Shown piece by piece: positions 1 through 64,000 of a stretch of 64,000 bases of DNA. Position 1 is the first letter of the stretch; every line of letters starts with the position of its first letter. Source of the DNA: Psilocybe azurescens (taxonomy: Eukaryota; Basidiomycota; Agaricomycetes; Agaricales; Agrocybaceae); the NCBI GenBank assembly GCA_023853785.1, contig JAJIRX010000696.1:83217-147216 (forward strand), read 5' to 3'. Below the pieces are notes generated by a model. It made no database searches. It was not told the DNA's origin and saw only the letters and a list, made by a program, of their open reading frames with translations. The translations under genes and the position numbers were made by a program.

Positions 1-56
1 GCGCTGCCCGCTAAAGATGGGTTGGCCTGCTTCGTCAACTCTTCTACCGTCAACTC

Positions 57-1971
57 CTACTCGGTACAACTCTGGGCCTTGTGCTCCTCTGCCTGTGTCC
101 TGAGGGGGTAAAATCGTCGGCGTGTCGAATCCGACGACATACGGAGGTTCGCTTGGTCCAGGGGTTGAGATGGTCCTGGGATGACGCCGTGAGTGCGTAA
201 ATGTCGCCTCGCGTTTGAACGGACGCCAAACGTTCGTGTGCAGCCAGGAAAACCGCATGGATATGCTAGTATCAATTTTGAGCATAAATGTTCGTAATTA
301 GTGAGGAAGAGACCAACTTCACGTTTTTCATTGCTATGTGTGTTCATGTGGGTCTTCAACCCACTGGGCCTACATCAGAAAGAATACATCAGTTCGACTC
401 AAGAAGCAGCAACAAACCTTTCTAATCCTATTCGCAATATCGAAAATAGAAAAAAAAAAAAAAAGACAAAAACAGTCGAACGCTCTGACACGCACCTTGG
501 AAACTTCTTCTGACAGATCTCGCATTCATGCATTTTCGACTTCTTCTTCTTCTTTACTGCACTGCTCGTAGGTCCTTTAGGGGCCGGATCTGTGCTGCTC
601 CTCACTGCCACGTCGTCCGATGGCCCACTGCCTCTGGTGCGCGACAACATCTGGCCGTCGTCTTGGCCCGGAACGCTGAATCTCGACGGCGTATCCATAT
701 CGCGGTCGAACTCCACCTCATCCCTCGCAGCAGCAGCAGCTTCGCTCCCGGAAACAGAATCATGGTCTGGAATGGGCAACGGGCTGCGCGAATGTCGAGG
801 ATAAGAAGAAATTCGATAGGAGCTGGAGGAGCCGCTGGGGTGGCTGCTATGAGAATCAGGAGTCGACCGAGAGCGCGGATGTGAGTGTTGCAAATTTAGC
901 GGGAGCGTAATCGATGGCAGGCTAACTTCGGAGGTGTTACTTCTTCCACTCGAGCTGGAGTGGAAGTGTGACACCGCAGACAGAGATGGCAAGAGTTATC
1001 AGATTGCGAACGGAGGACCGAAACAAGAGACGATGCGATATAGGTGACGTACGTGTAGGAGGATTGGCACGATCTGTGACCACAATTGCGTGTCGACCCT
1101 GATGATGATGGCTCTGATGGTGTGAGTGAGAATGAGCATCTTCTTCATGATGTCGTAAATCTTGTTGATTTGGTTCGCGATTGTGGTGTGGATAATTACT
1201 ATGATGGGAGTGGCGGGAAGGGTTATTACTCATGGGAATGGAGGACGCCGGGTGCACATTTCGAAACGACACTAATCGATGTGCCGCATCTGAATTCCGG
1301 GCATCATCCGGATGTGTATCGAGGTGAGAGCGCTGAGGCATATCAGTGTCTGCTATCCGTCGGGAAAGCGCGTAGCTCGGCTGAGAGTACGGATACGCCC
1401 TGTCAGGATAATGGCTGTGGCCGTGGCCATCTTGCGAGGCGTTTTGTAAGTTGCTTGATTGCAGGGCGTGGTACCCTCTCAGGGCGCTGCGATAATGGCC
1501 CAGCGGCGAGCGCGATTGCTGCTGTGAGTGATCGTCGATGGGTAGGGATTCGACATTCAGTGGAGGAAGGGTATCACGATCAGAAGGGTATCTAGAGGTT
1601 TCGGATGAGGATGCGTATGTATGCATCGAATGGACTCGATCATGACTTGAATGGGGATGTGTGCCGACGCGAGGATCGTCGACGTGAGAAGAGTGCTCAT
1701 AGCTGAGGCTACGATTTGGTTCGTCATCGTCATGCGAAGCTTCCGAGTATCTAGGTGTTTCCGGCTGCATGGAGTGGCTAGAGTGATGGGAATACGCGTT
1801 ATGACTAAAATTTGACATGTTGCTATATGTACGCTGAGGAACGAGGGAGTGGTGAGGATGTGACTGGAGTGGCTCTGAATAATACGGTCTACGCGAGGAA
1901 GAAGCGTATGCCGAGAAATCGACATTGTTTGCACTCTTCTGTGAATAGAACGTCGGTTGCCCAGGATTCAT
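57..1971 (-). CDS. C2H2 zinc-finger protein, probable transcription factor
   Basis: Read on the minus strand as about four exons, roughly 545 residues. The first exon (from ATG at 1971 to about 1045) is a low-complexity Ser/His/Pro/Tyr-rich region with a histidine-rich stretch. The second (about 955-496) is Ser/Pro-rich and ends in a lysine run. Removing a 126-bp intron (370-495, containing a long A run) and a 57-bp intron (266-322) joins two tandem fingers: CEICQKKFPRPSGLKTHMNTH (given here as C-x2-C-x12-H-x3-H) and a C-x4-C-x12-H-x3-H finger beginning CGFPGCTRTF. The linker between them is the classical THSNEKPYPC type. The tail is short and ends at 57. C-terminal paired fingers after a long disordered region are typical of fungal sequence-specific DNA-binding regulators acting in the nucleus. 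The target is unknown. The exact splice of the first intron (about 955-1045) is uncertain because the best donor and acceptor are not in phase. Confidence 0.85.
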
Positions 1972-3809
1972 CCCTGGAGGTTTTATTTAGAACAAGATCT
2001 GCACGGAAGATAATTTTATAACGGACCGAAATGGCTTGGTCGACAGGTTTGGAGAGTTCACGAGGGCTCCTGTAATGGAGGTTGGATTGCTCCACGACAG
2101 TAGAATATAGGGAGAAAAAGGCGTCGGTCCTTTCTGTGGACTGAAAATACAAGTTCAAAAATCACGAGCAAATTGGTCGCGTAGCGCGCTCAATTTCATA
2201 CACTTACAGTGCTTTCTACTTTCTTTGAATTTGTCAGATATTTGGCATCCGCGACGTGACCTGAGCCATTGTGAGTTTGAGTTGAGTTTTGCCATGAAAA
2301 TTGAACAAACATGGACTCTTTGTCTTGCCTGCTTAAACCCTGGGAAAAGGCAAAACTCGTGCGTGCTATACAGAAAGACGGCCGGACTTAATCAGCATTC
2401 AGTCAATAAAATATACTTTTCATAGATTATTACTCGGAAATACCTGCTCGTATAGATTGGCGAGGAAAGAGAAGAAGATCGCTGGCAGGGGCAAGAGGAG
2501 TTCTTGTTCGCCTCTTGCAGCACAAATTCGGAGGCCGTATTCTGGCAGGCACACCAGCTGAGAAAATCAATGATCGCCAAATACCGCGTAAATAAATTGC
2601 GTCATATCGCAATGAAGGCTTCAACTGTTCAAACTTGCTCTTGTCCATCGGTGTTCACCGTCAGAAATGCAGAATTGTACAAGAAATACCATGCTAAAAA
2701 TGAATCCGATCTGTTAAAAAGCTCACCTTACTTCCTCTATTACTTAACTGGCGAGCCTTTTCGCTAAAGACAATATTCTCATTGACGGAGTCAGCGCGGC
2801 GGTTTAATCAACCCTTTTTGCGACGCACCCCATGCTACCCCATGCAGGTACACCGGTTTGGGAGGACACGAGTCCTATAGTTTGTCAGGTACACATTCGT
2901 ATCAGCTCTCATTAAGGCGTTCAACCTGATTTTCCGACTCGATTCGCGAAAGCTCGAACCACACAGCACGCCTCGACTTCGGCGTTATTATTCGTCCAGT
3001 AACCCATGTCACATTTCTGAAAAATCACTCTGAAGTCACCCAGATTTACTTTCAAGTTGCTTTTCTGGTTAGTCGTTGTAAAATGGAGATTACAAAGCCG
3101 CAAGAGACTCGAATTACCTGGGAATATTGGCCAAGGATTTCAAGGCAGACATGAGAAATCTTCAGTAGAGTTAATCTACTGACAACGGATTGTATTTATT
3201 ATGTCAATTGATATCACCCAAGTGCGTGGTCATTTCCAATTAAAGTTCCCAAAACTGAACCGCTTTTTGGTTTTACTTCTCTTGGTCCGTAACCAGGGTG
3301 GCGGCAAAGTGCAATGGGGCTAAAGATCTAGTACCCACCTCTACATTCATACACAGGCGACAATCTTGCTTTGTATATAGCCGCAGAACTTGATACTGGC
3401 TTCAAGTTGATAAGTACCCAAAAGTACAACTTCATATATGATTTCCTTAAAACGAGAGCTCTAACGGAACGGGCATGGCTCTTTTCGGATCATGTGGTGC
3501 CGTCCGTTATCTGTTCGTGGCACGTGCATCAGCCAGTTGTTGCCATTTTTGAACCTCTTGAACCGGTACCATTATTGCAAGCCTCTTGGGCTCTAGGCTC
3601 TCTTGCTACTATCCTCTACTATCACACTCTATCACATTGCATCTTCTTCTCACTTGGTGCCAGTAAGATTTTCAGCTTCTGTGCAAAAGTGGACGAGTTC
3701 GTTAACGCCGCTTCGTATGGTTGAATGTATGGAATGCTAAAATGTGCAAAGGACAGACCTTTTTCTGACGCATCAATATCTTTTGAAGATCAACACCTAT
3801 AGGATCTGC
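1972..3809. other. Intergenic, no supported gene
   Basis: Only short unconnected open frames are present on both strands. None shows a recognisable domain or continues through plausible introns. The stretch presumably holds the divergent upstream regions of the zinc-finger gene (left) and the folate gene (right). Confidence 0.5.
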
Positions 3810-5019
3810 ATGGCTTCGAGCACGATGCAAGCCGTTCTCAAAGCTCAAAAAGTACCCTTCGCAGAAAATTGGGTAACGAGTTGAAACAGGTGTCTTCATC
3901 ATCCCTCGAAGAACAATGTGGGTACTTGTATCACTTATGACGAGGATAGTTGCGAGTTCATCTCATCTCCGTCGATCTTAACGTGAAGCCTATGCAATCA
4001 CGGAACGCGTTCTGTCGCACCCTGCCTTTCAGCAGTGTCAATCTATAAGCTGCTATCTCAGTATGCCCGCAGGCGAGGTACGCACTGCCGCGATAGTGGA
4101 CGCGATCCTGCATGCAGGTGCGTGCTCTTCCTGTTGATTAAAATCATCATTTTCTCAATCCGACTCCAAATATTCTCACTAAACCAATGTCAATCATCGC
4201 CTTCCTTTATTAAAGGCAAGACACTTTTCGTCCCCAAGATCCAAACAAAAGATGGAACGATGGATTTTCTGCGAATACATTCTCCTGCCGACCTCGCATC
4301 GCTTCCAGCTGGAACGTGGGGAATCAAAGAGCCAGGAGAATCATGGGAAGGTCAAATACGATCCCGCGGTGCGCAAAGTTCTCCCAAATCATCTCTGCCT
4401 CTCTCCCACCTAACTTTAGTGATATTTAAATCATGATCAATCACATTCACGTCCGTGTTCGCATTCACATTCACAGTTCTTGGATCACCGTCAGAGCCCC
4501 TCGACGTCATCCTACTCCCCGGTATATCCTGTTTCCCGTGCACGATATAAATAGAGTTGTATTGACTTTTCCTTTTAATTTCGATCCGCTTTCCCAGGAG
4601 TCGCTTTTGATCGTACACTTTCCCGCCTCGGGCACGGGAAAGGGCACTATGACCGGTTCATCACAGCCTATACGAACACGGCGGCATCATCGTCATCAAC
4701 ATCAACGTCAGCATCTTCAACGCATCCGAGACCTCTGCTCGGTACGTCTGGATCTCTTCCGTTCCGATGATACCTTTTCCTCACGTTTTAAGGAATGGCT
4801 ATGTCTATGACTAATGGCTAATGGTTTATGTTGATAGTCGGTCTCGGACTGCGTGAACAGATTCTACCGTCGGGTCAAGTTCCCGTCGGGGAGCATGACT
4901 GGAAAATGGATGTCCTTATCACTCCAGATGAGACTATCACCTTCAATTGCTCTGCTGCTGCACAAACCCAGGCTGTGTTGGATTCCAATTCGCCATCGCC
5001 ATCGCCATCGGACCAGTGA
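3810..5019 (+). CDS. FAU1: 5-formyltetrahydrofolate cyclo-ligase (MTHFS family)
   Basis: ATP-dependent conversion of 5-formyl-THF to 5,10-methenyl-THF in folate one-carbon metabolism (EC 6.3.3.2). After intron removal the product reads in order: N-terminal STLRRKLGNELKQV helix, then ITERVLSHPAF, the CYLSMPAGEVRT block, GKTLFVPKI, the DLASLPAGTWGIKEP block, LDVILLPGVAFD, LSRLGHGKGHYDRF (the glycine-rich nucleotide-binding loop of the family) and QILPSGQVPVGEHDWKMD near the C-terminus. Introns lie at about 3916-3982, 4112-4215, 4352-4493, 4522-4598 and 4741-4837. The tail after the conserved core is Ser/Pro-rich. The start is unsettled. ATG 3810 is followed after 13 codons by a one-base frame break in an A run (3847-3851); one more A would restore the frame into STLRRKL. 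No in-frame ATG exists otherwise, so either the base is missing from the assembly or an upstream exon exists. Confidence 0.88.
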
Positions 5020-6833
5020 ACATCCCCATGCTTCCATTTCTTCCTCTCTTTTTTTTGCTCCTTACAATGAAATGAAATCGAATCCTGAATCCTGACAGCC
5101 TATTCAAAGACGCAAATATGTCAGCCCCAACAAAACCATGCGTCTGTCGTAAGTCTCGCCGAAAGTTGTGATCGTTTGATATGGCATACGCAAGTGCTTT
5201 GCCATTGTGAAATTTTTTTCTGCATGCGCCGAATATTAATATGCATCAGAGTCTGTCCAATATGGAGCATATGTCGAATGTTGGCGCAAGTATGTCAAAT
5301 GTCCCTTTGCCTTCGTCAAAATTTCTAGCACCCTAATATGCATCTGTCCACTATGGAGTATATGTGGAATGTTGCGCGCATATGCCAATTGTTCCACAGT
5401 GGCTACATATGTATTGCCTTGTGGCGTTCTTTAGAGTCCAGGCCATGTTCGAAACGTTAAAAAATAGCTCTCGATTATGATTCTCGCCATTCGAATTGGA
5501 GCTACTCCAAATTACAATCTATCTATCTATCCCTGCCTCACACACTCGGTGGGGCTTACTGAAAAAAGCAATGCAGTACTTTTTCTTTCGAGTATTTTCC
5601 ATGTCAGATCCCAACACCCGTTATTTGTGGGTCCCAAATAAGTACACACTCTGCCAATTTTAGACCTTCGAAAGTTTGGCTATCTCATCATCATTAGCGT
5701 GATCAGAGTCGCCGTTGATAAAACTCAGTACTCAGACTCAATACAGCCATTGCAGCAGTCATAAAATCAAGCCGCGTCACTGATTCGACGCTGCCCAGTG
5801 AGCCCACGGGTGCTGCTCTGAGATCTCAATTGTCAGTTGAATGACACCGGAGGTTGGTAAATTTAGTAGATGCGGCCGATTCATCCGTCGGGGCATGAGG
5901 TCGACAAATTTTCTCTATCAGCTAACTTATAATACTTACATTACATCCAACACGACGGCGTTCAGCGGCTCAAAGATACCATACATATACTAGGCCGCCC
6001 TGTTCGGATTTCGTGAGGGCAAAGGCAAAGGGCAAGCAGCTGCGTATACTTACTCTATAATCGATCACTTTCGAGGCAGTGGATTCAAGGATGTATAACC
6101 GGCCGCTGAGGGCAGGCGTGTAGTGAACAGTGAAAGTGGACCCTAGCAATAGAACAAGTAGAGTGTTTGCAGCCAATGAAAAACATAAGTGCTGCTAGTG
6201 CGTGCGTATTTTTCTCTAAAATTAAAAATGAACGAGAATGGGTCGGCAGTTCACTTGGGGACCGGAAATGAGGATGCGTTTACTGTGCTTGTTGTCATCT
6301 TGTATTTGATCACTGGTGAAGGGTGGCTGACTTATGTGAAATACAAGGCATATGGGAATCAAGCATAGCCCACGCGTAGCTCGAACTTCATTGCGGCGAG
6401 CGGGCGCAGTTTAAGTGTGTGATTTCTTTACTTGCCTGATAGGAAATTAAAGCTACATAGCACGGTCAAGGCCTTAGAAGAGGATAGGTGACAGAGGCGC
6501 TGACATTTGAAATGCAGAGCCCACCAAGAGCCAGGAATTATATACTCCTTAAGGTGAAAGTCAAGAACGGTAGTACTGTTACCAGGACAATTGTCAGATA
6601 TATTTAGTGAAGGCGAACAGAATTCTACAGAGAGTCCTTGCAGTGTACAACTACAAGATAATTTGAAAGTTAAATAGGGATACGGATCTGGCCGCGAGTA
6701 ATACATGGGGCAAAGCAAAGAAATGAAGGTTAGAATGAAGGTCGAAAGCAAATGCAAATCTCGGCGGGCGAAACAGGCCTGAGTGTGTAGGTAGTCGGGA
6801 AGTGCTTGGAGGTGAGGCGCCCTGTACAAATGT
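5020..6833. other. Intergenic, no supported gene
   Basis: No convincing gene. A minus-strand frame at 5970-6176 begins with a hydrophobic stretch (MAANTLLVLLLGSTFTV) that resembles a signal sequence, but it is only 68 codons and has no recognisable continuation. The left part holds a degenerate tandem repeat, listed separately. Confidence 0.4.
5236..5396 (+). repeat. Degenerate tandem repeat, two units of about 60 bp
   Basis: Two imperfect copies share the order AATATGCATC, GTCCA-TATGGAG-ATATGT, GAATGTTG-CGC, ATATG and CAATTGT/CAAATGT, starting near 5236 and 5335. They lie about 100 bp apart and are separated by unrelated sequence. No coding function is seen. Confidence 0.45.
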
Positions 6834-8189
6834 TCATACTGGGACAAGGTCGTCCTCCGAATCAGACCCTCCATTTTCTCTGTGACCGTACTTGGCTAAG
6901 TCGTCTGCGAAGGGTGATTTGACGAAGGATTTGGCACGGGGTATAGGCCCATCGGTGTGTTCCATCACCCAATCGTGTAAAAGGGCATTAATTCTAAAAG
7001 GTGATATGCCGGGAAGCGAATTAGATTTCAAAAACAATTGTCAATGATTTCGCCATGATGAGAATAAATGCAAAACAGCCACTTACTCTTCCGAATGTGT
7101 AACGCTACCAAAATGAGGCGCATCCTTTACTTGAGAAACACGGGGTGCAGCCCGACTGAGACGAGGCGATCTCGTAGTTCCTCGACGTAGTGTAGAGGGT
7201 AAGCGACGTCCCCACCGCAATGGATCAGGTGAACAGGGCACTCTATCTGGCGCAACTGCGCGAGATCGTGTGGTTTACGGTCAACAAAGAAGTCAACGGA
7301 GACAGTCCGCAAGGCACCGAAATTCTCTGGCGCCCAATTCCTCATCGCCTGGGGGTAGGTGTACTGAACAAGTCTACATAATCGCCATCATAAAGAAATA
7401 TATCAAGTCCATCAGCGAGCAGGGACGAGGTGATGTTGCAAGGGAACTTACGCGGAGACGATGCTTGCACTACTTTGGTTGAAGCCAAGCTGAACGGCAC
7501 CAAGGATGGCGTCGAGCAGTGCGTCTTCGTCTGGATTTTCGTCTTTTCGGCCAGCGACCCAGCAGTCATATATCTCTTGCCGGCCGGAGGCAACGTCTTC
7601 AGGCTAAATATCGAGAGTCTATGAGACGAGAGACGAAGAGGTTAAACAATTTAGACTTACTTCTACCAAAGGCAGAGGAGACACCATAAACACGGAGAGG
7701 ATCTGCTCAGGATGACTCACTGCCATCTGCAATGCCACACAAGCGCCCATGGAAATGCCTACGATGTGACACCGAGGTAGTTTCAATGTCTCCTGAACCC
7801 TAGTCAGCCTCACAAACATTCAAACAAATAATTACAACTCACAATGATTTTCGACACGTCCTCTGCAACTTCTGCGCGTCTGGCATTGGGTGGGACCGGT
7901 CCAACAGTGTTGCCGTGACTGCGAGCATCCACTGCCACTAGATTGAAGCGCCTCACCCGAGGACTCGCAAATTGGTCTTTTAATTATGAGTGTTAAGCAA
8001 CCAGGCCGCTATTAGGAAACCAAGGCTAGACTCACTGTGAAATAAGACAGAGGAGATATATACGGGGTGCAAGAAGAGGATCGTCGGAAGCGACGGGTCA
8101 ATATTTTGTGCGTTCTCTGAATCCGGGGTCGAGATAACATAGTTAAACTGAACAGTGCCCGACGCGGTCTGGACTTTGAGGTGAGGCAT
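6834..8189 (-). CDS. Alpha/beta hydrolase fold protein
   Basis: Spliced minus-strand gene starting MPHLKVQTASGTVQFNYVIS. Visible family landmarks in order: the TILFLHPVY oxyanion-region strand, RFNLVAVDARSHGNT, the nucleophile elbow HIVGISMGACVALQMAVSH (serine in G-I-S-M-G), a lid segment, the acid strand PVHLIHCGGDVAYP, and the catalytic histidine in DAPHFGSV. The C-terminal tail is acidic and ends at 6834. Introns are about 50-80 bp (for example 7054-7085, 7374-7449, 7622-7661, 7793-7842, 7984-8035). Substrate cannot be inferred; fungal members include esterases, epoxide hydrolases and lactonases. Just before the catalytic histidine (about 7125-7133) the frame breaks by one base: the upstream frame stops at a TAA immediately after VFLK, while DAPHFGSV is in the next frame. 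A single missing G would repair it. A weak-donor intron is the alternative. Confidence 0.82.
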
Positions 8190-9319
8190 AGTGAATCCGT
8201 AGTTGATAATAAAGAAAAGGTAAAGCCTGGTCGGTTGATCGTGAAAGTAGGAGAGGAGAGGGAAGATATGTAATAATCTTGTTCCCCAAACCAAGACATG
8301 ATCGGCTTTCCAGATTTGTTTCTCCCTTCGCCTAGCCTAACGCACAATTATTGGCCCACGCGGCGTGAGAGGACGTGAGTGGCCAGGGAAATATGATATA
8401 GGCCTGGAGACCCATTGCCAAGATCCATTGTCCACCTATACTCAAGTACTGCACAACCGTGCCAGTATGTGTAATTGTAAAACATAGAAATAATCGCGAT
8501 TCGCCGCCCAATCGCAACAATCACTCCTTTCCAGTGTTTTCGAAAGCTTGTCGTCTACCGATGGTAAAGCAGCCAATTGCATCGTTTCCTAGCAATTCTC
8601 GAGGGTATCGTTTGAAGGATTTGTGGCTTCAATTCAGCGCGTCCTCCGTCCCTTCATAGGAACGTTTTGGCAATCCGAGATATCTAGGGTCTTGGGTCTC
8701 GTGTTGGTCTCGTGTACGTGGCCCGAAGAAGGCTTGAACAAGTGATCATTAGTCAAATCCAGGGGCTATGTGTCTTGGGCCATCGTCGGGTCGAGGATTA
8801 ATAGGGTTCGAATATGAAATACTTGGGGGAATGAAACATTTTGATAAGATTTATTTCATTAGCCCGATCGTACACATTCGATGACAAAATAATAAGCAAA
8901 TACCTGGGAGCTATGTAAGCTATCTATTATCATATATGATATTGAGATGTTGCCCGGACATGTGCTTATATACAAACAGAAGTAATGGATTCACAGCGTT
9001 CATGGGAAAACACAACCGCAGCGGATAAATAATTAAATACCCAGGAGTGTGTGGTTTTAATGGCTGTGCGATTCCGCAATTGCATTGGTGTACGTACCAC
9101 ATTCTACTAAAGAAATAGAATGACCCAGTTGCACAGGGTTCGAAAAGTGGCCATACATTTCGCTCCCAGCACCAGCTCCAACGCTCCAGGAAGGAAGCTC
9201 TCGTGCAGAGCCTCAAGTGCCAGCAGCACCAAGTTGTGCTGAGTTTGTACATATAGGAGCAAGTGCCCTACGATTTTGGGCAATGATCGAGATCCGGAAC
9301 TTACCGTGCTTACATACTT
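8190..9319. other. Intergenic, no supported gene
   Basis: Short frames only, none with recognisable similarity or convincing splice structure. The left end is the upstream region of the hydrolase gene. Confidence 0.45.
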
Positions 9320-9475
9320 ACGTGCTTACAAATTTGACTCGAAAGAGCGGACGAAGTCCGCTATTACCAGCCGAAGGAATTGTACTACGGCATGATATTT
9401 ATTATTTACATCTATGTACTAGATTGCAACTAACGAATTTCATACATGCAAAATACCCTGCCTTCGGCAGGTAAT
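9320..9475 (+). repeat. Hairpin-ended dispersed repeat, copy 1
   Basis: Matches a second copy at 56190-56395. Each end carries a perfect short hairpin: GCGGAC-GAA-GTCCGC at 9347-9361 and CCTGCC-TTC-GGCAGG at 9457-9471. An AT-rich middle is shared with copy 2 (CTATGTACTAGATTGCAACT and what follows). Copy 1 has an 8-bp insertion near its left end and lacks about 58 bp present in copy 2. No coding capacity is evident. GC hairpins in an AT-rich body recall mobile double-hairpin elements of fungal mitochondria, so a nuclear copy of mitochondrial DNA is possible. Confidence 0.75.
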
Positions 9476-10106
9476 TATCAACGTGCGGTTCATTCAAAAC
9501 CTCGTCATTCAAAACTTCGTCATCCCGCTGTTGGGATTGGAAAATGCCAGTATAATCCGTCATTCTGCGCAAGAATACCAGGCCGATTGGTCGTGATTGG
9601 TAGGTTTAGAATGCTGAAAATTTAAATAATTCAGTCTATACGATTGGATTTGGCATAAGAAGTACTCAGGAGAGAAACATGAACAGACTGCCTCGTGTAA
9701 GCCTAGCGCTCAAATATTATACAGACCTAAGTACAGATGTTTAATCAGTGAAATCTGAGCAATCACCGGACTATATCTTTATTCACGAATCACAACAGAT
9801 AACAAAAATCACAAATCAGCTGTAACGAGAGGGCTCGGACCCAATCGCAGAGTTGCATTTCTCAAGATTTTTCATCATCGACCAATAAAACTTCGGGTAT
9901 TGATGCAATGGTAATACAGATTCTACATATGGGGTACTGGTCATGAGGGTATAAGTCACTATGTGGGTATCCCTGGGTGTCTCCTGATATTTTTATGTAC
10001 AATGATATAAAAACTACATACAATGACTTTATGTTACATTATTGGAACAGACCCTACGATTCATTAGTCACTATTAATTGGCAAGAAAATGCTGGCGCGG
10101 CCTCCT

Positions 10107-10313
10107 AGGACCCCGGGCAATAGCACCCTGATCCCACTAAAAGTCCCGAATCCGGACAAAAATGGACAAAAATGGGTCGCGAAAAAAACCTTTTCGACGC
10201 GCATTGCTTTGAAACACTCAAATCTAAGGTCAGCGAGCGTGGGAACATTATTTTTGTCCGGACAAAACCCCCATTTTCGGGATCAGGCCTCTTCTGCTAT
10301 TGCCCGGGGTCCT
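10107..10313. mobile_element. hAT-like MITE, 207 bp
   Basis: Perfect 19-bp terminal inverted repeats (AGGACCCCGGGCAATAGCA at the left, its reverse complement at the right) are flanked on both sides by the direct repeat GGCCTCCT (10099-10106 and 10314-10321). An 8-bp target duplication is characteristic of the hAT superfamily. The inner parts are also partly palindromic (CCTGATCCC near both ends and FR-type GTCCGGACAAAA near the right). It is too short to encode a transposase, so it is a non-autonomous element. Confidence 0.85.
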
Positions 10314-10506
10314 GGCCTCCTTGTCGAGAAGGAGATGTAGCGACCCAAAATTAGCTAGGAAACGCCCCATGCGTTATTGGGAGCTGGATGGAGCCGAATA
10401 GAGGGTGTGTAGAACGCATTGTTGAGCGCGCATGGATCAATCAAATTCGACTCCCGAATCTAATGAAAATGTGAGGATTCAGTGTTCTAGGTGTAGGTGC
10501 AAGATA

Positions 10507-12327
10507 TTACACCATCGAGGCTTCGTCTTTGGTACGGGTAAAGCATTTGGTCCACTTTCGGGGACTAGGGAGCTGGATATCCGAGGTGGCATAATGGATA
10601 GCGAGGAGGAGCGATAGGATAACACCCACGCAGGAGGCAGCAGAGATGATACAGAAGTGTTGGCAGAGGATAAATAGAGCCTGGAAAATGCAAATAATGA
10701 ACCCGATAAAAGAAGGTCCTGGGAAGAGCGAAGACCAGAGCGACGCCCTGGAACTTGAAGCGAGGCGAGCAGACTGTGGACAGGTACTCATGGGCCGGGC
10801 TAGCTCCGGCTTTATCCAGACTCTCGTGACGGTGCACAAGAAAGGCGGAAGATACAAAAGCAAGAGCGACGAGGGATGAAGAGAGATAAGCCAGCAGAGG
10901 GTATACAGGAAGGAAGAAACAAAATATATGGAGACTAGATGTACAATCAGGATCCGCATAGAAATATTATATATCAAGAATGAACGCTTACAGAAGAAGT
11001 CCGACGGATCCAAGGGCGATGTTCTGCCAGCCTTTGATGCAGGATGCCATGAAGGAATCCCAGTCGGATCCATAAACAAATTTATCGTTGAAGAGTTCAT
11101 TAAGACGCTTTGAATAGCGCTCAGATGCGCGGAATGTGATCAAAGAGACTATTGACCGAGCCCAGTTGCTCTCAGTCTCCTGCTCGATAAGAATGGAGGT
11201 ATCCCGAGAAAGCCGGGATTGCTCTTGGCCAAAGTGAGTCTCGTATCGGTTGTAAACTGTTGACAAGTCAGAAATTTGTATCCTGCATAAAAACACAGCC
11301 TCACGTACCAACAACACCCCATAACCGGGCAACATATGAAACCGTGTAACCATCCCGGGTACGATCTGAAAAGTTCGGAGTGAGCATTATTGGCGCCGAG
11401 TAAATATAGATAGAAAGGTATGTACCTCGTGAAGCTGTTAAGAGACTGAGAAATTTTTCACAGTCTTTTGCTTCGTAAGGGAATGTAGAAAGTTTAGATG
11501 TAAGGGTGTCTGATTCGGTTGTCAGCATTGTCGTGAGCATTCATAATGTATTACAGAACTTACCAGCTAGAGCATGTGAGAATACAAGAATAAGGTCTTC
11601 GAGACATCTGGGATGTACTCCGCCAATATGCATGCAGAAATTCTCGACATGCGCCCAATATTGAATTTCGAGAGCAAGTCCTAGAAACACAACTTTAATG
11701 GATGATAGTGAGAGCTATTGCCCCTGACTTACTCAAGTGTGAGGGAGAAATGGTTGGGTGCAGACCAAGTTCTGTCGTGTCGTATCGATCGAGCCAGAAA
11801 AGTGTTTGTGTAGATCGGTCAACGAAGTAGTAATTACAGTCTTCGCCATCCAGTTGTAAAAACAGTTCAACTGCTTCGACGGGAAGTAAAAATCCTTTGT
11901 CCTGGGCCAACTTCTCGACTACTGACGCCCAGGCACAAATTCGCTCCCCAATTTCAGAGGTATAGAGATATGCGTCGGTGACGATACTCAGGCCCGCATT
12001 TCGGTGAAAGTAGAGTTTGCCTTCCGGGTGAATGAAGGGAGACCAATGCGCAGGCAGGTACGTGGGTCTGGTGAGGTAGAAATTAGAACACAAGGCTATT
12101 GCGTGGCATGAACTGACTTACGAAGCATCGCGCGTTGAAAGAAACATTCCTGGTTCTATGACTGTCGATACTCGCTGTAGCCTGCAGCATAAGGTTAGCA
12201 ATGAAATATACGCTGAATTACAGGACCTACTTCTTCGTCACATCATATCTGCCAGTAAATTGGGCCACTGAGGGACGGAGAGAACCTAAGACAAAGTTGG
12301 GTCTGGAATCCATTTTGATATTTTCCA
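10507..12327 (-). CDS. WW-like membrane protein, paralog A
   Basis: Member of a four-gene family in this window. Exons read: short start (MENIKMDSRPNFVLGSL), LQRVSTVIEPGMFLSTRDAS, then the WW-like module (HWSPFIHPEGKLYFHRN), the family block with DAYLYTSEIGERICAW and NYYFVDRSTQTLFWLDRYD, EIQYWAHVENFCMHIGG, the DTLTSKLSTFPY..CEKFLSLL block, YVARLWGVVG, and a long exon ending WDSFMASCIKGWQNIALG. The C-terminal part contains hydrophobic segments (AYLSSSLVALAFVSSAFLVH; GVALVFALP; FIICIFQALFILCQHF and following) that should span membrane. It lacks the N-terminal region of B-D. Near 10725 the reading frame changes; this could be one extra T in a T4 run or a 58-bp intron with a weak donor. Function is unknown. 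Confidence 0.7.
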
Positions 12328-12962
12328 TTGGGAATATTTGATAAAGGGGAAGAGGAAAAGGTTCAGAGGTTGCGGTTGTTCGAGTAACTTGGGAGTACAC
12401 CTTTATACTGTATGCTTGTGTATAGAAAAGCAGTGGCACAGCCCATATATTGGCTGTTTTCAATTATGTCACAGCCTCTGTGGTTCCGGGTCTTCAATGT
12501 CACCTGATCTTCTGTCACGTCAATTTGCTCAGCAACTAGGGCAGTACTTGAAGTTGATCGAATTACAGCCTTGCCGTTTCTATTTTCTTGATGTCTGCCT
12601 CTGTTTGGCAAGAGCCTTCCTTGTCTAAACAACCGGATTTGGACGTTGCTCATCTTAGTCATCCAACCTTGCTTCATTGTCAAGCATGCGATTGGCAACT
12701 GTCATAACAATATCGAGGACGAGGGGTGGCATAAAGGCTACACTAAGGAGGAATCCTTACTACTCTATAAGCTCTGTACATTGGCAACTGGAAATTTGAG
12801 CGTAATGACCCTCACTCGAGGCTGGTTGAAAGTAAGATTGTAATAAAAGGTTGTCTGGCATCCCGATGATCACGCCATGATCTTATCGATTGTGATGATG
12901 AGTGACTACGACTATAAACAGGAGGGCTAGTAATATATCATACTGCTCGAATATCAACCTCA

Positions 12963-13523
12963 ATGTCCGCAGAAGGTATCAAGATAAAAATGACGATGAT
13001 GATAATGAAAGGTGAGCAAACTATAAGTGCAACACATTCCTGCTAATCAATATTCATTTGAATTTTTCATTAGGTATCGTACTGAAGGAGCCAGATCGGA
13101 AGATTTTTCCGATTCAAAGGCGCCAATGAACTCAGAAGAATTAAGCGCCTCTGCACACAAGATAGATAGGGAGTCTGAAGAAGGTCAGAATCAGGGGTCA
13201 GGGGAACAGTTGGTATCAGGGGAGGGCAATACTCGTAATGCAGAGTTCAGTAAGAATCATTTTTATGCGCCCACAACACATAACTATAATCGCACGACCC
13301 TTTAGCGCCTGATGCCCCCGTCGATGCCCCAAAGCCACAGGTTGATTTCGTTGATGAAGATGATGATGATGAGCCTGATGACTCAGATGAGGACGACTTT
13401 CCTCGCAATGAAGAGTACGACTATTCTTTCTCTTTGATTTACCCCTAATTAACTTTCTTTAGCAACCCGCGAGGCCGTATCGTTGTCCCCGTGGCTGGTC
13501 AAAGGCCTACTAAGCCTCGATAG
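12963..13523 (+). CDS. Putative small acidic protein
   Basis: Two or three exon-like segments: an Asp-rich piece at about 12970-13010, a Glu/Ser-rich piece 13074-13260, an acidic piece 13305-13419 (VDFVDEDDDDEPDDSDEDDF) and a short basic last exon NPRGRIVVPVAGQRPTKPR ending at TAG 13521. GT..AG boundaries fit at about 13011-13073 and 13420-13462. The start codon is not resolved, because ATG 12963 lies in a different frame from the acidic exons. Composition suggests a disordered nuclear or chaperone-type protein, but no family is recognised. Confidence 0.35.
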
Positions 13524-15869
13524 TCTGTTTACATTATTCTCCCAAGAAACAACCGAGAAATGCACCGCAATATCATTTCCATTTTTTCCCGCCATGTCCT
13601 TCGTATGCCGCAAATCCTGGACGAGTCAAATTTCCACATCAAAGACTTAGCTGTTGAACGTCAAAAAACTATGACCCAACGAGCGTCGGCATACTTTTAA
13701 ATCCATGGCAGCAATCTTGGATTTGCCTTAACTTCCGAAAAATGTAAAGTCGTCCAACTAACGGAGACCGGCATGGAACTTGCATGGAACTTGCATGGAA
13801 CTAAGTCGAACATCTTATCCGACTTTTTCATGAGGTCAACGGTCGTAGTTCTCAGACACGCACATGATTCAGTTGGATGTGGCCGTGGTACTGCGCTGAA
13901 TATACCCCCTGGCCTCTTCGGCCATGTTGCCCGCCGTTGTCAACCCTAACCTTATTCAAGCCCCGGAATGACAGCCCCCGAGTCCGGATCGTCAAAGTGA
14001 GGCCAAAGTGAGGTTTTGAGGCTGTGATAGTAATAGCCTGGGCGCTACGGTCCGAGTAGGGAAAGGACGGCGGGACAAGGGGCGGGGCGCCTGTAGGCCC
14101 TGAGTGGAACAGGTTCCAGCCAAGTGGCTATGTTCACACCGGAATTGTAACTAGTACGTTCAATCCGCTTCTTGACAATCTGGGCGCGCTGTCTGTCTTT
14201 GAATATAACTGAGTCAAAACACCTTTCTACTTTGTTTCTATTAGCCATGGCGATACCGGTGTTACTTGGATGATTAATAGAATTGCAGATGGGACTTCAA
14301 CTGCCATTCCATCTCATTGCGACGTTCGATGATTCCCATCATGGCCCGCCCAGAAATGTTCGGTAGGACGATTGTCCAGCCTCAACGGACATAAAAAAAC
14401 AGTACCCTAATAAAGTGAGATGAAAGTTGGTATACTATGTGGTACTTTGAATTCAGAAGTCTTCTGGACGCCAAAGCTAGAGCTATTAAAGTAAACATTC
14501 GTCCCGTTATGCTGTAAGCGTCAAATGTACGGATACATAATGAATTGGTAGCATTATCGTTGCTGTCCAATATGTCAGTGCGAATGTGCGTAACATATCT
14601 ACCTGGACTGGTCTGACTTTGGTAGTTTGAAATAAGTAGGGTCTTTTATAGTCGATGCTGTTCCCTGATGATGTAGGTACTGAATTATGACAGTAGATCA
14701 ATCAACGTTGCTTCTGATGCATTGCTGGCAGTCAGTTCTAGTCAACAATTTATTTACATATTTATATATTTCTTTTGAATGGCACCGCACTAACAGCCAA
14801 CTGTAAGGTATCGTCACCCGACTAGAGTGTTCCCTCAATTCCAGCTTTGCTTGGTGTGCTTGAACCATGCTCAGGTGAGCCACCTAAGCTCAGACTTCTG
14901 TGATATTGGTAGTGATAGGCCGATAATAAAGGTTGTGGGCCAGAATATCAAACTCCGCCCTGCACGCGGGAATATAAAGAAGGACAGATAAGACTGTCAT
15001 AACGTCGAATTGTGCCCATGGGGGATGCTTCTCGCCCACAACTCGCCCACGTTATGTGAAGTCTGTATGGGCATTTAAAGTATAGCCGGTACTAATTGGA
15101 CCTCTCAAAATTAAATGCTGCGCAACTCACCCACTCAGTCTTCTTTCAGGGACATTTATCTTCAGACTATCATAGTCGTAGGATATCTTTAGTGGGCACT
15201 GTGCAAATTATCTACAACAATCAGGAGAATAGGCTATTTTTCGCAAGAATCTCCCATCAGGTGTGCTTGCCACACAGGTTGGAAGGCTTTGAGAACTAAA
15301 CTCAAATGAGATATGAAAGAACGCCGCCCCTTTCTCGATTGCGGCATTCGGCTCATGGGAAATTTCTACCCCACTTCCAAGTCCGCTGACCCTCGTCCAT
15401 TGTATATGGTTGCCGAGTCCCATCCGTATATGGTTGTACTGCTCTTCTTGAGTGGGAGCAATGTCAGACGGCAGACGGCATGGGGATTGTGGGGACGTTA
15501 CACGAGAGACCTACGCTTCTTGGGTATATGAAATTGTCAGTTGACCATGCATCTATCTCTTATCAAGCGCTCAACTGAGTGATTTCATGATGGAGATAGA
15601 TGAACAAAGTACCAAGTGAATAGCGATTCTCTCCCGTCTTTTTGTTTTGTGTGAAATCTAAGCGCCCAGAGGATCTGAAAAAGCAATGTTTCGGTGCAGA
15701 TCGGATACAAATACCAAGGGACAGTGACTTCCTATGATGCGTTGTGAGTCACCTTTGTGGACAGTCTGCGATTTGATATATATAAAGAAAGGGGTACGAA
15801 TGTTTCTCATTCCCTTCAATCCCCTGCACGCTTAACCAGCCATTGCCTTCGGAAATCGTTTTTGTCCAG
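13524..15869. other. Intergenic, no supported gene
   Basis: No frame with convincing coding signal. A short perfect tandem repeat lies at 13771-13802. Confidence 0.45.
13771..13802 (+). repeat. 11-bp tandem repeat, about 2.9 units
   Basis: Unit GCATGGAACTT repeated head to tail with no mismatch. Confidence 0.85.
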
Positions 15870-16720
15870 TATGTCGAAGTCGATAATGGAAGGCCTAGCA
15901 AAGGCAACAAAGTAAGTCTATTTCCAGGACAATCCTGAAATCGATCTCATCAAATCCAACTACGCCTCTACTTGTACCTGAACAGAAAAATGGTCGCCCC
16001 CACCAGCATTGCAATCGATCCAGTCACAGGGTATGATTCTTTCGGCAATCTATACTATACAGATCTATACTGCGATACTGACGAGTGTCTGTTCTGGTCA
16101 GACCCCAATTGCCAGAGTTCGTTCTCTTTTGTTCGCAATGTGATTGACACAGCGATCGGGCTAATATTTCCTGTAGTATACGAACTCGAGGGCCAGTGCA
16201 GCCTAATGTCAAGGGTAGCTCGACATTGCAGCCGTCCCACCTTCCACCCTCAACGAGCACTTACCCTCCGCCCGGGGCCCAGCCCACTGGCTACTATGGA
16301 CCCGGTCAACCAGGACAAACCGCCGCTAGTGGCCATGTCCAGCCAAGCGGCTATCCTCCTAGCGGCTATCCTTCTAGCGGCTATCCTCCTAGTGGCTATC
16401 CTCCTAGTGGCTATCCTCCTAGTGGCTATCCTCCTAGTGGCTACCCTCCTAGTGGCTACCCCGCTGCCGGCGGTGGCTATCCCCAATCCAGCTCTTATCC
16501 TGCAACAAGTGGTCCCTCTATTGCTTATCCTCCTCAGGGAGGCTATCCTTCCCATAATGGCTATGCTGCACCTAGTGGAGACCCTGCACAGGGAAGCTAT
16601 GCTGCACCAGGGAACCCCATATCCGGACACTATTATCCTATGCCACCAAACAACGGTTTTAACTATCCCGGATCCGGCCACTATCAGAGCAATAGTGGCG
16701 GGTACGGTAATAGCAAATGA
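15870..16720 (+). CDS. YPPSG-repeat, Pro/Gly/Tyr-rich protein
   Basis: Start MSKSIMEGLAKATK, a first intron at about 15911-15985, then MVAPTSIAIDPVTGYDSFGN with an aspartate/cysteine-rich segment (YYTDLYCDTDECLFWSDPNC). A second intron (about 16120-16178, exact phase unsure) leads to a long tail made of consecutive SGYPPSGYPP-type units (15-bp DNA repeats around 16350-16460), then looser GYP/GYAAPS repeats to YGNSK. This tail resembles the PGY-rich segments of annexins, rhodopsin tails and other adaptor proteins, which are disordered and prone to self-association. The N-terminal Tyr/Trp/Cys segment has a WW-like look but no diagnosable domain. Function unknown. Confidence 0.7.
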
Positions 16721-18033
16721 AGTTGAAGAGGAATCTAGGATGATGAAGATGAAGTTGGGTAAGTAGCTGGTATTACACATGATTGCTCAAATAAAGTTTT
16801 CATAATTGCTCTTGTTACATAGAAATTGTTTTTCTGCGCCTACGCTGTATTTTTTTGTCTATGCTTTCCTTGTTTTGTTTTCCGTTGCTTTTTGTATTAC
16901 GTTGATACCCGTATACCATTCTCTGTTTCGTCTCTGTACTTTGTCGAAGTGTTTTGAATGAATTGTATGCTCCCCTCGGGATACCCTCTTACGCTTTATA
17001 TCAAAACCTATATCGTGGACGCTATGAGATCGGGTTCTGATCAACACTGCCCCCATAAGACTGTTAGCATGCTAACGACGTCCCTGCACCACTACGACGC
17101 CGTCGTATCGAGATGCGTAGATTTCTCATAAGACTGAAGTAAATGTGTCTTTCATTCTCTCACCTCTGCCTGCCGTAGGTTTAGGTGCACAGGTGTGGGA
17201 AATGATGATAAACCATTCCTAGAAGCGACATGGCATGCACGCGACGAGAACAGATGACTTACTCTTGTATGTATGTGAGAATACATGCTATAGCATACCC
17301 TGAATCAAACTTGTCAAATGCAATGGTTGAGAGAACCCTAGGAGACTGTTCTTAATATTTATAATTTCTGAAATCTTTCAGAATCAGTCACAGGGCCAGT
17401 GATGGTGGGTGAGTGAAGTGGCAGTAAGCAAAGAAAAGCGAATGGGAGCTTGCCGAGCATATATTCTCATTGTATATAATAGGAGTCTTGTATCAAGGTT
17501 TCAAAGGTTTAGTTCCATAAACTTTTATATGATTACCCCATCAGGCAACGATATTACCTCGATTGGTACAAGATGAGTTTCTGCTGAAAATAACGTCCAG
17601 CAGGGCTGTCCGAGACGGAACAGCATAATGATCGAGGCAGGTTTCTGAAAACCTCATTGGGATCCACGGTCTACTGCCTCCAGCCACTCATCCAGCTTAT
17701 ACCAGCCATAGGCAAATGTCTACCGTAGGTCTGGCAACGATCGTGAAGTGAATCAAGATACTGTCAATTTAAGGTCGATCCAGAGATCTATTCGATCAAA
17801 TCCAGTTATCCCTTTACCCGTACTCCAAAAGGAAGGCCATGGGTCAAGTGATGATGACCTTCTCTAAATTATATAGCTTCAGCCTCAGTAAGATCTAATA
17901 GATAGAAAGCGGAATATCATACAATCGTACTATCTGTCCAAATGTCCAAGACCTATATACATTGATGGCGTTCGTAACCTGTGTGACGTAGCAAAAAGAA
18001 GAGCGGATCCAACATTGGTATGACTTGGCAAGA
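16721..18033. other. Intergenic, no supported gene
   Basis: Presumed 3' regions of the converging YPPSG-repeat gene and paralog B. No gene-like frame seen. Confidence 0.5.
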
Positions 18034-20918
18034 CTACACAGCTGGTGTGCGAGATTTTTGTAATCGATGTCGTATCTGGAGAACCCTTGGAATATTCCAA
18101 AGACGGCTGAAAGCGTTGAGTTTGGAGTTTGGCAAAGTCTCTTCAGTGCTTGTTTCCTTGCTATCCGTCAAGTCTACCGGGGTTTGTGATGGCTTTGTGG
18201 AATTGCTGCCTATGTCGTTGTCCCAAGAAGACCAGGTGCCAATAGAGAATAGTGTTGTTATAGCCGCAATTGCTCCAACAATTGTCCGAGCTTCAATGCT
18301 GGATCTCTCGAAACACAAGAAGAAAACGCCGACTAAAAAGGAGACCACACTGTTGGATGTAGCTGCTTAGTAACTAAGCAGGTACGTTAACCACTGAAAA
18401 ATCTACCTCCATATTGCGAGAGCACATGGTAAGCTATACAGAATGGCGGGCTTCTCCAGGCCTACTACGGGATGGTTTGCTTTGGCAAGAAAGTTTATCT
18501 AAATAACATCAACATCAATCGCATACTCGGCGGTGAAATCCTGAAAATATTTGTAACTGACATAATCGTAGGTGTTGCTCCCTTTATGCAGTCTCACTAA
18601 CTGGGATCCTAGAGCAATACTTCCAACATTGAAGATAATGGAAATATACATAGAAATCTGAGCCGGTGATCTGTGAAACGTTTGCACAGGTTCGATCCCT
18701 TGAACAGACAGAAATCCAACATCCACGTTTAGCATCAGTGTTGCCTTCGGTAAAATAAGTGACGCATTAACATCGAGAGCTCAAGGTGCGTTATTTCGAA
18801 TGACGTACGAGCAGAACCATTTGTTTCCATTCGTAATTCAATGTCTTCATTATATGCTCCCAGTCATACTTGTGAACAATAGCATCGACATATGCTTTTG
18901 AAAGGACTTCAGATTGCTGTCTGGAATGAAAAATAGAAGTGGTGACGAGAGCTTAATGAACCATGTTCGAGACAATCCATTCTCGGCATCAACAAAGACA
19001 GATGCCGTGCGCTCAAGGCGAGCATGCCGTTCTCCGTAATAGTTATAGAACCTTGAGCGAGCTGAATTACCATTTAAATAGGTTGCTTATACGCCAGATA
19101 CCTTTTGAGTTTACATACCGAAAATGTGCATGAGCCGAGCTAACAGCGACGGGAATAAGATTCGAGGCTCTCATGGCGAATATGTAGACACGCATCACTT
19201 ACATACTAGGCTTGCAGCTCCGACAGACTGCCAGCAGCTCGTATTACCTACCGTAATGTTTTAGGATATCGGTCAACTTATAAATTTGATATTTCAGAAA
19301 CTCACGCTTCACGGTTTTTGCCAGAGTCAAGGCTTTCTGTAGCTCTTCTAACGTAAAAGGGGATGCTGAAGTTGGAGAGGACATGACATCTCCATGACAT
19401 ACACTTGAGATCCCAGTCGCTAGCAGGAATTGAATTGGGATAGCGTACCTCCGGAGAAGTGCAGAACCATGTCTAGGAGCTCGTGAGCCAACTGGTCCGT
19501 TACCTTGAGACTGTGAGGGTACAAGACGATATGATACCTGCATACATAGACATCAGCACCATAACCGATCTGCATAAATACACATCGGGCTGCATGAACC
19601 AATGTGCCCAATACTGACCAGTATTGTGCTTCAACTTCGTGTCCTAAGACGCATATTAGTCCGTTGTTGCTATCAAATTTAGCTATAAGACTTACTGAGA
19701 TGACTTCCACTGATGGCACCTCGAATTTCATACCAGACATTTAGATCACTGGCATTGAACACATCCAAAAAAAATACCGTCCGTGTTGGATGATGCAAGT
19801 AGTAATATTTGGTTTCAATGGCTCCATGCTCACCGTACCGGAGGTCTAGGACAAGATCATAGGCTTCTGGAAGGATGATGCCATTGTGGGATACAAAATG
19901 TTCCAATATACTGAGGTCAGTCATGATTTGATGCAATATCGTATAGTCGTAAAGGTCTGCGTCCGTGTACACGTTCTATGGGGTTGTTCATCGGTGCTTT
20001 CAAATTGAAGGTATATCGGGGAGAATGTAAATACCTTTTCTGCATGATAAAAATAGCGACCACCTTCTGGATGCGTGCATTTGAACCACCCGCTGGCGTG
20101 AAAGAACTGATATATCCAGATATGTAGACTTTTTAAATCGTGTAGTCTAAGAAATATCGGAGCGCAACCCACTTGTCAAACATCATAGTCATAGGCTGAA
20201 TCGTTATTCCGGTGATTTCCTTTGCTCTGAAAACCAAATAATATCAATCCTCAATTTTCCATAAAAGATGAAAACAGATCGTACATCTTATGTCTTCCCT
20301 CGTATCGCATGATACCCTCAGGCATTACAGGTCTAATCCGAGGATGGTTCAGGTGTGGGAAAGCCATATTTGAGTTCGGGAAGCCGTAAGCAGGGTTCAA
20401 AACAGGTGGATCAGGCTCTACAGTCAGCCGATTTTGTTCATCGAGAGGGAGATTCGCAGACTCGAGATTAGGTGAATACTGTGAAGAATGGTATGGTACG
20501 TTATAAAGAGCATTGGAGGGTATAAAGAGCACATGGCTTCTGCAAGGCAGACAGTGTCACTGCTGTCAGGAATGCTTATCGTGCGTGGTTCGGCAAGGTG
20601 AAGGTACGCGTCAACGTTCGTTATGGATTCCGTGGCACCGGGTGAACGAATCACGATACCCCAGTCATCAGGAGTAACTGGCGTTCCCCAGCATTTTGTA
20701 GTCTCCATCAACCTTCTTACTATCGCCCATATGTGCAAGTGCCATCGTTTTTGGAGGACGAAGAGGAGGTGACCGAGCCAGCGAATGAAGTCCGAGATCG
20801 CCGATAGCGGGAGGCCCCGCTTTAGACATCGCAGTACAAACCGACGTGTAGCCTGAAAGGTCAAAGCTGCAAGCATCGCAGAGCACAAGTAGCCCTGGTA
20901 AGGCAGAATGGTGTCCAA
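18034..20918 (-). CDS. WW-like membrane protein, paralog B
   Basis: Spliced gene starting MDTILPYQGYLCSAML. The N-terminal part is amphipathic (VLRCLKRGLPLSAISDFIRW). A 68-bp intron (about 20538-20605) restores the frame into an exon with NLESANLPLDEQNRL and HLNHPRIRPVMPEGIMRYEG. Next come ITIQPMTMMFDK, the WW-like SGWFKCTHPEGGRYFYHAEK, then VYTDADLYDYTILHQIMTDL, YYYLHHPTRTVFFLDVF, EVEAQYWSVL and ELLDMVLHFSGG. The SSPTSASPFTLEELQKAL block precedes several small exons and the membrane region (MLNVDVGFLSVQGIEPV; ISIIFNVGSIALGSQL; MVSFLVGVFFLCF; TIVGAIAAITTLFSIGTW). A Ser/Thr-rich cytosolic-type tail ends at 18034. Exon order and spacing match paralogs C and D. Function unknown. Confidence 0.75.
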
Positions 20919-20975
20919 AGCAAAGGCTAGTTTTGAAATATTCCCGTTTCAAGGTTCAAGGCAGTGCACTAGTAA

Positions 20976-21453
20976 GGGTCTGTTCGGATGGCATAATCAT
21001 AATCGATTATGGATTATTGATGGCATTCATATTATTCCCACCAGCCCAAATAAGAAACTTATCATTTTTGGATGACACGTCACCTTCGCTGTGCACTATT
21101 CGGTATCTTGTTGTGGACCACGGAGCTCATCGTCAGCAACAGTGAGCTGCTCTCCAAGGAGCAGTTTTTAGCATTGTCTGGCGCTGCGTGATAATTATAT
21201 TAAATAAAAGTAATAAAATATTTTTACCGCTTCGTTTGCTCCAATTATGAAACCCTGGTAAGTTATTCATGAAGGCGGGGAGTAGCAGCGGGATGGGCGG
21301 GATGGGCACGTATGGCAATAGACGTTGGCATCGGGACTATGAGCGTCGGACATGTCGTGGCTGTGTTGACATTTCCCAATTTAGGCTTGTGGGAAAAATA
21401 TGGATGCCATCAATAATCATAATCGTGGTCGATTATGCCACCCGAACAGACCC
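20976..21453. mobile_element. PIF/Harbinger (Tourist)-like MITE, 478 bp
   Basis: Ends are GGGTCTGTTCGGATGGCATA and, inverted, GGGTCTGTTCGGGTGGCATA. The inverted similarity extends imperfectly for about 75 bp on each side. TAA flanks both ends (20973-20975 and 21454-21456), the 3-bp TWA duplication typical of PIF/Harbinger. No transposase is encoded. Confidence 0.8.
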
Positions 21454-21921
21454 TAATCTCAACATCAACCTGCTTAAATTGGCCCTTCTCACAGCCTGAG
21501 CAAGCTGGCTGTGTGATAGCGTATATAATCGACCAGCGCCACTAAGTTTATACTCGATGATCCCTAGCCGATACGGGAATTTTCAGATTCCACTTTCGCT
21601 GTATTGGGCAGGGCATCCGAGTCAAGCTTTATTCATTGCGGCGCTTAAGCGGCGTCTGATAGCGGCAGAAGAGAATCACCTCTATGCATCTGACTATTAC
21701 AGCTCTACAAGAAAGTGAAACAAATATACATTTAAGAAATACATCGGGATAGTACAGATATATAGTCTTGTCACAATATAATATCCCGGCGTGCGAGGTT
21801 TCGGTCAAATGTATGCGAATGATGTCAATGATCGATGTGTACAAGTGCAAGTGTGATCATTACAGTCGTAATCGTAGTCGTAGTCGTAGTCATCGTGAAT
21901 TTGCGCATAACAGGATCATCG

Positions 21922-24900
21922 TCATACACGCTCGTTTATTGCTGTATGGTCTGAGTCATATGATGTCCGTCGCAATGCCTGGATAGCGGGGAGATTCCAG
22001 AATTTCGAGATTATGTGGGCCCGCCATGACTGAAATTGTATACGTGAACTGCTCGACCGTTGAGAGCTCCGGTCGTCCATTTTGGGGTCCGAGGGATCCA
22101 CTGGCTTATCATCTTCGTGCTTTTCCCAGGACGTATATACACACCAAATCACTAGGACAGCTACGGCGAAGCATAATGATCCCACGAGAGATCGTGTAGG
22201 CACGCTAGAATCTGCGAAACACACAAAGGAGAACGCCGCCAAGAATGACACCATCCTGATAGAAGACAGCTAAGTGCGAGCTACGATAGAGAGGAGGTAA
22301 ACAACATACCCCCACATGAGGAGCGCATATGGTAAACTGTACAGGATTGCGAGCGTCTCCAATCCCAGCCTCGGGTGCCTCCGCCTCTGCAAATAGTCTT
22401 GCTGGAAGCGCAGTTAGTGGGTATAGACCAAAATGATGTTATGATGCAGTACTGACCACTTCGTGGACTGTTTCGCGATTTTTTGTTCTGTTTTGTCGAA
22501 TTAACAATAGTCCAAGTACGATGCTCCCGATACTTGCTACCACAGATAAATAGCTACCAATCTGGGCAGCAGATCTATGCGGATCATTGTCAATGTCCAC
22601 ACTCTGAATAGCCAAGAATGCTACGTTCGCGTTGAGCATGACTGTAGCCTACACCGTATTCAGTTAAGAAAAAGGGGGTAAATGAAAAGATATAACAATA
22701 ACTCACGAACAGAACGAATTCTTGCCACTCGTCATTCATTTTTTCATCGATTCTTCCCAAACGTTTTTATGCATTATACCATCCACCCACATATTCTGGA
22801 GGGTGCGCAAATGGAAGTCAGGGGAAGAAAAAGGACAATGGACAGTGACTTGATGAGCCATGTACGCTGATTGATGGCGTCCCCGTGTACAGAAAAGTTG
22901 CGTTCTATACGAGCGTGTCCTTCCCCGTGAAAATTGAGAAATTTTGAGTGGACTTGGAACACAAATGGGCAAATGGGGTTGCACAGACAACATAAAATAA
23001 TATCTCACCAAAAACATACATGAGGCGGGCTAATTCATCTTATCAGTACGCAACGGATAAAAGAAGTGAAAATTCCTTGCCTAGGAGACTAACAGATCCA
23101 ACGCAATACGCGTCTAGATTATCTGAAAAGGACATCCGACGTTATCATCATATCGTCGAAGATCAATAAAGAAATAGCTTACGCTCCAGACTTTCAGCTA
23201 AGGCCAGCAACTTGTTGAGTTCTTCCACGGTATACGGTGCTGTCGATGTAGGGGATGTCATCGTATCTTTAATCAAAATACATATTAGGAACGACTTATG
23301 TCCGAGGAGACCATATTTCAAACCTCCAATGAAGTGGTGAACCGTGTCTCTGAGTTCATCAATCATCGCCTTCGAAAGTTTGGCAGCGTGAGGATATAGT
23401 ATAAGAAAATGCCTACTCAGAAGAATCAGCCTAAGAACAACGTAACATTGAGAATTAGTACCAGTATTGGGCCTCGATTTCATGACCTTTTAAAGTTAGC
23501 AGGTTAGAGGGCTGAGTTCAGAGTAGAGGTTGAGAACTAACGAAGATGGGCCTCTGTTTTGTACCCTGAGATCTCATACCAGGAATACAAGGAACCGGTG
23601 TCGTAGGTATCCAAGAAAAATATTGTTCGTGAGTCATGATCGACATAGTAGTAGTTATTCTCGATGATCGATGGATCTTCTTCTTTGTAATCCAGGTGCA
23701 TGACCAGATCGATATTTGTAGGCATTTCTAGTCCTCCAGTGTGAATGAAATTTTCGCAAAGTGCGATATCTTCCATAAGTTGAGACAGAATCTTGGGATC
23801 GTAGAGATTGGCATCGGTGTAGACTCTCTGTTGAAACATGAATAAACGCAGGAACAATGGAATGGAATTCAGAAACCTTTTGTTCATGATAAAAATATCG
23901 CGCTCCTTCGGGATGGACGTACTTCAACCACCCTGAAGGAGGAATGGGTCTGAAAATCGGAGTAGGAATGATTGGAACGGGGTTATGAACAGAGAAAGAT
24001 TTAGCCCACTTTTCGAATACCGTTGTCAAAGGTTGAATAACGATCGTCATATCATCCCGTCGTCTATGCAGTTCGGCTAAGTATGGGCGTCAATAAGAGT
24101 AATAACATTCTGACATTCTAGGTCTCCTGTTATAGCGTTGGTTGGCTTCAGGCATCGTAGGTATTATCCGATCATTATCCAGGCAATAATTCGATGCCGA
24201 AGATCGCACCGAGGGAATACCGATGCTCGTTCTGTCGATTTCTTGAGGAGACATCACTTCTGAAAGTTCAACAATCTGGGATGGTTGTCGAGGATGAGAA
24301 ACATCGATGCGTGGACGAATGCGAACGTGAGGTCGTGCCGGTGGTATGACGAATGGAGTGGAAAGGTCGGGCAAGGATTGGGAGAATCTGCGGGTAGGTG
24401 TTGGCAAGGTCGGCGAGGTCGGCTGAATGACGATAGTGTAACCCTCGTTCTCAGTCCCGACGTGTGATATTGCAGGTGAAGGGGTGCGTATGGATTCCCC
24501 AAGGTGTGACCGAGATTCGCTACGAAGAGATATGGCCCGAGAATGTGCTGCTCTGGATGCATTCAAATTTTGAGAGGATCTCGACGCGCTCCGTATTCCA
24601 CCTTCAGAGAATGGGAAAAGGGAGTATGCGACATTTTGATCGAGGCATATAGTTTCATCGTCGTACACGAGAGCAAAGTGCTCCGTTCCGTCGTACAACA
24701 GATGCTCGTCTTCATTCGAGTGCACACCGACCGTTTCCTCTTCTCTATCCTTCAACGTCGAACTCGCATTCTTTGGGCGAGATTTATGTTCACCTCTTCC
24801 TGCATCCTTGCCTCCCCGGCTCCATTTCAAGCGAAGAATCGACCAGTAGAAACGCAGCGGTCCAAAAATACGAGCAAGCACCTGCGATATAACACCTTTC

Positions 24901-24968
24901 TTCAAAATCCTCAATGCAAGTCGCAATAACGAAGTAAGGAGAGGGGAAAAGTGTAAGCCTGTGGTCAT
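21922..24968 (-). CDS. WW-like membrane protein, paralog C (best preserved)
   Basis: Longest family member. ATG 24968 gives MTTGLHFSPLLTSLLRLALR, matching the N-termini of B and D; an in-frame ATG at 25106 would add a Cys/Ser-rich stretch not seen in them. After a long Ser/Arg/Pro-rich region come IVIQPLTTVFEKWAKSFSV, the WW-like SGWLKYVHPEGARYFYHEQK, RVYTDANLYDPKILSQLMED, NNYYYVDHDSRTIFFLDTYD, a short exon with GHEIEAQYW-type sequence, IDELRDTVHHFIGG, and MTSPTSTAPYTVEELNKLLA. Then follow LRTLQNMWVDGIMHKNVWEE, NDEWQEFVLFATVMLNANVA and several membrane segments (SYLSVVASIGSIVLGLLLI; LAILYSLPYALLMWG; MVSFLAAFSFVCF; LVGSLCFAVAVLVIWCVY), with a charged tail to 21922. The YYVDH..RT block resembles the core strands of a WW domain with the second Trp replaced by Phe. 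Function unknown. Confidence 0.78.
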
Positions 24969-26222
24969 GGCAAAGACGCGCAGCGACCTAGTGGACGAGT
25001 GGCGAGCAGAAGCGAATCCGATGGACGTGCGCGCTGAACTGCACGATGAGCAGCATGAGAAATCATCTTTTCCCACATACAGGCCCTGCAATCGCCTCGT
25101 GTACACGGCTGCTTCTGTTTGGAGTTAGACTCCGCATGGTTAACCTAATTCGGATTCCGTAGCCCCGTTTTGTTCCATCTTGCCGGGAAATAGGGAAATA
25201 GAGGGATGGGTGTAAATGTGGTACACTGCATAGTGCAAAGCAAGAGCAGGGCAAGGGCAAGCGGCGTGTAACAATTCATTTCTTGATTCATTTGAAAATA
25301 CAAATGAACAACATTCACTTGTGTGCATGTCGAGAGTATAGGGTACTCGCAAGTAGCCTGGCCTTAGCCGGCCTTTTTTCGCCTTCGAAGCGTCTAATTG
25401 TAAAAGACCAACATCTCGCTTGGCGGGCTGGGCAATGAGAGGCGATAAGGGACATAAACCTGAAAGTGATAAGGTAATCTCCGACATAAGCGCTACTATA
25501 GCGCTTGCACTCATACTCATCTAATTTTGCAGAGCACTCTTGCATTGCATTGTGATGCGAATTACAGGTATCCTTATCTTCGAGGGATATATATTCTCCT
25601 TCGTATCGCTCAAAGTACACGCCTTTGATGAAACCTACAGAAAGGTCTTCGATGCGATGTCGGCTTGCTTCGACTTTCAAGAATGAATAACTTTCAATGA
25701 AGGTACTCGCCGTAATGCAACTCAATTTTGCTAATTACTCTTCCAAATTCCGTGACTCTAACAGGAAGAGAACCAGTCATCTAGACATGAAGTTTAAACG
25801 AACTAACCACTGCCACTCACAGCCTAGCAGTGCATATTCATTAATTCAACTTAGAACAAAGACAACTGCGTACCAAGTTCACTCATCATGGCAGCAAGGC
25901 AGCTTTCGCTGGGCCTGAAGCGTCAACACTGCAACCAGTGCGTTCAAATCTTTCAGTGATCACGGAACTCGCCTGAATGACTCTCCACCAATCGGGTTCA
26001 TTGAGCGTCTAACCTAGCGCTGCCACTGGCACTGACAGATCACGTTCTACGGAAGTTAGCATTTGGTTATAAGCAAAGCATCCAGTTGCCAGAAGATGAT
26101 CAAGACACTTAAATAGGCCCCAAGCTCTCAGCCACCACACCCATTCACCGCCAGCCGCTACCATCATCGTTTACTACTCGTATCAAGCGATTCAATTGAT
26201 CTAAACGCATCGTATCCATCCG
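24969..26222. other. Intergenic or unresolved
   Basis: A minus-strand frame at 25315-25725 has a moderately gene-like, Cys-containing sequence (GVYFERYEGEYISLEDKDTC) with possible splice sites near 25445 and 25640, and another minus frame overlaps at 25140-25520. Neither has a recognisable domain or a clear start, so no gene is called. Confidence 0.3.
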
Positions 26223-26447
26223 ATGTCCACAGAAATTCCGAAAATCTTTGAACAAAGCGTTGATGATGGCTCAACTCCTCTTGTATTGCCATCTGGGGGT
26301 GGCTCAGTGACGACAACCACAACAGTCACAACCACCCACATCACCGTGTCCGCCGATGGCGACTCTGAGGAACATCAGATCGTCGCTAAAGAAGTTTCCG
26401 TCACAACTCAAGGCGTAAAAGCTTCCCAGAACGATAACAACAACGAT

Positions 26448-26479
<32 letters not shown>

Positions 26480-26719
26480 CGACGACAGGCCTCCTCCACC
26501 GCCTTCATGGTAAGTGTCCGAACCACATGATACGGCGTCTATGACTAAAATGTTGTTTCTAGGGTTTTTCGAGGGCCAGTCGTCTCTCCCGTAGGCGGGT
26601 CAAGAAATCTGGAAAAGGAACGGAAAGAAAGAGAGCAGAAAGAAAAGAAAGAAAGAGAAAAGAAGGAGAAAGAACGGAAAGAGAAAGAGAAGAAGGAGAA
26701 GGAGAGAAAAGCGAAATAG
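26223..26719 (+). CDS. Charge-segregated low-complexity protein (poly-Asp / Lys-Glu helix)
   Basis: Two exons with one intron at about 26512-26561 (GTAAGT..CTAG). Order of segments: MSTEIPKIFEQSVDDGSTPL, a Thr-rich stretch, a hydrophilic region, a run of aspartates (after NDNNND), PPPPPSW, WVFRGPVVSPVGGSRN, and a C-terminal Lys/Glu/Arg-rich segment of about 45 residues (KEREQKEKKEREKKEKERKE) predicted as a long charged single helix, ending at TAG 26717. The strongly acidic middle and basic tail could pair in or between molecules. No family is recognised. An upstream TATA-like and CT-rich region precedes the ATG. Confidence 0.7.
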
Positions 26720-27034
26720 GCAGCAGCTAAAGCCAAAGCCAAAGAAAGGAGAGAAAGTTGTGCGTAAGCTCCAAGGGACGTGTTTAGAAACCAGCCTCTG
26801 GCTTGGCCTTAATTTGTGGCATGTGTAGATACCTTGAACAATGCTCATGGACATTTATCATCACCCACCGATTTGGAGAGAAAAGGGAGAAGGAAGAAAT
26901 TTCAAGCACGACAAAGCGCCTCAACCAAACTCTGAGCCGATGCCAAAATGACAAAACACACCGTTGGAATGCGATTCATCCATTACAATGGGTACATCAC
27001 AACTTCATAACCATATTTGTTCGTCATTCATTCG

Positions 27035-28177
27035 TCAACCCCTCCTCCTTGCTTTCGGCGTCCAGCTCTCCGTATCTGAAGCCGGCCGCGAGGGCATTGG
27101 AGGTGGGAGTGGAACCTGGGCCGCCTCTTCCTTCCTTTTAGCTTCGAACTTGGCCTCCCGGGATTGCTCAGGCTGTAGTTCCCGACTTGGTAGATTTTCT
27201 GCGCCTTCGAGTTGGCCAACGGACGAAGGCAGCGTAAACTTCGCAGTCGTCCGAGACTTTCGCGGTGTGGCGGGTGTGACGAATTTGGGAGGGAGGACCT
27301 TCGGTGGCGCTTGCGCAGTGGTCGATGTTGATGTCGATGCTAATGTCGATGGGGCAGCCTCAGGTGGCTGGTTTTTTTGCTGTTGCCGCGTGACGGTGGA
27401 TACATGCGGCATATCTGCTGCTGCTGAAGGAGTATTCGCCGGTTCAGGGACCAAAGGCACCGCGTCGTTCCTCGTAGCTGCTTCCTCCAGAGCCCGTGCA
27501 GCATCATGCTGCCGTATCCGTAACATCTCCTCGCTTTCCGCCCGATCTCGTGCTTCGATAAGTGCAACATTTGCCGATACACGCTGCTGGCGCATCATGT
27601 CCGCTTGGAGTTCCTAAAACGCGCATATAACATGGCCTCAGTCTAGTCATTATGGGAGCATGGGGGTCACTGACTTCGATAGTTGGCGGATTGGGACGCG
27701 TATGGGTCAGCCATGCTGACCACTGAACTGAATGAAGAAAATTGTCAGTGAAATATTTGGCTGATAACTCGAGTATGATGCTTACCTGGGAGGCGTTTGC
27801 CGCCACCAATGTACTTCCACATGTCCTCGGGCTGATAATACTCTACAGTCCGCTTCGCTCTGCTCGGATCTACATATATGACCAAGGCATATTAGCCACG
27901 AATGATTTTTTTGGCATGGCTTTTGCATGCCGGGTGTTTAGTAGTACAAACCATTGGGTGAATATGCTTCATAAAATTTGTTACCTGGACGTGCCATTGT
28001 CAGAGAATATCCAACCCGCATCGTTAATTCATGAACTCACCGTGCAAATCCCTTCCCACATATCGCACCTAGTCAATGCAGAACTGTATAAGCTTTGAGC
28101 TCGAAAATGCGGTTCAGAATACAATTGGAGCTCACTGGGTTCCTGATAGAGTTCCATAGCCTCGCGACGAAAGACAT
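27035..28177 (-). CDS. NDUFAF2/NDUFA12-family complex I protein with long C-terminal extension
   Basis: Start MSFVARLWNSIRNPVRYVGR at 28177. Short exons follow: DLHGNKFYEAYSPNG, then DPSRAKRTVEYYQPEDMWKY, IGGGKRLPVQWSAWLTHTRP, NPPTIEELQADMMRQQRV and NVALIEARDRAESEEMLR. The GNK-(F/Y)-(Y/F)E, R-x-V-E-Y, P-x-x-W-x-x-WL-x-x-TR-x-x-PPT-x-E-E-L pattern is diagnostic of the 17.2-kDa NADH dehydrogenase subunit (NDUFA12) and its paralog assembly factor NDUFAF2 (mimitin). The ELQ.D..RQ extension favours NDUFAF2, which works in late complex I assembly in mitochondria. The remaining about 150 residues are Ala/Pro/Thr-rich and probably disordered (ending TESWTPKARRRG). Introns are 50-100 bp. Confidence 0.82.
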
Positions 28178-28582
28178 GTTGTCGAAGTCGTCAGATTATT
28201 GCGTAGAGTACAGATATTTTGTAACAATTAGAAAAGGATATAAGCAACAACAAATGTGAAGATTCAAACAAGGTTAAAAATGCACTTATGAAGGAGCTCG
28301 ACTCAGACAAGGCTTCCGCAAAACACCGTTGTGCCCATTACGTCAGCGAATCTGTTACGCTGCACATCTTTGCGACTGTACCTACCAGAGTACACAGCTA
28401 TCCTGAATCCTGATGCAGCAGTAGTAGAGTATGCGTGTCGAATTTAAGCAGACCACTCATGACCAACGAAAAATAGATAAAACCAAATTACAATACACTG
28501 CAGTTCAAGTAGCCTTACAGAAGACAAAGAAATGTATTGCGACCACTACATTGCAGGCATAATAACGTGGACAATACAGCGA

Positions 28583-30305
28583 TCAGAACTCTGGGCCCAT
28601 ATCTTCGTCGTCCAAGTCACCGTCCTGGATCTCTTTCGCGAGCTCCTTCTCTCTTTCTCGTGCACCTTCAGCAGCAGCGAGCTCTTTACGGTGGGCGTTG
28701 AGAGGATAGCGCATAGCCTGTAGTCGATGTTCTAGTGAGCATATGCAATCCCAGCACAAGAAGAAAATGCAAACGCACCTTGACACTCTGGTTGTGCAGG
28801 TCCAGACAGAATGTGATACGGCGGCCAAACAGCTCGCTGACTTCAGGCCCGTACCCATTCTTCTGACTGCCACACTCCATCCATCCTTTCTCGTGCACCA
28901 TCTTGCCCTCAATGACGCCGTCGCGGATAGCCTTGGTGACGACATACTCGGCGTTTTCTTCCGAGTCCAGGTTGAGCTTGACGCAGATGTCTTTCAATGA
29001 GATACGCGAGTAGGACAGCGAGAGCCTTCGGAGACCAGTCTTGATGACGTTTTGTCGTAGGCGGAGGACGAGCTTGAACAGGTTGTCTTCTTTGAATTGA
29101 TCACTGTGTTTGTTCAACGTATCCTCGAAACGGGCCAGCGACCCCGATCGTACAGCTGCAAAATACAGTCAGCACAATAATAATGGGCCAGAGAAAACAA
29201 AGAGCTCGCCTTTACGGTTTCGAAATATGCATTGAGGGGTTTCTTCAACACCTCGTGTCTGAAGGTGGTTCGATCAGGGATATCACCCATGAGTAGCTCC
29301 ACAACCACAAAGAACTTGTGTATGGCCTGATAGAAACCTGGGGCAGTCTTTGCAGGTGGGGCACGGCGGATCGCTTGCTGGAGATCGGTATGGGCGTCGG
29401 TATAATTGAGCTGAATGGCCTTGATGCGTCCGAGGTAGAAGTAGTATCGTGCAAGCTGGCCGTTGCTTGCGGATAGAGGGAAGACGGCTTTGGAAACAAG
29501 TTGTTGAGCCGGGAAGGGCTGGTCGAATGAGAGATAATTGTTTAGGAGACAGTTGAGGAGTACGGCATTTGCTTCGTCGTCGTGTCGCAATGATGCTGTT
29601 CGTTGGGCAGCGAGGAATAGCCTGCAGGAAAACGATATGCGGTGAGGCCAGGGCAGACAACCTTATAAGAGAGAGAAACGTACGGCCGGGCCTCGGGGAG
29701 TAGATCATTGACTGAATATGCACGGTCCACTGCATGCCAGATTTTTGCAGCGATGGCATCCATGCTACGTCTGTTCAGTTCCTGCATCTTCTTTACGGTC
29801 TCGTTTGCTAGATCGAGAGCCTCCGAGTGGGTTTCCTCGTCCTTGAGAAGGTGGTAGAGAATCAGAAGTCGGAGGTACATCTCTACTTCTGGAACAGTCT
29901 CTGACAGCGGTGTCTTTGAGGGTGTGTCGACTTCCATGCTTTGATCGTCCGACTTTGAAGCAGCAGGCAACCATGATAGTAATTTGCTCTTCAAAGAAGT
30001 ATCTATACAGTCCGCATTCATTGGAGTCATGCTGAAGAGTCAACTACCAAAAACCGACCTTTGGTATAGATGGCTTCAACAGCGTTACGCAGAATCGAAG
30101 CATCGATGCGCTTGCGCAGGGCAGTCAAGGTGCGTAGAACACGATGGGTGAATCGGGGTTCGAGAGTGGTCACTGCTCGGTCAATGAGCGCAACGTTGTT
30201 CTTGATTTCCACCAGAGGATGCAATGGTGCGGGTTTTGATTCATCTTTGCCATTTTCTTCTTCGACCTTCTTGTCATCTGCGGGTTTCATTTCAACGTCA
30301 GGCAT
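28583..30305 (-). CDS. RPN3: 26S proteasome regulatory subunit Rpn3 (PSMD3)
   Basis: Non-ATPase lid subunit of the 26S proteasome 19S particle. Start MPDVEMKPADDKKVEEENGK. Exon 1 holds LVEIKNNVALIDRAVTTLEP and RFTHRVLRTLTALRKRID. Later exons hold EVEMYLRLLILYHLLKDEET, the TPR-like helical region (DDEANAVLLNCLLNNYLSFD; LARYYFYLGRIKAIQLNY), and the PCI domain: HSDQFKEDNLFKLVLRLRQN, GLRRLSLSYSRISLKDICVK, AEYVVTKAIRDGVIEGKMVH. The C-terminus (KELAKEIQDGDLDDEDMGPE F) is the short acidic tail seen in Rpn3. Four introns are visible (about 30000-30055, 29623-29683, 29160-29210, 28723-28780). Length, about 490-500 residues, fits the family. Confidence 0.95.
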
Positions 30306-30446
30306 CGTGGTTGGTTGGTGGCAAAGTTCAAGGAGGAGTTCAAGTTATAATTGAGGAACGAATTTGGACGAAGGTGACGCGTCGCGTTCACTAAAGCCGG
30401 TCGTTACAATAAGAATTTATAAATTAATATGTTCCATGTTTGACAT

Positions 30447-30529
30447 GTCTCGATAGCTAAGTGGTATAGCATGCGATTGCAGTGAAAGCTCTCATCGCAG
30501 GGTCCGGTGTTCGAACCACCGTCGGGACT
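30447..30529 (+). tRNA. tRNA-Cys (GCA) with an 11-nt intron
   Basis: Acceptor stem GTCTCGA pairs with TCGGGAC (one G-T pair), with discriminator T at 30529. The D arm is GCTA-loop-TAGC. The anticodon stem TGCGA/TCGCA encloses TTGCAG plus TGAAAGCTCTC plus A, so removal of 11 nt after position 37 leaves a 7-nt loop with anticodon GCA. The T arm is CGGTG-TTCGAAC-CACCG. The RNA polymerase III terminator follows directly. Confidence 0.93.
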
Positions 30530-30533
30530 TGAG

Positions 30534-30549
30534 TTTTTTGTTTTTTTTT
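30534..30549 (+). terminator. RNA polymerase III T-run terminator
   Basis: T6, G, then T9 begin 5 nt after the tRNA-Cys gene end. Confidence 0.85.
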
Positions 30550-30786
30550 CGGTCTCAATCAAGTACCTTCGGTACTTCAAATCAGCATCAATTCTTGCTC
30601 GCTTGCGCCGACCTGTCTCTCATTGACACTACAACGACTTGGATAGGTGTTCACTGTCGAGCGGCATTGCCCAGCGCAGCCTGCTATATTCCTTTTGCTA
30701 TTCAGCTGGACCTCAGCGTTGAATCCTACCCCTTTGTTAGCCATGGTTGACGGTCATCAACGAGATAATACTGACAGGGAACCGTC

Positions 30787-30813
30787 AGGAACGGCAGGAA
30801 CGGCAGGAACGGC
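30787..30813 (+). repeat. 9-bp tandem repeat, three units
   Basis: Perfect AGGAACGGC x3 in the intergenic region between the tRNA and paralog D. Confidence 0.85.
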
Positions 30814-31030
30814 ATATTCTTAGCATATCCTTTTGCTCCAAAAGGGATGTTTGGACAAGGCTTTCTGAAAGTCCGGACATGTTCCCACTGAATGACAGGC
30901 GATATGTTCACAGCGTTTTGGCCAGTATTAATTCTAAGGACTTAATGGGACGACGGCGCATCATTCAGTCATTCAGACACTCTTTAACCTTCTAATCCCC
31001 CCTCTACTGCTGGGAGGCTCCTACTGAGCT

Positions 31031-33712
31031 ATGGGTGCGAAGCCCCTCATCCAACTCCTCCAAATCTTCATTGCGACTCGCAAGAAATTTTCGAATGTCC
31101 TCAGCTACCTGCTAAGTCAAACAGGCACCAGGATCCTGCAGAATGTAGCCTTTCTTGTGGCGGTCTTGCGAGCGAAATGGAATTCGAGGAGCCACGCTTG
31201 TGGCTAGAGGACCAGGAGATAAACCAACTTCATCGATCCCTGCTACGAAGGATGACCCATTTTTTCCAACGCCGAGCAAGGAACCAGCCTCGAATACAGT
31301 CTGACGACAAACGGCGAAATCATCTCCAGAGACAATGTCGCGTTCTCTTCGTACCCTTCTTCCAGCACACCTGCCAACCGGTTCTCTACATCATGGACTC
31401 AGCTTCATTTTCGGCCACAGACGGAAACAGTCATCTCTGAAGCGCGCTCGACATCAACCGTCATCGAAATGTCCGAGTTCAGCTCTCGTTGGGAATCGAA
31501 CGTCACGAGCAGGCTTATACTCTCGCAAGCAGGCACAACCACATTCTTTAATCATCCTCGTATTACGCCTATGATGCCTGAAGGATCTCGGCGGTATAAA
31601 GAACGATCAAGCAGGTACGAAAGATACTACGTATTTTTTCATCTCATTCCATCGACCTGGTTATTAGGGAAAAACGTGGCAGGAAATTCAACTCTCACCT
31701 ATCGACTAATACTGCAAAGTGTGCCTTCTCTGCTTAGTTCTATCGATATCTGATCCCCTGACATTGTCCCGCAAGGCACCCCTCTCCCCTGGGTGGGCTC
31801 AGTGCACGCACCCTGAAGGAGGGATATATTTTTGTAATAAAGACAAGGTCTGTTTAGGTGTTGAGAATCTATAACAGACGCATGTCACTCATCTACGTGC
31901 TGCAGAGGGTCTTTACAGATGCAAACATCTACGATACCCTGATATTCCAACAGATGCTCGAGGATATATCCACTATCGAAGAATTTATCTCAACCCACAA
32001 TATAACTCTCCCCAGGAACTGCGATCTCGCTCTTGACGTGACTTACAATAACGCCTGTCAAGAGATCCAGACCGTTTACTATTTCGTCCATCACCCGTCC
32101 CGGTCTATCTTCTTCCTGGATAACTATGAAGCTCCTTGGTGTGAGCTCAAAGGCATTAATTCATCTAGTCACCTCCGTCAGTGCATTCGTTTCTTGAATA
32201 CTGTGTATAGGCCACTGAAGAACCCTCCTTGCAATAGGCGAAGAGCTTGAAGCGCAATATTGGTGAGATAGCACGCGTACATCTCGAAGGGCATGCATTT
32301 ACAGCGATCACAGGTTATATCTTCAGTTATATCCTCAAGCTTTTGAGATATCGTCTACCTTAATCTATGAGCTCCGCGACACAGTTCTTCATTTTATTGG
32401 AGGTACGAGTCACTGATAGTTCTCCACACCGTATCACACAGCTAAGCTCCTCGCAGATAGTATGTCCTCACAAGCCTCGGCCACGATATATAGCTTGGAT
32501 GAACTGTATAAAATCCTGACATTAATCGACAATCTGGAAAGTATGTTTCGAATACTCTCACCTATCAATCATCTTCGATGCTCATGTACCTTCTACAGAG
32601 AATCAGGGACGTGAATCTAACGGAGCAGTTGGTTTATTGTGTGAGACCCAGTTATGCATTCTATTTCATTGAAGTCCCACTGAATTGTATCCGTCCAGCC
32701 CGTCTCATGCATTCCTTTGGTAATTGATTCTCAACTCCGTTGGCCTGGTACTAAACATTGCCTGTCCCGCAGCACAATCGCGGGTTTACGACTCTCACGG
32801 AGAAGTACAAAATCGTTTGAAGAACGAAGTTCAGGTCGCAACCTACGCCGTCCAAACCCCGCAACGAACGTGGTTTATCAAGATAGTTTCGCCTCTCCTG
32901 TTCTCCGCCCCTAATCTGTATCTCCGGACACTACGAAGGATGTGGGTCATCGGCGCCACCCACACCTCTGTTTGGGATCAAGGAGTAACAAGGTTACGGC
33001 ACGAATGGCGGGAATTTATATTTTGGGTAAGCATTTGGTTATACGTCAATCCTTTGCCTTTCAGTGTGTTAAATAAACTGGACTGCACAGTCTATCCTGC
33101 TGCTCATTGCAAATGCAGCACTCCTGGGGATCCGTGATGTCGGCTTGAGGCACTTGGACCTGGAACATAGATCTGGAGCACAGATCTCCAGCTATGTATC
33201 TGTTGTGTTTGCCATTGGAAGTATCTTCTTGGGATTGATTTTCCGCGAACATATCTTGACGAGCAGCCGGGACCTCATTGGGGATGTAGTGAGCCTGTTT
33301 TCATTTACTTTATGAAGTCCTCGACTGACTGCTTGTGCTTAGAACGCCTATACCGCAAGACGTGCTTACTCTCTAGTCGGCATAGAAGCTCGGGCCATTG
33401 TATATAGTCTTCCCTATGTTCTTCTTATGTGGTCGTAAGCTTTCTTCTAAATTTGATGCAGGTAGAAACAATTCTAACTGATTCCTCCCAAGGGTTATTG
33501 CCTTTGCGATAGCTTTCGCTTTCCTTTGCTTCCAAGATACAAGAAGAGTAACGAGGATTGTTGCTGGCATATTTGCAGGGGTCGTGGCAATTCTTGTCGT
33601 TATTGGCATTTCTATCTCTTGGGAACGATATTCGGAACCAGCGCCGGCGAGGTCCGTCGATAGCAATTCTCGATCAAAGACGCCGGAGAAGGTGAATGCG
33701 GCGGAAGTTTGA
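31031..33712 (+). CDS. WW-like membrane protein, paralog D (frame-broken N-terminal half)
   Basis: Opposite orientation to A-C. ATG 31031 opens MGAKPLIQLLQIFIATRKKF..LRAKW, equivalent to the N-termini of B and C. The next 700 bp stay coding-like but jump frames near 31190 and at a T6 run (31260-31265), and again near 31730. From about 31775 it reads smoothly through introns: PGWAQCTHPEGGIYFCNKDK, RVFTDANIYDTLIFQQMLED, TVYYFVHHPSRSIFFLDNYE, EELEAQYW, IYELRDTVLHFIGG, MSSQASATIYSLDELYKILT, NQGRESNGAVGLL, SRLMHSFG, NLYLRTLRRMWVIGATHTSV, RHEWREFIFW. The membrane region follows (SILLLIANAALLGIRDVG; SYVSVVFAIGSIFLGLIF; AIVYSLPYVLLMWS; VIAFAIAFAFLCF; RIVAGIFAGVVAILVVIGIS), ending NAAEV. It is either a decaying copy or affected by sequence errors. 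Function unknown. Confidence 0.65.
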
Positions 33713-33950
33713 ATTCTGATGTTTCCGATATCGTAAGACCGCTTATTGTCGAACACTTGAACGAGATTTTCACTGGAGGGGCGAACTGATTTGTCGGGTA
33801 GTTTGTCGTACCTCATGCAATCTTCAAATTTCGACCTCGGCTTGCCAGCACGTTCGTATGGCATGTGGTAACAATTCATAACCCTGGGCGCTTAGACGAT
33901 TATATATACTTACCAACTTGTGGCTAATATAAATCCATGATATTGAGCTT

Positions 33951-34800
33951 TTACCATGGGATTACCTTCGCCGTGCTTTTCGCGTGTGGAGTTGTCAATC
34001 ATGTCGAGCAGGCGCTCAACAGCCTGGGTTGCTGTCGGGAATGGCCTGCGACCAAAGCCTGAAAGATGCCGTCTTTATCGTTGGCGACGGTTAAATCGTC
34101 CGTCGATATTTAAGATAAGGTTTAAGTCAGACGCCCAGAAACAACGTTTCCGTGTTGGGCCGTATGGGGAGGGGATCGCTGTAGCGAACTACAGGCGTAC
34201 CTCAGCGGTGCACATGGGGTCCTCGGGACAGGAAAAGGACATAGGGTCCTGCCATTATCAATTGTACTTAGTTAGGTCTGCATAGGGCTACGCCCCAATA
34301 GACATAAATTGACAAGAAAAAAAAAAAAAAAAGGTTTAAGTCATTCAAAATGAGAGTGTGCGCGTGTTAAAGAAGGGTATAAGATTGCAACGTACACATA
34401 TCCGTGGCGACGCCACCAGGCGATAATGGTTTCTGACCGTGTTCAACTCGTTGGGCGCTTACCTGGATTGTCAACGACAGTGTCCACCTACCATGCCGTT
34501 CTTCAATTTCTTTAGCCATCGTCGTATCATTGGCAGCATCCGCGGAGATGCATGCGATAATTTTTAGGCGATCAGGGTACATGCTCCTTAGCTCTTCGAG
34601 TGCGGGGGCTTTTGTGGGATCGCGTACAGCCCCATATACGAAAGCGGTTGCATGAGACACGAGTATACGAGCGGTAAGAGCAAGGCCTGAGAGAGAATAA
34701 TATGTTTCTGTAAGCTGCAACTGTTAGAGCTGTTTGAAATTCTGTACCTATTCCACGCTCACGGAACTGGAGAAAGTATGTGCATGCACACCGCCATGAC
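33951..34800 (-). pseudogene. Short-chain dehydrogenase (SDR) copy 1, decayed
   Basis: Remnants in gene order: a degraded glycine motif exon (about 34750-34790, ending RERGIG), LALTARILVSHATAFVYGAV, RDPTKAPALEELRSMYPDRL, MAKEIEERHGR, then directly PLSPGGVATDM. The central part with the NAG motif and the catalytic YxxxK is missing, with a frame break after HGR. The C-terminal exon (ATQAVERLLDMIDNSTREKH) is shortened, although the terminal I-P-W-stop survives at 33951. A SINE-like insertion lies between the last two exons. It is clearly non-functional compared with copies 3 and 4. Confidence 0.8.
34130..34330 (+). mobile_element. SINE-like poly(A)-tailed retroposon with 13-bp target duplication
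   Basis: About 200 bp flanked by perfect direct repeats AAGGTTTAAGTCA (34117-34129 and 34331-34343). The 3' end is a pure A run (34317-34330), the hallmark of target-primed reverse transcription of an RNA. The body is GC-richer than its surroundings (GGGGAGGGGATCGCTG, GGACAGGAAAAGGACATAGG). No obvious tRNA A/B boxes are seen, so the RNA source is unknown; a 5'-truncated LINE or a structured small RNA are possible. Confidence 0.8.
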
Positions 34801-35547
34801 CAGTGGAACTTGCGTAATGTTAGTGAGTAATGAGGCGCGCCTTGTTCTTAACTTATAAGGCACTTTCGACCAGAAAACATCAGGCTCCCAACAGCTGCGT
34901 CACACAGGGTCAGGCGTCAAAGTTTAGTCCAAAGTTTGCAGCCAGTCGCAGCGGACTCTCGCACGCATGGCTTTAAGGTCAAGCCGTCCATGCACATGGA
35001 CCTGTTTGTGTTATGAGCCAGGGTTAAAGGTGAAGCGTGAGGTGGAAGATCAAAAAGGGGAGAGATGAAAATTTGACATGAAAGGGTGAAAGCATGGCAC
35101 GATCCATAGACAGGTATGACTCAGCTAGTACATTTCTTCTCCGACTCGTATAAACAGAATATCTATTTAATCTACCGAATGAAATTTCGAGCTAACTTGA
35201 TAGAGGAAGACACCCCTCTTATTGCGATAGTAGAGTATGACCGACTTTTACGAAATAGAAACATATTAACAAAATTGATAAGAGAAATTACAACACTTTT
35301 TCACCTTTGAATAGAGGAAGGTGTGGTGACTCTCAACATAGATTGCTCCTGCTGACGAGCCCTATCAGCTCGATGCTTTTCCTGTTTTTCCTTTCTGTAA
35401 TTACCAGGATAAGTCGTATATGATTATGATAGACGAAAAATGATGCGCACAAATAAGCTGGATTTCCAGGAGGAAGGCGAGGTAATGGTCTATTCGCTAG
35501 CTCTAATTGACTAAAGGAACGAATTGTCAACTGTTCAGCATTATGAG
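34801..35547. other. Intergenic, no supported gene
   Basis: AT-rich. A plus-strand frame at 35116-35310 shows no recognisable sequence. Confidence 0.45.
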
Positions 35548-36317
35548 TCACATTGAGCAAGTACGGACATACCCCATGCGTCTCAATATTTCCCTACGAA
35601 GTGTCATATGATATGATCTGTCAACTACCTTTGGAGCCAATCGGAGGTATGCATCAACTTGAGGCTGGTTTTCAGGCTTTAAAGAACATTTCAGTGCCTC
35701 AGCTTCTGGGTTCAGGTCACCATTTGGCAGCAATATGGGGCGGCTACGAAGGGTGTATACGAGAACATAAGATATCCACTCATTGAGTTTATCTGTGGCC
35801 CGTTGTGTTACGAGCCCGGAATTGGGATCAAGGCGGGTTTCAATTGCAGAGTCCAGGAATGCTGCCCTTGTTGGAAACCTGATGCTGTCAGGAAAAGGAG
35901 GAAGTGGAACAGAACGACTGTAGTTGCTGATGACCAGGTTGAAATCAGAGTCAGGATGAACAATGATCATGTCTGGATGGTTGATGTCATCTGTTGTCGA
36001 CTCCAGGAAGGTGGAGTTAGGAAATGCCCTTGTGCGATTGGGGTCAAAGAGTAGACCATCATTGAAGTGGTTATGAATGTCTGTGAAAACTCGGTAGGGA
36101 AGTGAGCCAAGAATTTCAGCCGCTGCATGATGTATGTCTTGATTCGCAACTATAATATGCATCGCAAAGAGTTCTGTCGGTACGAAGTGGATAAATGCCA
36201 GTGCATCTTCTCCATATATCAAGCATTGGATTCCCGCTTGAGATAAGATTTGTGCGGCTCTGAGTCTGTCTTTTGCACTGACAGACTGTGTGGAGATTTG
36301 TCATAGAATTCAAGCAT
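35548..36317 (-). CDS. Uncharacterised Agaricomycete protein
   Basis: Nearly intronless. It starts MLEFYDKSPHSLS at 36317, then continues in the next frame as AKDRLRAAQILSQAGIQCLI YGEDAL (given as two pieces), FVPTELFAMHIIVANQDIHH, ILGSLPYRVFTDIHNHFNDG, NRTRAFPNSTFLEST, MIIVHPDSDFNLVISNYSRS, FPTRAAFLDSAIETRLD, SYVLVYTLRSRPILLPNGDL and KCSLKPENQPQVDAYLRLAP, ending GYVRTCSM. I recognise the pattern of a widespread but unnamed basidiomycete family (nucleotidyltransferase-like layout with an early GEDAL motif), but no activity is established. The break near 36278 is one base (TCAGT where TCAAGT would keep frame), probably another missing base. Its upstream region is shared with SWP1 and is split by the chromovirus. 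Confidence 0.6.
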
Positions 36318-36645
36318 AGCATTCAAAGACCGAAGCCGTGAAGAGGCCGCGACGCAGCAGTTGGGCGAAAAAGTTACGATCAGTTTATGAGTTATAATAT
36401 ATTATATAATAATACTATATATATCCACTTGTTGAAACAACAGTTTCATTCTTCGTAGTGCGAATGCGAGCCTCTGAATCGTCCATTTCATGCGGATGGT
36501 GAGGTGAGAGTCGACCGAGCATGCTATATCGAAGTCATCCTCAGAAAGGCGCCGACGTTTGCCCAACGAGCTGGCCGACGTCGTGGTTTTCGAAGAGAGT
36601 TTGATAACGTGGAGGCAGCCAAATAACGGTGACGCGGAAGCAATT
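36318..36645. promoter_or_regulatory. Left half of an interrupted divergent intergenic region
   Basis: About 330 bp of non-coding sequence with an AT-rich palindromic stretch (36395-36425). Together with 46198-46274 it formed a divergent promoter region of about 400 bp between the minus-strand gene at 35548-36317 and SWP1 before the retrotransposon inserted. Confidence 0.5.
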
Positions 36646-36991
36646 TGTGACGATCCGGTACATTCCTTGCTTACTGATTATCTATCTCTTTAATCTTATC
36701 GTTTCGACTCCACTCCGTTTCGTCCCCTAACACATGACTTCGTCTCTTATCCCTGAAACCTTCCTTTACTAGATACCCTATTTATTATCCCTCAGCCACA
36801 AACCCTTTTACCTAGTTCTAGACCTCTCCTCTACAGTATAAATACAGACCGTGTAGTAGCTACAATCCCCAGTGAATAACCAGCTCTTATACCTGTCTAT
36901 ACCAGCTAAAGCTTCACTACCCAAACCTTTATCCGTGTGGCAGAACGAAACTATCGCCGCTCCCGCAGTCACGATAGTCACTTCTGTCACA
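36646..36991 (+). repeat. 5' LTR of the chromovirus
   Basis: Starts TGTGACGATCCGG and ends CTTCTGTCACA. Contains a TATA box TATAAATA at 36837-36844. It differs from the 3' LTR only in the lengths of a C run, a T run and another C run. Confidence 0.95.
36837..36844 (+). promoter_or_regulatory. TATA box of the 5' LTR
   Basis: TATAAATA preceded by CTCTCCTCTACAG. The same motif lies in the 3' LTR at 46037-46044, upstream of SWP1. Confidence 0.6.
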
Positions 36992-37165
36992 TATTTTTGA
37001 CAGTACACTCTACACTCTATCTAAAAACTCTCCTCGCCGTCTCGACGTCTGGTAACTTCTGGTCTGATCAACCAGAACCATCCGCCTCAAGACAGCAAAA
37101 TCTGATTTGTTCGAATCTTTGTTATCCCGTACGTAAATCTTTGAAATTTTTAATTACTAAATACT

Positions 37166-38646
37166 ATGCCACATAGATATACCCTACGTTCCCGCTCCCG
37201 CGCCACTGATCCTGACGATCAGCGATCGCGAACTGTCTCACCGAATCCTTATTCGGACGTTGCCGGCGAACACACTCTTATACGCACTTATAGTGACGTT
37301 GTGTCGTCGAGACCCCCTGCTCCTTCATATGAAGAGAGCCAGGATGCTATGGCCCAGTCTCCTAATAACTTAAGGATGACACCTGGTGGGAATAGCTTTA
37401 TTTACGGAGACAGTATTGTAATGCAAACAGTAGAACCTAGTACTACTGAAAAAGATATATCCCCTTCTCATTCTGAAGAGACTGATGAGGATGAAAACGG
37501 TCCATGGACCACTGTCCAGAGCAAGAGCTCCAAGAGACATGAAGCGGCTACGCGCCGTAAGAATTCTGCTAAAGAATTTAACAAGCATGCTAAGAAACGA
37601 GTGATTGAAAGCTCACCAGAAATAGACTCGGCCATTAAAGAAGCCGAAAATTCCTTAACTAAGGAAGAGAAAGAGCGGATTGCCCGCCGAAATAAGAAAG
37701 TCCGCCGAGAACGGTCTCAGTCTCTCGGCGAAGGAACCTCCAAAAACAAAGGAAAAACCACTGATCCCCGAGAATGGGGAAATGCTGGGATTCCAAAAGG
37801 AGAACTGAGCTCCAAGGCACAGAAAAAGCTCTTAAAGAAGCGAAGAAAGCTGCTAAGACGAAAGAGGCTAATAAAATCAATGATGTACCTGCTACACCTA
37901 TTGTCAGTGAGAGTATTTCTACTGTTCCAGGCCTCCGGTTTGACCTAACGGCCAATCGTACTCGTCTAAGGAACGAACCACTGCCTATATCTGCAAGGCC
38001 AGTGGCCCATGTAAATCCTAAATCATTCTTAGGTACAGCTTTAAAAACTGCACAGACCAAGACAAAAGCCAAGAAATCTAAGAAGCCAGTGAGTAGCTCA
38101 TCCGAATCTTCGGATTCTGAACCATCATCAACAAGTTCTTCTGAGCCTAGCAACGACTCATCCGGAAGTTCCGATTCAAGCAAGTCTGAAACTTCTAGTA
38201 GCAATTCGGAAGAACCATCAGATGATCCGCGTGGAAGATCAGACCGAAGGAAGCGCCGTAAGAAGCACCGCAAGTCTAAAACGTCATCAGGCGGGAAGGC
38301 CTTCAAACCAAACCCATATGATGGCCGCGCTGACCCGCGCAGCTATCATCGGTTTGTAAAAGAAAGTAAAGCCTACCTTGAAGATAGTGGGTTCAAAAAA
38401 GCGAAGGATACTAGCCTTATCATATTTCTTAGAAGGAAAAGCCTATGACTATTATTTACAGAAGGCTGCTACCCAAGAAGAAACTATGTCTATGTCCTTA
38501 TTTTATAATGGACTTTTCAACTACTGCTTTCCAATTGACTTCAGGCAAAAATACGAAGGAAATTTGAGCATGCCACTCAAGGCAATAGAAGAGTTAGCGA
38601 ATATATCTATTACCTTGAAGAACAATTTAACTTACTGGGATCAATG
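37166..38646 (+). CDS. Chromovirus Gag (frame-interrupted)
   Basis: Begins MPHRYTLRSRSRATDPDDQR. The N-terminal half is Ser/Glu/Lys-rich and disordered, with a long Ser/Glu stretch (SSSESSDSEPSSTSSSEP) and a basic patch (RRKRRKKHRKSK). The capsid-like part starts near FKPNPYDGRADPRSYHRFV and continues through LSYFLEGKAYDYY and the helix EYIYYLEEQFNLL, which runs straight into the frame of the large Pol ORF (MTESDLVSRFWNG). Three frame changes are needed, each at an A run: 37823-37827 and 38547-38551 (one A short) and 38395-38400 (one A extra). Gag and Pol therefore probably formed one continuous polyprotein. Confidence 0.85.
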
Positions 38647-41600
38647 ACTGAAAGTGACCTTGTCAGTCGTTTCTGGAACGGTGCCGCGGATTATATTCAA
38701 CGTGGACTGTGGCGTGACGGACTCCATCCGGACTCCTCCACCTGGGAGGAAGTCGTAAGCCAGGCTGAAATAATAGAAATTTCGGAAACCGTGGGCCGCC
38801 CGAATAAAGATCGACAATCAACGTCGACTTTGCGAGATCAAAAGGGACATCGTGATAAGCGCCGATATGACTCGTCGCGATCCCGACATGATGATAAGCA
38901 ACGAGAAGCCAAACCAAATAAATATAATAACCGAAATAGTTACAATAAGGATAAATATAAGCCCTTCAATAAAGAAGGTACAAACCGTCCTAAGTTTAAT
39001 AAAGACACTAGGAGAGAATCCAGCAGTAATAAAATTATACTATCTGAAAAAGAAAAAGCTGACCGGATTGCCAGTGGAAGATGTTTCCGGTGCAATGAGC
39101 AGGGACACATGTCCCGCAATTGCCCCCAAGCTAGTTCAGTTAAACATAATGGAAACAAACCTCCCGGAATGTCTACATTTAATGTAGAACCTGTACAGGA
39201 GGAGGATACGAAATCCGATTCCTCCGGAGAATTTGTCGAGGTCCTTGAAGACATGCCATTGGGCGCTATTAGTTTCGATAACGACGATCCACCCTGGATT
39301 AACGAAATACGTTGCTACCCCCGAGACACACTCGGGGATACATTCGCAATGCATGCGTCTTATTTATTAAATATTCTGGGGCCTTACCCAGGAGATGAAT
39401 ATTATTCAAATGAAATATGTATGCCTGACGGACGATTCACTATTATCAAGTCAAACAACAACTTGAATACATACCACCTTAAAGATGAGCTCACAAACTT
39501 TAGAATAAATATATCCAAGTCACAACTCGAGAACTCGAAATTTGACATCCGGGGATGGTATTCAAAACGGAGGGCGAAAGCTCTCTGCCTCACTCATCGC
39601 AAACGAAATTGGTGGCCTTTTGGCCAACCATTTACGGAAATTCCTACCTATCTCCTGAGGGATGGAATTCAGACCAACTATCCTTCCATTAATCCAATGA
39701 CTGAAGATGATGCTCGGTTCTCTATATATCCCGTTGATAATACAGACATGTATTGTATTGAGGACATGGATTTGGATATGAAAACATTCATTCGAAAATC
39801 CCTACTCGAGAATTATAAGCTAAATCTAGTTGATTGGTACACAAAACGACTTGAACGGAACCAATTATACAATAACAATTATTTAAAACACGTCTCAAGT
39901 ATTTATGAGGCAGATATTGGCCGAAAGCATTATAGAGATCACTATGAAAGTTCGGAAAATGAACCTATACTACGAGACGTACTATCAAACAGAACCGGAC
40001 AGCCACTCAACCCGTACGTCACACAGCTAGACCACATTTTGAATCGATGCACACCCTACCCTGGGGATGATAACCAACCATGGATTAAAAATGAATCCAG
40101 ATTCAAGATCGAAAAGGGATATGACAATCGGTATATTATTTATGATAAAAAGCGATTAATTGAATCTTACCTCCATGTGTCCCGATTAAGGTACGATATG
40201 TTTTCAGTCGGACACTGGTACGCGATGCAATGCGCGATTGATTCGGATAAATTAGACCCCTGCGCAATCGCCAACGACTGGCTGAGACATCGAGCTGTTC
40301 ATGAAACAATCATCGGCACCCCATTAGAAAATTACGCGGAAATGTTATTGAACAATCATACCACATTCGCAGAGGAATTGCATTACGATAACAATGAGGA
40401 ACCGCATTTCCAAGTAAGAAAGAATGACATTAACCCTAAAACACTTGATGTGAGAGACCCATATCGAGATCTGGAATGTAAATTACCAGTAACTTACCTC
40501 GAAAAGGAAGATTTCGACATCTGTGTCTGGTATGAAGCCCAGATAGCCTCATACGAGCTAAACAGACTTGAGGAAATGGAGGCATCCAAGCCCGACGAAA
40601 TCGAAGTACGAACGTCGAAAGGAACCTGGTCCAAAATTAAGGGATTAGTCAATAACTTATTGAGATCTAGAAAGCAAAAACCTACTGAAGGAGTGGATCA
40701 CGATGTAGAGGAACTATCCCCTAGCCAATACCTTCAGTTGTGCGGTGTTCAGGTCGATCGGAAATCGTATCCTGGATTACAACGAAATGCGGCCGCTGTA
40801 AAGGATAAGCGCAGGTTCTTACCGAAACCTGTGATCGTCAAGCTCAAAATAAATGAACAGCCCGTACGGGCCCTCATCGACTCAGGCTCGTTGGGAGATT
40901 TCATGTCTACCACACTTGCAGATCAGCTCAAAGTAAAGAAAATTAAATTTGATGAACCTATCACCTTGCAACTAGCCGTACAAGGATCACGTTCTAAAAT
41001 CAACGCGTCAACAACCGTTAAGTTTGAATATCAAAACATTAAAGGCGAACGTACCTTTGATATAGCCAACATAAGCAACTACGATTTAATATTGGGCACG
41101 CCCTTTCTGTATGAACATTCAGTTTGTATTGGGTTAAACCCCGCCCGAGTGATAATCGGGAGCGACGTACCTCTTCCCATGAAGGCGGGACCAGACACCA
41201 AGCCAATGGTGCATTCTGTACACCCAGTACACGATAACCTTGAGGTCGCACGAGAGACCCTGCGCCGTTACGCAGAACCACTATGTAAGGACGTAAGCGA
41301 GACGGAACTGCCACCTTTAAGGGTCATTAATCACACCATACCACTGATAGATGAAACAAAGACATACCATTGGCGTCCCTCCCGCTGTCCTGAAGCATTC
41401 CGAGCGCAATGGGCGGAAAAACGCGACGCATACCTTAAATCGGGACGATGGAAGATTACATCGTCGGGGAACACAGTCCCAATGTTGTTGATTCCGAAGC
41501 CCCGGAAAGCAAACGAGCCGCCTGAGCTCCGTACTGTATTCGATTTGCGTGAGCGTAATAAAAATACATATAAGTTAACCTCACCGTTGCCAGATATTGA

Positions 41601-44600
41601 AGGAATATTAAGGCGGGTAGCTCGCCATCGCTTCAAATCGTCGTTGGACGGAAAATCGGCCTATGAACAAATTCGTATAGATCCGGCGCACGTACATCGC
41701 ACCGGCGTAACGACCCCAGATGGAAATATGGTTAGTTTGGTAGTACAGCAAGGAGATTGCAACGCTCCAGCCACTTACCAAACACTGATGAATCACTTGT
41801 TCTCCCCATACATTGGTAGATTCATGGATGTGTACTTAGATGACATCTTAATCTATTCAGATTCCCTTGAGGAACATATTAGACATGTAAAAATCATCTT
41901 AGACATCCTAAAGAAAGAGAAATTGTACCTCAGTAAAGGAAAACTCCGCTTCCTACAATCAGAACTGAAGGTCCTAGGACGAATAGTCGACGATAACGGA
42001 ATCCGAATGGATGGCGACAAAGTCGATTCCGTTGTGAATTGGAAGGTGCCGACGAATCGCGATCTACTGAGAGGCTTCTTGGGCGCGGTAGGGTACCTGG
42101 CCGACGACGTTCCGGGTGTTAGAATACCTATGGGAACGCTCACATCACTCACCGGCGACACAGTCCCCTTCCGATGGACCTATACAGAACAAAGAGCGTT
42201 CGAAGACGTGAAACGTCTTGTTGGGAACACGCGAGAACACCATCGTACGCCGTTGAACTACGCAAAGAACGCACCACAAGTGTGGATGGTAACGGATGGT
42301 TGTGCCACAGGAATATCTGGACTTGTCAGTCAGGGAGATGATTGGAAAACAGCGAAAATTGCAGCCTTCTACTCAGCTAAGTTGAATTCGGCCCAACAAA
42401 ACTATCCAACCCATGAAATTGAGATGTTTGCAGGCATAGAGACCATGCTGCGGCATCGAGATATACTACAAGGGGTCAGATTCAAGTGGGTAACGGATCA
42501 CAAGGGATTAATTCACTTACTCAATCAGAAAAACCTGTCTGGACGACAGGCTAGATGGCTAGAAAAGATATCCTCCTTCGAATTCGAAGTTGTATACGTC
42601 CCTGGAAGTGAAAACGTTGTCGCGGACGCCTTATCACGCATGTACTCGAACGACTCACCTGGTACGATACGAGCGCGCAGCGAATACTCCTACCACGACG
42701 TGGCAGATGAAGACGTCGATGTAACGGAGGGCGCATTACCGATCCTTGCGGGAATCGAAGCACGCGCAGCTTCGCGAAGACAAACACGCAAGAACGTACC
42801 ACCTGCTGACACCGGTAGACCGGAAACCTCGCGCGAGTTCGCGGCCCGGATGCGTGAACATTTCGTTCTAAAACCCCCAGTCGAACGAAAGGAGGGCGGG
42901 AAGAGTAACACAAAACAAGCAAATAGCACTGCAAAACCTGCCACAGAAAGGTTGATAATTAGGATACCGCCGTTAAGGAAAAATATTGATCCGGACTTAC
43001 CTAATACGGAAACACACGGCATTCCCGATGAAGACGAAAATGCGGAGATATCAAACCCGCGTGACAACGGCGAACCCCGAGACGCGCCAAACCTATTGGA
43101 CTTAGCGTCATCGTCAGTTAACGGATTTGATGTTGTAAAAGAAATTCGTAACAGCTACAATTTAGACCCCTTCTTCAGTTACATATTCAAAGAACCAAAA
43201 GAGTTTAGAAACTTTGAAGTAGAAAATGGTTTAGTATTCCTAAGAGAGAAAGGAAACAAATTATTATGCATCCCTAGAATTATTGTAAAGGGAAGAAGTA
43301 TCAGGGAAATAATTATATCTGAGGCACACTCTCTGTTAGCTCATCTCGGAGCTGTCAGAACGGTGGATTACCTTAGGAACCAAGTATGGTGGAAGGAATT
43401 AGTTCACGACACTAAAGCATTTTGTGACACTTGCTCCACATGCAAGAGAAGTAAACCTAGCAACCAAAAACCATACGGGTTACTCAATCCTCTTCCGGTA
43501 CCTGGGACTCCATGGGAGTCTATTGGAATAGATTTTGTGGGACCCCTTCCCTATTCAAAAAACCGTGATGGAAGCTTTGACTCCATAACAGTGGTAATTT
43601 GCTTATTAACTGGAATGGTACATTTAATCCCAAGCAGAACAGACTATACTGCCAGACAAATTGCAGAACTAGTATTTGAACATGTGTATAAATTACATGG
43701 ACTACCTAAAAATATCATTAGCGATCGAGATGTTCTATTCACGAGCATACTATGGACGCATTTGAATAAATTAATAGGAACCAATCTAAAAATGTCAAGC
43801 GCTTACCATCCCCAAACGGATGGCTCCACAGAGCGCGCTAATCGCACCGTTAATCAAATGCTAAGGCAATGTGTAAACAATAAACAGACAGACTGGGTGG
43901 CTAAGCTCCCGGCCATTGAATTCGCAATTAATTCAGCTAGATCTGAGAGCACTGGCTTTGCACCGTTTTTCTTAAATCACGGCCGCATGCCGCGTCCCAT
44001 GATTTGGGACTCTGCGGAACAATCAGAATACCCATCCGTTAGAAATTTTGCGTTACAAAAAAGCTTGCTCTAATGACAGCCCATGATAGTATTCTAGCCG
44101 CTAGAGTTAAACAAACAAGAGATGCTAATAGAAAAAGACAGCTCTCCCCTTTCAAAGAAGGAGACCTTGTATACCTGTCCACAAAGAATATTTCATTCCC
44201 CAAAGGTCTAGCTCGCAAATTGATTCCCAAATACATTGGACCTTATAAAATTCTAAAAGACTATGGTAATCAATCATACAAACTGGATCTATCTAACTCG
44301 CTAAAGCAACGGGGAGTACACACCGTTTTTCATGCTTCATTGCTAAGGATACATCATCCCAATGATGATAGATTATTCCCTGGTCGCTTGGATGAACAGA
44401 TCAGCACAGTAGACCGCCCTGGATCTGAATGGGCAGTAGAAAAAATTAAATCACATTTTGGAGTTGGACTAGACTCAATCTTCGAAATAGAATGGAAAGC
44501 GGGAGATATTACCTGGCTACCTTATGAAAATGTGGCTGAATTACACGCCCTTAAAGTGTACCTTGACCTCCTGGGTGTGGAACGTGTTGAAAATTTGCCA

Positions 44601-44654
44601 AAGGGACGCGGAAAACCTCCGTCCGATGACCCCCAAATTTTCTTGAACTTTTAA
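38644..44654 (+). CDS. Chromovirus Gag-Pol: zinc knuckle, WY repeats, protease, RT, RNase H, integrase, chromodomain
   Basis: Open to 44073, then continuous with the frame ending at 44654 after a single missing A in the run 44057-44062. By residue of the 38644 frame: zinc knuckle C147-x2-C150-x4-H155-x4-C160; four WY repeats about 236-634; aspartic protease RALIDSGS with D746; RT active site VYLDDILIYSD (YLDD at about 41833-41844); RNase H WMVTDGCATG, NYPTHEIEMF and WVTDHKGLIHLL; an integrase HHCC zinc-binding region (HSLLAHLG.. CDTCSTCK) and D,D-35-E core (GIDFVGPLP, SDRDVLFTS, QTDGSTERANR). The GPY-like segment KYIGPYKILKDYGN is followed by a chromodomain (EWAVEKIKSHFG..EIEWKAGDITWLPYENV). 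It reverse-transcribes element RNA and inserts the DNA; the chromodomain is known in the family to guide integration to marked chromatin. Confidence 0.95.
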
Positions 44655-44686
44655 ATTTTTCTGAGCACCCTGAGCCTCCCAAAACA

Positions 44687-44694
44687 TATAAAAT
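44687..44694 (+). promoter_or_regulatory. Possible internal TATA box for the 3' ORF
   Basis: TATAAAAT lies 68 bp before ATG 44762 and is followed by a pyrimidine-rich stretch (CCTCTCTACAATCCGCTCTT). This is consistent with an independent transcript, but is inferred only from motif and position. Confidence 0.35.
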
Positions 44695-44761
44695 CCTCTC
44701 TACAATCCGCTCTTTCTTCACCAAAAATCCACCCACTCGTTTCAATTCTAAGATTCCCAAC

Positions 44762-45720
44762 ATGCTTTCCATTGACAATACTTCCATCTCTTCATCTCAA
44801 AACACTTCTAATTCTTTCCCCTCTAATTCTATATCCGATGCGGACAAAAACCTTAGCATCGATTACCTTTTCGGCGACGATAGTACGCCCGAATCTATTC
44901 TAATAATTCCGTTCTTTCCTCGCTTCATTTCTCTAAAACTCCCACTCCTCTTTCCTTGCATTCTGATCCCATCGTATACCCCAGCTCTAATGTAACCGCC
45001 GATAATGCCTCTGAGGCCGTCGCCTCCACCAACACTCCTTTGCCTTCTGTCAACAATCCTGTCCTTGTCAATGTCCCATTTGCCGCCCTACCTACCGATC
45101 TGACCTTCCTGCCGACTATCGCTCACCCCGGTGTCCGTCGTATTTCTCACAACAAGTTCGTCATCTTCGACCCGACGATTGGCTTTTCTCGGTTTGACGC
45201 GCAGCAAGCACTAACCTCAAAAATGATTCTATCGTTTTGCGCCTATGATCGGAAGATCCGCGCTCTCCCTAACAAGACTACCGAAATTGGATCTATTCCC
45301 TACGGATACCCTACTATCTCCAATCTCTTTAATTCCTACGCAACCGGCCCCCATCGTTTCGCAGTTTGGGACCCTATTCATGCTCATTACGTCGTCGACG
45401 GCTTACCTATCACCGGCTCCGACTTCAAAATTTCGCGTCCTCGACATCGCAACACGCAGACACGCAGCCATTCCAGTTCTTCTCAAATCCCTTTACCCTT
45501 CCATCACCATCAAACACCACATGCTAACTTAATCTCGGACATGTTCTTACTTGCTGCCTCAGCGGACACTACACGTCGCAAGAGTTCTGATCATTACTTC
45601 CACAAACGCGAAAACCAGCGCCGCCGCTCGAAAACGGACACCAAGCCTCGCAAAAACAACCACTCATCCAACTCGAACACTCACTCCATGTCCGACGTCG
45701 TTATGGCAGATGGATCCTAG
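44762..45720 (+). CDS. Extra 3' ORF of the chromovirus, function unknown
   Basis: Lies between the chromodomain and the 3' LTR. It starts MLSIDNTSISSSQNTSNSFP, then shifts frame once near 44895-44905 to LSSLHFSKTPTPLSLHSDPI and continues as FLPTIAHPGVRRISHNKFVI, FDPTIGFSRFDAQQALTS, YGYPTISNLFNSYATGPHRF, AVWDPIHAHYVVDGLPITGS, and a His/Ser/Arg/Lys-rich tail ending SMSDVVMADGS at 45720. About 315 residues. No signal peptide or membrane segment appears in the continuous part, so it is not env-like. The basic C-terminal tail could bind nucleic acid. No known domain recognised. Confidence 0.7.
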
Positions 45721-45845
45721 GCTGAATCTTCTTTACGCAACATCATTTAGGCGTTCACCACTCGACATTCCTTTATTTTACATTCATTTCCATACTCATT
45801 CTTAATTTTCATTTGGGCATTGTTCCACAATCCCCGGAGGGCGTA

Positions 45846-46192
45846 TGTGACGATCCGGTACATTCCTTGCTTACTGATTATCTATCTCTTTAATCTTATC
45901 GTTTCGACTCCACTCCGTTTCGTCCCCTAACACATGACTTCGTCTCTTATCCCTGAAACCTTCCTTTACTAGATACCCTATTTATTATCCTCAGCCACAA
46001 ACCCTTTTTACCTAGTTCTAGACCTCTCCTCTACAGTATAAATACAGACCGTGTAGTAGCTACAATCCCCCAGTGAATAACCAGCTCTTATACCTGTCTA
46101 TACCAGCTAAAGCTTCACTACCCAAACCTTTATCCGTGTGGCAGAACGAAACTATCGCCGCTCCCGCAGTCACGATAGTCACTTCTGTCACA
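45846..46192 (+). repeat. 3' LTR of the chromovirus
   Basis: 347 bp, TGTGAC...GTCACA, followed by target duplication CAATT (46193-46197). Its TATA box (46037-46044) points toward SWP1, whose ATG is 83 bp past the LTR end. Confidence 0.95.
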
Positions 46193-46274
46193 CAATTGGA
46201 CTCTCACGAGACGTCGTGTCGCAACACGTCGACTTTGATTTCGATTCACCACTTTCTTTTCATTTCGCATCGTC

Positions 46275-47271
46275 ATGCTCTCAATACTCCCAGCTTTATT
46301 GCTGGCTCTGTCAGTACAGGCTTCCGTCTTGACCCTTCAGTCCCCTCGTTTGGTAGTCACAGACTCGACTGGTTCCCAACTGCGCTCAGAACCGTGCGTG
46401 GCCAGCAATGAGTTGCCAGTGCTGGGATATGCTGATTTGTTGGACTCTCTGTAGCTTGTCGCTTTCCCACAAGGTCGCGACACCAGTGCAAATCTCAGGA
46501 AAGGATACGTTGAAGGTCACATTCCAAGTTGTGGACAAGGATGGGAAGGGCGTGCAACCACATCAAACTTTCCTTCGATTCTATGACGAAAAGACGAATG
46601 AGGAAGGCATCCAACCCATACGTGTAACGCCGGGAGGGAAAGCTAAATTCGATCTTGTAAGTTCTCATAACTGATACACGGCGCAAGGGCCACTAATTGT
46701 TGGAGTAGAACCTTTCGAAACCACCTTTATCCCTGCCACCTACGCCCAATGGTGACCCTCTGAAGGTTACCCTTCTCATTGGATCCTCGCTATATGACCC
46801 ACTCTCCGTTGAACTATTTGATCTGGTTCTCCCTCGCTCGCAAGCTGCTCCCGAACATCCTCTCGAATCCACATTCCACCCCTTACCCGAAATTACGCAC
46901 ACTTTCCGCGCTGAAAACAAACTACCGCCGAAATTTATCTCGGCTGTAGCGGCTAGCGTAGTTTTGGCTCCTTGGGCAGTCCTGTTAGGCCTGGTACGCT
47001 TTTATCAGTGGTTCCGGGAAGCCAGCTTCTGTTGTACTAATGTTTCTCACAGTGGTCTCAAGTTGCACCCAAACCTTCGCGTCTATTCTCACCTAGTATT
47101 TTACCCTTCATTCTCTCGCTTGGTGCCTTCGAGGCTCTTCTCTTCAGATACTGGGTTGGTCTGCAGATTGGCCAGGTCTTGCTCTATGGCGCCATTCTCA
47201 CGGTCCCTACTGTATTCGCTGGGAAGCAGGCCTTGTCAAGCATCGGAAATCGTCGCCTCGGCAGAAAATAA
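46275..47271 (+). CDS. SWP1: Oligosaccharyltransferase subunit Swp1 / ribophorin II
   Basis: Subunit of the ER oligosaccharyltransferase that N-glycosylates nascent proteins. The signal peptide MLSILPALLLALSVQA is followed by SVLTLQSPRLVVTDSTGSQL. A 61-bp intron (about 46400-46460) leads to VATPVQISGKDTLKVTFQVV, QPHQTFLRFYDEKTNEEGIQ and GKAKFDL. After a second intron: LKVTLLIGSSLYDPLSVELF, HPLPEITHTFRAENKLPPKF, then membrane helices ISAVAASVVLAPWAVLLGLW, PFILSLGAFEALLFRYWVGL and VLLYGAILTVPTVFAGKQAL. The C-terminus SSIGNRRLGRK ends at TAA 47269, with the GKQAL...RL..K ending typical of ribophorin II. Lumenal domain plus three C-terminal helices, about 285 residues, fits Swp1. The 5' region was replaced by the chromovirus. 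Confidence 0.92.
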
Positions 47272-47637
47272 TCAATCTTGGTCCAGCGCCGCCGAGGTAT
47301 ATTGGAACATTGTACTCGAAAATGATCAATGTAGAATGATCTGTTATTTATTTCCGAGACTTCACGGCCATCTCTGACAATTTTCCATTTTTCTGAGGCT
47401 GAGTTGACTCCAGAAACGAGATAAAGAACTCGTGAAGCACCAATGGTCACATTTAGTACCTTTGGATTATTAGTAGGTTCGCTGCAACAAGACGGAACCC
47501 AACTCAACATTTCGTTCATTCTGAACTCTGAAGATACTTAACAGCTATGTATCGACTATCTCTCCGTTCTCGTTTCTTTGCTCGATGATGATTATTCCTT
47601 CATTGGTATCTATCTGTAATAAGATATCCATAAGTGA
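47272..47637. other. Short convergent intergenic region
   Basis: 3' regions of SWP1 (+) and SDR copy 2 (-). No gene seen. Confidence 0.6.
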
Positions 47638-48671
47638 TCACCATGGAATCCTTGCTCCGTCCAGGTTGATAAACTGCCCGTCGTCCTTCTCCCGCGTCGT
47701 CGACTCGTCGATGATTTTGAGCAGGAGGACGGCTGCTTTGTCGGCTGTTGGGAATTTTCCGAATTGGTCTACTATCGTGTTAAGGGATCCCGATGGGTGT
47801 GTTAAAATGATATGATCGTCTATAATGCCAGTCTCATCGGATTTTCAGATGAATCATTGAGGATGAGGATGAGAGGCGACGCCACCAGGAGATAATGGGA
47901 ATGCCACTGAACACAATAAAGGTGAATAGGTCACCCTTTACGTGCCAATTCAAGCAATGAGTGGTTTACACACCGAGCCATTCGTTTTCGAAGTGTATCT
48001 TGGGCGCATTGTAGTTCAGGGTAGCCTTAGTGAATGCATATGCTGTATTGCGCATGTCCAGGTGTATCAATGCAACGAGGAAGCCACTCATGCTGGAGAT
48101 GGGGATGAAGCAGGGTTGCTGCTTTCCTTGAGAAGCTCGTATATGGACTTGAAGAGGACAGTGGGCCCTAAGACGTTGGCCTTTGAATAGGAAAAGGGAT
48201 CCTTGAGTTAGAAAATAACCTCGATTCGGGGAAAGAATCAAGGCACACCTTGAAGTGGTCTTCCATGGACTCGCTTATATATCAGCCTCGTGCACTTTGC
48301 CTGCACCGCTCAAGAGTGTTGACAACAATATATATACCTTCCCATGGCGCTCTTCAATCTCTTTCGCCAGTGCGGTGTTACTCTTAACGTTTGCGGCGAT
48401 CCATGTAATAATAGCAACTCGATTGGGGTACTTTGCCTTCAGGTCGTCGAGAGAGGATTTTTGGGACAAGTCCCTGGTTGCTACATATACGAATGCGTTC
48501 TCATTCTTGGTAGGGATGAAGGCAGCGAAAGCAAGGCCTAGAAGATGTAATTGAAGGATGACTCAAACCAGCGACGGAACAGATTCGTGAATGGATTAAT
48601 GAGAAAGATGCGATACCTATTCCACAGGGACGACTGGCACCAGTTATAAGGTAGATTGTAGATGGAGACAT
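47638..48671 (-). pseudogene. Short-chain dehydrogenase (SDR) copy 2, probably inactive
   Basis: Gene order is retained: MSPSTIYLITGASRPCGIG (ATG 48671), NENAFVYVATRDLSQKSSLD, DLKAKYPNRVAIITWIAANV, ALAKEIEERHGK, AGKVHEADI, ESMEDHF, ANVLGPTVLFKSIYELLKES, FIPISSMSGFLVALIHLDMR, NTAYAFTKATLNYNAPKIHF ENEW, VAFPLSPGGVA, TIVDQFGKFPTADKAAVLLL and REKDDGQFINLDGARIPW-stop (47638). Lesions: the VDTVIANAG segment after HGK is lost; a TA insertion creates a stop in GATATATAAGC (about 48287); a one-base break lies before FIPISS (about 48117); and the part after GGVA is degraded. The YxxxK motif (YAFTK) survives. Confidence 0.72.
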
Positions 48672-49466
48672 TGTGAGTAGATCTTAAAGGGTTCAAATCT
48701 GAAGTTCTCGCTGAATTCATGACAGGACAGCATCCTAGTAAACTTTATACGAAAAACAGGTACGAGACCTAGCTAATCGCCAGTGCATCGTATTGTAATA
48801 TTATAAGGAAATTTCTCAGACCATGTGCCAAGGGGACGCGAGATTGCTCTTCATCGAAGTTTCTAAGATCTTGGCATGTGGAGAGGGCGTTGATCTGCGT
48901 TGCTTCACCGTTTACCGGTCATTACGGGCGCCCATTTCTGGTCAAAACTCGGTTGAAACATGATTCAGAACAAAATCCCGAAGACCCCAGATAATTGCAA
49001 CCCGAGGGTGATAGGCGTCCGCTAATCTATGAGAAAGAGCATACACAGTGCTCAGGTGAGCATCATGATTCTGCATGGAAAGACGATGGAATAGAAGTGG
49101 AATCCCTGGTTGGCATGATGGACACGCGACTGCGATCAGATAAACTCGCTGGTCCTGTGCATCCACGAGGGACAAAATTTGGATCTATAGTGCATACGGT
49201 AGTATTGAAAAATGATATCCAAGAGCTCGGAGGTTTGAGAAGTGGGGGCGGACGTGTTATAATCAGATTTCGTTTATTGGGCGCTTAACTGGATCCAGGA
49301 TTCTAGGGAAGGCTGTCCGGCACTATAACAGTTCCCGAGATTTTCTGAGAGTGATCATACGCCGAACAGAGCCCTCACTTTCTGAATCGAACAAACATTG
49401 ATACAGGTACATGTTGTACGCGGAGCATGCGAACCGTACATATTTAGTGATACAGCCAATTAAGTA
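48672..49466. other. Intergenic, no supported gene
   Basis: Separates SDR copy 2 and the terpene synthase gene. Frames at 48942-49290 on both strands show no recognisable features. Confidence 0.5.
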
Positions 49467-50691
49467 CTAGAATCCGAGTTCACTCAAGCGGTAGCGTGCC
49501 AAAGTAAAGTGGAACCCACTGAGACATCAAATAAGCAAAAAAATTGAAGGAAAGGGTGATCAAAAAACCTTACAGGTATCCATTGACATAGCGTTTCCAT
49601 GTAGCGGCGGCGCAGGTGGCAGCTTCTAGGACCTTTGTAGCCCTAGCGTGTGCAGCTAACGTCTCGGCAACCACGTCTCGCAGTGTTTCATCAAGCGGCT
49701 TCTCAGTGATTCGCGCCCGCAAGAAGACGTATGTATCTGTCTCTCCTGAAAGATATTCTTTGTAGAATCTTGTGAAATGTAACCAAGTTATGAAATTTGT
49801 ACAATACAGAGCCTATAGTGGAAGACGTACGATAATATATCATTCACAGCATTTGTAAAAAACACGATGTCTTCGATGACCGATATATAATCAGTCAGAT
49901 CCAGGTTCATAGTCTTGGGAAAGAGCATGAACGCATAGGCTGCTGAACAACCTGTCTTGTTACGCAAGTAGTTTGGCCACGACTGTGAGCAGTCCGAGAG
50001 TTTCATATCCCGGATTGCGTCGTTCTGTTCGAGAAGCATGCCGTTGATGCAGTCGATGGCGGCGAGGGTGATGGAGTTGGCTTGAATCGCATCGTAATAT
50101 TGATAGAAACCTATGAGGTGCTTGCGGAATGCTTGTAGGAATGTCCCGTCGGAGTTGTCGCCCATGAGGATTCTCTTTTGGAGGCCTTCTAGTGTGTTAA
50201 AGTCCTTTCCAAGGTCGTCGACGTGAAGTAGAAAACTGCAATTTGGACGATTATTCAGCTAGGTGATGGACGTAGAAAAAGAATTCCTACCAGGTGAATC
50301 GCGCGATTTCTAGTCGAATTTCTGGAGCGTGGTCAGGATAAGGAAGCTGGGAAGTTGTGTTAGGAGTTTTGTAATCCGAGTTAAGCAAATGACAAACGAA
50401 CCTCCCCATGGTGACTGCAGTTCGATACATCTGATCAAACCATTTATTCCCATTATCGTACTGCGTCGAGAACTCGGATCGCACAGCTTGGTAGGTGGCG
50501 TTTTCGTCTGTGATAGGATCTTCGGGACAGTATTCGAGGTCTCCAACGAATTTGGTGATAATTTCTTTGAACGTGGCTTGCCAGCGATGTTGACTACTTT
50601 CGTTACAGTCGCTGTTAGGCAGTGGCATCTGAAGGGGATCTCCTAGTCGGACCTCGGTTGGAGATACGGTGGTGGTCATTGCATATGACAT
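49467..50691 (-). CDS. Sesquiterpene synthase, trichodiene-synthase (TRI5) family
   Basis: Class I terpene cyclase expected to ionise farnesyl diphosphate in the cytosol. Spliced gene starting MSYAMTTTVSPTEVRLGDPL. Visible: ITKFVGDLEYCPEDPITDEN, KWFDQMYRTAVTMGR, LPYPDHAPEIRLEIARFTC, the aspartate-rich metal-binding strand FLLHVDDLGKDFN, FRKHLIGFYQYYDAIQANSI, LRNKTGCSAAYAFMLFPKTM, and, after removing the intron at about 49772-49831, the second metal motif NDILSFYKEYLSGE (NDxxSxxxE). It ends with WKRYVNGYLGFHFTLARYRL SELGF, joined across the intron at about 49522-49574. Introns of 53-66 bp at about 50399-50340, 50290-50237 and the two above. Length near 350 residues fits TRI5-like enzymes. Product cannot be predicted from sequence; basidiomycete members make various sesquiterpenes. 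Flanked by SDR genes. Confidence 0.9.
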
Positions 50692-51656
50692 CTGGATTTA
50701 TGTAGTAGAAGTAGGAGGAATACTGTGGCTCGATGAGTGGAGAGTAGCTACAGCCGAGCGTCTTTATACCTGACCGGCTTGCGACTCCACAGAAAAAATA
50801 TCTTGAATTGTCCGGGAACTGGGCATTATTCGCATTTTCGACTCCTTCCTCCATGCTCTGAGCTTCCGTTTAAAGCTATCGCTCTAAACAGATTGTTAGG
50901 TGCCAAAAATAAAGGAACGCCCGACATGGTCAATATACATTTATGTGGCATGAGAGACTGGTGGAATGCAATAGAATGACCAAGATGGGAAATTTGTGCG
51001 CCCAATAATTTTCTTCATCTGCTGACAACTCGGAGGTGAAAAAGATTGGCAGCCTTGAGAGCAAATTCATTTATTAAGTTGAAAAAACGGCCTACGATCA
51101 TTAAGTCAGCTCCAAGGCGGTGCTGCACAGAAAATATTACTTTACGAATGGAATACGGGGACAGGTAGAACCGGAGTGTGGAGTACGAGTGATTGAACAA
51201 ATTGCCGACGAAAGTTAGAGGTGAAAGAATCATGAAAGCATTTATTTGGTAAAAATATACCATTGAATTCATCCTTAAAGACGGGGATGGGAGTCGGCGT
51301 TTTGAGGTCGGGGTGTCGCCCTCATTATCGATGTCGCGACTGGCGGAATCAATGATCCCAGAATACATTGAAATTAAGGCTTTGTCGATGAATATGAGAA
51401 CAGCATTTACAATACCATTATAGTTGGAAGAACCGGTCCGATTATATGCCCGTTAGTAGATTTATTGTGAACGTGGGTCCAATGAGGGGTTGAATGAGGG
51501 TCAAGACAAGGTCAGGAAGGACACGGTGCAACTTGGAACTTGAAATGAACTCGGTCACGCCCGACAGGTCGACGACAAATAGAGCCAAGCACATTATGTG
51601 CAGAAATTTTGATATTGGCCAAATATAGAACGTTCTTCCTGAACGACCAACGGTCC
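50692..51656. other. Intergenic, no supported gene
   Basis: Divergent region between the terpene synthase (-) and NOC4 (+). Minus-strand frames at 51015-51368 and 51442-51687 are moderately hydrophobic but show no domain and do not join convincingly. Confidence 0.4.
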
Positions 51657-53805
51657 ATGGCCCCGCATTCACTACCACCGCCCTCAAAAAAGAGGAAAAC
51701 CCATCGAGAGGACTATGGTTCGAAGATAAAACAACTGGAGGACGAACTCACTGCCGCTGTTGGCAAAAACCTATCGCTGAATCTACTCGCGGACTTGTTG
51801 GCTCTGGCGTACGATGTAGAAGACCCTCATGATACTTCCAAGGCAATCTATGCTCTCTACAGGGTTTTTGTCGTGATCATATCCAATAACAAACTCGGTC
51901 TTGGTGGAGATGAAGCTGCAAAAGTAGTCAAAGCCTGGATTTGGGAACGTTTGCAATCGTATGTCGACTTTTTGGGCAGTCTTTTGCAGGATGATGAGAA
52001 GTTTCTACGCGTAAGCAGAGCTATCTAATACTTGAAGAAGGGACCTAACCTCCCATAGACATCAGCTTTGCAGATAATGTTTTCATTGCTCAAGTATCTG
52101 TCGACTTCTTATACGAAATCATCGCATCCCATGAAACCCCAACCTCAATTCCACGCATCCCACTTCCGGAAAATTGTCTCATCTCTCCTTCTGTGCCCCC
52201 ACTCGAAGAGAAAGTCATCAAGTCCCAAACCTGACGGAGGACTTATTGATTCAGATGTATTAAATCTGTTCTATGACACCTGGTTTAGCGTTCACGACGA
52301 TATTCGCTGGTTTTTCCTCCGTGATTCTGCGTGTGTACCATGTCCTGTCATCATTGTCATCTTCTTACCTGTTTCTACAGGACTCTGCTTTCCAGTCAAA
52401 CCGCAGATGCTCACCCCAATGTTCCTATCAATTTACTTTCCATCCTCGAACGCCTCTCCACCTTCCCTACAGAGCAAAGTGAACTCAATGCCTGGTGGGT
52501 TGTTGAACTCGGAACCAAACCACCAAAGCCAAAAGTGTCCAAAAAGGGTCCAATAATGCCGACATGTCATCGGATGATGAAGAAACAGCAAAGACGGGAG
52601 ACGAAGAAGAAAATGATGACTGGCGGAAATTCTTCGAGGATGACCCGGTCGCAGAGGACGGCAAGAAAGGGCCTGGGCAGCGTTTGCACAAGATGACTAT
52701 CCATCAGTCGTTGCATTCACTTTCCTCCCATCGAGCTGTGTTCACGCGGGCATGGCTCACTTTGCTGCCTCGCTTAGCTGTTCTCGGGAACATCGAAAAA
52801 AACAAGGCCCTAGCGACCAGAGCTCTGAATCTTATGCATCGCGGAGTGATGCCGCATTTGACAAGACCTATTCTTGTCATGGATTGGATCGGCGCGTGTG
52901 TCGACATTGGCGGGTCGGTTGGCTTGTTGGCGTTGAATGCACTGTTCGTCCTCATCAAGGAATATAATCTGTATGTGGATTTCGTTTACTATCATTTCAT
53001 CGTTATCTCTGTCTAACTCGGGTATAGTGACTACCCTTCATTCTATACCCGCCTATATGCGTTCCTCGATCGTGACGTACTGCACCTAAAGCACCGCTCC
53101 CGATTCTTCCGTTTGACAGAGTTATTTTTGAGTTCAACGTATGCGTTTCGAACTTCTTGACATTCACGTAGCCTCACCGTTTGCCCTTAGGCATCTACCC
53201 GCAACGCTGTTGGCTTCGTTCGTGAAGAAACTGTCTCGACTGTCACTCACCGCGCCACCAGCTGCCATAGTCATGGTGATCCCCTTTACATACAACATTC
53301 TGAAGAAGCACCCTGCATTGATGGTGATGATTCATCGAGCCGATGTGGACGATTCCAATGGTATGCTTTCACTTAAACATAACACACTTTACTAACACAC
53401 GCCAAGACCCCTTCCTGTCAGAGGAAACAAATCCACTGCAGACCAACGCCCTGGACAGCTCTATTTGGGAGCTGATGTCACATAGCTCGCATTACCATGC
53501 ACCTGTATCGACTATGTGCAAGATTTTCTCAGAGGCATTCACGAAGCCTGGCTATTCGATGGAGGATTTTTGGATCACACGTACAACACAGTATGTTTAC
53601 AGTTATCTGGGCATCCTTGATAACCACTAACCCTTTATGTATGTAGCTCTTCGAGACAGAGATCAACAGAAAAATCAAGCGAGAGCCAGCATTGGCTTTG
53701 GAACCTAGTCTCAAGGTATTCGCCGCCGCTGAAGAATCTTCTGGGGAGGATTTGATCACTGGGAGCGCAGAGCGAGACTTTGTGAACGAGCTTTGGGTAT
53801 TCTAG
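51657..53805 (+). CDS. NOC4: Nucleolar complex protein Noc4 (CBF/Mak21 family)
   Basis: Required for 40S ribosome maturation and export, working with Nop14 in the nucleolus. Start MAPHSLPPPSKKRKTHREDY with a basic N-terminus. Exons then give KQLEDELTAAVGKNLSLNLL, KAIYALYRVFVVIISNNKLG, VKAWIWERLQSYVDFLGSLL, ALQIMFSLLKYLSTSYTKSS and an acidic linker (SSDDEETAKTGDEEENDDWR KFF). The CBF domain follows: HRAVFTRAWLTLLPRLAVLG, ALNLMHRGVMPHLTRPILVM DW, LLALNALFVLIKEYNLDYPS, FYTRLYAFLDRDVLHLKHRS RFFRL, HLPATLLASFVKKLSRLSLT, VMVIPFTYNILKKHPALMVM IHR, SSIWELMSHSSHYHAPVSTM and LFETEINRKIKREPALALEP. Order and spacing match human NOC4L. It ends at TAG 53803. Six or more short introns. Confidence 0.94.
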
Positions 53806-54566
53806 TTTCCATTTATCGAGTGACTATGCAACATGGTTTTGGGCGAGATATCTTCCTTATGCCGGGCCTTGACTAATGTGAACAGGGGAAATGGAAAGGA
53901 TGAATAAGGCAAGCACAGAACGCAGAGCTTCTGCGGTCCGATGTTGATTGAGACCTCTAGCGTCTACTGGAATGATTCCCAACCTTCGTTTTACAAGCTA
54001 TAAACTTTACCTCAATCTCCGCGTTCTCCGCGTCGACTGACGATGTTATGAGGTCGTCATTAGTTCTCCATAACGTAACTCGCTCATAGCTGTTCTTCTG
54101 AACGTGGCATTGCGTATACCGTTCGGTATCTTTGTATCTTTGCTTCCTCCGGTCTTTCTCATGAATACCGAAAACTAGATGAGTCTCAGTCCTCCTCCAA
54201 CACCATCGGGAATTGCGATGCCAGTGGAAACAAGTTATCCCGCTCGAGTCATTCGCTCATTGCCGTACCGGCTACCAATGTCCTGCTACTGGCTAGACTT
54301 CATTCCTGTGCCTGTCATCAGACCTTGCCGGACGAAGTTGAGACGTACGCGTCGACAGCCAGTGACGACAATGCGCTATAACTTTGTAATTGCGATGCTT
54401 TGAGAGCATACACGCAACTTTAAGCCGCTTTTCGCAGGACGTCGCTGACATACCACAGCCCCCAGCGAGGAGGGTCATGAATTAGGACAAGGAGAAGTGA
54501 GCCGAGAAACTATAAAGCCACGGAATGCTGTCGTCGTTAATCCAACAGAAAAGGAATACGATAACC
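53806..54566. other. Intergenic, no supported gene
   Basis: Presumed NOC4 3' region and SDR copy 3 promoter. A Pro-rich frame at 54179-54403 has no recognisable identity. Confidence 0.5.
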
Positions 54567-55683
54567 ATGTCTTCAATTGCTACTGTCTACCTCGTAACTG
54601 GAACCAACCGTCCTCGTGGATTAGGTGCGTATTTATCAGCTCACCAAGATTCAAACCTGTTTCAATTTTGGCATAAATCTAAGTGGTTGGGTTCTAGGAT
54701 TCTGCCTCGTTACGCATATACTCGCCACTCACGAAAATGCCTTTGTCTATGCCGCTGTGCGGGACCCAGCAAGGGCCAGTGCCCTTTACGAGCTCAAGGA
54801 AAAACATCCGCATAGGCTCGCGATCGTCAAATGCGTCTCTGCGGATAAGGAAAACAACACTGCGATGGCGAAGGAGATCGAGGAACGCCATGGGCGAGTG
54901 GACACTGTGATCGCTAACGCAGGTATGTTCGTTTGGGTATAGATCCATTGAAATGAGCTCGAGAAGTTAATTGGTTTTCTGCGTCTTGTAGCCCTACTGG
55001 GTGCCGCAGCCAGTGTGCATGAAGCTCCCGCCGATGATATGGAGGAGCACTTCCGGGTACGTTTCCTTTACTCAGACACTAAATTGAGTTTTCTGTGTTG
55101 AATTTTGATATAGGTGAATGTAGTGGGCCCTGTCGTTCTCTTCGGCGCTGTGTACGAGCTTCTCAAGAAAAGCAAGAACCCGCGCTTCATACCCATCAGT
55201 AGCGCCGGTGGAAGCCTTAGTGGCCCAATAATTGAATTTCCCATGGGAAGCGTAATATATGCTTCCACCAAGGCCACATTAAACTGGGTTTCACGCAAGA
55301 TACACTTCGAAAATGATTGGCTAAGTGCGTTATATGCTATTACAGTTATTGGCTACCAAATTGCTAAAATTGTTCCCGTATGCGTGTAGTTGCCTTCCCC
55401 TTATCACCTGGTGAAATCGACACTGACATGTGTGCGTACCTTTCCTCTCTTTATTGTTCAGCAGGAGCTCAAGCCTGCCCTTCCTTTCTTGTTTTGGATA
55501 GTCGACTTCACTATCGTCGCCGACAAAGGTGGTCAATACCAGGATTTGATCAAGGAACGGGGATATGGACTACCACCGGCAACCGAAGTCGCTGCTTCGC
55601 TTTTGAAAATCATCGACAAGTCAACGCGCGAGAAGAACGGCGGAGAGTTCATGAATGTAGATGGAGGCAAACTTCCGTGGTGA
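54567..55683 (+). CDS. Short-chain dehydrogenase/reductase, SDR copy 3 (intact)
   Basis: NAD(P)-dependent Rossmann oxidoreductase. ATG 54567: SSIATVYLVTGTNRPRGLGF joined over an intron at about 54626-54699, then THENAFVYAAVRDPARASAL, AMAKEIEERHGRVDTVIANA (NAG-type motif), the ALLGAAASVHEAPADDMEEH exon, VNVVGPVVLFGAVYELLKKS, RFIPISSAGGSLSGPII (catalytic Ser), SVIYASTKATLNWVSRKIHF (YxxxK), VAFPLSPGEIDTDM, TIVADKGGQYQDLIKERGYG and STREKNGGEFMNVDGGKLPW, ending at TGA 55681. The family's glycine loop is TGxxRPRGxG, two residues longer than TGxxxGxG. Introns 45-75 bp. Four paralogs of this SDR lie in the window. Substrate unknown; proximity to a terpene synthase allows a role in tailoring. Confidence 0.88.
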
Positions 55684-56189
55684 TGCCCCGGAAAAGGATG
55701 TGACTCCAGTACAATGTTTTCATTCTGCTGAGTGCATCACTATCATCTTGCTTATGTCGTGGTTGTAAGCATCGAGTGATTCGTGTTCTTAAATCTTACC
55801 AGAGGAACCGGACGATCATGTAACATTTGTGCAACATCTATGTAACATACCAAAATCGGTACGACTTATCGACATCGTGTTCGTTACAATATAAGCGCCC
55901 AAACGTACTTCCAAAAACTCTATTTTTAACATCTCCAGCTGCCAATCCTCAAAGATTGAGTAGTCGTGTGAAAGCGAGAAAAGATTCCACCCTGACACTT
56001 TCATTCTTTTTTGCTTTTAGCAGGCAGTCTGCGCATCTGCACACACACAAAGAGGGGGGCGCAAAGGGAATCTTTATGGAGTCGTCGCGACCCCCAAAGA
56101 AATAATGTGAGCCCTTGCAACCATTCCTGAGGCCTAAAGGCCTAACACTGCTGGCATGGGGTTATTGTTATCAACTAAAATGATTTCAA

Positions 56190-56395
56190 ACGTGCTTAAA
56201 CTCGAAAGAGCGGACTTCGTCCGCTATTACCAGCCGAAGGAATTGTACTACGGCATAATATTTAGTATTTATTGCAAATTGCCAACAGGAGTCCTGAAAA
56301 TTTTTATCTATATATATGGTGTTTATTTACATCTATGTACTAGATTGCAACTAACGAATTTCATACTTGCAAAATACCCTGCCGAAGGTAGGTAA
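56190..56395 (+). repeat. Hairpin-ended dispersed repeat, copy 2
   Basis: Same order as copy 1 (9320-9475), but the hairpin loops are exchanged: GCGGAC-TTC-GTCCGC at 56210-56224 and CCTGCC-GAA-GGTAGG at 56378-56392. Contains about 58 bp not present in copy 1 (around 56256-56318). Confidence 0.75.
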
Positions 56396-56418
56396 ATTTC
56401 AAGTCCTTTTTCATTCTC

Positions 56419-56492
56419 CATAAATTTATCATTTATTGTCACTAAAAACTTGATTCCAGATGTGTTTCATTTCCAAAAATGATAAATTTATG
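56419..56492. repeat. Inverted repeat, 16-bp perfect arms
   Basis: CATAAATTTATCATTT at 56419-56434 and its reverse complement at 56477-56492, separated by 42 bp. Could form a stem-loop or be the remnant of a small inverted-repeat element. Confidence 0.8.
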
Positions 56493-57106
56493 TAATGGAT
56501 AAATGAGTTAAAAATGCAAACACGTTTAAACACATTTTTAGTCGACAACAATAACCCTATGCCACCAGTGGACACCCCAAATTTGCCCCTAATCATGAAT
56601 CGTGATGGGGACTTTCTGATCGTGCGAAATTTACTTAAGCATTATTCATGCTAGATTACTAAAAGGTGTAAGAGTTGGTTCGTAAGGGACCTCGTTAGCA
56701 TCGTTAATTGCTTTGCGAAAAACAGTAACCGGGCCTGGCTCATAACATATGTATTACCAACCCATAACTTAGATGAGTCACCAGCCTTCTTTGTGCTACT
56801 GCTTGCAATCTGTACGTCATCTGAGTCTACTTCTCTTGCTGTTTTTGTTGAACGATTATGAAGGCATAGTTCATTCTTTGATCACATATCCCTCAGGGAT
56901 AGGATTTCAATTTGATAACAAGCGGGAAAGCATCTATGATCCTGCTGTGTAAGCTGAAAATGATACCACCAGCCCTGCATTGTCAGTCATAAAGTCAGGA
57001 TCTACAAGTTATTTATAAGCTTTGTTTCCTACTACATATATAAGCTACCTTGTCCAGCATCCTCAGCATTTACCCAACGTTCCTACAACTCAAATACAGC
57101 CCTCCC

Positions 57107-58185
57107 ATGTCTTCATCTACAATCTATCTTATAACTGGTGCCAATCGTCCTCGTGGAATCGGTGCAGTAGTCCTTTTAACGAGTCTCGCTTGTATTGATT
57201 GTTTTAATCACCATAGGTTTTGCTCTTACTGCTCATATACTTTCCAAGCACGAGAATGCATTCGTTTATGCAACTGTCAGGGATACGACCAAGGCACCCG
57301 CCCTTGACGAGCTGAAGAAAAAGTACCCTAACCGGCTCGCGATCTTGAAATGGGTCGCCGCAGACGTTGAGGGTAACGCCGCATTGGCGAAAGAAATCGA
57401 GCAACGCCATGGGAGAGTGGACACCGTGATTGCCAACGCAGGTACTTTTCCGTATGATCCATAAAAGAAGAGACCAGTCTTTGATTTCGCCTCCTTTTCA
57501 GCACTCTTGGGTGGATCCGGACTAGTGCACAAGCTTGATATCAGCTCCATGGAGGAGCACTTCCAGGTATGCTTTGATTTTCAACACCAATCGGGTTAAT
57601 TTTCTGATAACACAATGCGCTTATCCAAAGGCCAATGTATTGGGACCCGTTGTTCTTTTCCAAGCTGTGTACGAGCTTCTCAAGAAAAGCAGCAGCCCAC
57701 GCTTTATCCCAATCTCCAGCATTGCCGGATCCCTTGTCGCACCACCAATTACGCTGGATATGCGCAATACCGTATATGCATCTAGCAAGACTACCTTAAA
57801 TTGGGTTACACGCAAGATTCACTTCGAAAATGAATGGCTTGGTGCGACAATCTCTCAGATATCTCCTAGTATATCGTTACTGATCTCGCGTTGCACTTCT
57901 CATTCAGTGGCATTCCCTTTGTCTCCTGGAGGTGTCGACTCAGACATGTGTAAGTCCATATCTGACATCCTCATAAATAAGTTTGATACTCAAATCCACT
58001 GTCATAGTCGATTACACCAAGGCTACAGACACAACAGGAGTCGTTGCAGATCTGGTGAAGGAATACGGGACTTTCCCCACAGCGGACCAGGCTGCCATTC
58101 TCTTGCTCAAAATCATTGATGAATCGACGCGGGAGAAGGATGGGGAGAGTTTCTCAACATTGATGGATCCAGACCTCCATGGTAG
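57107..58185 (+). CDS. Short-chain dehydrogenase/reductase, SDR copy 4
   Basis: Close paralog of copy 3. ATG 57107: SSSTIYLITGANRPRGIG, intron about 57162-57216, FALTAHILSKHENAFVYATV, ALAKEIEQRHGRVDTVIANA, ALLGGSGLVHKLDISSMEEH, ANVLGPVVLFQAVYELLKKS, RFIPISSIAGSLVAPPITLD, VYASSKTTLNWVTRKIHFEN (YxxxK), VAFPLSPGGVDSDM, then VVADLVKEYGTFPTADQAAI and LLLKIIDESTREKDG. The last codons as written run off frame, but one extra G in the G4 run at 58142-58145 restores GEFLNIDGSRPPW-stop at 58185, the exact C-terminal pattern of copies 2 and 3. Otherwise intact; likely functional if that base is a sequencing error. Substrate unknown. Confidence 0.83.
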
Positions 58186-58574
58186 TGATTGCATGTGTAA
58201 TACTCAGCGTCTCTTTGTGCAATAGAAATAAATATTGTTGTTGGAGGCTGGAGACGCAACTCTAAGCAAGTGACTAAGGGCCTGACGTTATCATCTGCCC
58301 AATTCACATGCCTGTGCACTCTTTGTTCTAAAATCAACAAATAACGCTTCACTATGTCAGTATCCTGGCATGCTCTATGGTGAGCTCTGCTCGGCGCTTT
58401 CAAAGTTCTCACGGGGTGACCATTGAAAAGCCAGCGGATCACGTGGGCTTAGACATTTAGTAGAGAGGAGCAAAGCTCCCCAATAAATTGGATTGCTATA
58501 TTTTTCGCCATAGATATAGTACAGACCCCAGGTAATACTACTTGTAATTATTTACCTTGTTTAATTACTGCTGC
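58186..58574. other. Convergent intergenic region
   Basis: 3' regions of SDR copy 4 and the mannosidase. Nothing else seen. Confidence 0.6.
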
Positions 58575-61183
58575 CTATTGGGGAGGCACCTTGATAGGCT
58601 GTGGAAGTTTAGGATTCGGGCTAATGGCTGGCAAGGGAGGTCCCTTCCTGAGGCTGAAAGGCGCAGTCGGTGCCCTGATGGTGCTACCATAAACAGGTTT
58701 CGCTGGAGGTGCGATAAATGGATGAGCTTCAGTATTGAACACGACTATTGGGGTAGATAGCAAGTCATTAGAGAGATGTCGGGGATCTATCGATAATTGT
58801 TACGCACATTTATCAAGGCTGATGTGGGTAGGGTCATCGAACGTGAGGTACCTAGACAGAGGAAAATCAGTGAACCAGAAAAGGCGTTGTACGATAAGAG
58901 AGAAATGCACTAACAAGTACTTCAGAACCTCAGCGAACCAGAAACTTTCAGTGTCGTCAATCTTGCTGGTATTGATGTTATTAATATCATTCAAACCAGC
59001 AAAGCCTGTCGGTGTCTGCAAAAACTTGTTGAAGCTCGCCACTGCACTTGCCGCACGATCGAGGTATTTCGAATCCCCAGTTACTCGGAAGGCGTAGAAG
59101 TTGGATTCAAGAACCTCGGGACGGAGGATGTAATCGGAGGCGGTAATATAATAACCGTGCTTTGGTAGAAAGGCTAGTTGATCTGCACTAGGAAGACCGT
59201 CGCCGGTAAAATTACCATCTGAAGAAATGAAGGCAAATGCTTCCGGGGCCAATGCCAGTGCTGAATTATCATATCTGGTGATTAGCAGGGGAATAGAACG
59301 GATTTCAATGTTTCCAAGAGACTTACGCGTCACCAGCATAGGTGTTCCAGCAGCCGTCAATCAGGTCGAGGGCAATTTTCACGATGGTGTCATTGTTCAG
59401 CAAGCGTCCGCCTTCAATATTGGAAGTTAAACTCGAGAAAAGGTATTTGATATCGAGAAAAGAGCGTACCAAATAGCCAGTTTCCTCCGTGGAAGCAAGC
59501 CAAGTGAGAACCGATATGGCGGATCGTCCTGGAATCATCAAAGTCTGCAAGGTAGACATGATTTCCAACCGTAGAGGTCTATGGGAACATTGTTTTAGAT
59601 AAAGGCATAAACTCTCAGGCCTTGTGAATAAAGATAAAGGCATACCCGCAGCAAGGTCTTGATCGAAGAGTCAACAGCAGTATGCCACGTATCTGCGAAG
59701 AGATTGTCGTTGGTGTTCGAGAGACGGGCGTGCTTGATAAGGTATTCGAAATAGCTGTCAGAGCCCCCTCCCCACGTCTACATGCCCCAGGCTAAATCAG
59801 TCCATAGTAATATCTGTACTGCCTGCGAAAACTCACGACGTAGCCGCCTACAAACTGTCCGTTATCCGGATCAATTCCTTGTGCAGCCAACCCTAGATGA
59901 CCATCAGCAAAATGACAACGGGCCGAGGTGAGGTGGGTTCCTATGCACCTGGCAGTGGGGCAGGCTAAAATTATCGACGGGGTTAGCTCGGTTGGCATGG
60001 ATGAAGTAGCCTTGCGCGGCGCTTACAAGGTTCGCAATGTGGGACACGGACTTAAGGGCCAAGTTAGCATACGTCTGGTTCCCTGTATGCTTGCTGAGGG
60101 TTTCGAATTCGAGAGAAAGCTAGGTAGAAAGAAAGGTTAGTAGAATGGAAGGCGCTTGAACTGGAAGCTTACAGTTCCTGCTTCGGCAATGTTTGACTAG
60201 AGATTTGAGACATTCAGACGGTGTGAGAGACTTCATGATCCAATACGTACAGTGCTACCAATGTTCGGTGTGTTTGTAGAGAAATCGAGGAACCCAAAAG
60301 GTATATCGTTGTCCTAGGAAGGCATTCAATAATCAGATAACAATGTATTTGCAAAGAATACTAGTAGTACGCACTCCAACCCATCCGAATGTTAGCTTGT
60401 CACCTACTTCCTTGGCCTTTTCAAGGAGTATAGGGAATTGTTGATTGCTGAGCTCGAAAGCACTGAGGAGGCCTCCCAGATAACGAATAGTAGTCTCAAA
60501 GATACTAAAAACGACAAGGTCAGTATATGTTAACTCGTGGATGTAAAGCCCAACGACCTAACGGTATCCGATGTCTGGGACTTGCTGAAATCTATTTTGC
60601 TCGAGAAGTTGACGGCTTCCGAAAATAAATCCTGAAATCGGAGCTTGGTCGCGTGAATATGATGTAAGGAACCAGAAACTCACGTCTAACCCCATGATAT
60701 GCTAACAATCGAAGAGTGATCAGTTATTGTATTGCTGTGTTCCGAAGTAAAGTTTATCACCCACCATGGTACTCATAGCATCGACGATGGTGGCGCCTGA
60801 ACCTCGTAGTAAGTAATGGAACATGTAAATTCTCGGATATATAATTACCCCAGCCATTACGGCCGTCAGAGAATGCTAGAGCAGGGTGATTAATACGTAT
60901 TGAACATACAAAACAAACAACGTACATTGGCTCAAGGGAGAGAGATCGTCATGACCGAATGCAAATTTCCTGCATAACAATAAGTCGACTCAACAAATGA
61001 AGCTGTTTCGAATGGTAATGGAACTCACTTGTAAGCTGCATAGCTCTCAGTAAAGATGGTCTGAACTGCATCGCGGTGAGCACGAGCACTGGGTGGCAGG
61101 ATAATGAATGGATTCTGGACTGGAGCTCCAAGAGCGGCGCCAGCGAAAATCAAAGGAATCGAAGATTGACGAAGTAATTTCAT
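58575..61183 (-). CDS. Secreted class I alpha-1,2-mannosidase, GH47
   Basis: Trims alpha-1,2-mannose from N-glycans (Golgi or secreted). Start MKLLRQSSIPLIFAGAALGA is a signal peptide. Then AHRDAVQTIFTESYAAYK, KFAFGHDDLSPLS, WGATIVDAMSTM, SIFETTIRYLGGLLSAFELS, GDKLTFGWVG, IPFGFLDFSTNTPN, SNIAEAGTLSLEFETLSKHT, QTWGGGSDSYFEYLIKHARL, HLACFHGGNW-type and DLTSARCHFADGHLGLAAQG segments, HGYYITASDYILRPEVLESN FYAFRVTGD, DDTESFWFAEVLKYL, YLTFDD..ISLDK and VFNTEAHPF, in which the Thr coordinates the catalytic calcium in this family. A Pro-rich tail (LPQPIKVPPQ) ends at 58575. More than ten short introns are present, and the middle exon joins are approximate. Confidence 0.92.
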
Positions 61184-61680
61184 GGTAGATACTTGGACAG
61201 ACACCAAGGATGGGAACTCATTAGCATAAACGACCCACTTTTATATGTCTGTGCAGTATCTGCCCATAAATTCGCAACTTCATGGTTGCTAATTATGGCT
61301 TCAGCTTCGATCTAAACTAGGCTTCTTCGACAGATCAAAAGAAATTTCCAAGGTTGGACTACGGTGCGCCGGTTCCCCAGATCATTTCCAGTGGCATCGA
61401 AAGAAGCAATTGTTGTCTCGAACGCGTGTATGACTCCCATTGGGTAGTTTCGCCGTTTTACTGTATAGCTAGAGTTTTCGCAGTTTGTCCTGAATTGATG
61501 ATTTTGGACTGCTTCCTCAGAACACCAACAGCATGCGAATAGAAGTGGACCAATCAGTCGACAAAGTCGCCGAATGGACAAAGGGGTATAAAGGTCGGGA
61601 AAGTGCAATGGTAGGATGTCGGCTCGTAACGGTCCCAAGTACATCGCCAGTGGTATAATTCAGTGCAATTCTCACCTCCT
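61184..61680. other. Intergenic or unresolved
   Basis: Divergent or upstream region of the mannosidase. Minus-strand frames in 61312-61644 have weak coding appearance and could be 3' exons of the gene listed next. Confidence 0.35.
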
Positions 61681-61683
61681 CAC

Positions 61684-62290
61684 ATGGAAAAAATCTCGTG
61701 ATCTTGCGAGACACATGGCGGCTATTATAGGAAGCTTGAGAACCTATTAATCCGCGAGCGCGTGTAACAGTGAGCATAAGACAATGACGATACCTTATTC
61801 CATTCGAAAGGTGGTTTGACAGTGAGATAAGACGGCATGAGAGTCGCTTGAAAGCCTTCCAAAGTAGCATCGACCACGGTCTGACTTTCGAATCAACATG
61901 AACACAAAACCGATACGATTTAATCATTGTTCAGCGTTGCTATAAGCTGTTAACAATTGAATTTCTAGTCAGTCATAGGTAGGCGCCGTATGAGTATTCA
62001 CTGCATACCATTAGCAGGTATTTTGCATCTATTTGAGAGTGTAATGCCAGTGAGAGAATTGTACTGTCATCTCACCTTTGCCATGTCGAAACGAAAATAT
62101 TCATCAATTTCAGAAGCTCGGATAACGCGACCGATGATCAAGTGATGCGCACGAAAATTAGGTGGGATAAAGATGCTATCCTGAATGCAAAATTCTGAGG
62201 TTATACCTTTTAGGCGGGCAATTAGCGGGACAACAGGGAGCGACGTGCCAGGTGGGCCTTGGTTGTGGATATGTCAAGAGCCTTGAGGTC
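61684..62290 (-). CDS. Unidentified spliced gene
   Basis: Three exon-like pieces on the minus strand join through plausible introns. First, LIARLKGITSEFCIQDSIFI with PPNFRAHHLIIGRVIRASEI and DEYFRFDMAK (about 62240-62082). Second, ESQTVVDATLEGFQATLMPS with YLTVKPPFEWNK (about 61890-61796). Third, VLKLPIIAAMCLARSRDFFH V (about 61745-61690). An upstream piece, ALDISTTKAHLARRSLLS, lies in another frame just before, again one base apart. No start or stop is settled and I recognise no family. Paired CACGTG-like sites (62338-62352) sit upstream. Confidence 0.4.
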
Positions 62291-62299
62291 CGAGGACCC

Positions 62300-63562
62300 G
62301 TTTCCGGCTAAGATTGGTAAATGCCGTTCGGCACCTCACGTGAGACACGTGACCCCTGTTCAAACTTTTCAAGGGCATTTCTGACGCAATTCTACACTCG
62401 TCTAAACAAGCTTATAGAAGGTCAGACAACTGGATAACGCAGCGTATACGGTTGGAATGAGAGTAACAAGCAATTTTCTCTCCTGTTTTTGGATTACTTA
62501 CCCCTATCTCAGACCAACAATAGGGGACGCGTACCTGACGCGTGAAGTTCATATTTAGGAACCTGAACCCAACGGTAAAACTCGTCCTGAACTCCTGGTG
62601 CTCAACATTAACTCCCGACGGTCAGTAGGTGGCCGGAGTATCGTCGCATTTTGTGCCCACCGAAACGACGAATCCAGGTGTGACTGTATGGATCTTTATT
62701 TGAATTTTGCCTGAGCATAATAACGACGGTGCCTTCCTTGAGCATGCAGTATAATGTCCAGTTCCATTGCTATAAAAGGAAAGACGCTTGCGATGCTCTA
62801 ATCTGATTGTACTGTAAAGTGTGCAATGTTGCGGACGGGGAGACACGCTTGTCTGAAGGTCATACCGTCGAAAGATACACTCGATACTTTTGTTCTCTGA
62901 CAATTTCGGAGCGATAAAGCGTCTAGATTCATGACCACTACTCCAAACTAGCTACTAGGCTCAGGAATATTTAGGATCCATTCAGACAATGATCAACTTC
63001 TCACAGTTGGTTTTCTCCCTTTTCAGCGATGCTACATACTAAATAGATAGCGATACCATTACTGATTACGTACAGATCTATGGCGATTGAGACGAAGGTG
63101 CGTCGTATATACACTGAGTTCTATACAGCTGTCTGACCCCCTTGCCACGATGGATAATGTGTGATCATTGTCTTCACAGATCCATTTTTCAGAGTTGTTT
63201 GAAGAGTTGACAAACTTGAACACAAACTGAGTGTGCTCGTTTGGATTACCGAGGTCGTCCGGAACTTGGATTCGACTCAGTGTAAATAATCGACTAAACG
63301 ACTCGGGAGTCGGACTTGTGTGCGGATGTACAACATATTGCATGTTCAAAACATGATGCAAAGTATAGTGGAGGAAATATCAATATATACCTGGAGTACC
63401 TTTTGCTGTCTTGTATTTTAAGTTTTCTTTGTGGCAAATGACAACTGGCGCTGTTACTTGATTGTGCAGCTGCGGCGCTTAGATATCGCTTCAAAAGTGT
63501 TTAAAAGGCGGAACACTCCCTGAAACCGCTTCCTTCGGCTAATTACAGGATTTTTGGCCTAG
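62300..63562. other. Unresolved region
   Basis: A minus-strand frame at 63059-63361 (HPHTSPTPESFSRLFTLSRI, EKWICEDNDHTLSIVARGSD) is moderately gene-like, and others at 62622-62903 and 63294-63494 are weaker. I could not join them into a gene. Confidence 0.3.
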
Positions 63563-64000
63563 TTATCTTGCCATTACGGTATCTAGTTTTATGCTTCTCT
63601 TGTCCAGTTCGCTGCAAAAAATCAAATCAAAAGAAATGGTGCTCTTACACGGTCTCTGGAAACCCTGGATTGTTCTGAGATTCACTGATTGACAGTAGAA
63701 CTTCAACCCTCCTTCTAGCTCTTTGTAAACATCCGACCCAAAGATAGAGGTATCCCCAAAAGCACCCATCATCGAAACTGGAAAGTAGTCGGCTTTGTCT
63801 CCATAGTAGCGCTCGAGGCTCGTAATTAACGAATTTCAAGCAGATGGCTGACTGGTCTACACATCCAAAGACCGTGCGCGTTACTCTGCAACGACTGCGG
63901 ATTGATGTACGGTGGCTGGATCCATCCGTGGTGCTTTGTCTCGGTCTTTGACGAGTCTTGGAAAGGCGTATATACGCCGTGTCTCATGAGCACCATAGCT
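63563..64000 (-). CDS. Unidentified gene, 5' end beyond the window
   Basis: Minus strand, read from the right edge. A penultimate exon gives SLITSLERYYGDKADYFPVS, MMGAFGDTSIFGSDVYKELE and GGLKFYCQSVNLRTIQGFQR. An intron (about 63613-63653, GTGTAAG..TTGCAG) joins to the last exon PELDKRSIKLDTVMAR-stop at 63563. Upstream sequence to 64000 is gene-like (HHGWIQPPYINPQSLQ) but frames do not join cleanly near 63828. No domain recognised. Confidence 0.45.

Follow-up and report, generated by a model that had tools for sequence, protein, structure and literature searches.

A mushroom family of predicted membrane proteins with WW-like modules, in two apparently ancient forms that are both encoded at one locus of Psilocybe azurescens

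The 64-kb window analysed here, the whole stretch of 64,000 nucleotides from contig JAJIRX010000696.1, contains four homologous genes, three on the minus strand and one on the plus strand, belonging to a family that, judged from sequence comparison, is made up of two ancient forms, one long and one short. Gene models and spliced proteins bear out the positions and strands proposed for the four genes by an earlier sequence-only reading. We tentatively suggest, well short of regarding it as probable, that the locus carries the genes for both partners of an ancient pair, which would form an oligomeric channel or pore, with a WW-like part as sensor and the short form as a subunit. The features recovered are as follows.

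10507..12328, minus strand: gene 1, short form; seven exons spliced, six GT-AG introns of 49-60 nt, last exon by eye
12328-12231, 12181-12122, 12067-11733, 11680-11564, 11509-11426, 11365-11309, 11256-10992, ~10934-10507, minus strand: gene 1 exons
11733..12067, minus strand: gene 1 exon encoding the two WW-like modules (HWSPFIHPEGKLYF and NYYFVDRSTQTLFWLD); module 2 has Trp at its second-Trp place
18034..20876, minus strand: gene 2, long form, 13 exons, spliced, exons 11-13 revised by eye
20876-20285, 20226-20173, 20092-20035, 19972-19696, 19643-19619, 19537-19449, 19389-19306, 19247-19203, 19139-19119, 19061-18809, minus strand: gene 2 exons 1-10
~18744-18562, 18498-18407, 18349-18034, minus strand: gene 2 exons 11-13, by eye, approximate
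21922..24968, minus strand: gene 3, long form, 13 exons, ortholog of Psilocybe cubensis JR316_0009015 (tree, 99*)
23877..23949, minus strand: gene 3 exon 3, WW-like module 1 (GWLKYVHPEGARYFYHEQK), strands by analogy with P0006
23542..23827, minus strand: gene 3 exon 4, linking helix together with WW-like module 2 (NYYYVDHDSRTIFFLD), strands assigned by comparison with P0006
22457..22952, minus strand: gene 3 exons 10-11, pre-TM helix, predicted TM1 (ATVMLNANVAFLAIQSVD) and TM2
21922..22401, minus strand: gene 3 exons 12-13, predicted TM3 (LETLAILYSLPYALLMW), TM4 and C-terminal tail
31031..33712, plus strand: gene 4, long form, closest to Galerina P0061 (trees, 100* and 99*)

The first seven exons of gene 1 measure 57-335 nt each, and the last was read by eye against P0241, to which the protein is 90% identical over 100% of the query and with which it pairs in the tree (100*). 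This last exon carries one apparent frame break; other species have intact orthologs. Gene 2 is broken in exons 1 and 10 and groups with copies on contigs C533 and C529 (100*), while gene 3, 76% identical to P0001 over the searched region, has two frame breaks in exon 10 and an intron 8 read as GC-AG. The 5' part of gene 4 is uncertain, since stop codons interrupt the expected frame of its first exon. The common exon order that had been proposed holds for genes 2 and 3, which follow the same plan, but not for gene 1, where a single exon covers both WW-like modules and two or more introns of genes 2 and 3 are lacking. The N-terminus is indeed missing from gene 1, yet this is a property of the short form generally, since other short-form proteins printed start near the same point.

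A search with residues 280-700 of gene 3 recovered at least 479 proteins at E<=1e-3, a lower bound because the candidates scored numbered only 7,994; the best 120 of these 479 were listed. Motifs picked out from the DNA letters are real and conserved among these 120 long-form proteins (P0006 numbering): W297 occurs in 118 of the 119 rows with a letter there, Y371 and W571 each in 120/120 and P667 in 119/119. Homologue search, P0006 model and conservation counts together support the view of an uncharacterised, multi-pass, WW-like mushroom family, and the long form has the four hydrophobic segments foreseen. An 'HFIGG' motif was a misreading that ran over an exon end, the spliced gene 3 having HFIGD. 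Paper searches, at the level of their listings, returned nothing recognised as describing the family, and the Pfam column is empty for all 120 listed long-form proteins and all 55 gene-1 matches. This mushroom membrane family, for which the scans gave no dedicated Pfam family, is apparently unstudied; being widespread, with two ancient forms and near-invariant intramembrane residues, it is a good candidate for a basic and unstudied part of mushroom cell biology.

Compared with the short form, the long form carries additional N-terminal helices and a predicted disordered stretch of about 170 residues, and its TM1 has near-invariant polar residues and ends, on the outer side, in an acidic residue; the short form is without most of these extras (comparison of 42/55 short and 85/120 long rows, the C666a row being without TM1-TM2). 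Relationships were drawn from a tree with both forms (30/55 short, 28/85 long and 5 own rows) and from a 92-row tree comprising 85/120 long-form rows and 7 own rows, with the C54 alleles and the second C666 copy left out; for the C-terminal rows, 79 of the 120 were judged complete, 44 picked and 30 used. Among the 24 assemblies with both a named gene-1 type match and a long-form match among the 120 listed, the same contig carries both forms in 18 (counted by eye), the remaining six being Hebeloma, Agrocybe CPC08, Candolleomyces, Mycena rebaudengoi, Mycena CBHHK59/15 and Psilocybe cyanescens. Long and short forms thus often lie close together in the genome, annotation numbers being only a rough guide to the distance between them, and the linked pair provides a concrete handle for testing function.

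The short form occurs in one or two copies per assembly among the matches listed, and the long form makes one-species clades in the 92-row tree in Phlegmacium (5), Coprinopsis MPI (4), Psilocybe cf. subviscida (4), Flammula (3), Cyathus (3) and Pluteus (3). A fourth Flammula row falls elsewhere in that tree. The suggestion that the family multiplies therefore stands for the long form, where multiplication is lineage-specific, and fails for the four window genes as a recent local expansion: they represent two ancient forms, genes 1, 3 and 4 are each closer to relatives in other species than to the rest of the cluster, and the recent copies of gene 2 sit on other contigs.

In the P0006 model, module 1 spans residues 297-318 (predicted strands 297-301/307-311/316-318) and module 2 residues 353-382 (353-361/367-375/380-382), the strand plan suggesting an antiparallel order, and a predicted helical block (404-500) continues after them. 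One WW domain split by about 70 residues, as first envisaged, is not supported by this predicted arrangement of two three-stranded modules with a helix between, and was rejected. In long-form rows, module 1 keeps its first Trp (118/119) and has Asp or Glu at the second-Trp place (117/118); module 2 has no first Trp and retains Tyr (115/120), His (116/120), Arg (109/119) and Phe or Trp (112/118; Trp in 53, Phe in 59). The replacement of the final Trp by Phe applies to genes 2-4 but not to gene 1, in keeping with Trp in 42/42 short-form rows. The Tyr, His and Phe/Trp positions correspond to those of the WW ligand pocket, and binding of proline-rich ligands, as by WW domains, is putative. The modules resemble the WW domain (PF00397) in the three-stranded sheet, the first Trp of module 1, the Trp/Phe of module 2 and the kept Tyr and His; unlike it, neither has both signature Trp, and two helix-joined modules are followed by the helical block. 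PF00397 matched 22/59 long-form members at E<=0.1, all under the cut-off of 26.9 bits (top score 24.3 bits, P0109, which has the best E as well), and ten short forms scanned reached <=23.2 bits. WW chains are among the Foldseek structural matches, and searching PDB sequences with a profile yielded ten weak matches (E 0.022-0.81), nine of them to WW-bearing proteins.

Predictions give the membrane part an arrangement that recalls, to some extent, an animal calcium channel, Orai (CRAC; PF07856), a hexameric channel gated by STIM. Four TM helices, the first of them long (557-595), are predicted, in an order that may be that of Orai; two models match structurally over nearly the whole chain, and both termini would be cytosolic. 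Z is middling against many unrelated helical proteins. The outer end of TM1 bears an Asp here, as in Orai, and in fly Orai the glutamate selectivity filter at this end is E178. An ungapped helix alignment that starts at the first pair matched (561 with 148) sets E178 opposite I591 (115/120), beside Q592 (112/120, with Glu in 1), so that near the place of the filter Glu most of the listed long-form rows have Gln, unlike Orai. The family differs further in its large WW-like cytosolic part and two paralogous forms, and no sequence or profile match to Orai was found for it: PF07856 is carried by all 120 listed Orai proteins, is absent from the 25 commonest of the 91 Pfam families matched weakly by 30 members at E<=10, and has no match at E<=10 in the P. 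azurescens genome (six frames, exon by exon). A profile comparison of family and Orai also gave no match, and is uninformative, the Orai rows listed being vertebrate sequences closely related to one another. Passages in two papers report Orai as absent from fungi (PMC3410928, PMC7016017); should the family prove to be a channel, it would partly close the gap that this reported absence leaves in the entry of cations into fungal cells.

From the gene models, homology, two forms, linkage, predicted architecture and conservation pattern computed here, we infer topology, oligomer, channel activity, subunit roles and ligand as follows. Each form would have a cytosolic part, in which two WW-like modules pack with the helical block, and a helical membrane part, of four helices in the long form. 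Long and short forms may assemble as an oligomeric membrane channel or pore, with long-form TM1 lining or adjoining the permeation path, the WW-like part sensing a cytosolic partner, chiefly through the conserved residues of module 2, and the short form acting as a regulatory or structural subunit. A bolder version, which we consider distinctly unlikely, is that mushroom-forming fungi, presumed to have lost Orai, have an Orai-fold two-subunit channel, in which the long form would provide an Asn/Gln pore ring and outer Asp, the short form would be non-conducting, the tandem WW-like modules would gate, and species would tune it via long-form multiplication at a locus conserved across Agaricales.

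It is somewhat unlikely that the protein is instead a membrane-anchored WW scaffold or adaptor, its helices serving only as an anchor and its WW-like part recruiting partners in hyphal growth or fruiting, with no pore. The residues kept in module 2 of both forms and the long, predicted disordered N-terminus fit such a role, whereas conservation of TM1-TM3 equal to or above that of the cytosolic part, and near-invariant polar residues within TM1, are unexpected for a mere anchor; since [L/P]PxY motifs occur within only 8/120 members, any ligand of the WW-like part is probably another protein. An endomembrane lipid or small-molecule transporter or assembly factor, with fold resemblances amounting to generic helical matches, would agree with the middling Z values and with weak matches to Yip1, TctB, RseC and other membrane models, but we judge it unlikely: SLATT, Yip1, TctB and similar matches all lie below cut-off in the ten proteins tabulated, and no catalytic or substrate motif was recognised in the family.

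Least probable, and in our view very doubtful, is an effector of cell death or membrane rupture, working like NINJ1 or bacterial 2TM effectors and used in non-self recognition. NINJ1 has two TM helices and two amphipathic helices and polymerises in the membrane; its structural match spans TM1-TM3 only (model 32-163), and its solved chain of 110 residues is without a WW-like or helical cytosolic part. SLATT (PF18160) scored 18.6 bits in P0001 against a cut-off of 29.5, with weak matches in 2/59 and 8/30 members, and the SLATT_5 matches are accompanied by numerous weak matches to other membrane models. Conservation of the TM core is strong, the short form keeps its low copy number, and HET was not among the Pfam matches (E<=0.1) of ten long-form and ten short-form proteins. 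Haplotype divergence peaks outside the genes, at 7-13% between genes 1 and 2; across genes 1, 3 and 4, most 500-base steps show 0.2-4%. Raised steps overlap gene ends at 12001-12500 (8.5%), 18001-18500 (7.4%), 20501-21000 (10.9%) and 21501-22000 (6.3%). Balancing selection on the genes was provisionally rejected given the position of the maximum, though the gene-end steps are also raised. The self/non-self role once suggested for the cluster finds no positive evidence in the low divergence over genes 1, 3 and 4 or in the twenty members scanned for HET; the intermediate divergence of gene 2 (3-11%) leaves some room for it.

The description of the copies as partly broken holds for the frame breaks in window copies of genes 1-3 and the stops in the first exon of gene 4, while decay and assembly error are inseparable by haplotype comparison. 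Frame-breaking haplotype differences number 14 in 7,737 exon bases of the family (gene 4 exon limits approximate), against 10 in 4,664 bases of six controls (p 0.68) and 1 in 1,395 bases of an Rpn3-like gene with tight limits (p 0.72), the family rate being 2.5x that of the latter in a test of little power. Birth-and-death decay as the cause of the breaks thus receives no support from these counts. Of the six controls, the Rpn3-like gene has Pfam support, as has the ORF at 58800-59360 (glycosyl hydrolase 47); the other four are ORFs only. The control ORF at 58800-59360 sits at the end of contig C54.

With gene 3 region 280-700 as the long-form query, at least 479 proteins were matched at E<=1e-3; among the 120 of these that were listed, the best is Psilocybe cubensis JR316_0009015 (76% identity to the region), and all named proteins come from what we take to be mushroom-forming Agaricomycetes. 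The gene 1 query recovered 55 proteins, the complete ones having about 480 residues, with P. cyanescens CVT25_013354 at the top (90% identity), by which the source organism is probably a close relative of that species within Psilocybe. In a midpoint-rooted tree of 63 rows, including 30 short-form and 28 long-form rows, one branch with support 100 separates the two forms, gene 1 grouping with the P. cyanescens protein. Presumed Polyporales occur on both sides, with Ganoderma on the short side and Trametes, Amylocystis and Sparassis on the long, so that, within the limits of a quick tree, the duplication predates the Agaricales-Polyporales split. The short side additionally includes Heterobasidion and Butyriboletus.

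Both forms lie on one contig in 18 of 24 assemblies, as matched by eye among the 120 listed long-form and 55 short-form matches, and the window adds another case. Annotation numbers of the pair are three apart in P. cubensis (JR316_0009015/JR316_0009018), Coprinopsis cinerea (CC1G_07674/CC1G_07677) and Agrocybe pediades (D9613_009952/D9613_009955). The short form is present in one or two copies per assembly among the matches listed, and the long form multiplies in lineages, forming one-species clades of 3-5 rows each in the long-form tree. In the same tree gene 3 pairs with P. cubensis (support 99), gene 4 with Galerina protein P0061 (support 100), and gene 2 clusters with same-genome copies on contigs C533 and C529 (support 100), whose rows fill half of the columns.

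The window derives from an assembly of 70.4 Mb in 937 contigs, and gene 1 together with genes 2-4 spans a distance within 24 kb. Gene models, neighbouring features and a related locus on contig C666 are as follows.

24968-21922, minus strand: gene 3, 13 exons on splicing
23030-23080, minus strand: gene 3 intron 8, apparently GC-AG as read from sequence alone
28583-30305, minus strand: 26S proteasome subunit Rpn3/PSMD3-like gene (Pfam TPR_PSMD3_N and PCI), between genes 3 and 4
30447-30529: tRNA-Ala, adjoining the Rpn3/PSMD3-like gene
58800-59360: ORF with a partial glycosyl hydrolase family 47 domain (102.7 bits)
C666, 414501-424500 (L042): two further long-form genes, each on one copy of a stretch duplicated in tandem (about 4.4 kb; copies 93% alike)

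The gene 3 protein has 800 residues, with X placed at two frame breaks, both in exon 10. The same exon order had been proposed for all four genes, and this holds for gene 2, which follows the plan of gene 3 (its end re-read by eye), and for gene 4, whose exons align one by one to the family proteins matched by gene 3, although stops interrupt the expected frame of exon 1; gene 1, however, splices through seven exons, all introns being GT-AG.

When this genome was searched in six frames with the P. cubensis protein, matches came from the window cluster and from four other contigs: C54 has all four genes again, C666 a tandem pair, and C533 and C529 one place each. C54 runs colinear with the window, at 95.7-97.3% identity in the three longest pieces and 89.9% in the next (5.9 kb, window 15.1-21.0 kb), and is read as the other haplotype. 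Most of the window shows 0.4-4% divergence between haplotypes per 500-base step. Values rise to 5.7-13.0% at 12001-18000, highest between genes 1 and 2, and again to 5-9% at 50001-52000. The C666 pair may have arisen by recent duplication, or may be two haplotypes that the assembly placed in tandem, and one of its copies groups with P. cyanescens protein P0039 (support 100).

In the window, genes 1, 2 and 3 carry frame breaks, which may reflect decay, as the sequence-only reading had suggested in speaking of partly broken copies. Family exons compared between haplotypes show 14 frame-breaking indels in 7,737 aligned bases. Six control ORFs or genes together have 10 in 4,664 bases (Fisher p 0.68), the Rpn3-like gene among them contributing 1 in 1,395 (p 0.72 against the family). 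Among the controls, Pfam supports the Rpn3-like gene, through PSMD3 repeats and PCI, and one other, through glycosyl hydrolase 47; the remaining four are ORFs only. The C54, C533 and C529 copies lack the break that window gene 2 has in exon 10. Assembly error would suffice to account for the breaks, though decay may contribute.

An AlphaFold2 model of Galerina protein P0006, whose numbering is used throughout (120-row alignment; mean pLDDT 75.9, pTM 0.68; pLDDT >=90 at 402 of 778 residues), predicts N-terminal helices at 6-23 and 28-52, a low-confidence stretch at 58-230, and further helices within 404-500. Rather than one WW domain split by about 70 residues, as previously proposed, it gives two three-stranded WW-like modules (strands 297-301, 307-311, 316-318 and 353-361, 367-375, 380-382) with a helix, 325-344, between them. 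Helices 557-595, 606-635, 658-687 and 692-717 match the four hydrophobic segments, and recur when the C-terminal part is folded alone (30 rows; mean pLDDT 82.4, pTM 0.73). Conserved basic residues between the second and third (R/K at 630 in 116/120 rows, K/R at 635 in 101/120) point to a cytosolic position for this loop and, with it, for both termini.

Module 1 retains the first Trp in 118/119 rows, while its second-Trp place is acidic (Asp or Glu) in 117/118. In long-form module 2, Tyr372 (115/120), His376 (116/120) and Arg379 (109/119, Lys in 6) are conserved at what we take to be WW ligand-pocket positions, so that this module could still bind peptide. His376 is found in only 31 of 42 short-form rows, window gene 1 having Arg. 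Replacement of the final Trp by Phe, at the second-Trp place of module 2, describes half of the long-form rows (Phe 59/118), yet Trp occupies the place in 53/118 long-form and 42/42 short-form rows. The Pfam WW model matches 22 of 59 members, all below the cut-off.

Weighted entropy is 0.93 bits in TM1, the first predicted transmembrane helix, 1.15 in TM2, 0.75 and 1.53 in the halves of TM3, and 2.14 in TM4; TM1 and TM2 are without a variable face. Polar or charged residues are conserved in the long form at N583 (107/120), N585 (118/119), Q592 (112/120), D595 (116/120) and R604 (114/120), while the 42 short-form rows have mainly Leu/Ile, His and Pro at the aligned places, D595 and R604 falling in a gap. 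Among the window's long-form genes, gene 3 follows the pattern strictly, keeping all five, and the pattern is relaxed in gene 2 (N583, Q592 and R604, with Asp at 585 and Glu at 595) and gene 4 (N585 and R604 only).

Since TM1 and TM2 are conserved on all faces, and near-invariant polar residues occur in one of two linked paralogs, we tentatively propose an oligomer with TM1 inside, which would constitute a channel or pore, the other paralog being a second, less polar subunit and the WW-like part a regulatory input; this remains a doubtful reading. Two rivals come close: a WW scaffold held in the membrane by a plain anchor, and a transporter or assembly factor. The evidence so far makes an effector of cell death or allorecognition less likely. 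Open-access full-text searches combining WW domain with mushroom, Agaricomycete, fruiting-body or gene-expansion, plus locus tags, returned no paper recognised as describing the family. PMC3410928 reports the fungal genomes examined there to be without Orai1 and STIM1 homologues.

Elsewhere in the window, an ORF with tandem PPSGY repeats (16196-16720) lies inside the divergent stretch at 12001-18000. About 9.5 kb (36645-46193) is absent from C54, an insertion difference between haplotypes, and contains a 1809-aa ORF (38644-44073) that reads like a retrotransposon polyprotein, with zinc-knuckle, reverse transcriptase and integrase motifs discerned by eye. Likeness of about 67-71% between 47640-48322, 54715-55329 and 57234-57857 and non-colinear C54 places suggests another small local gene family.
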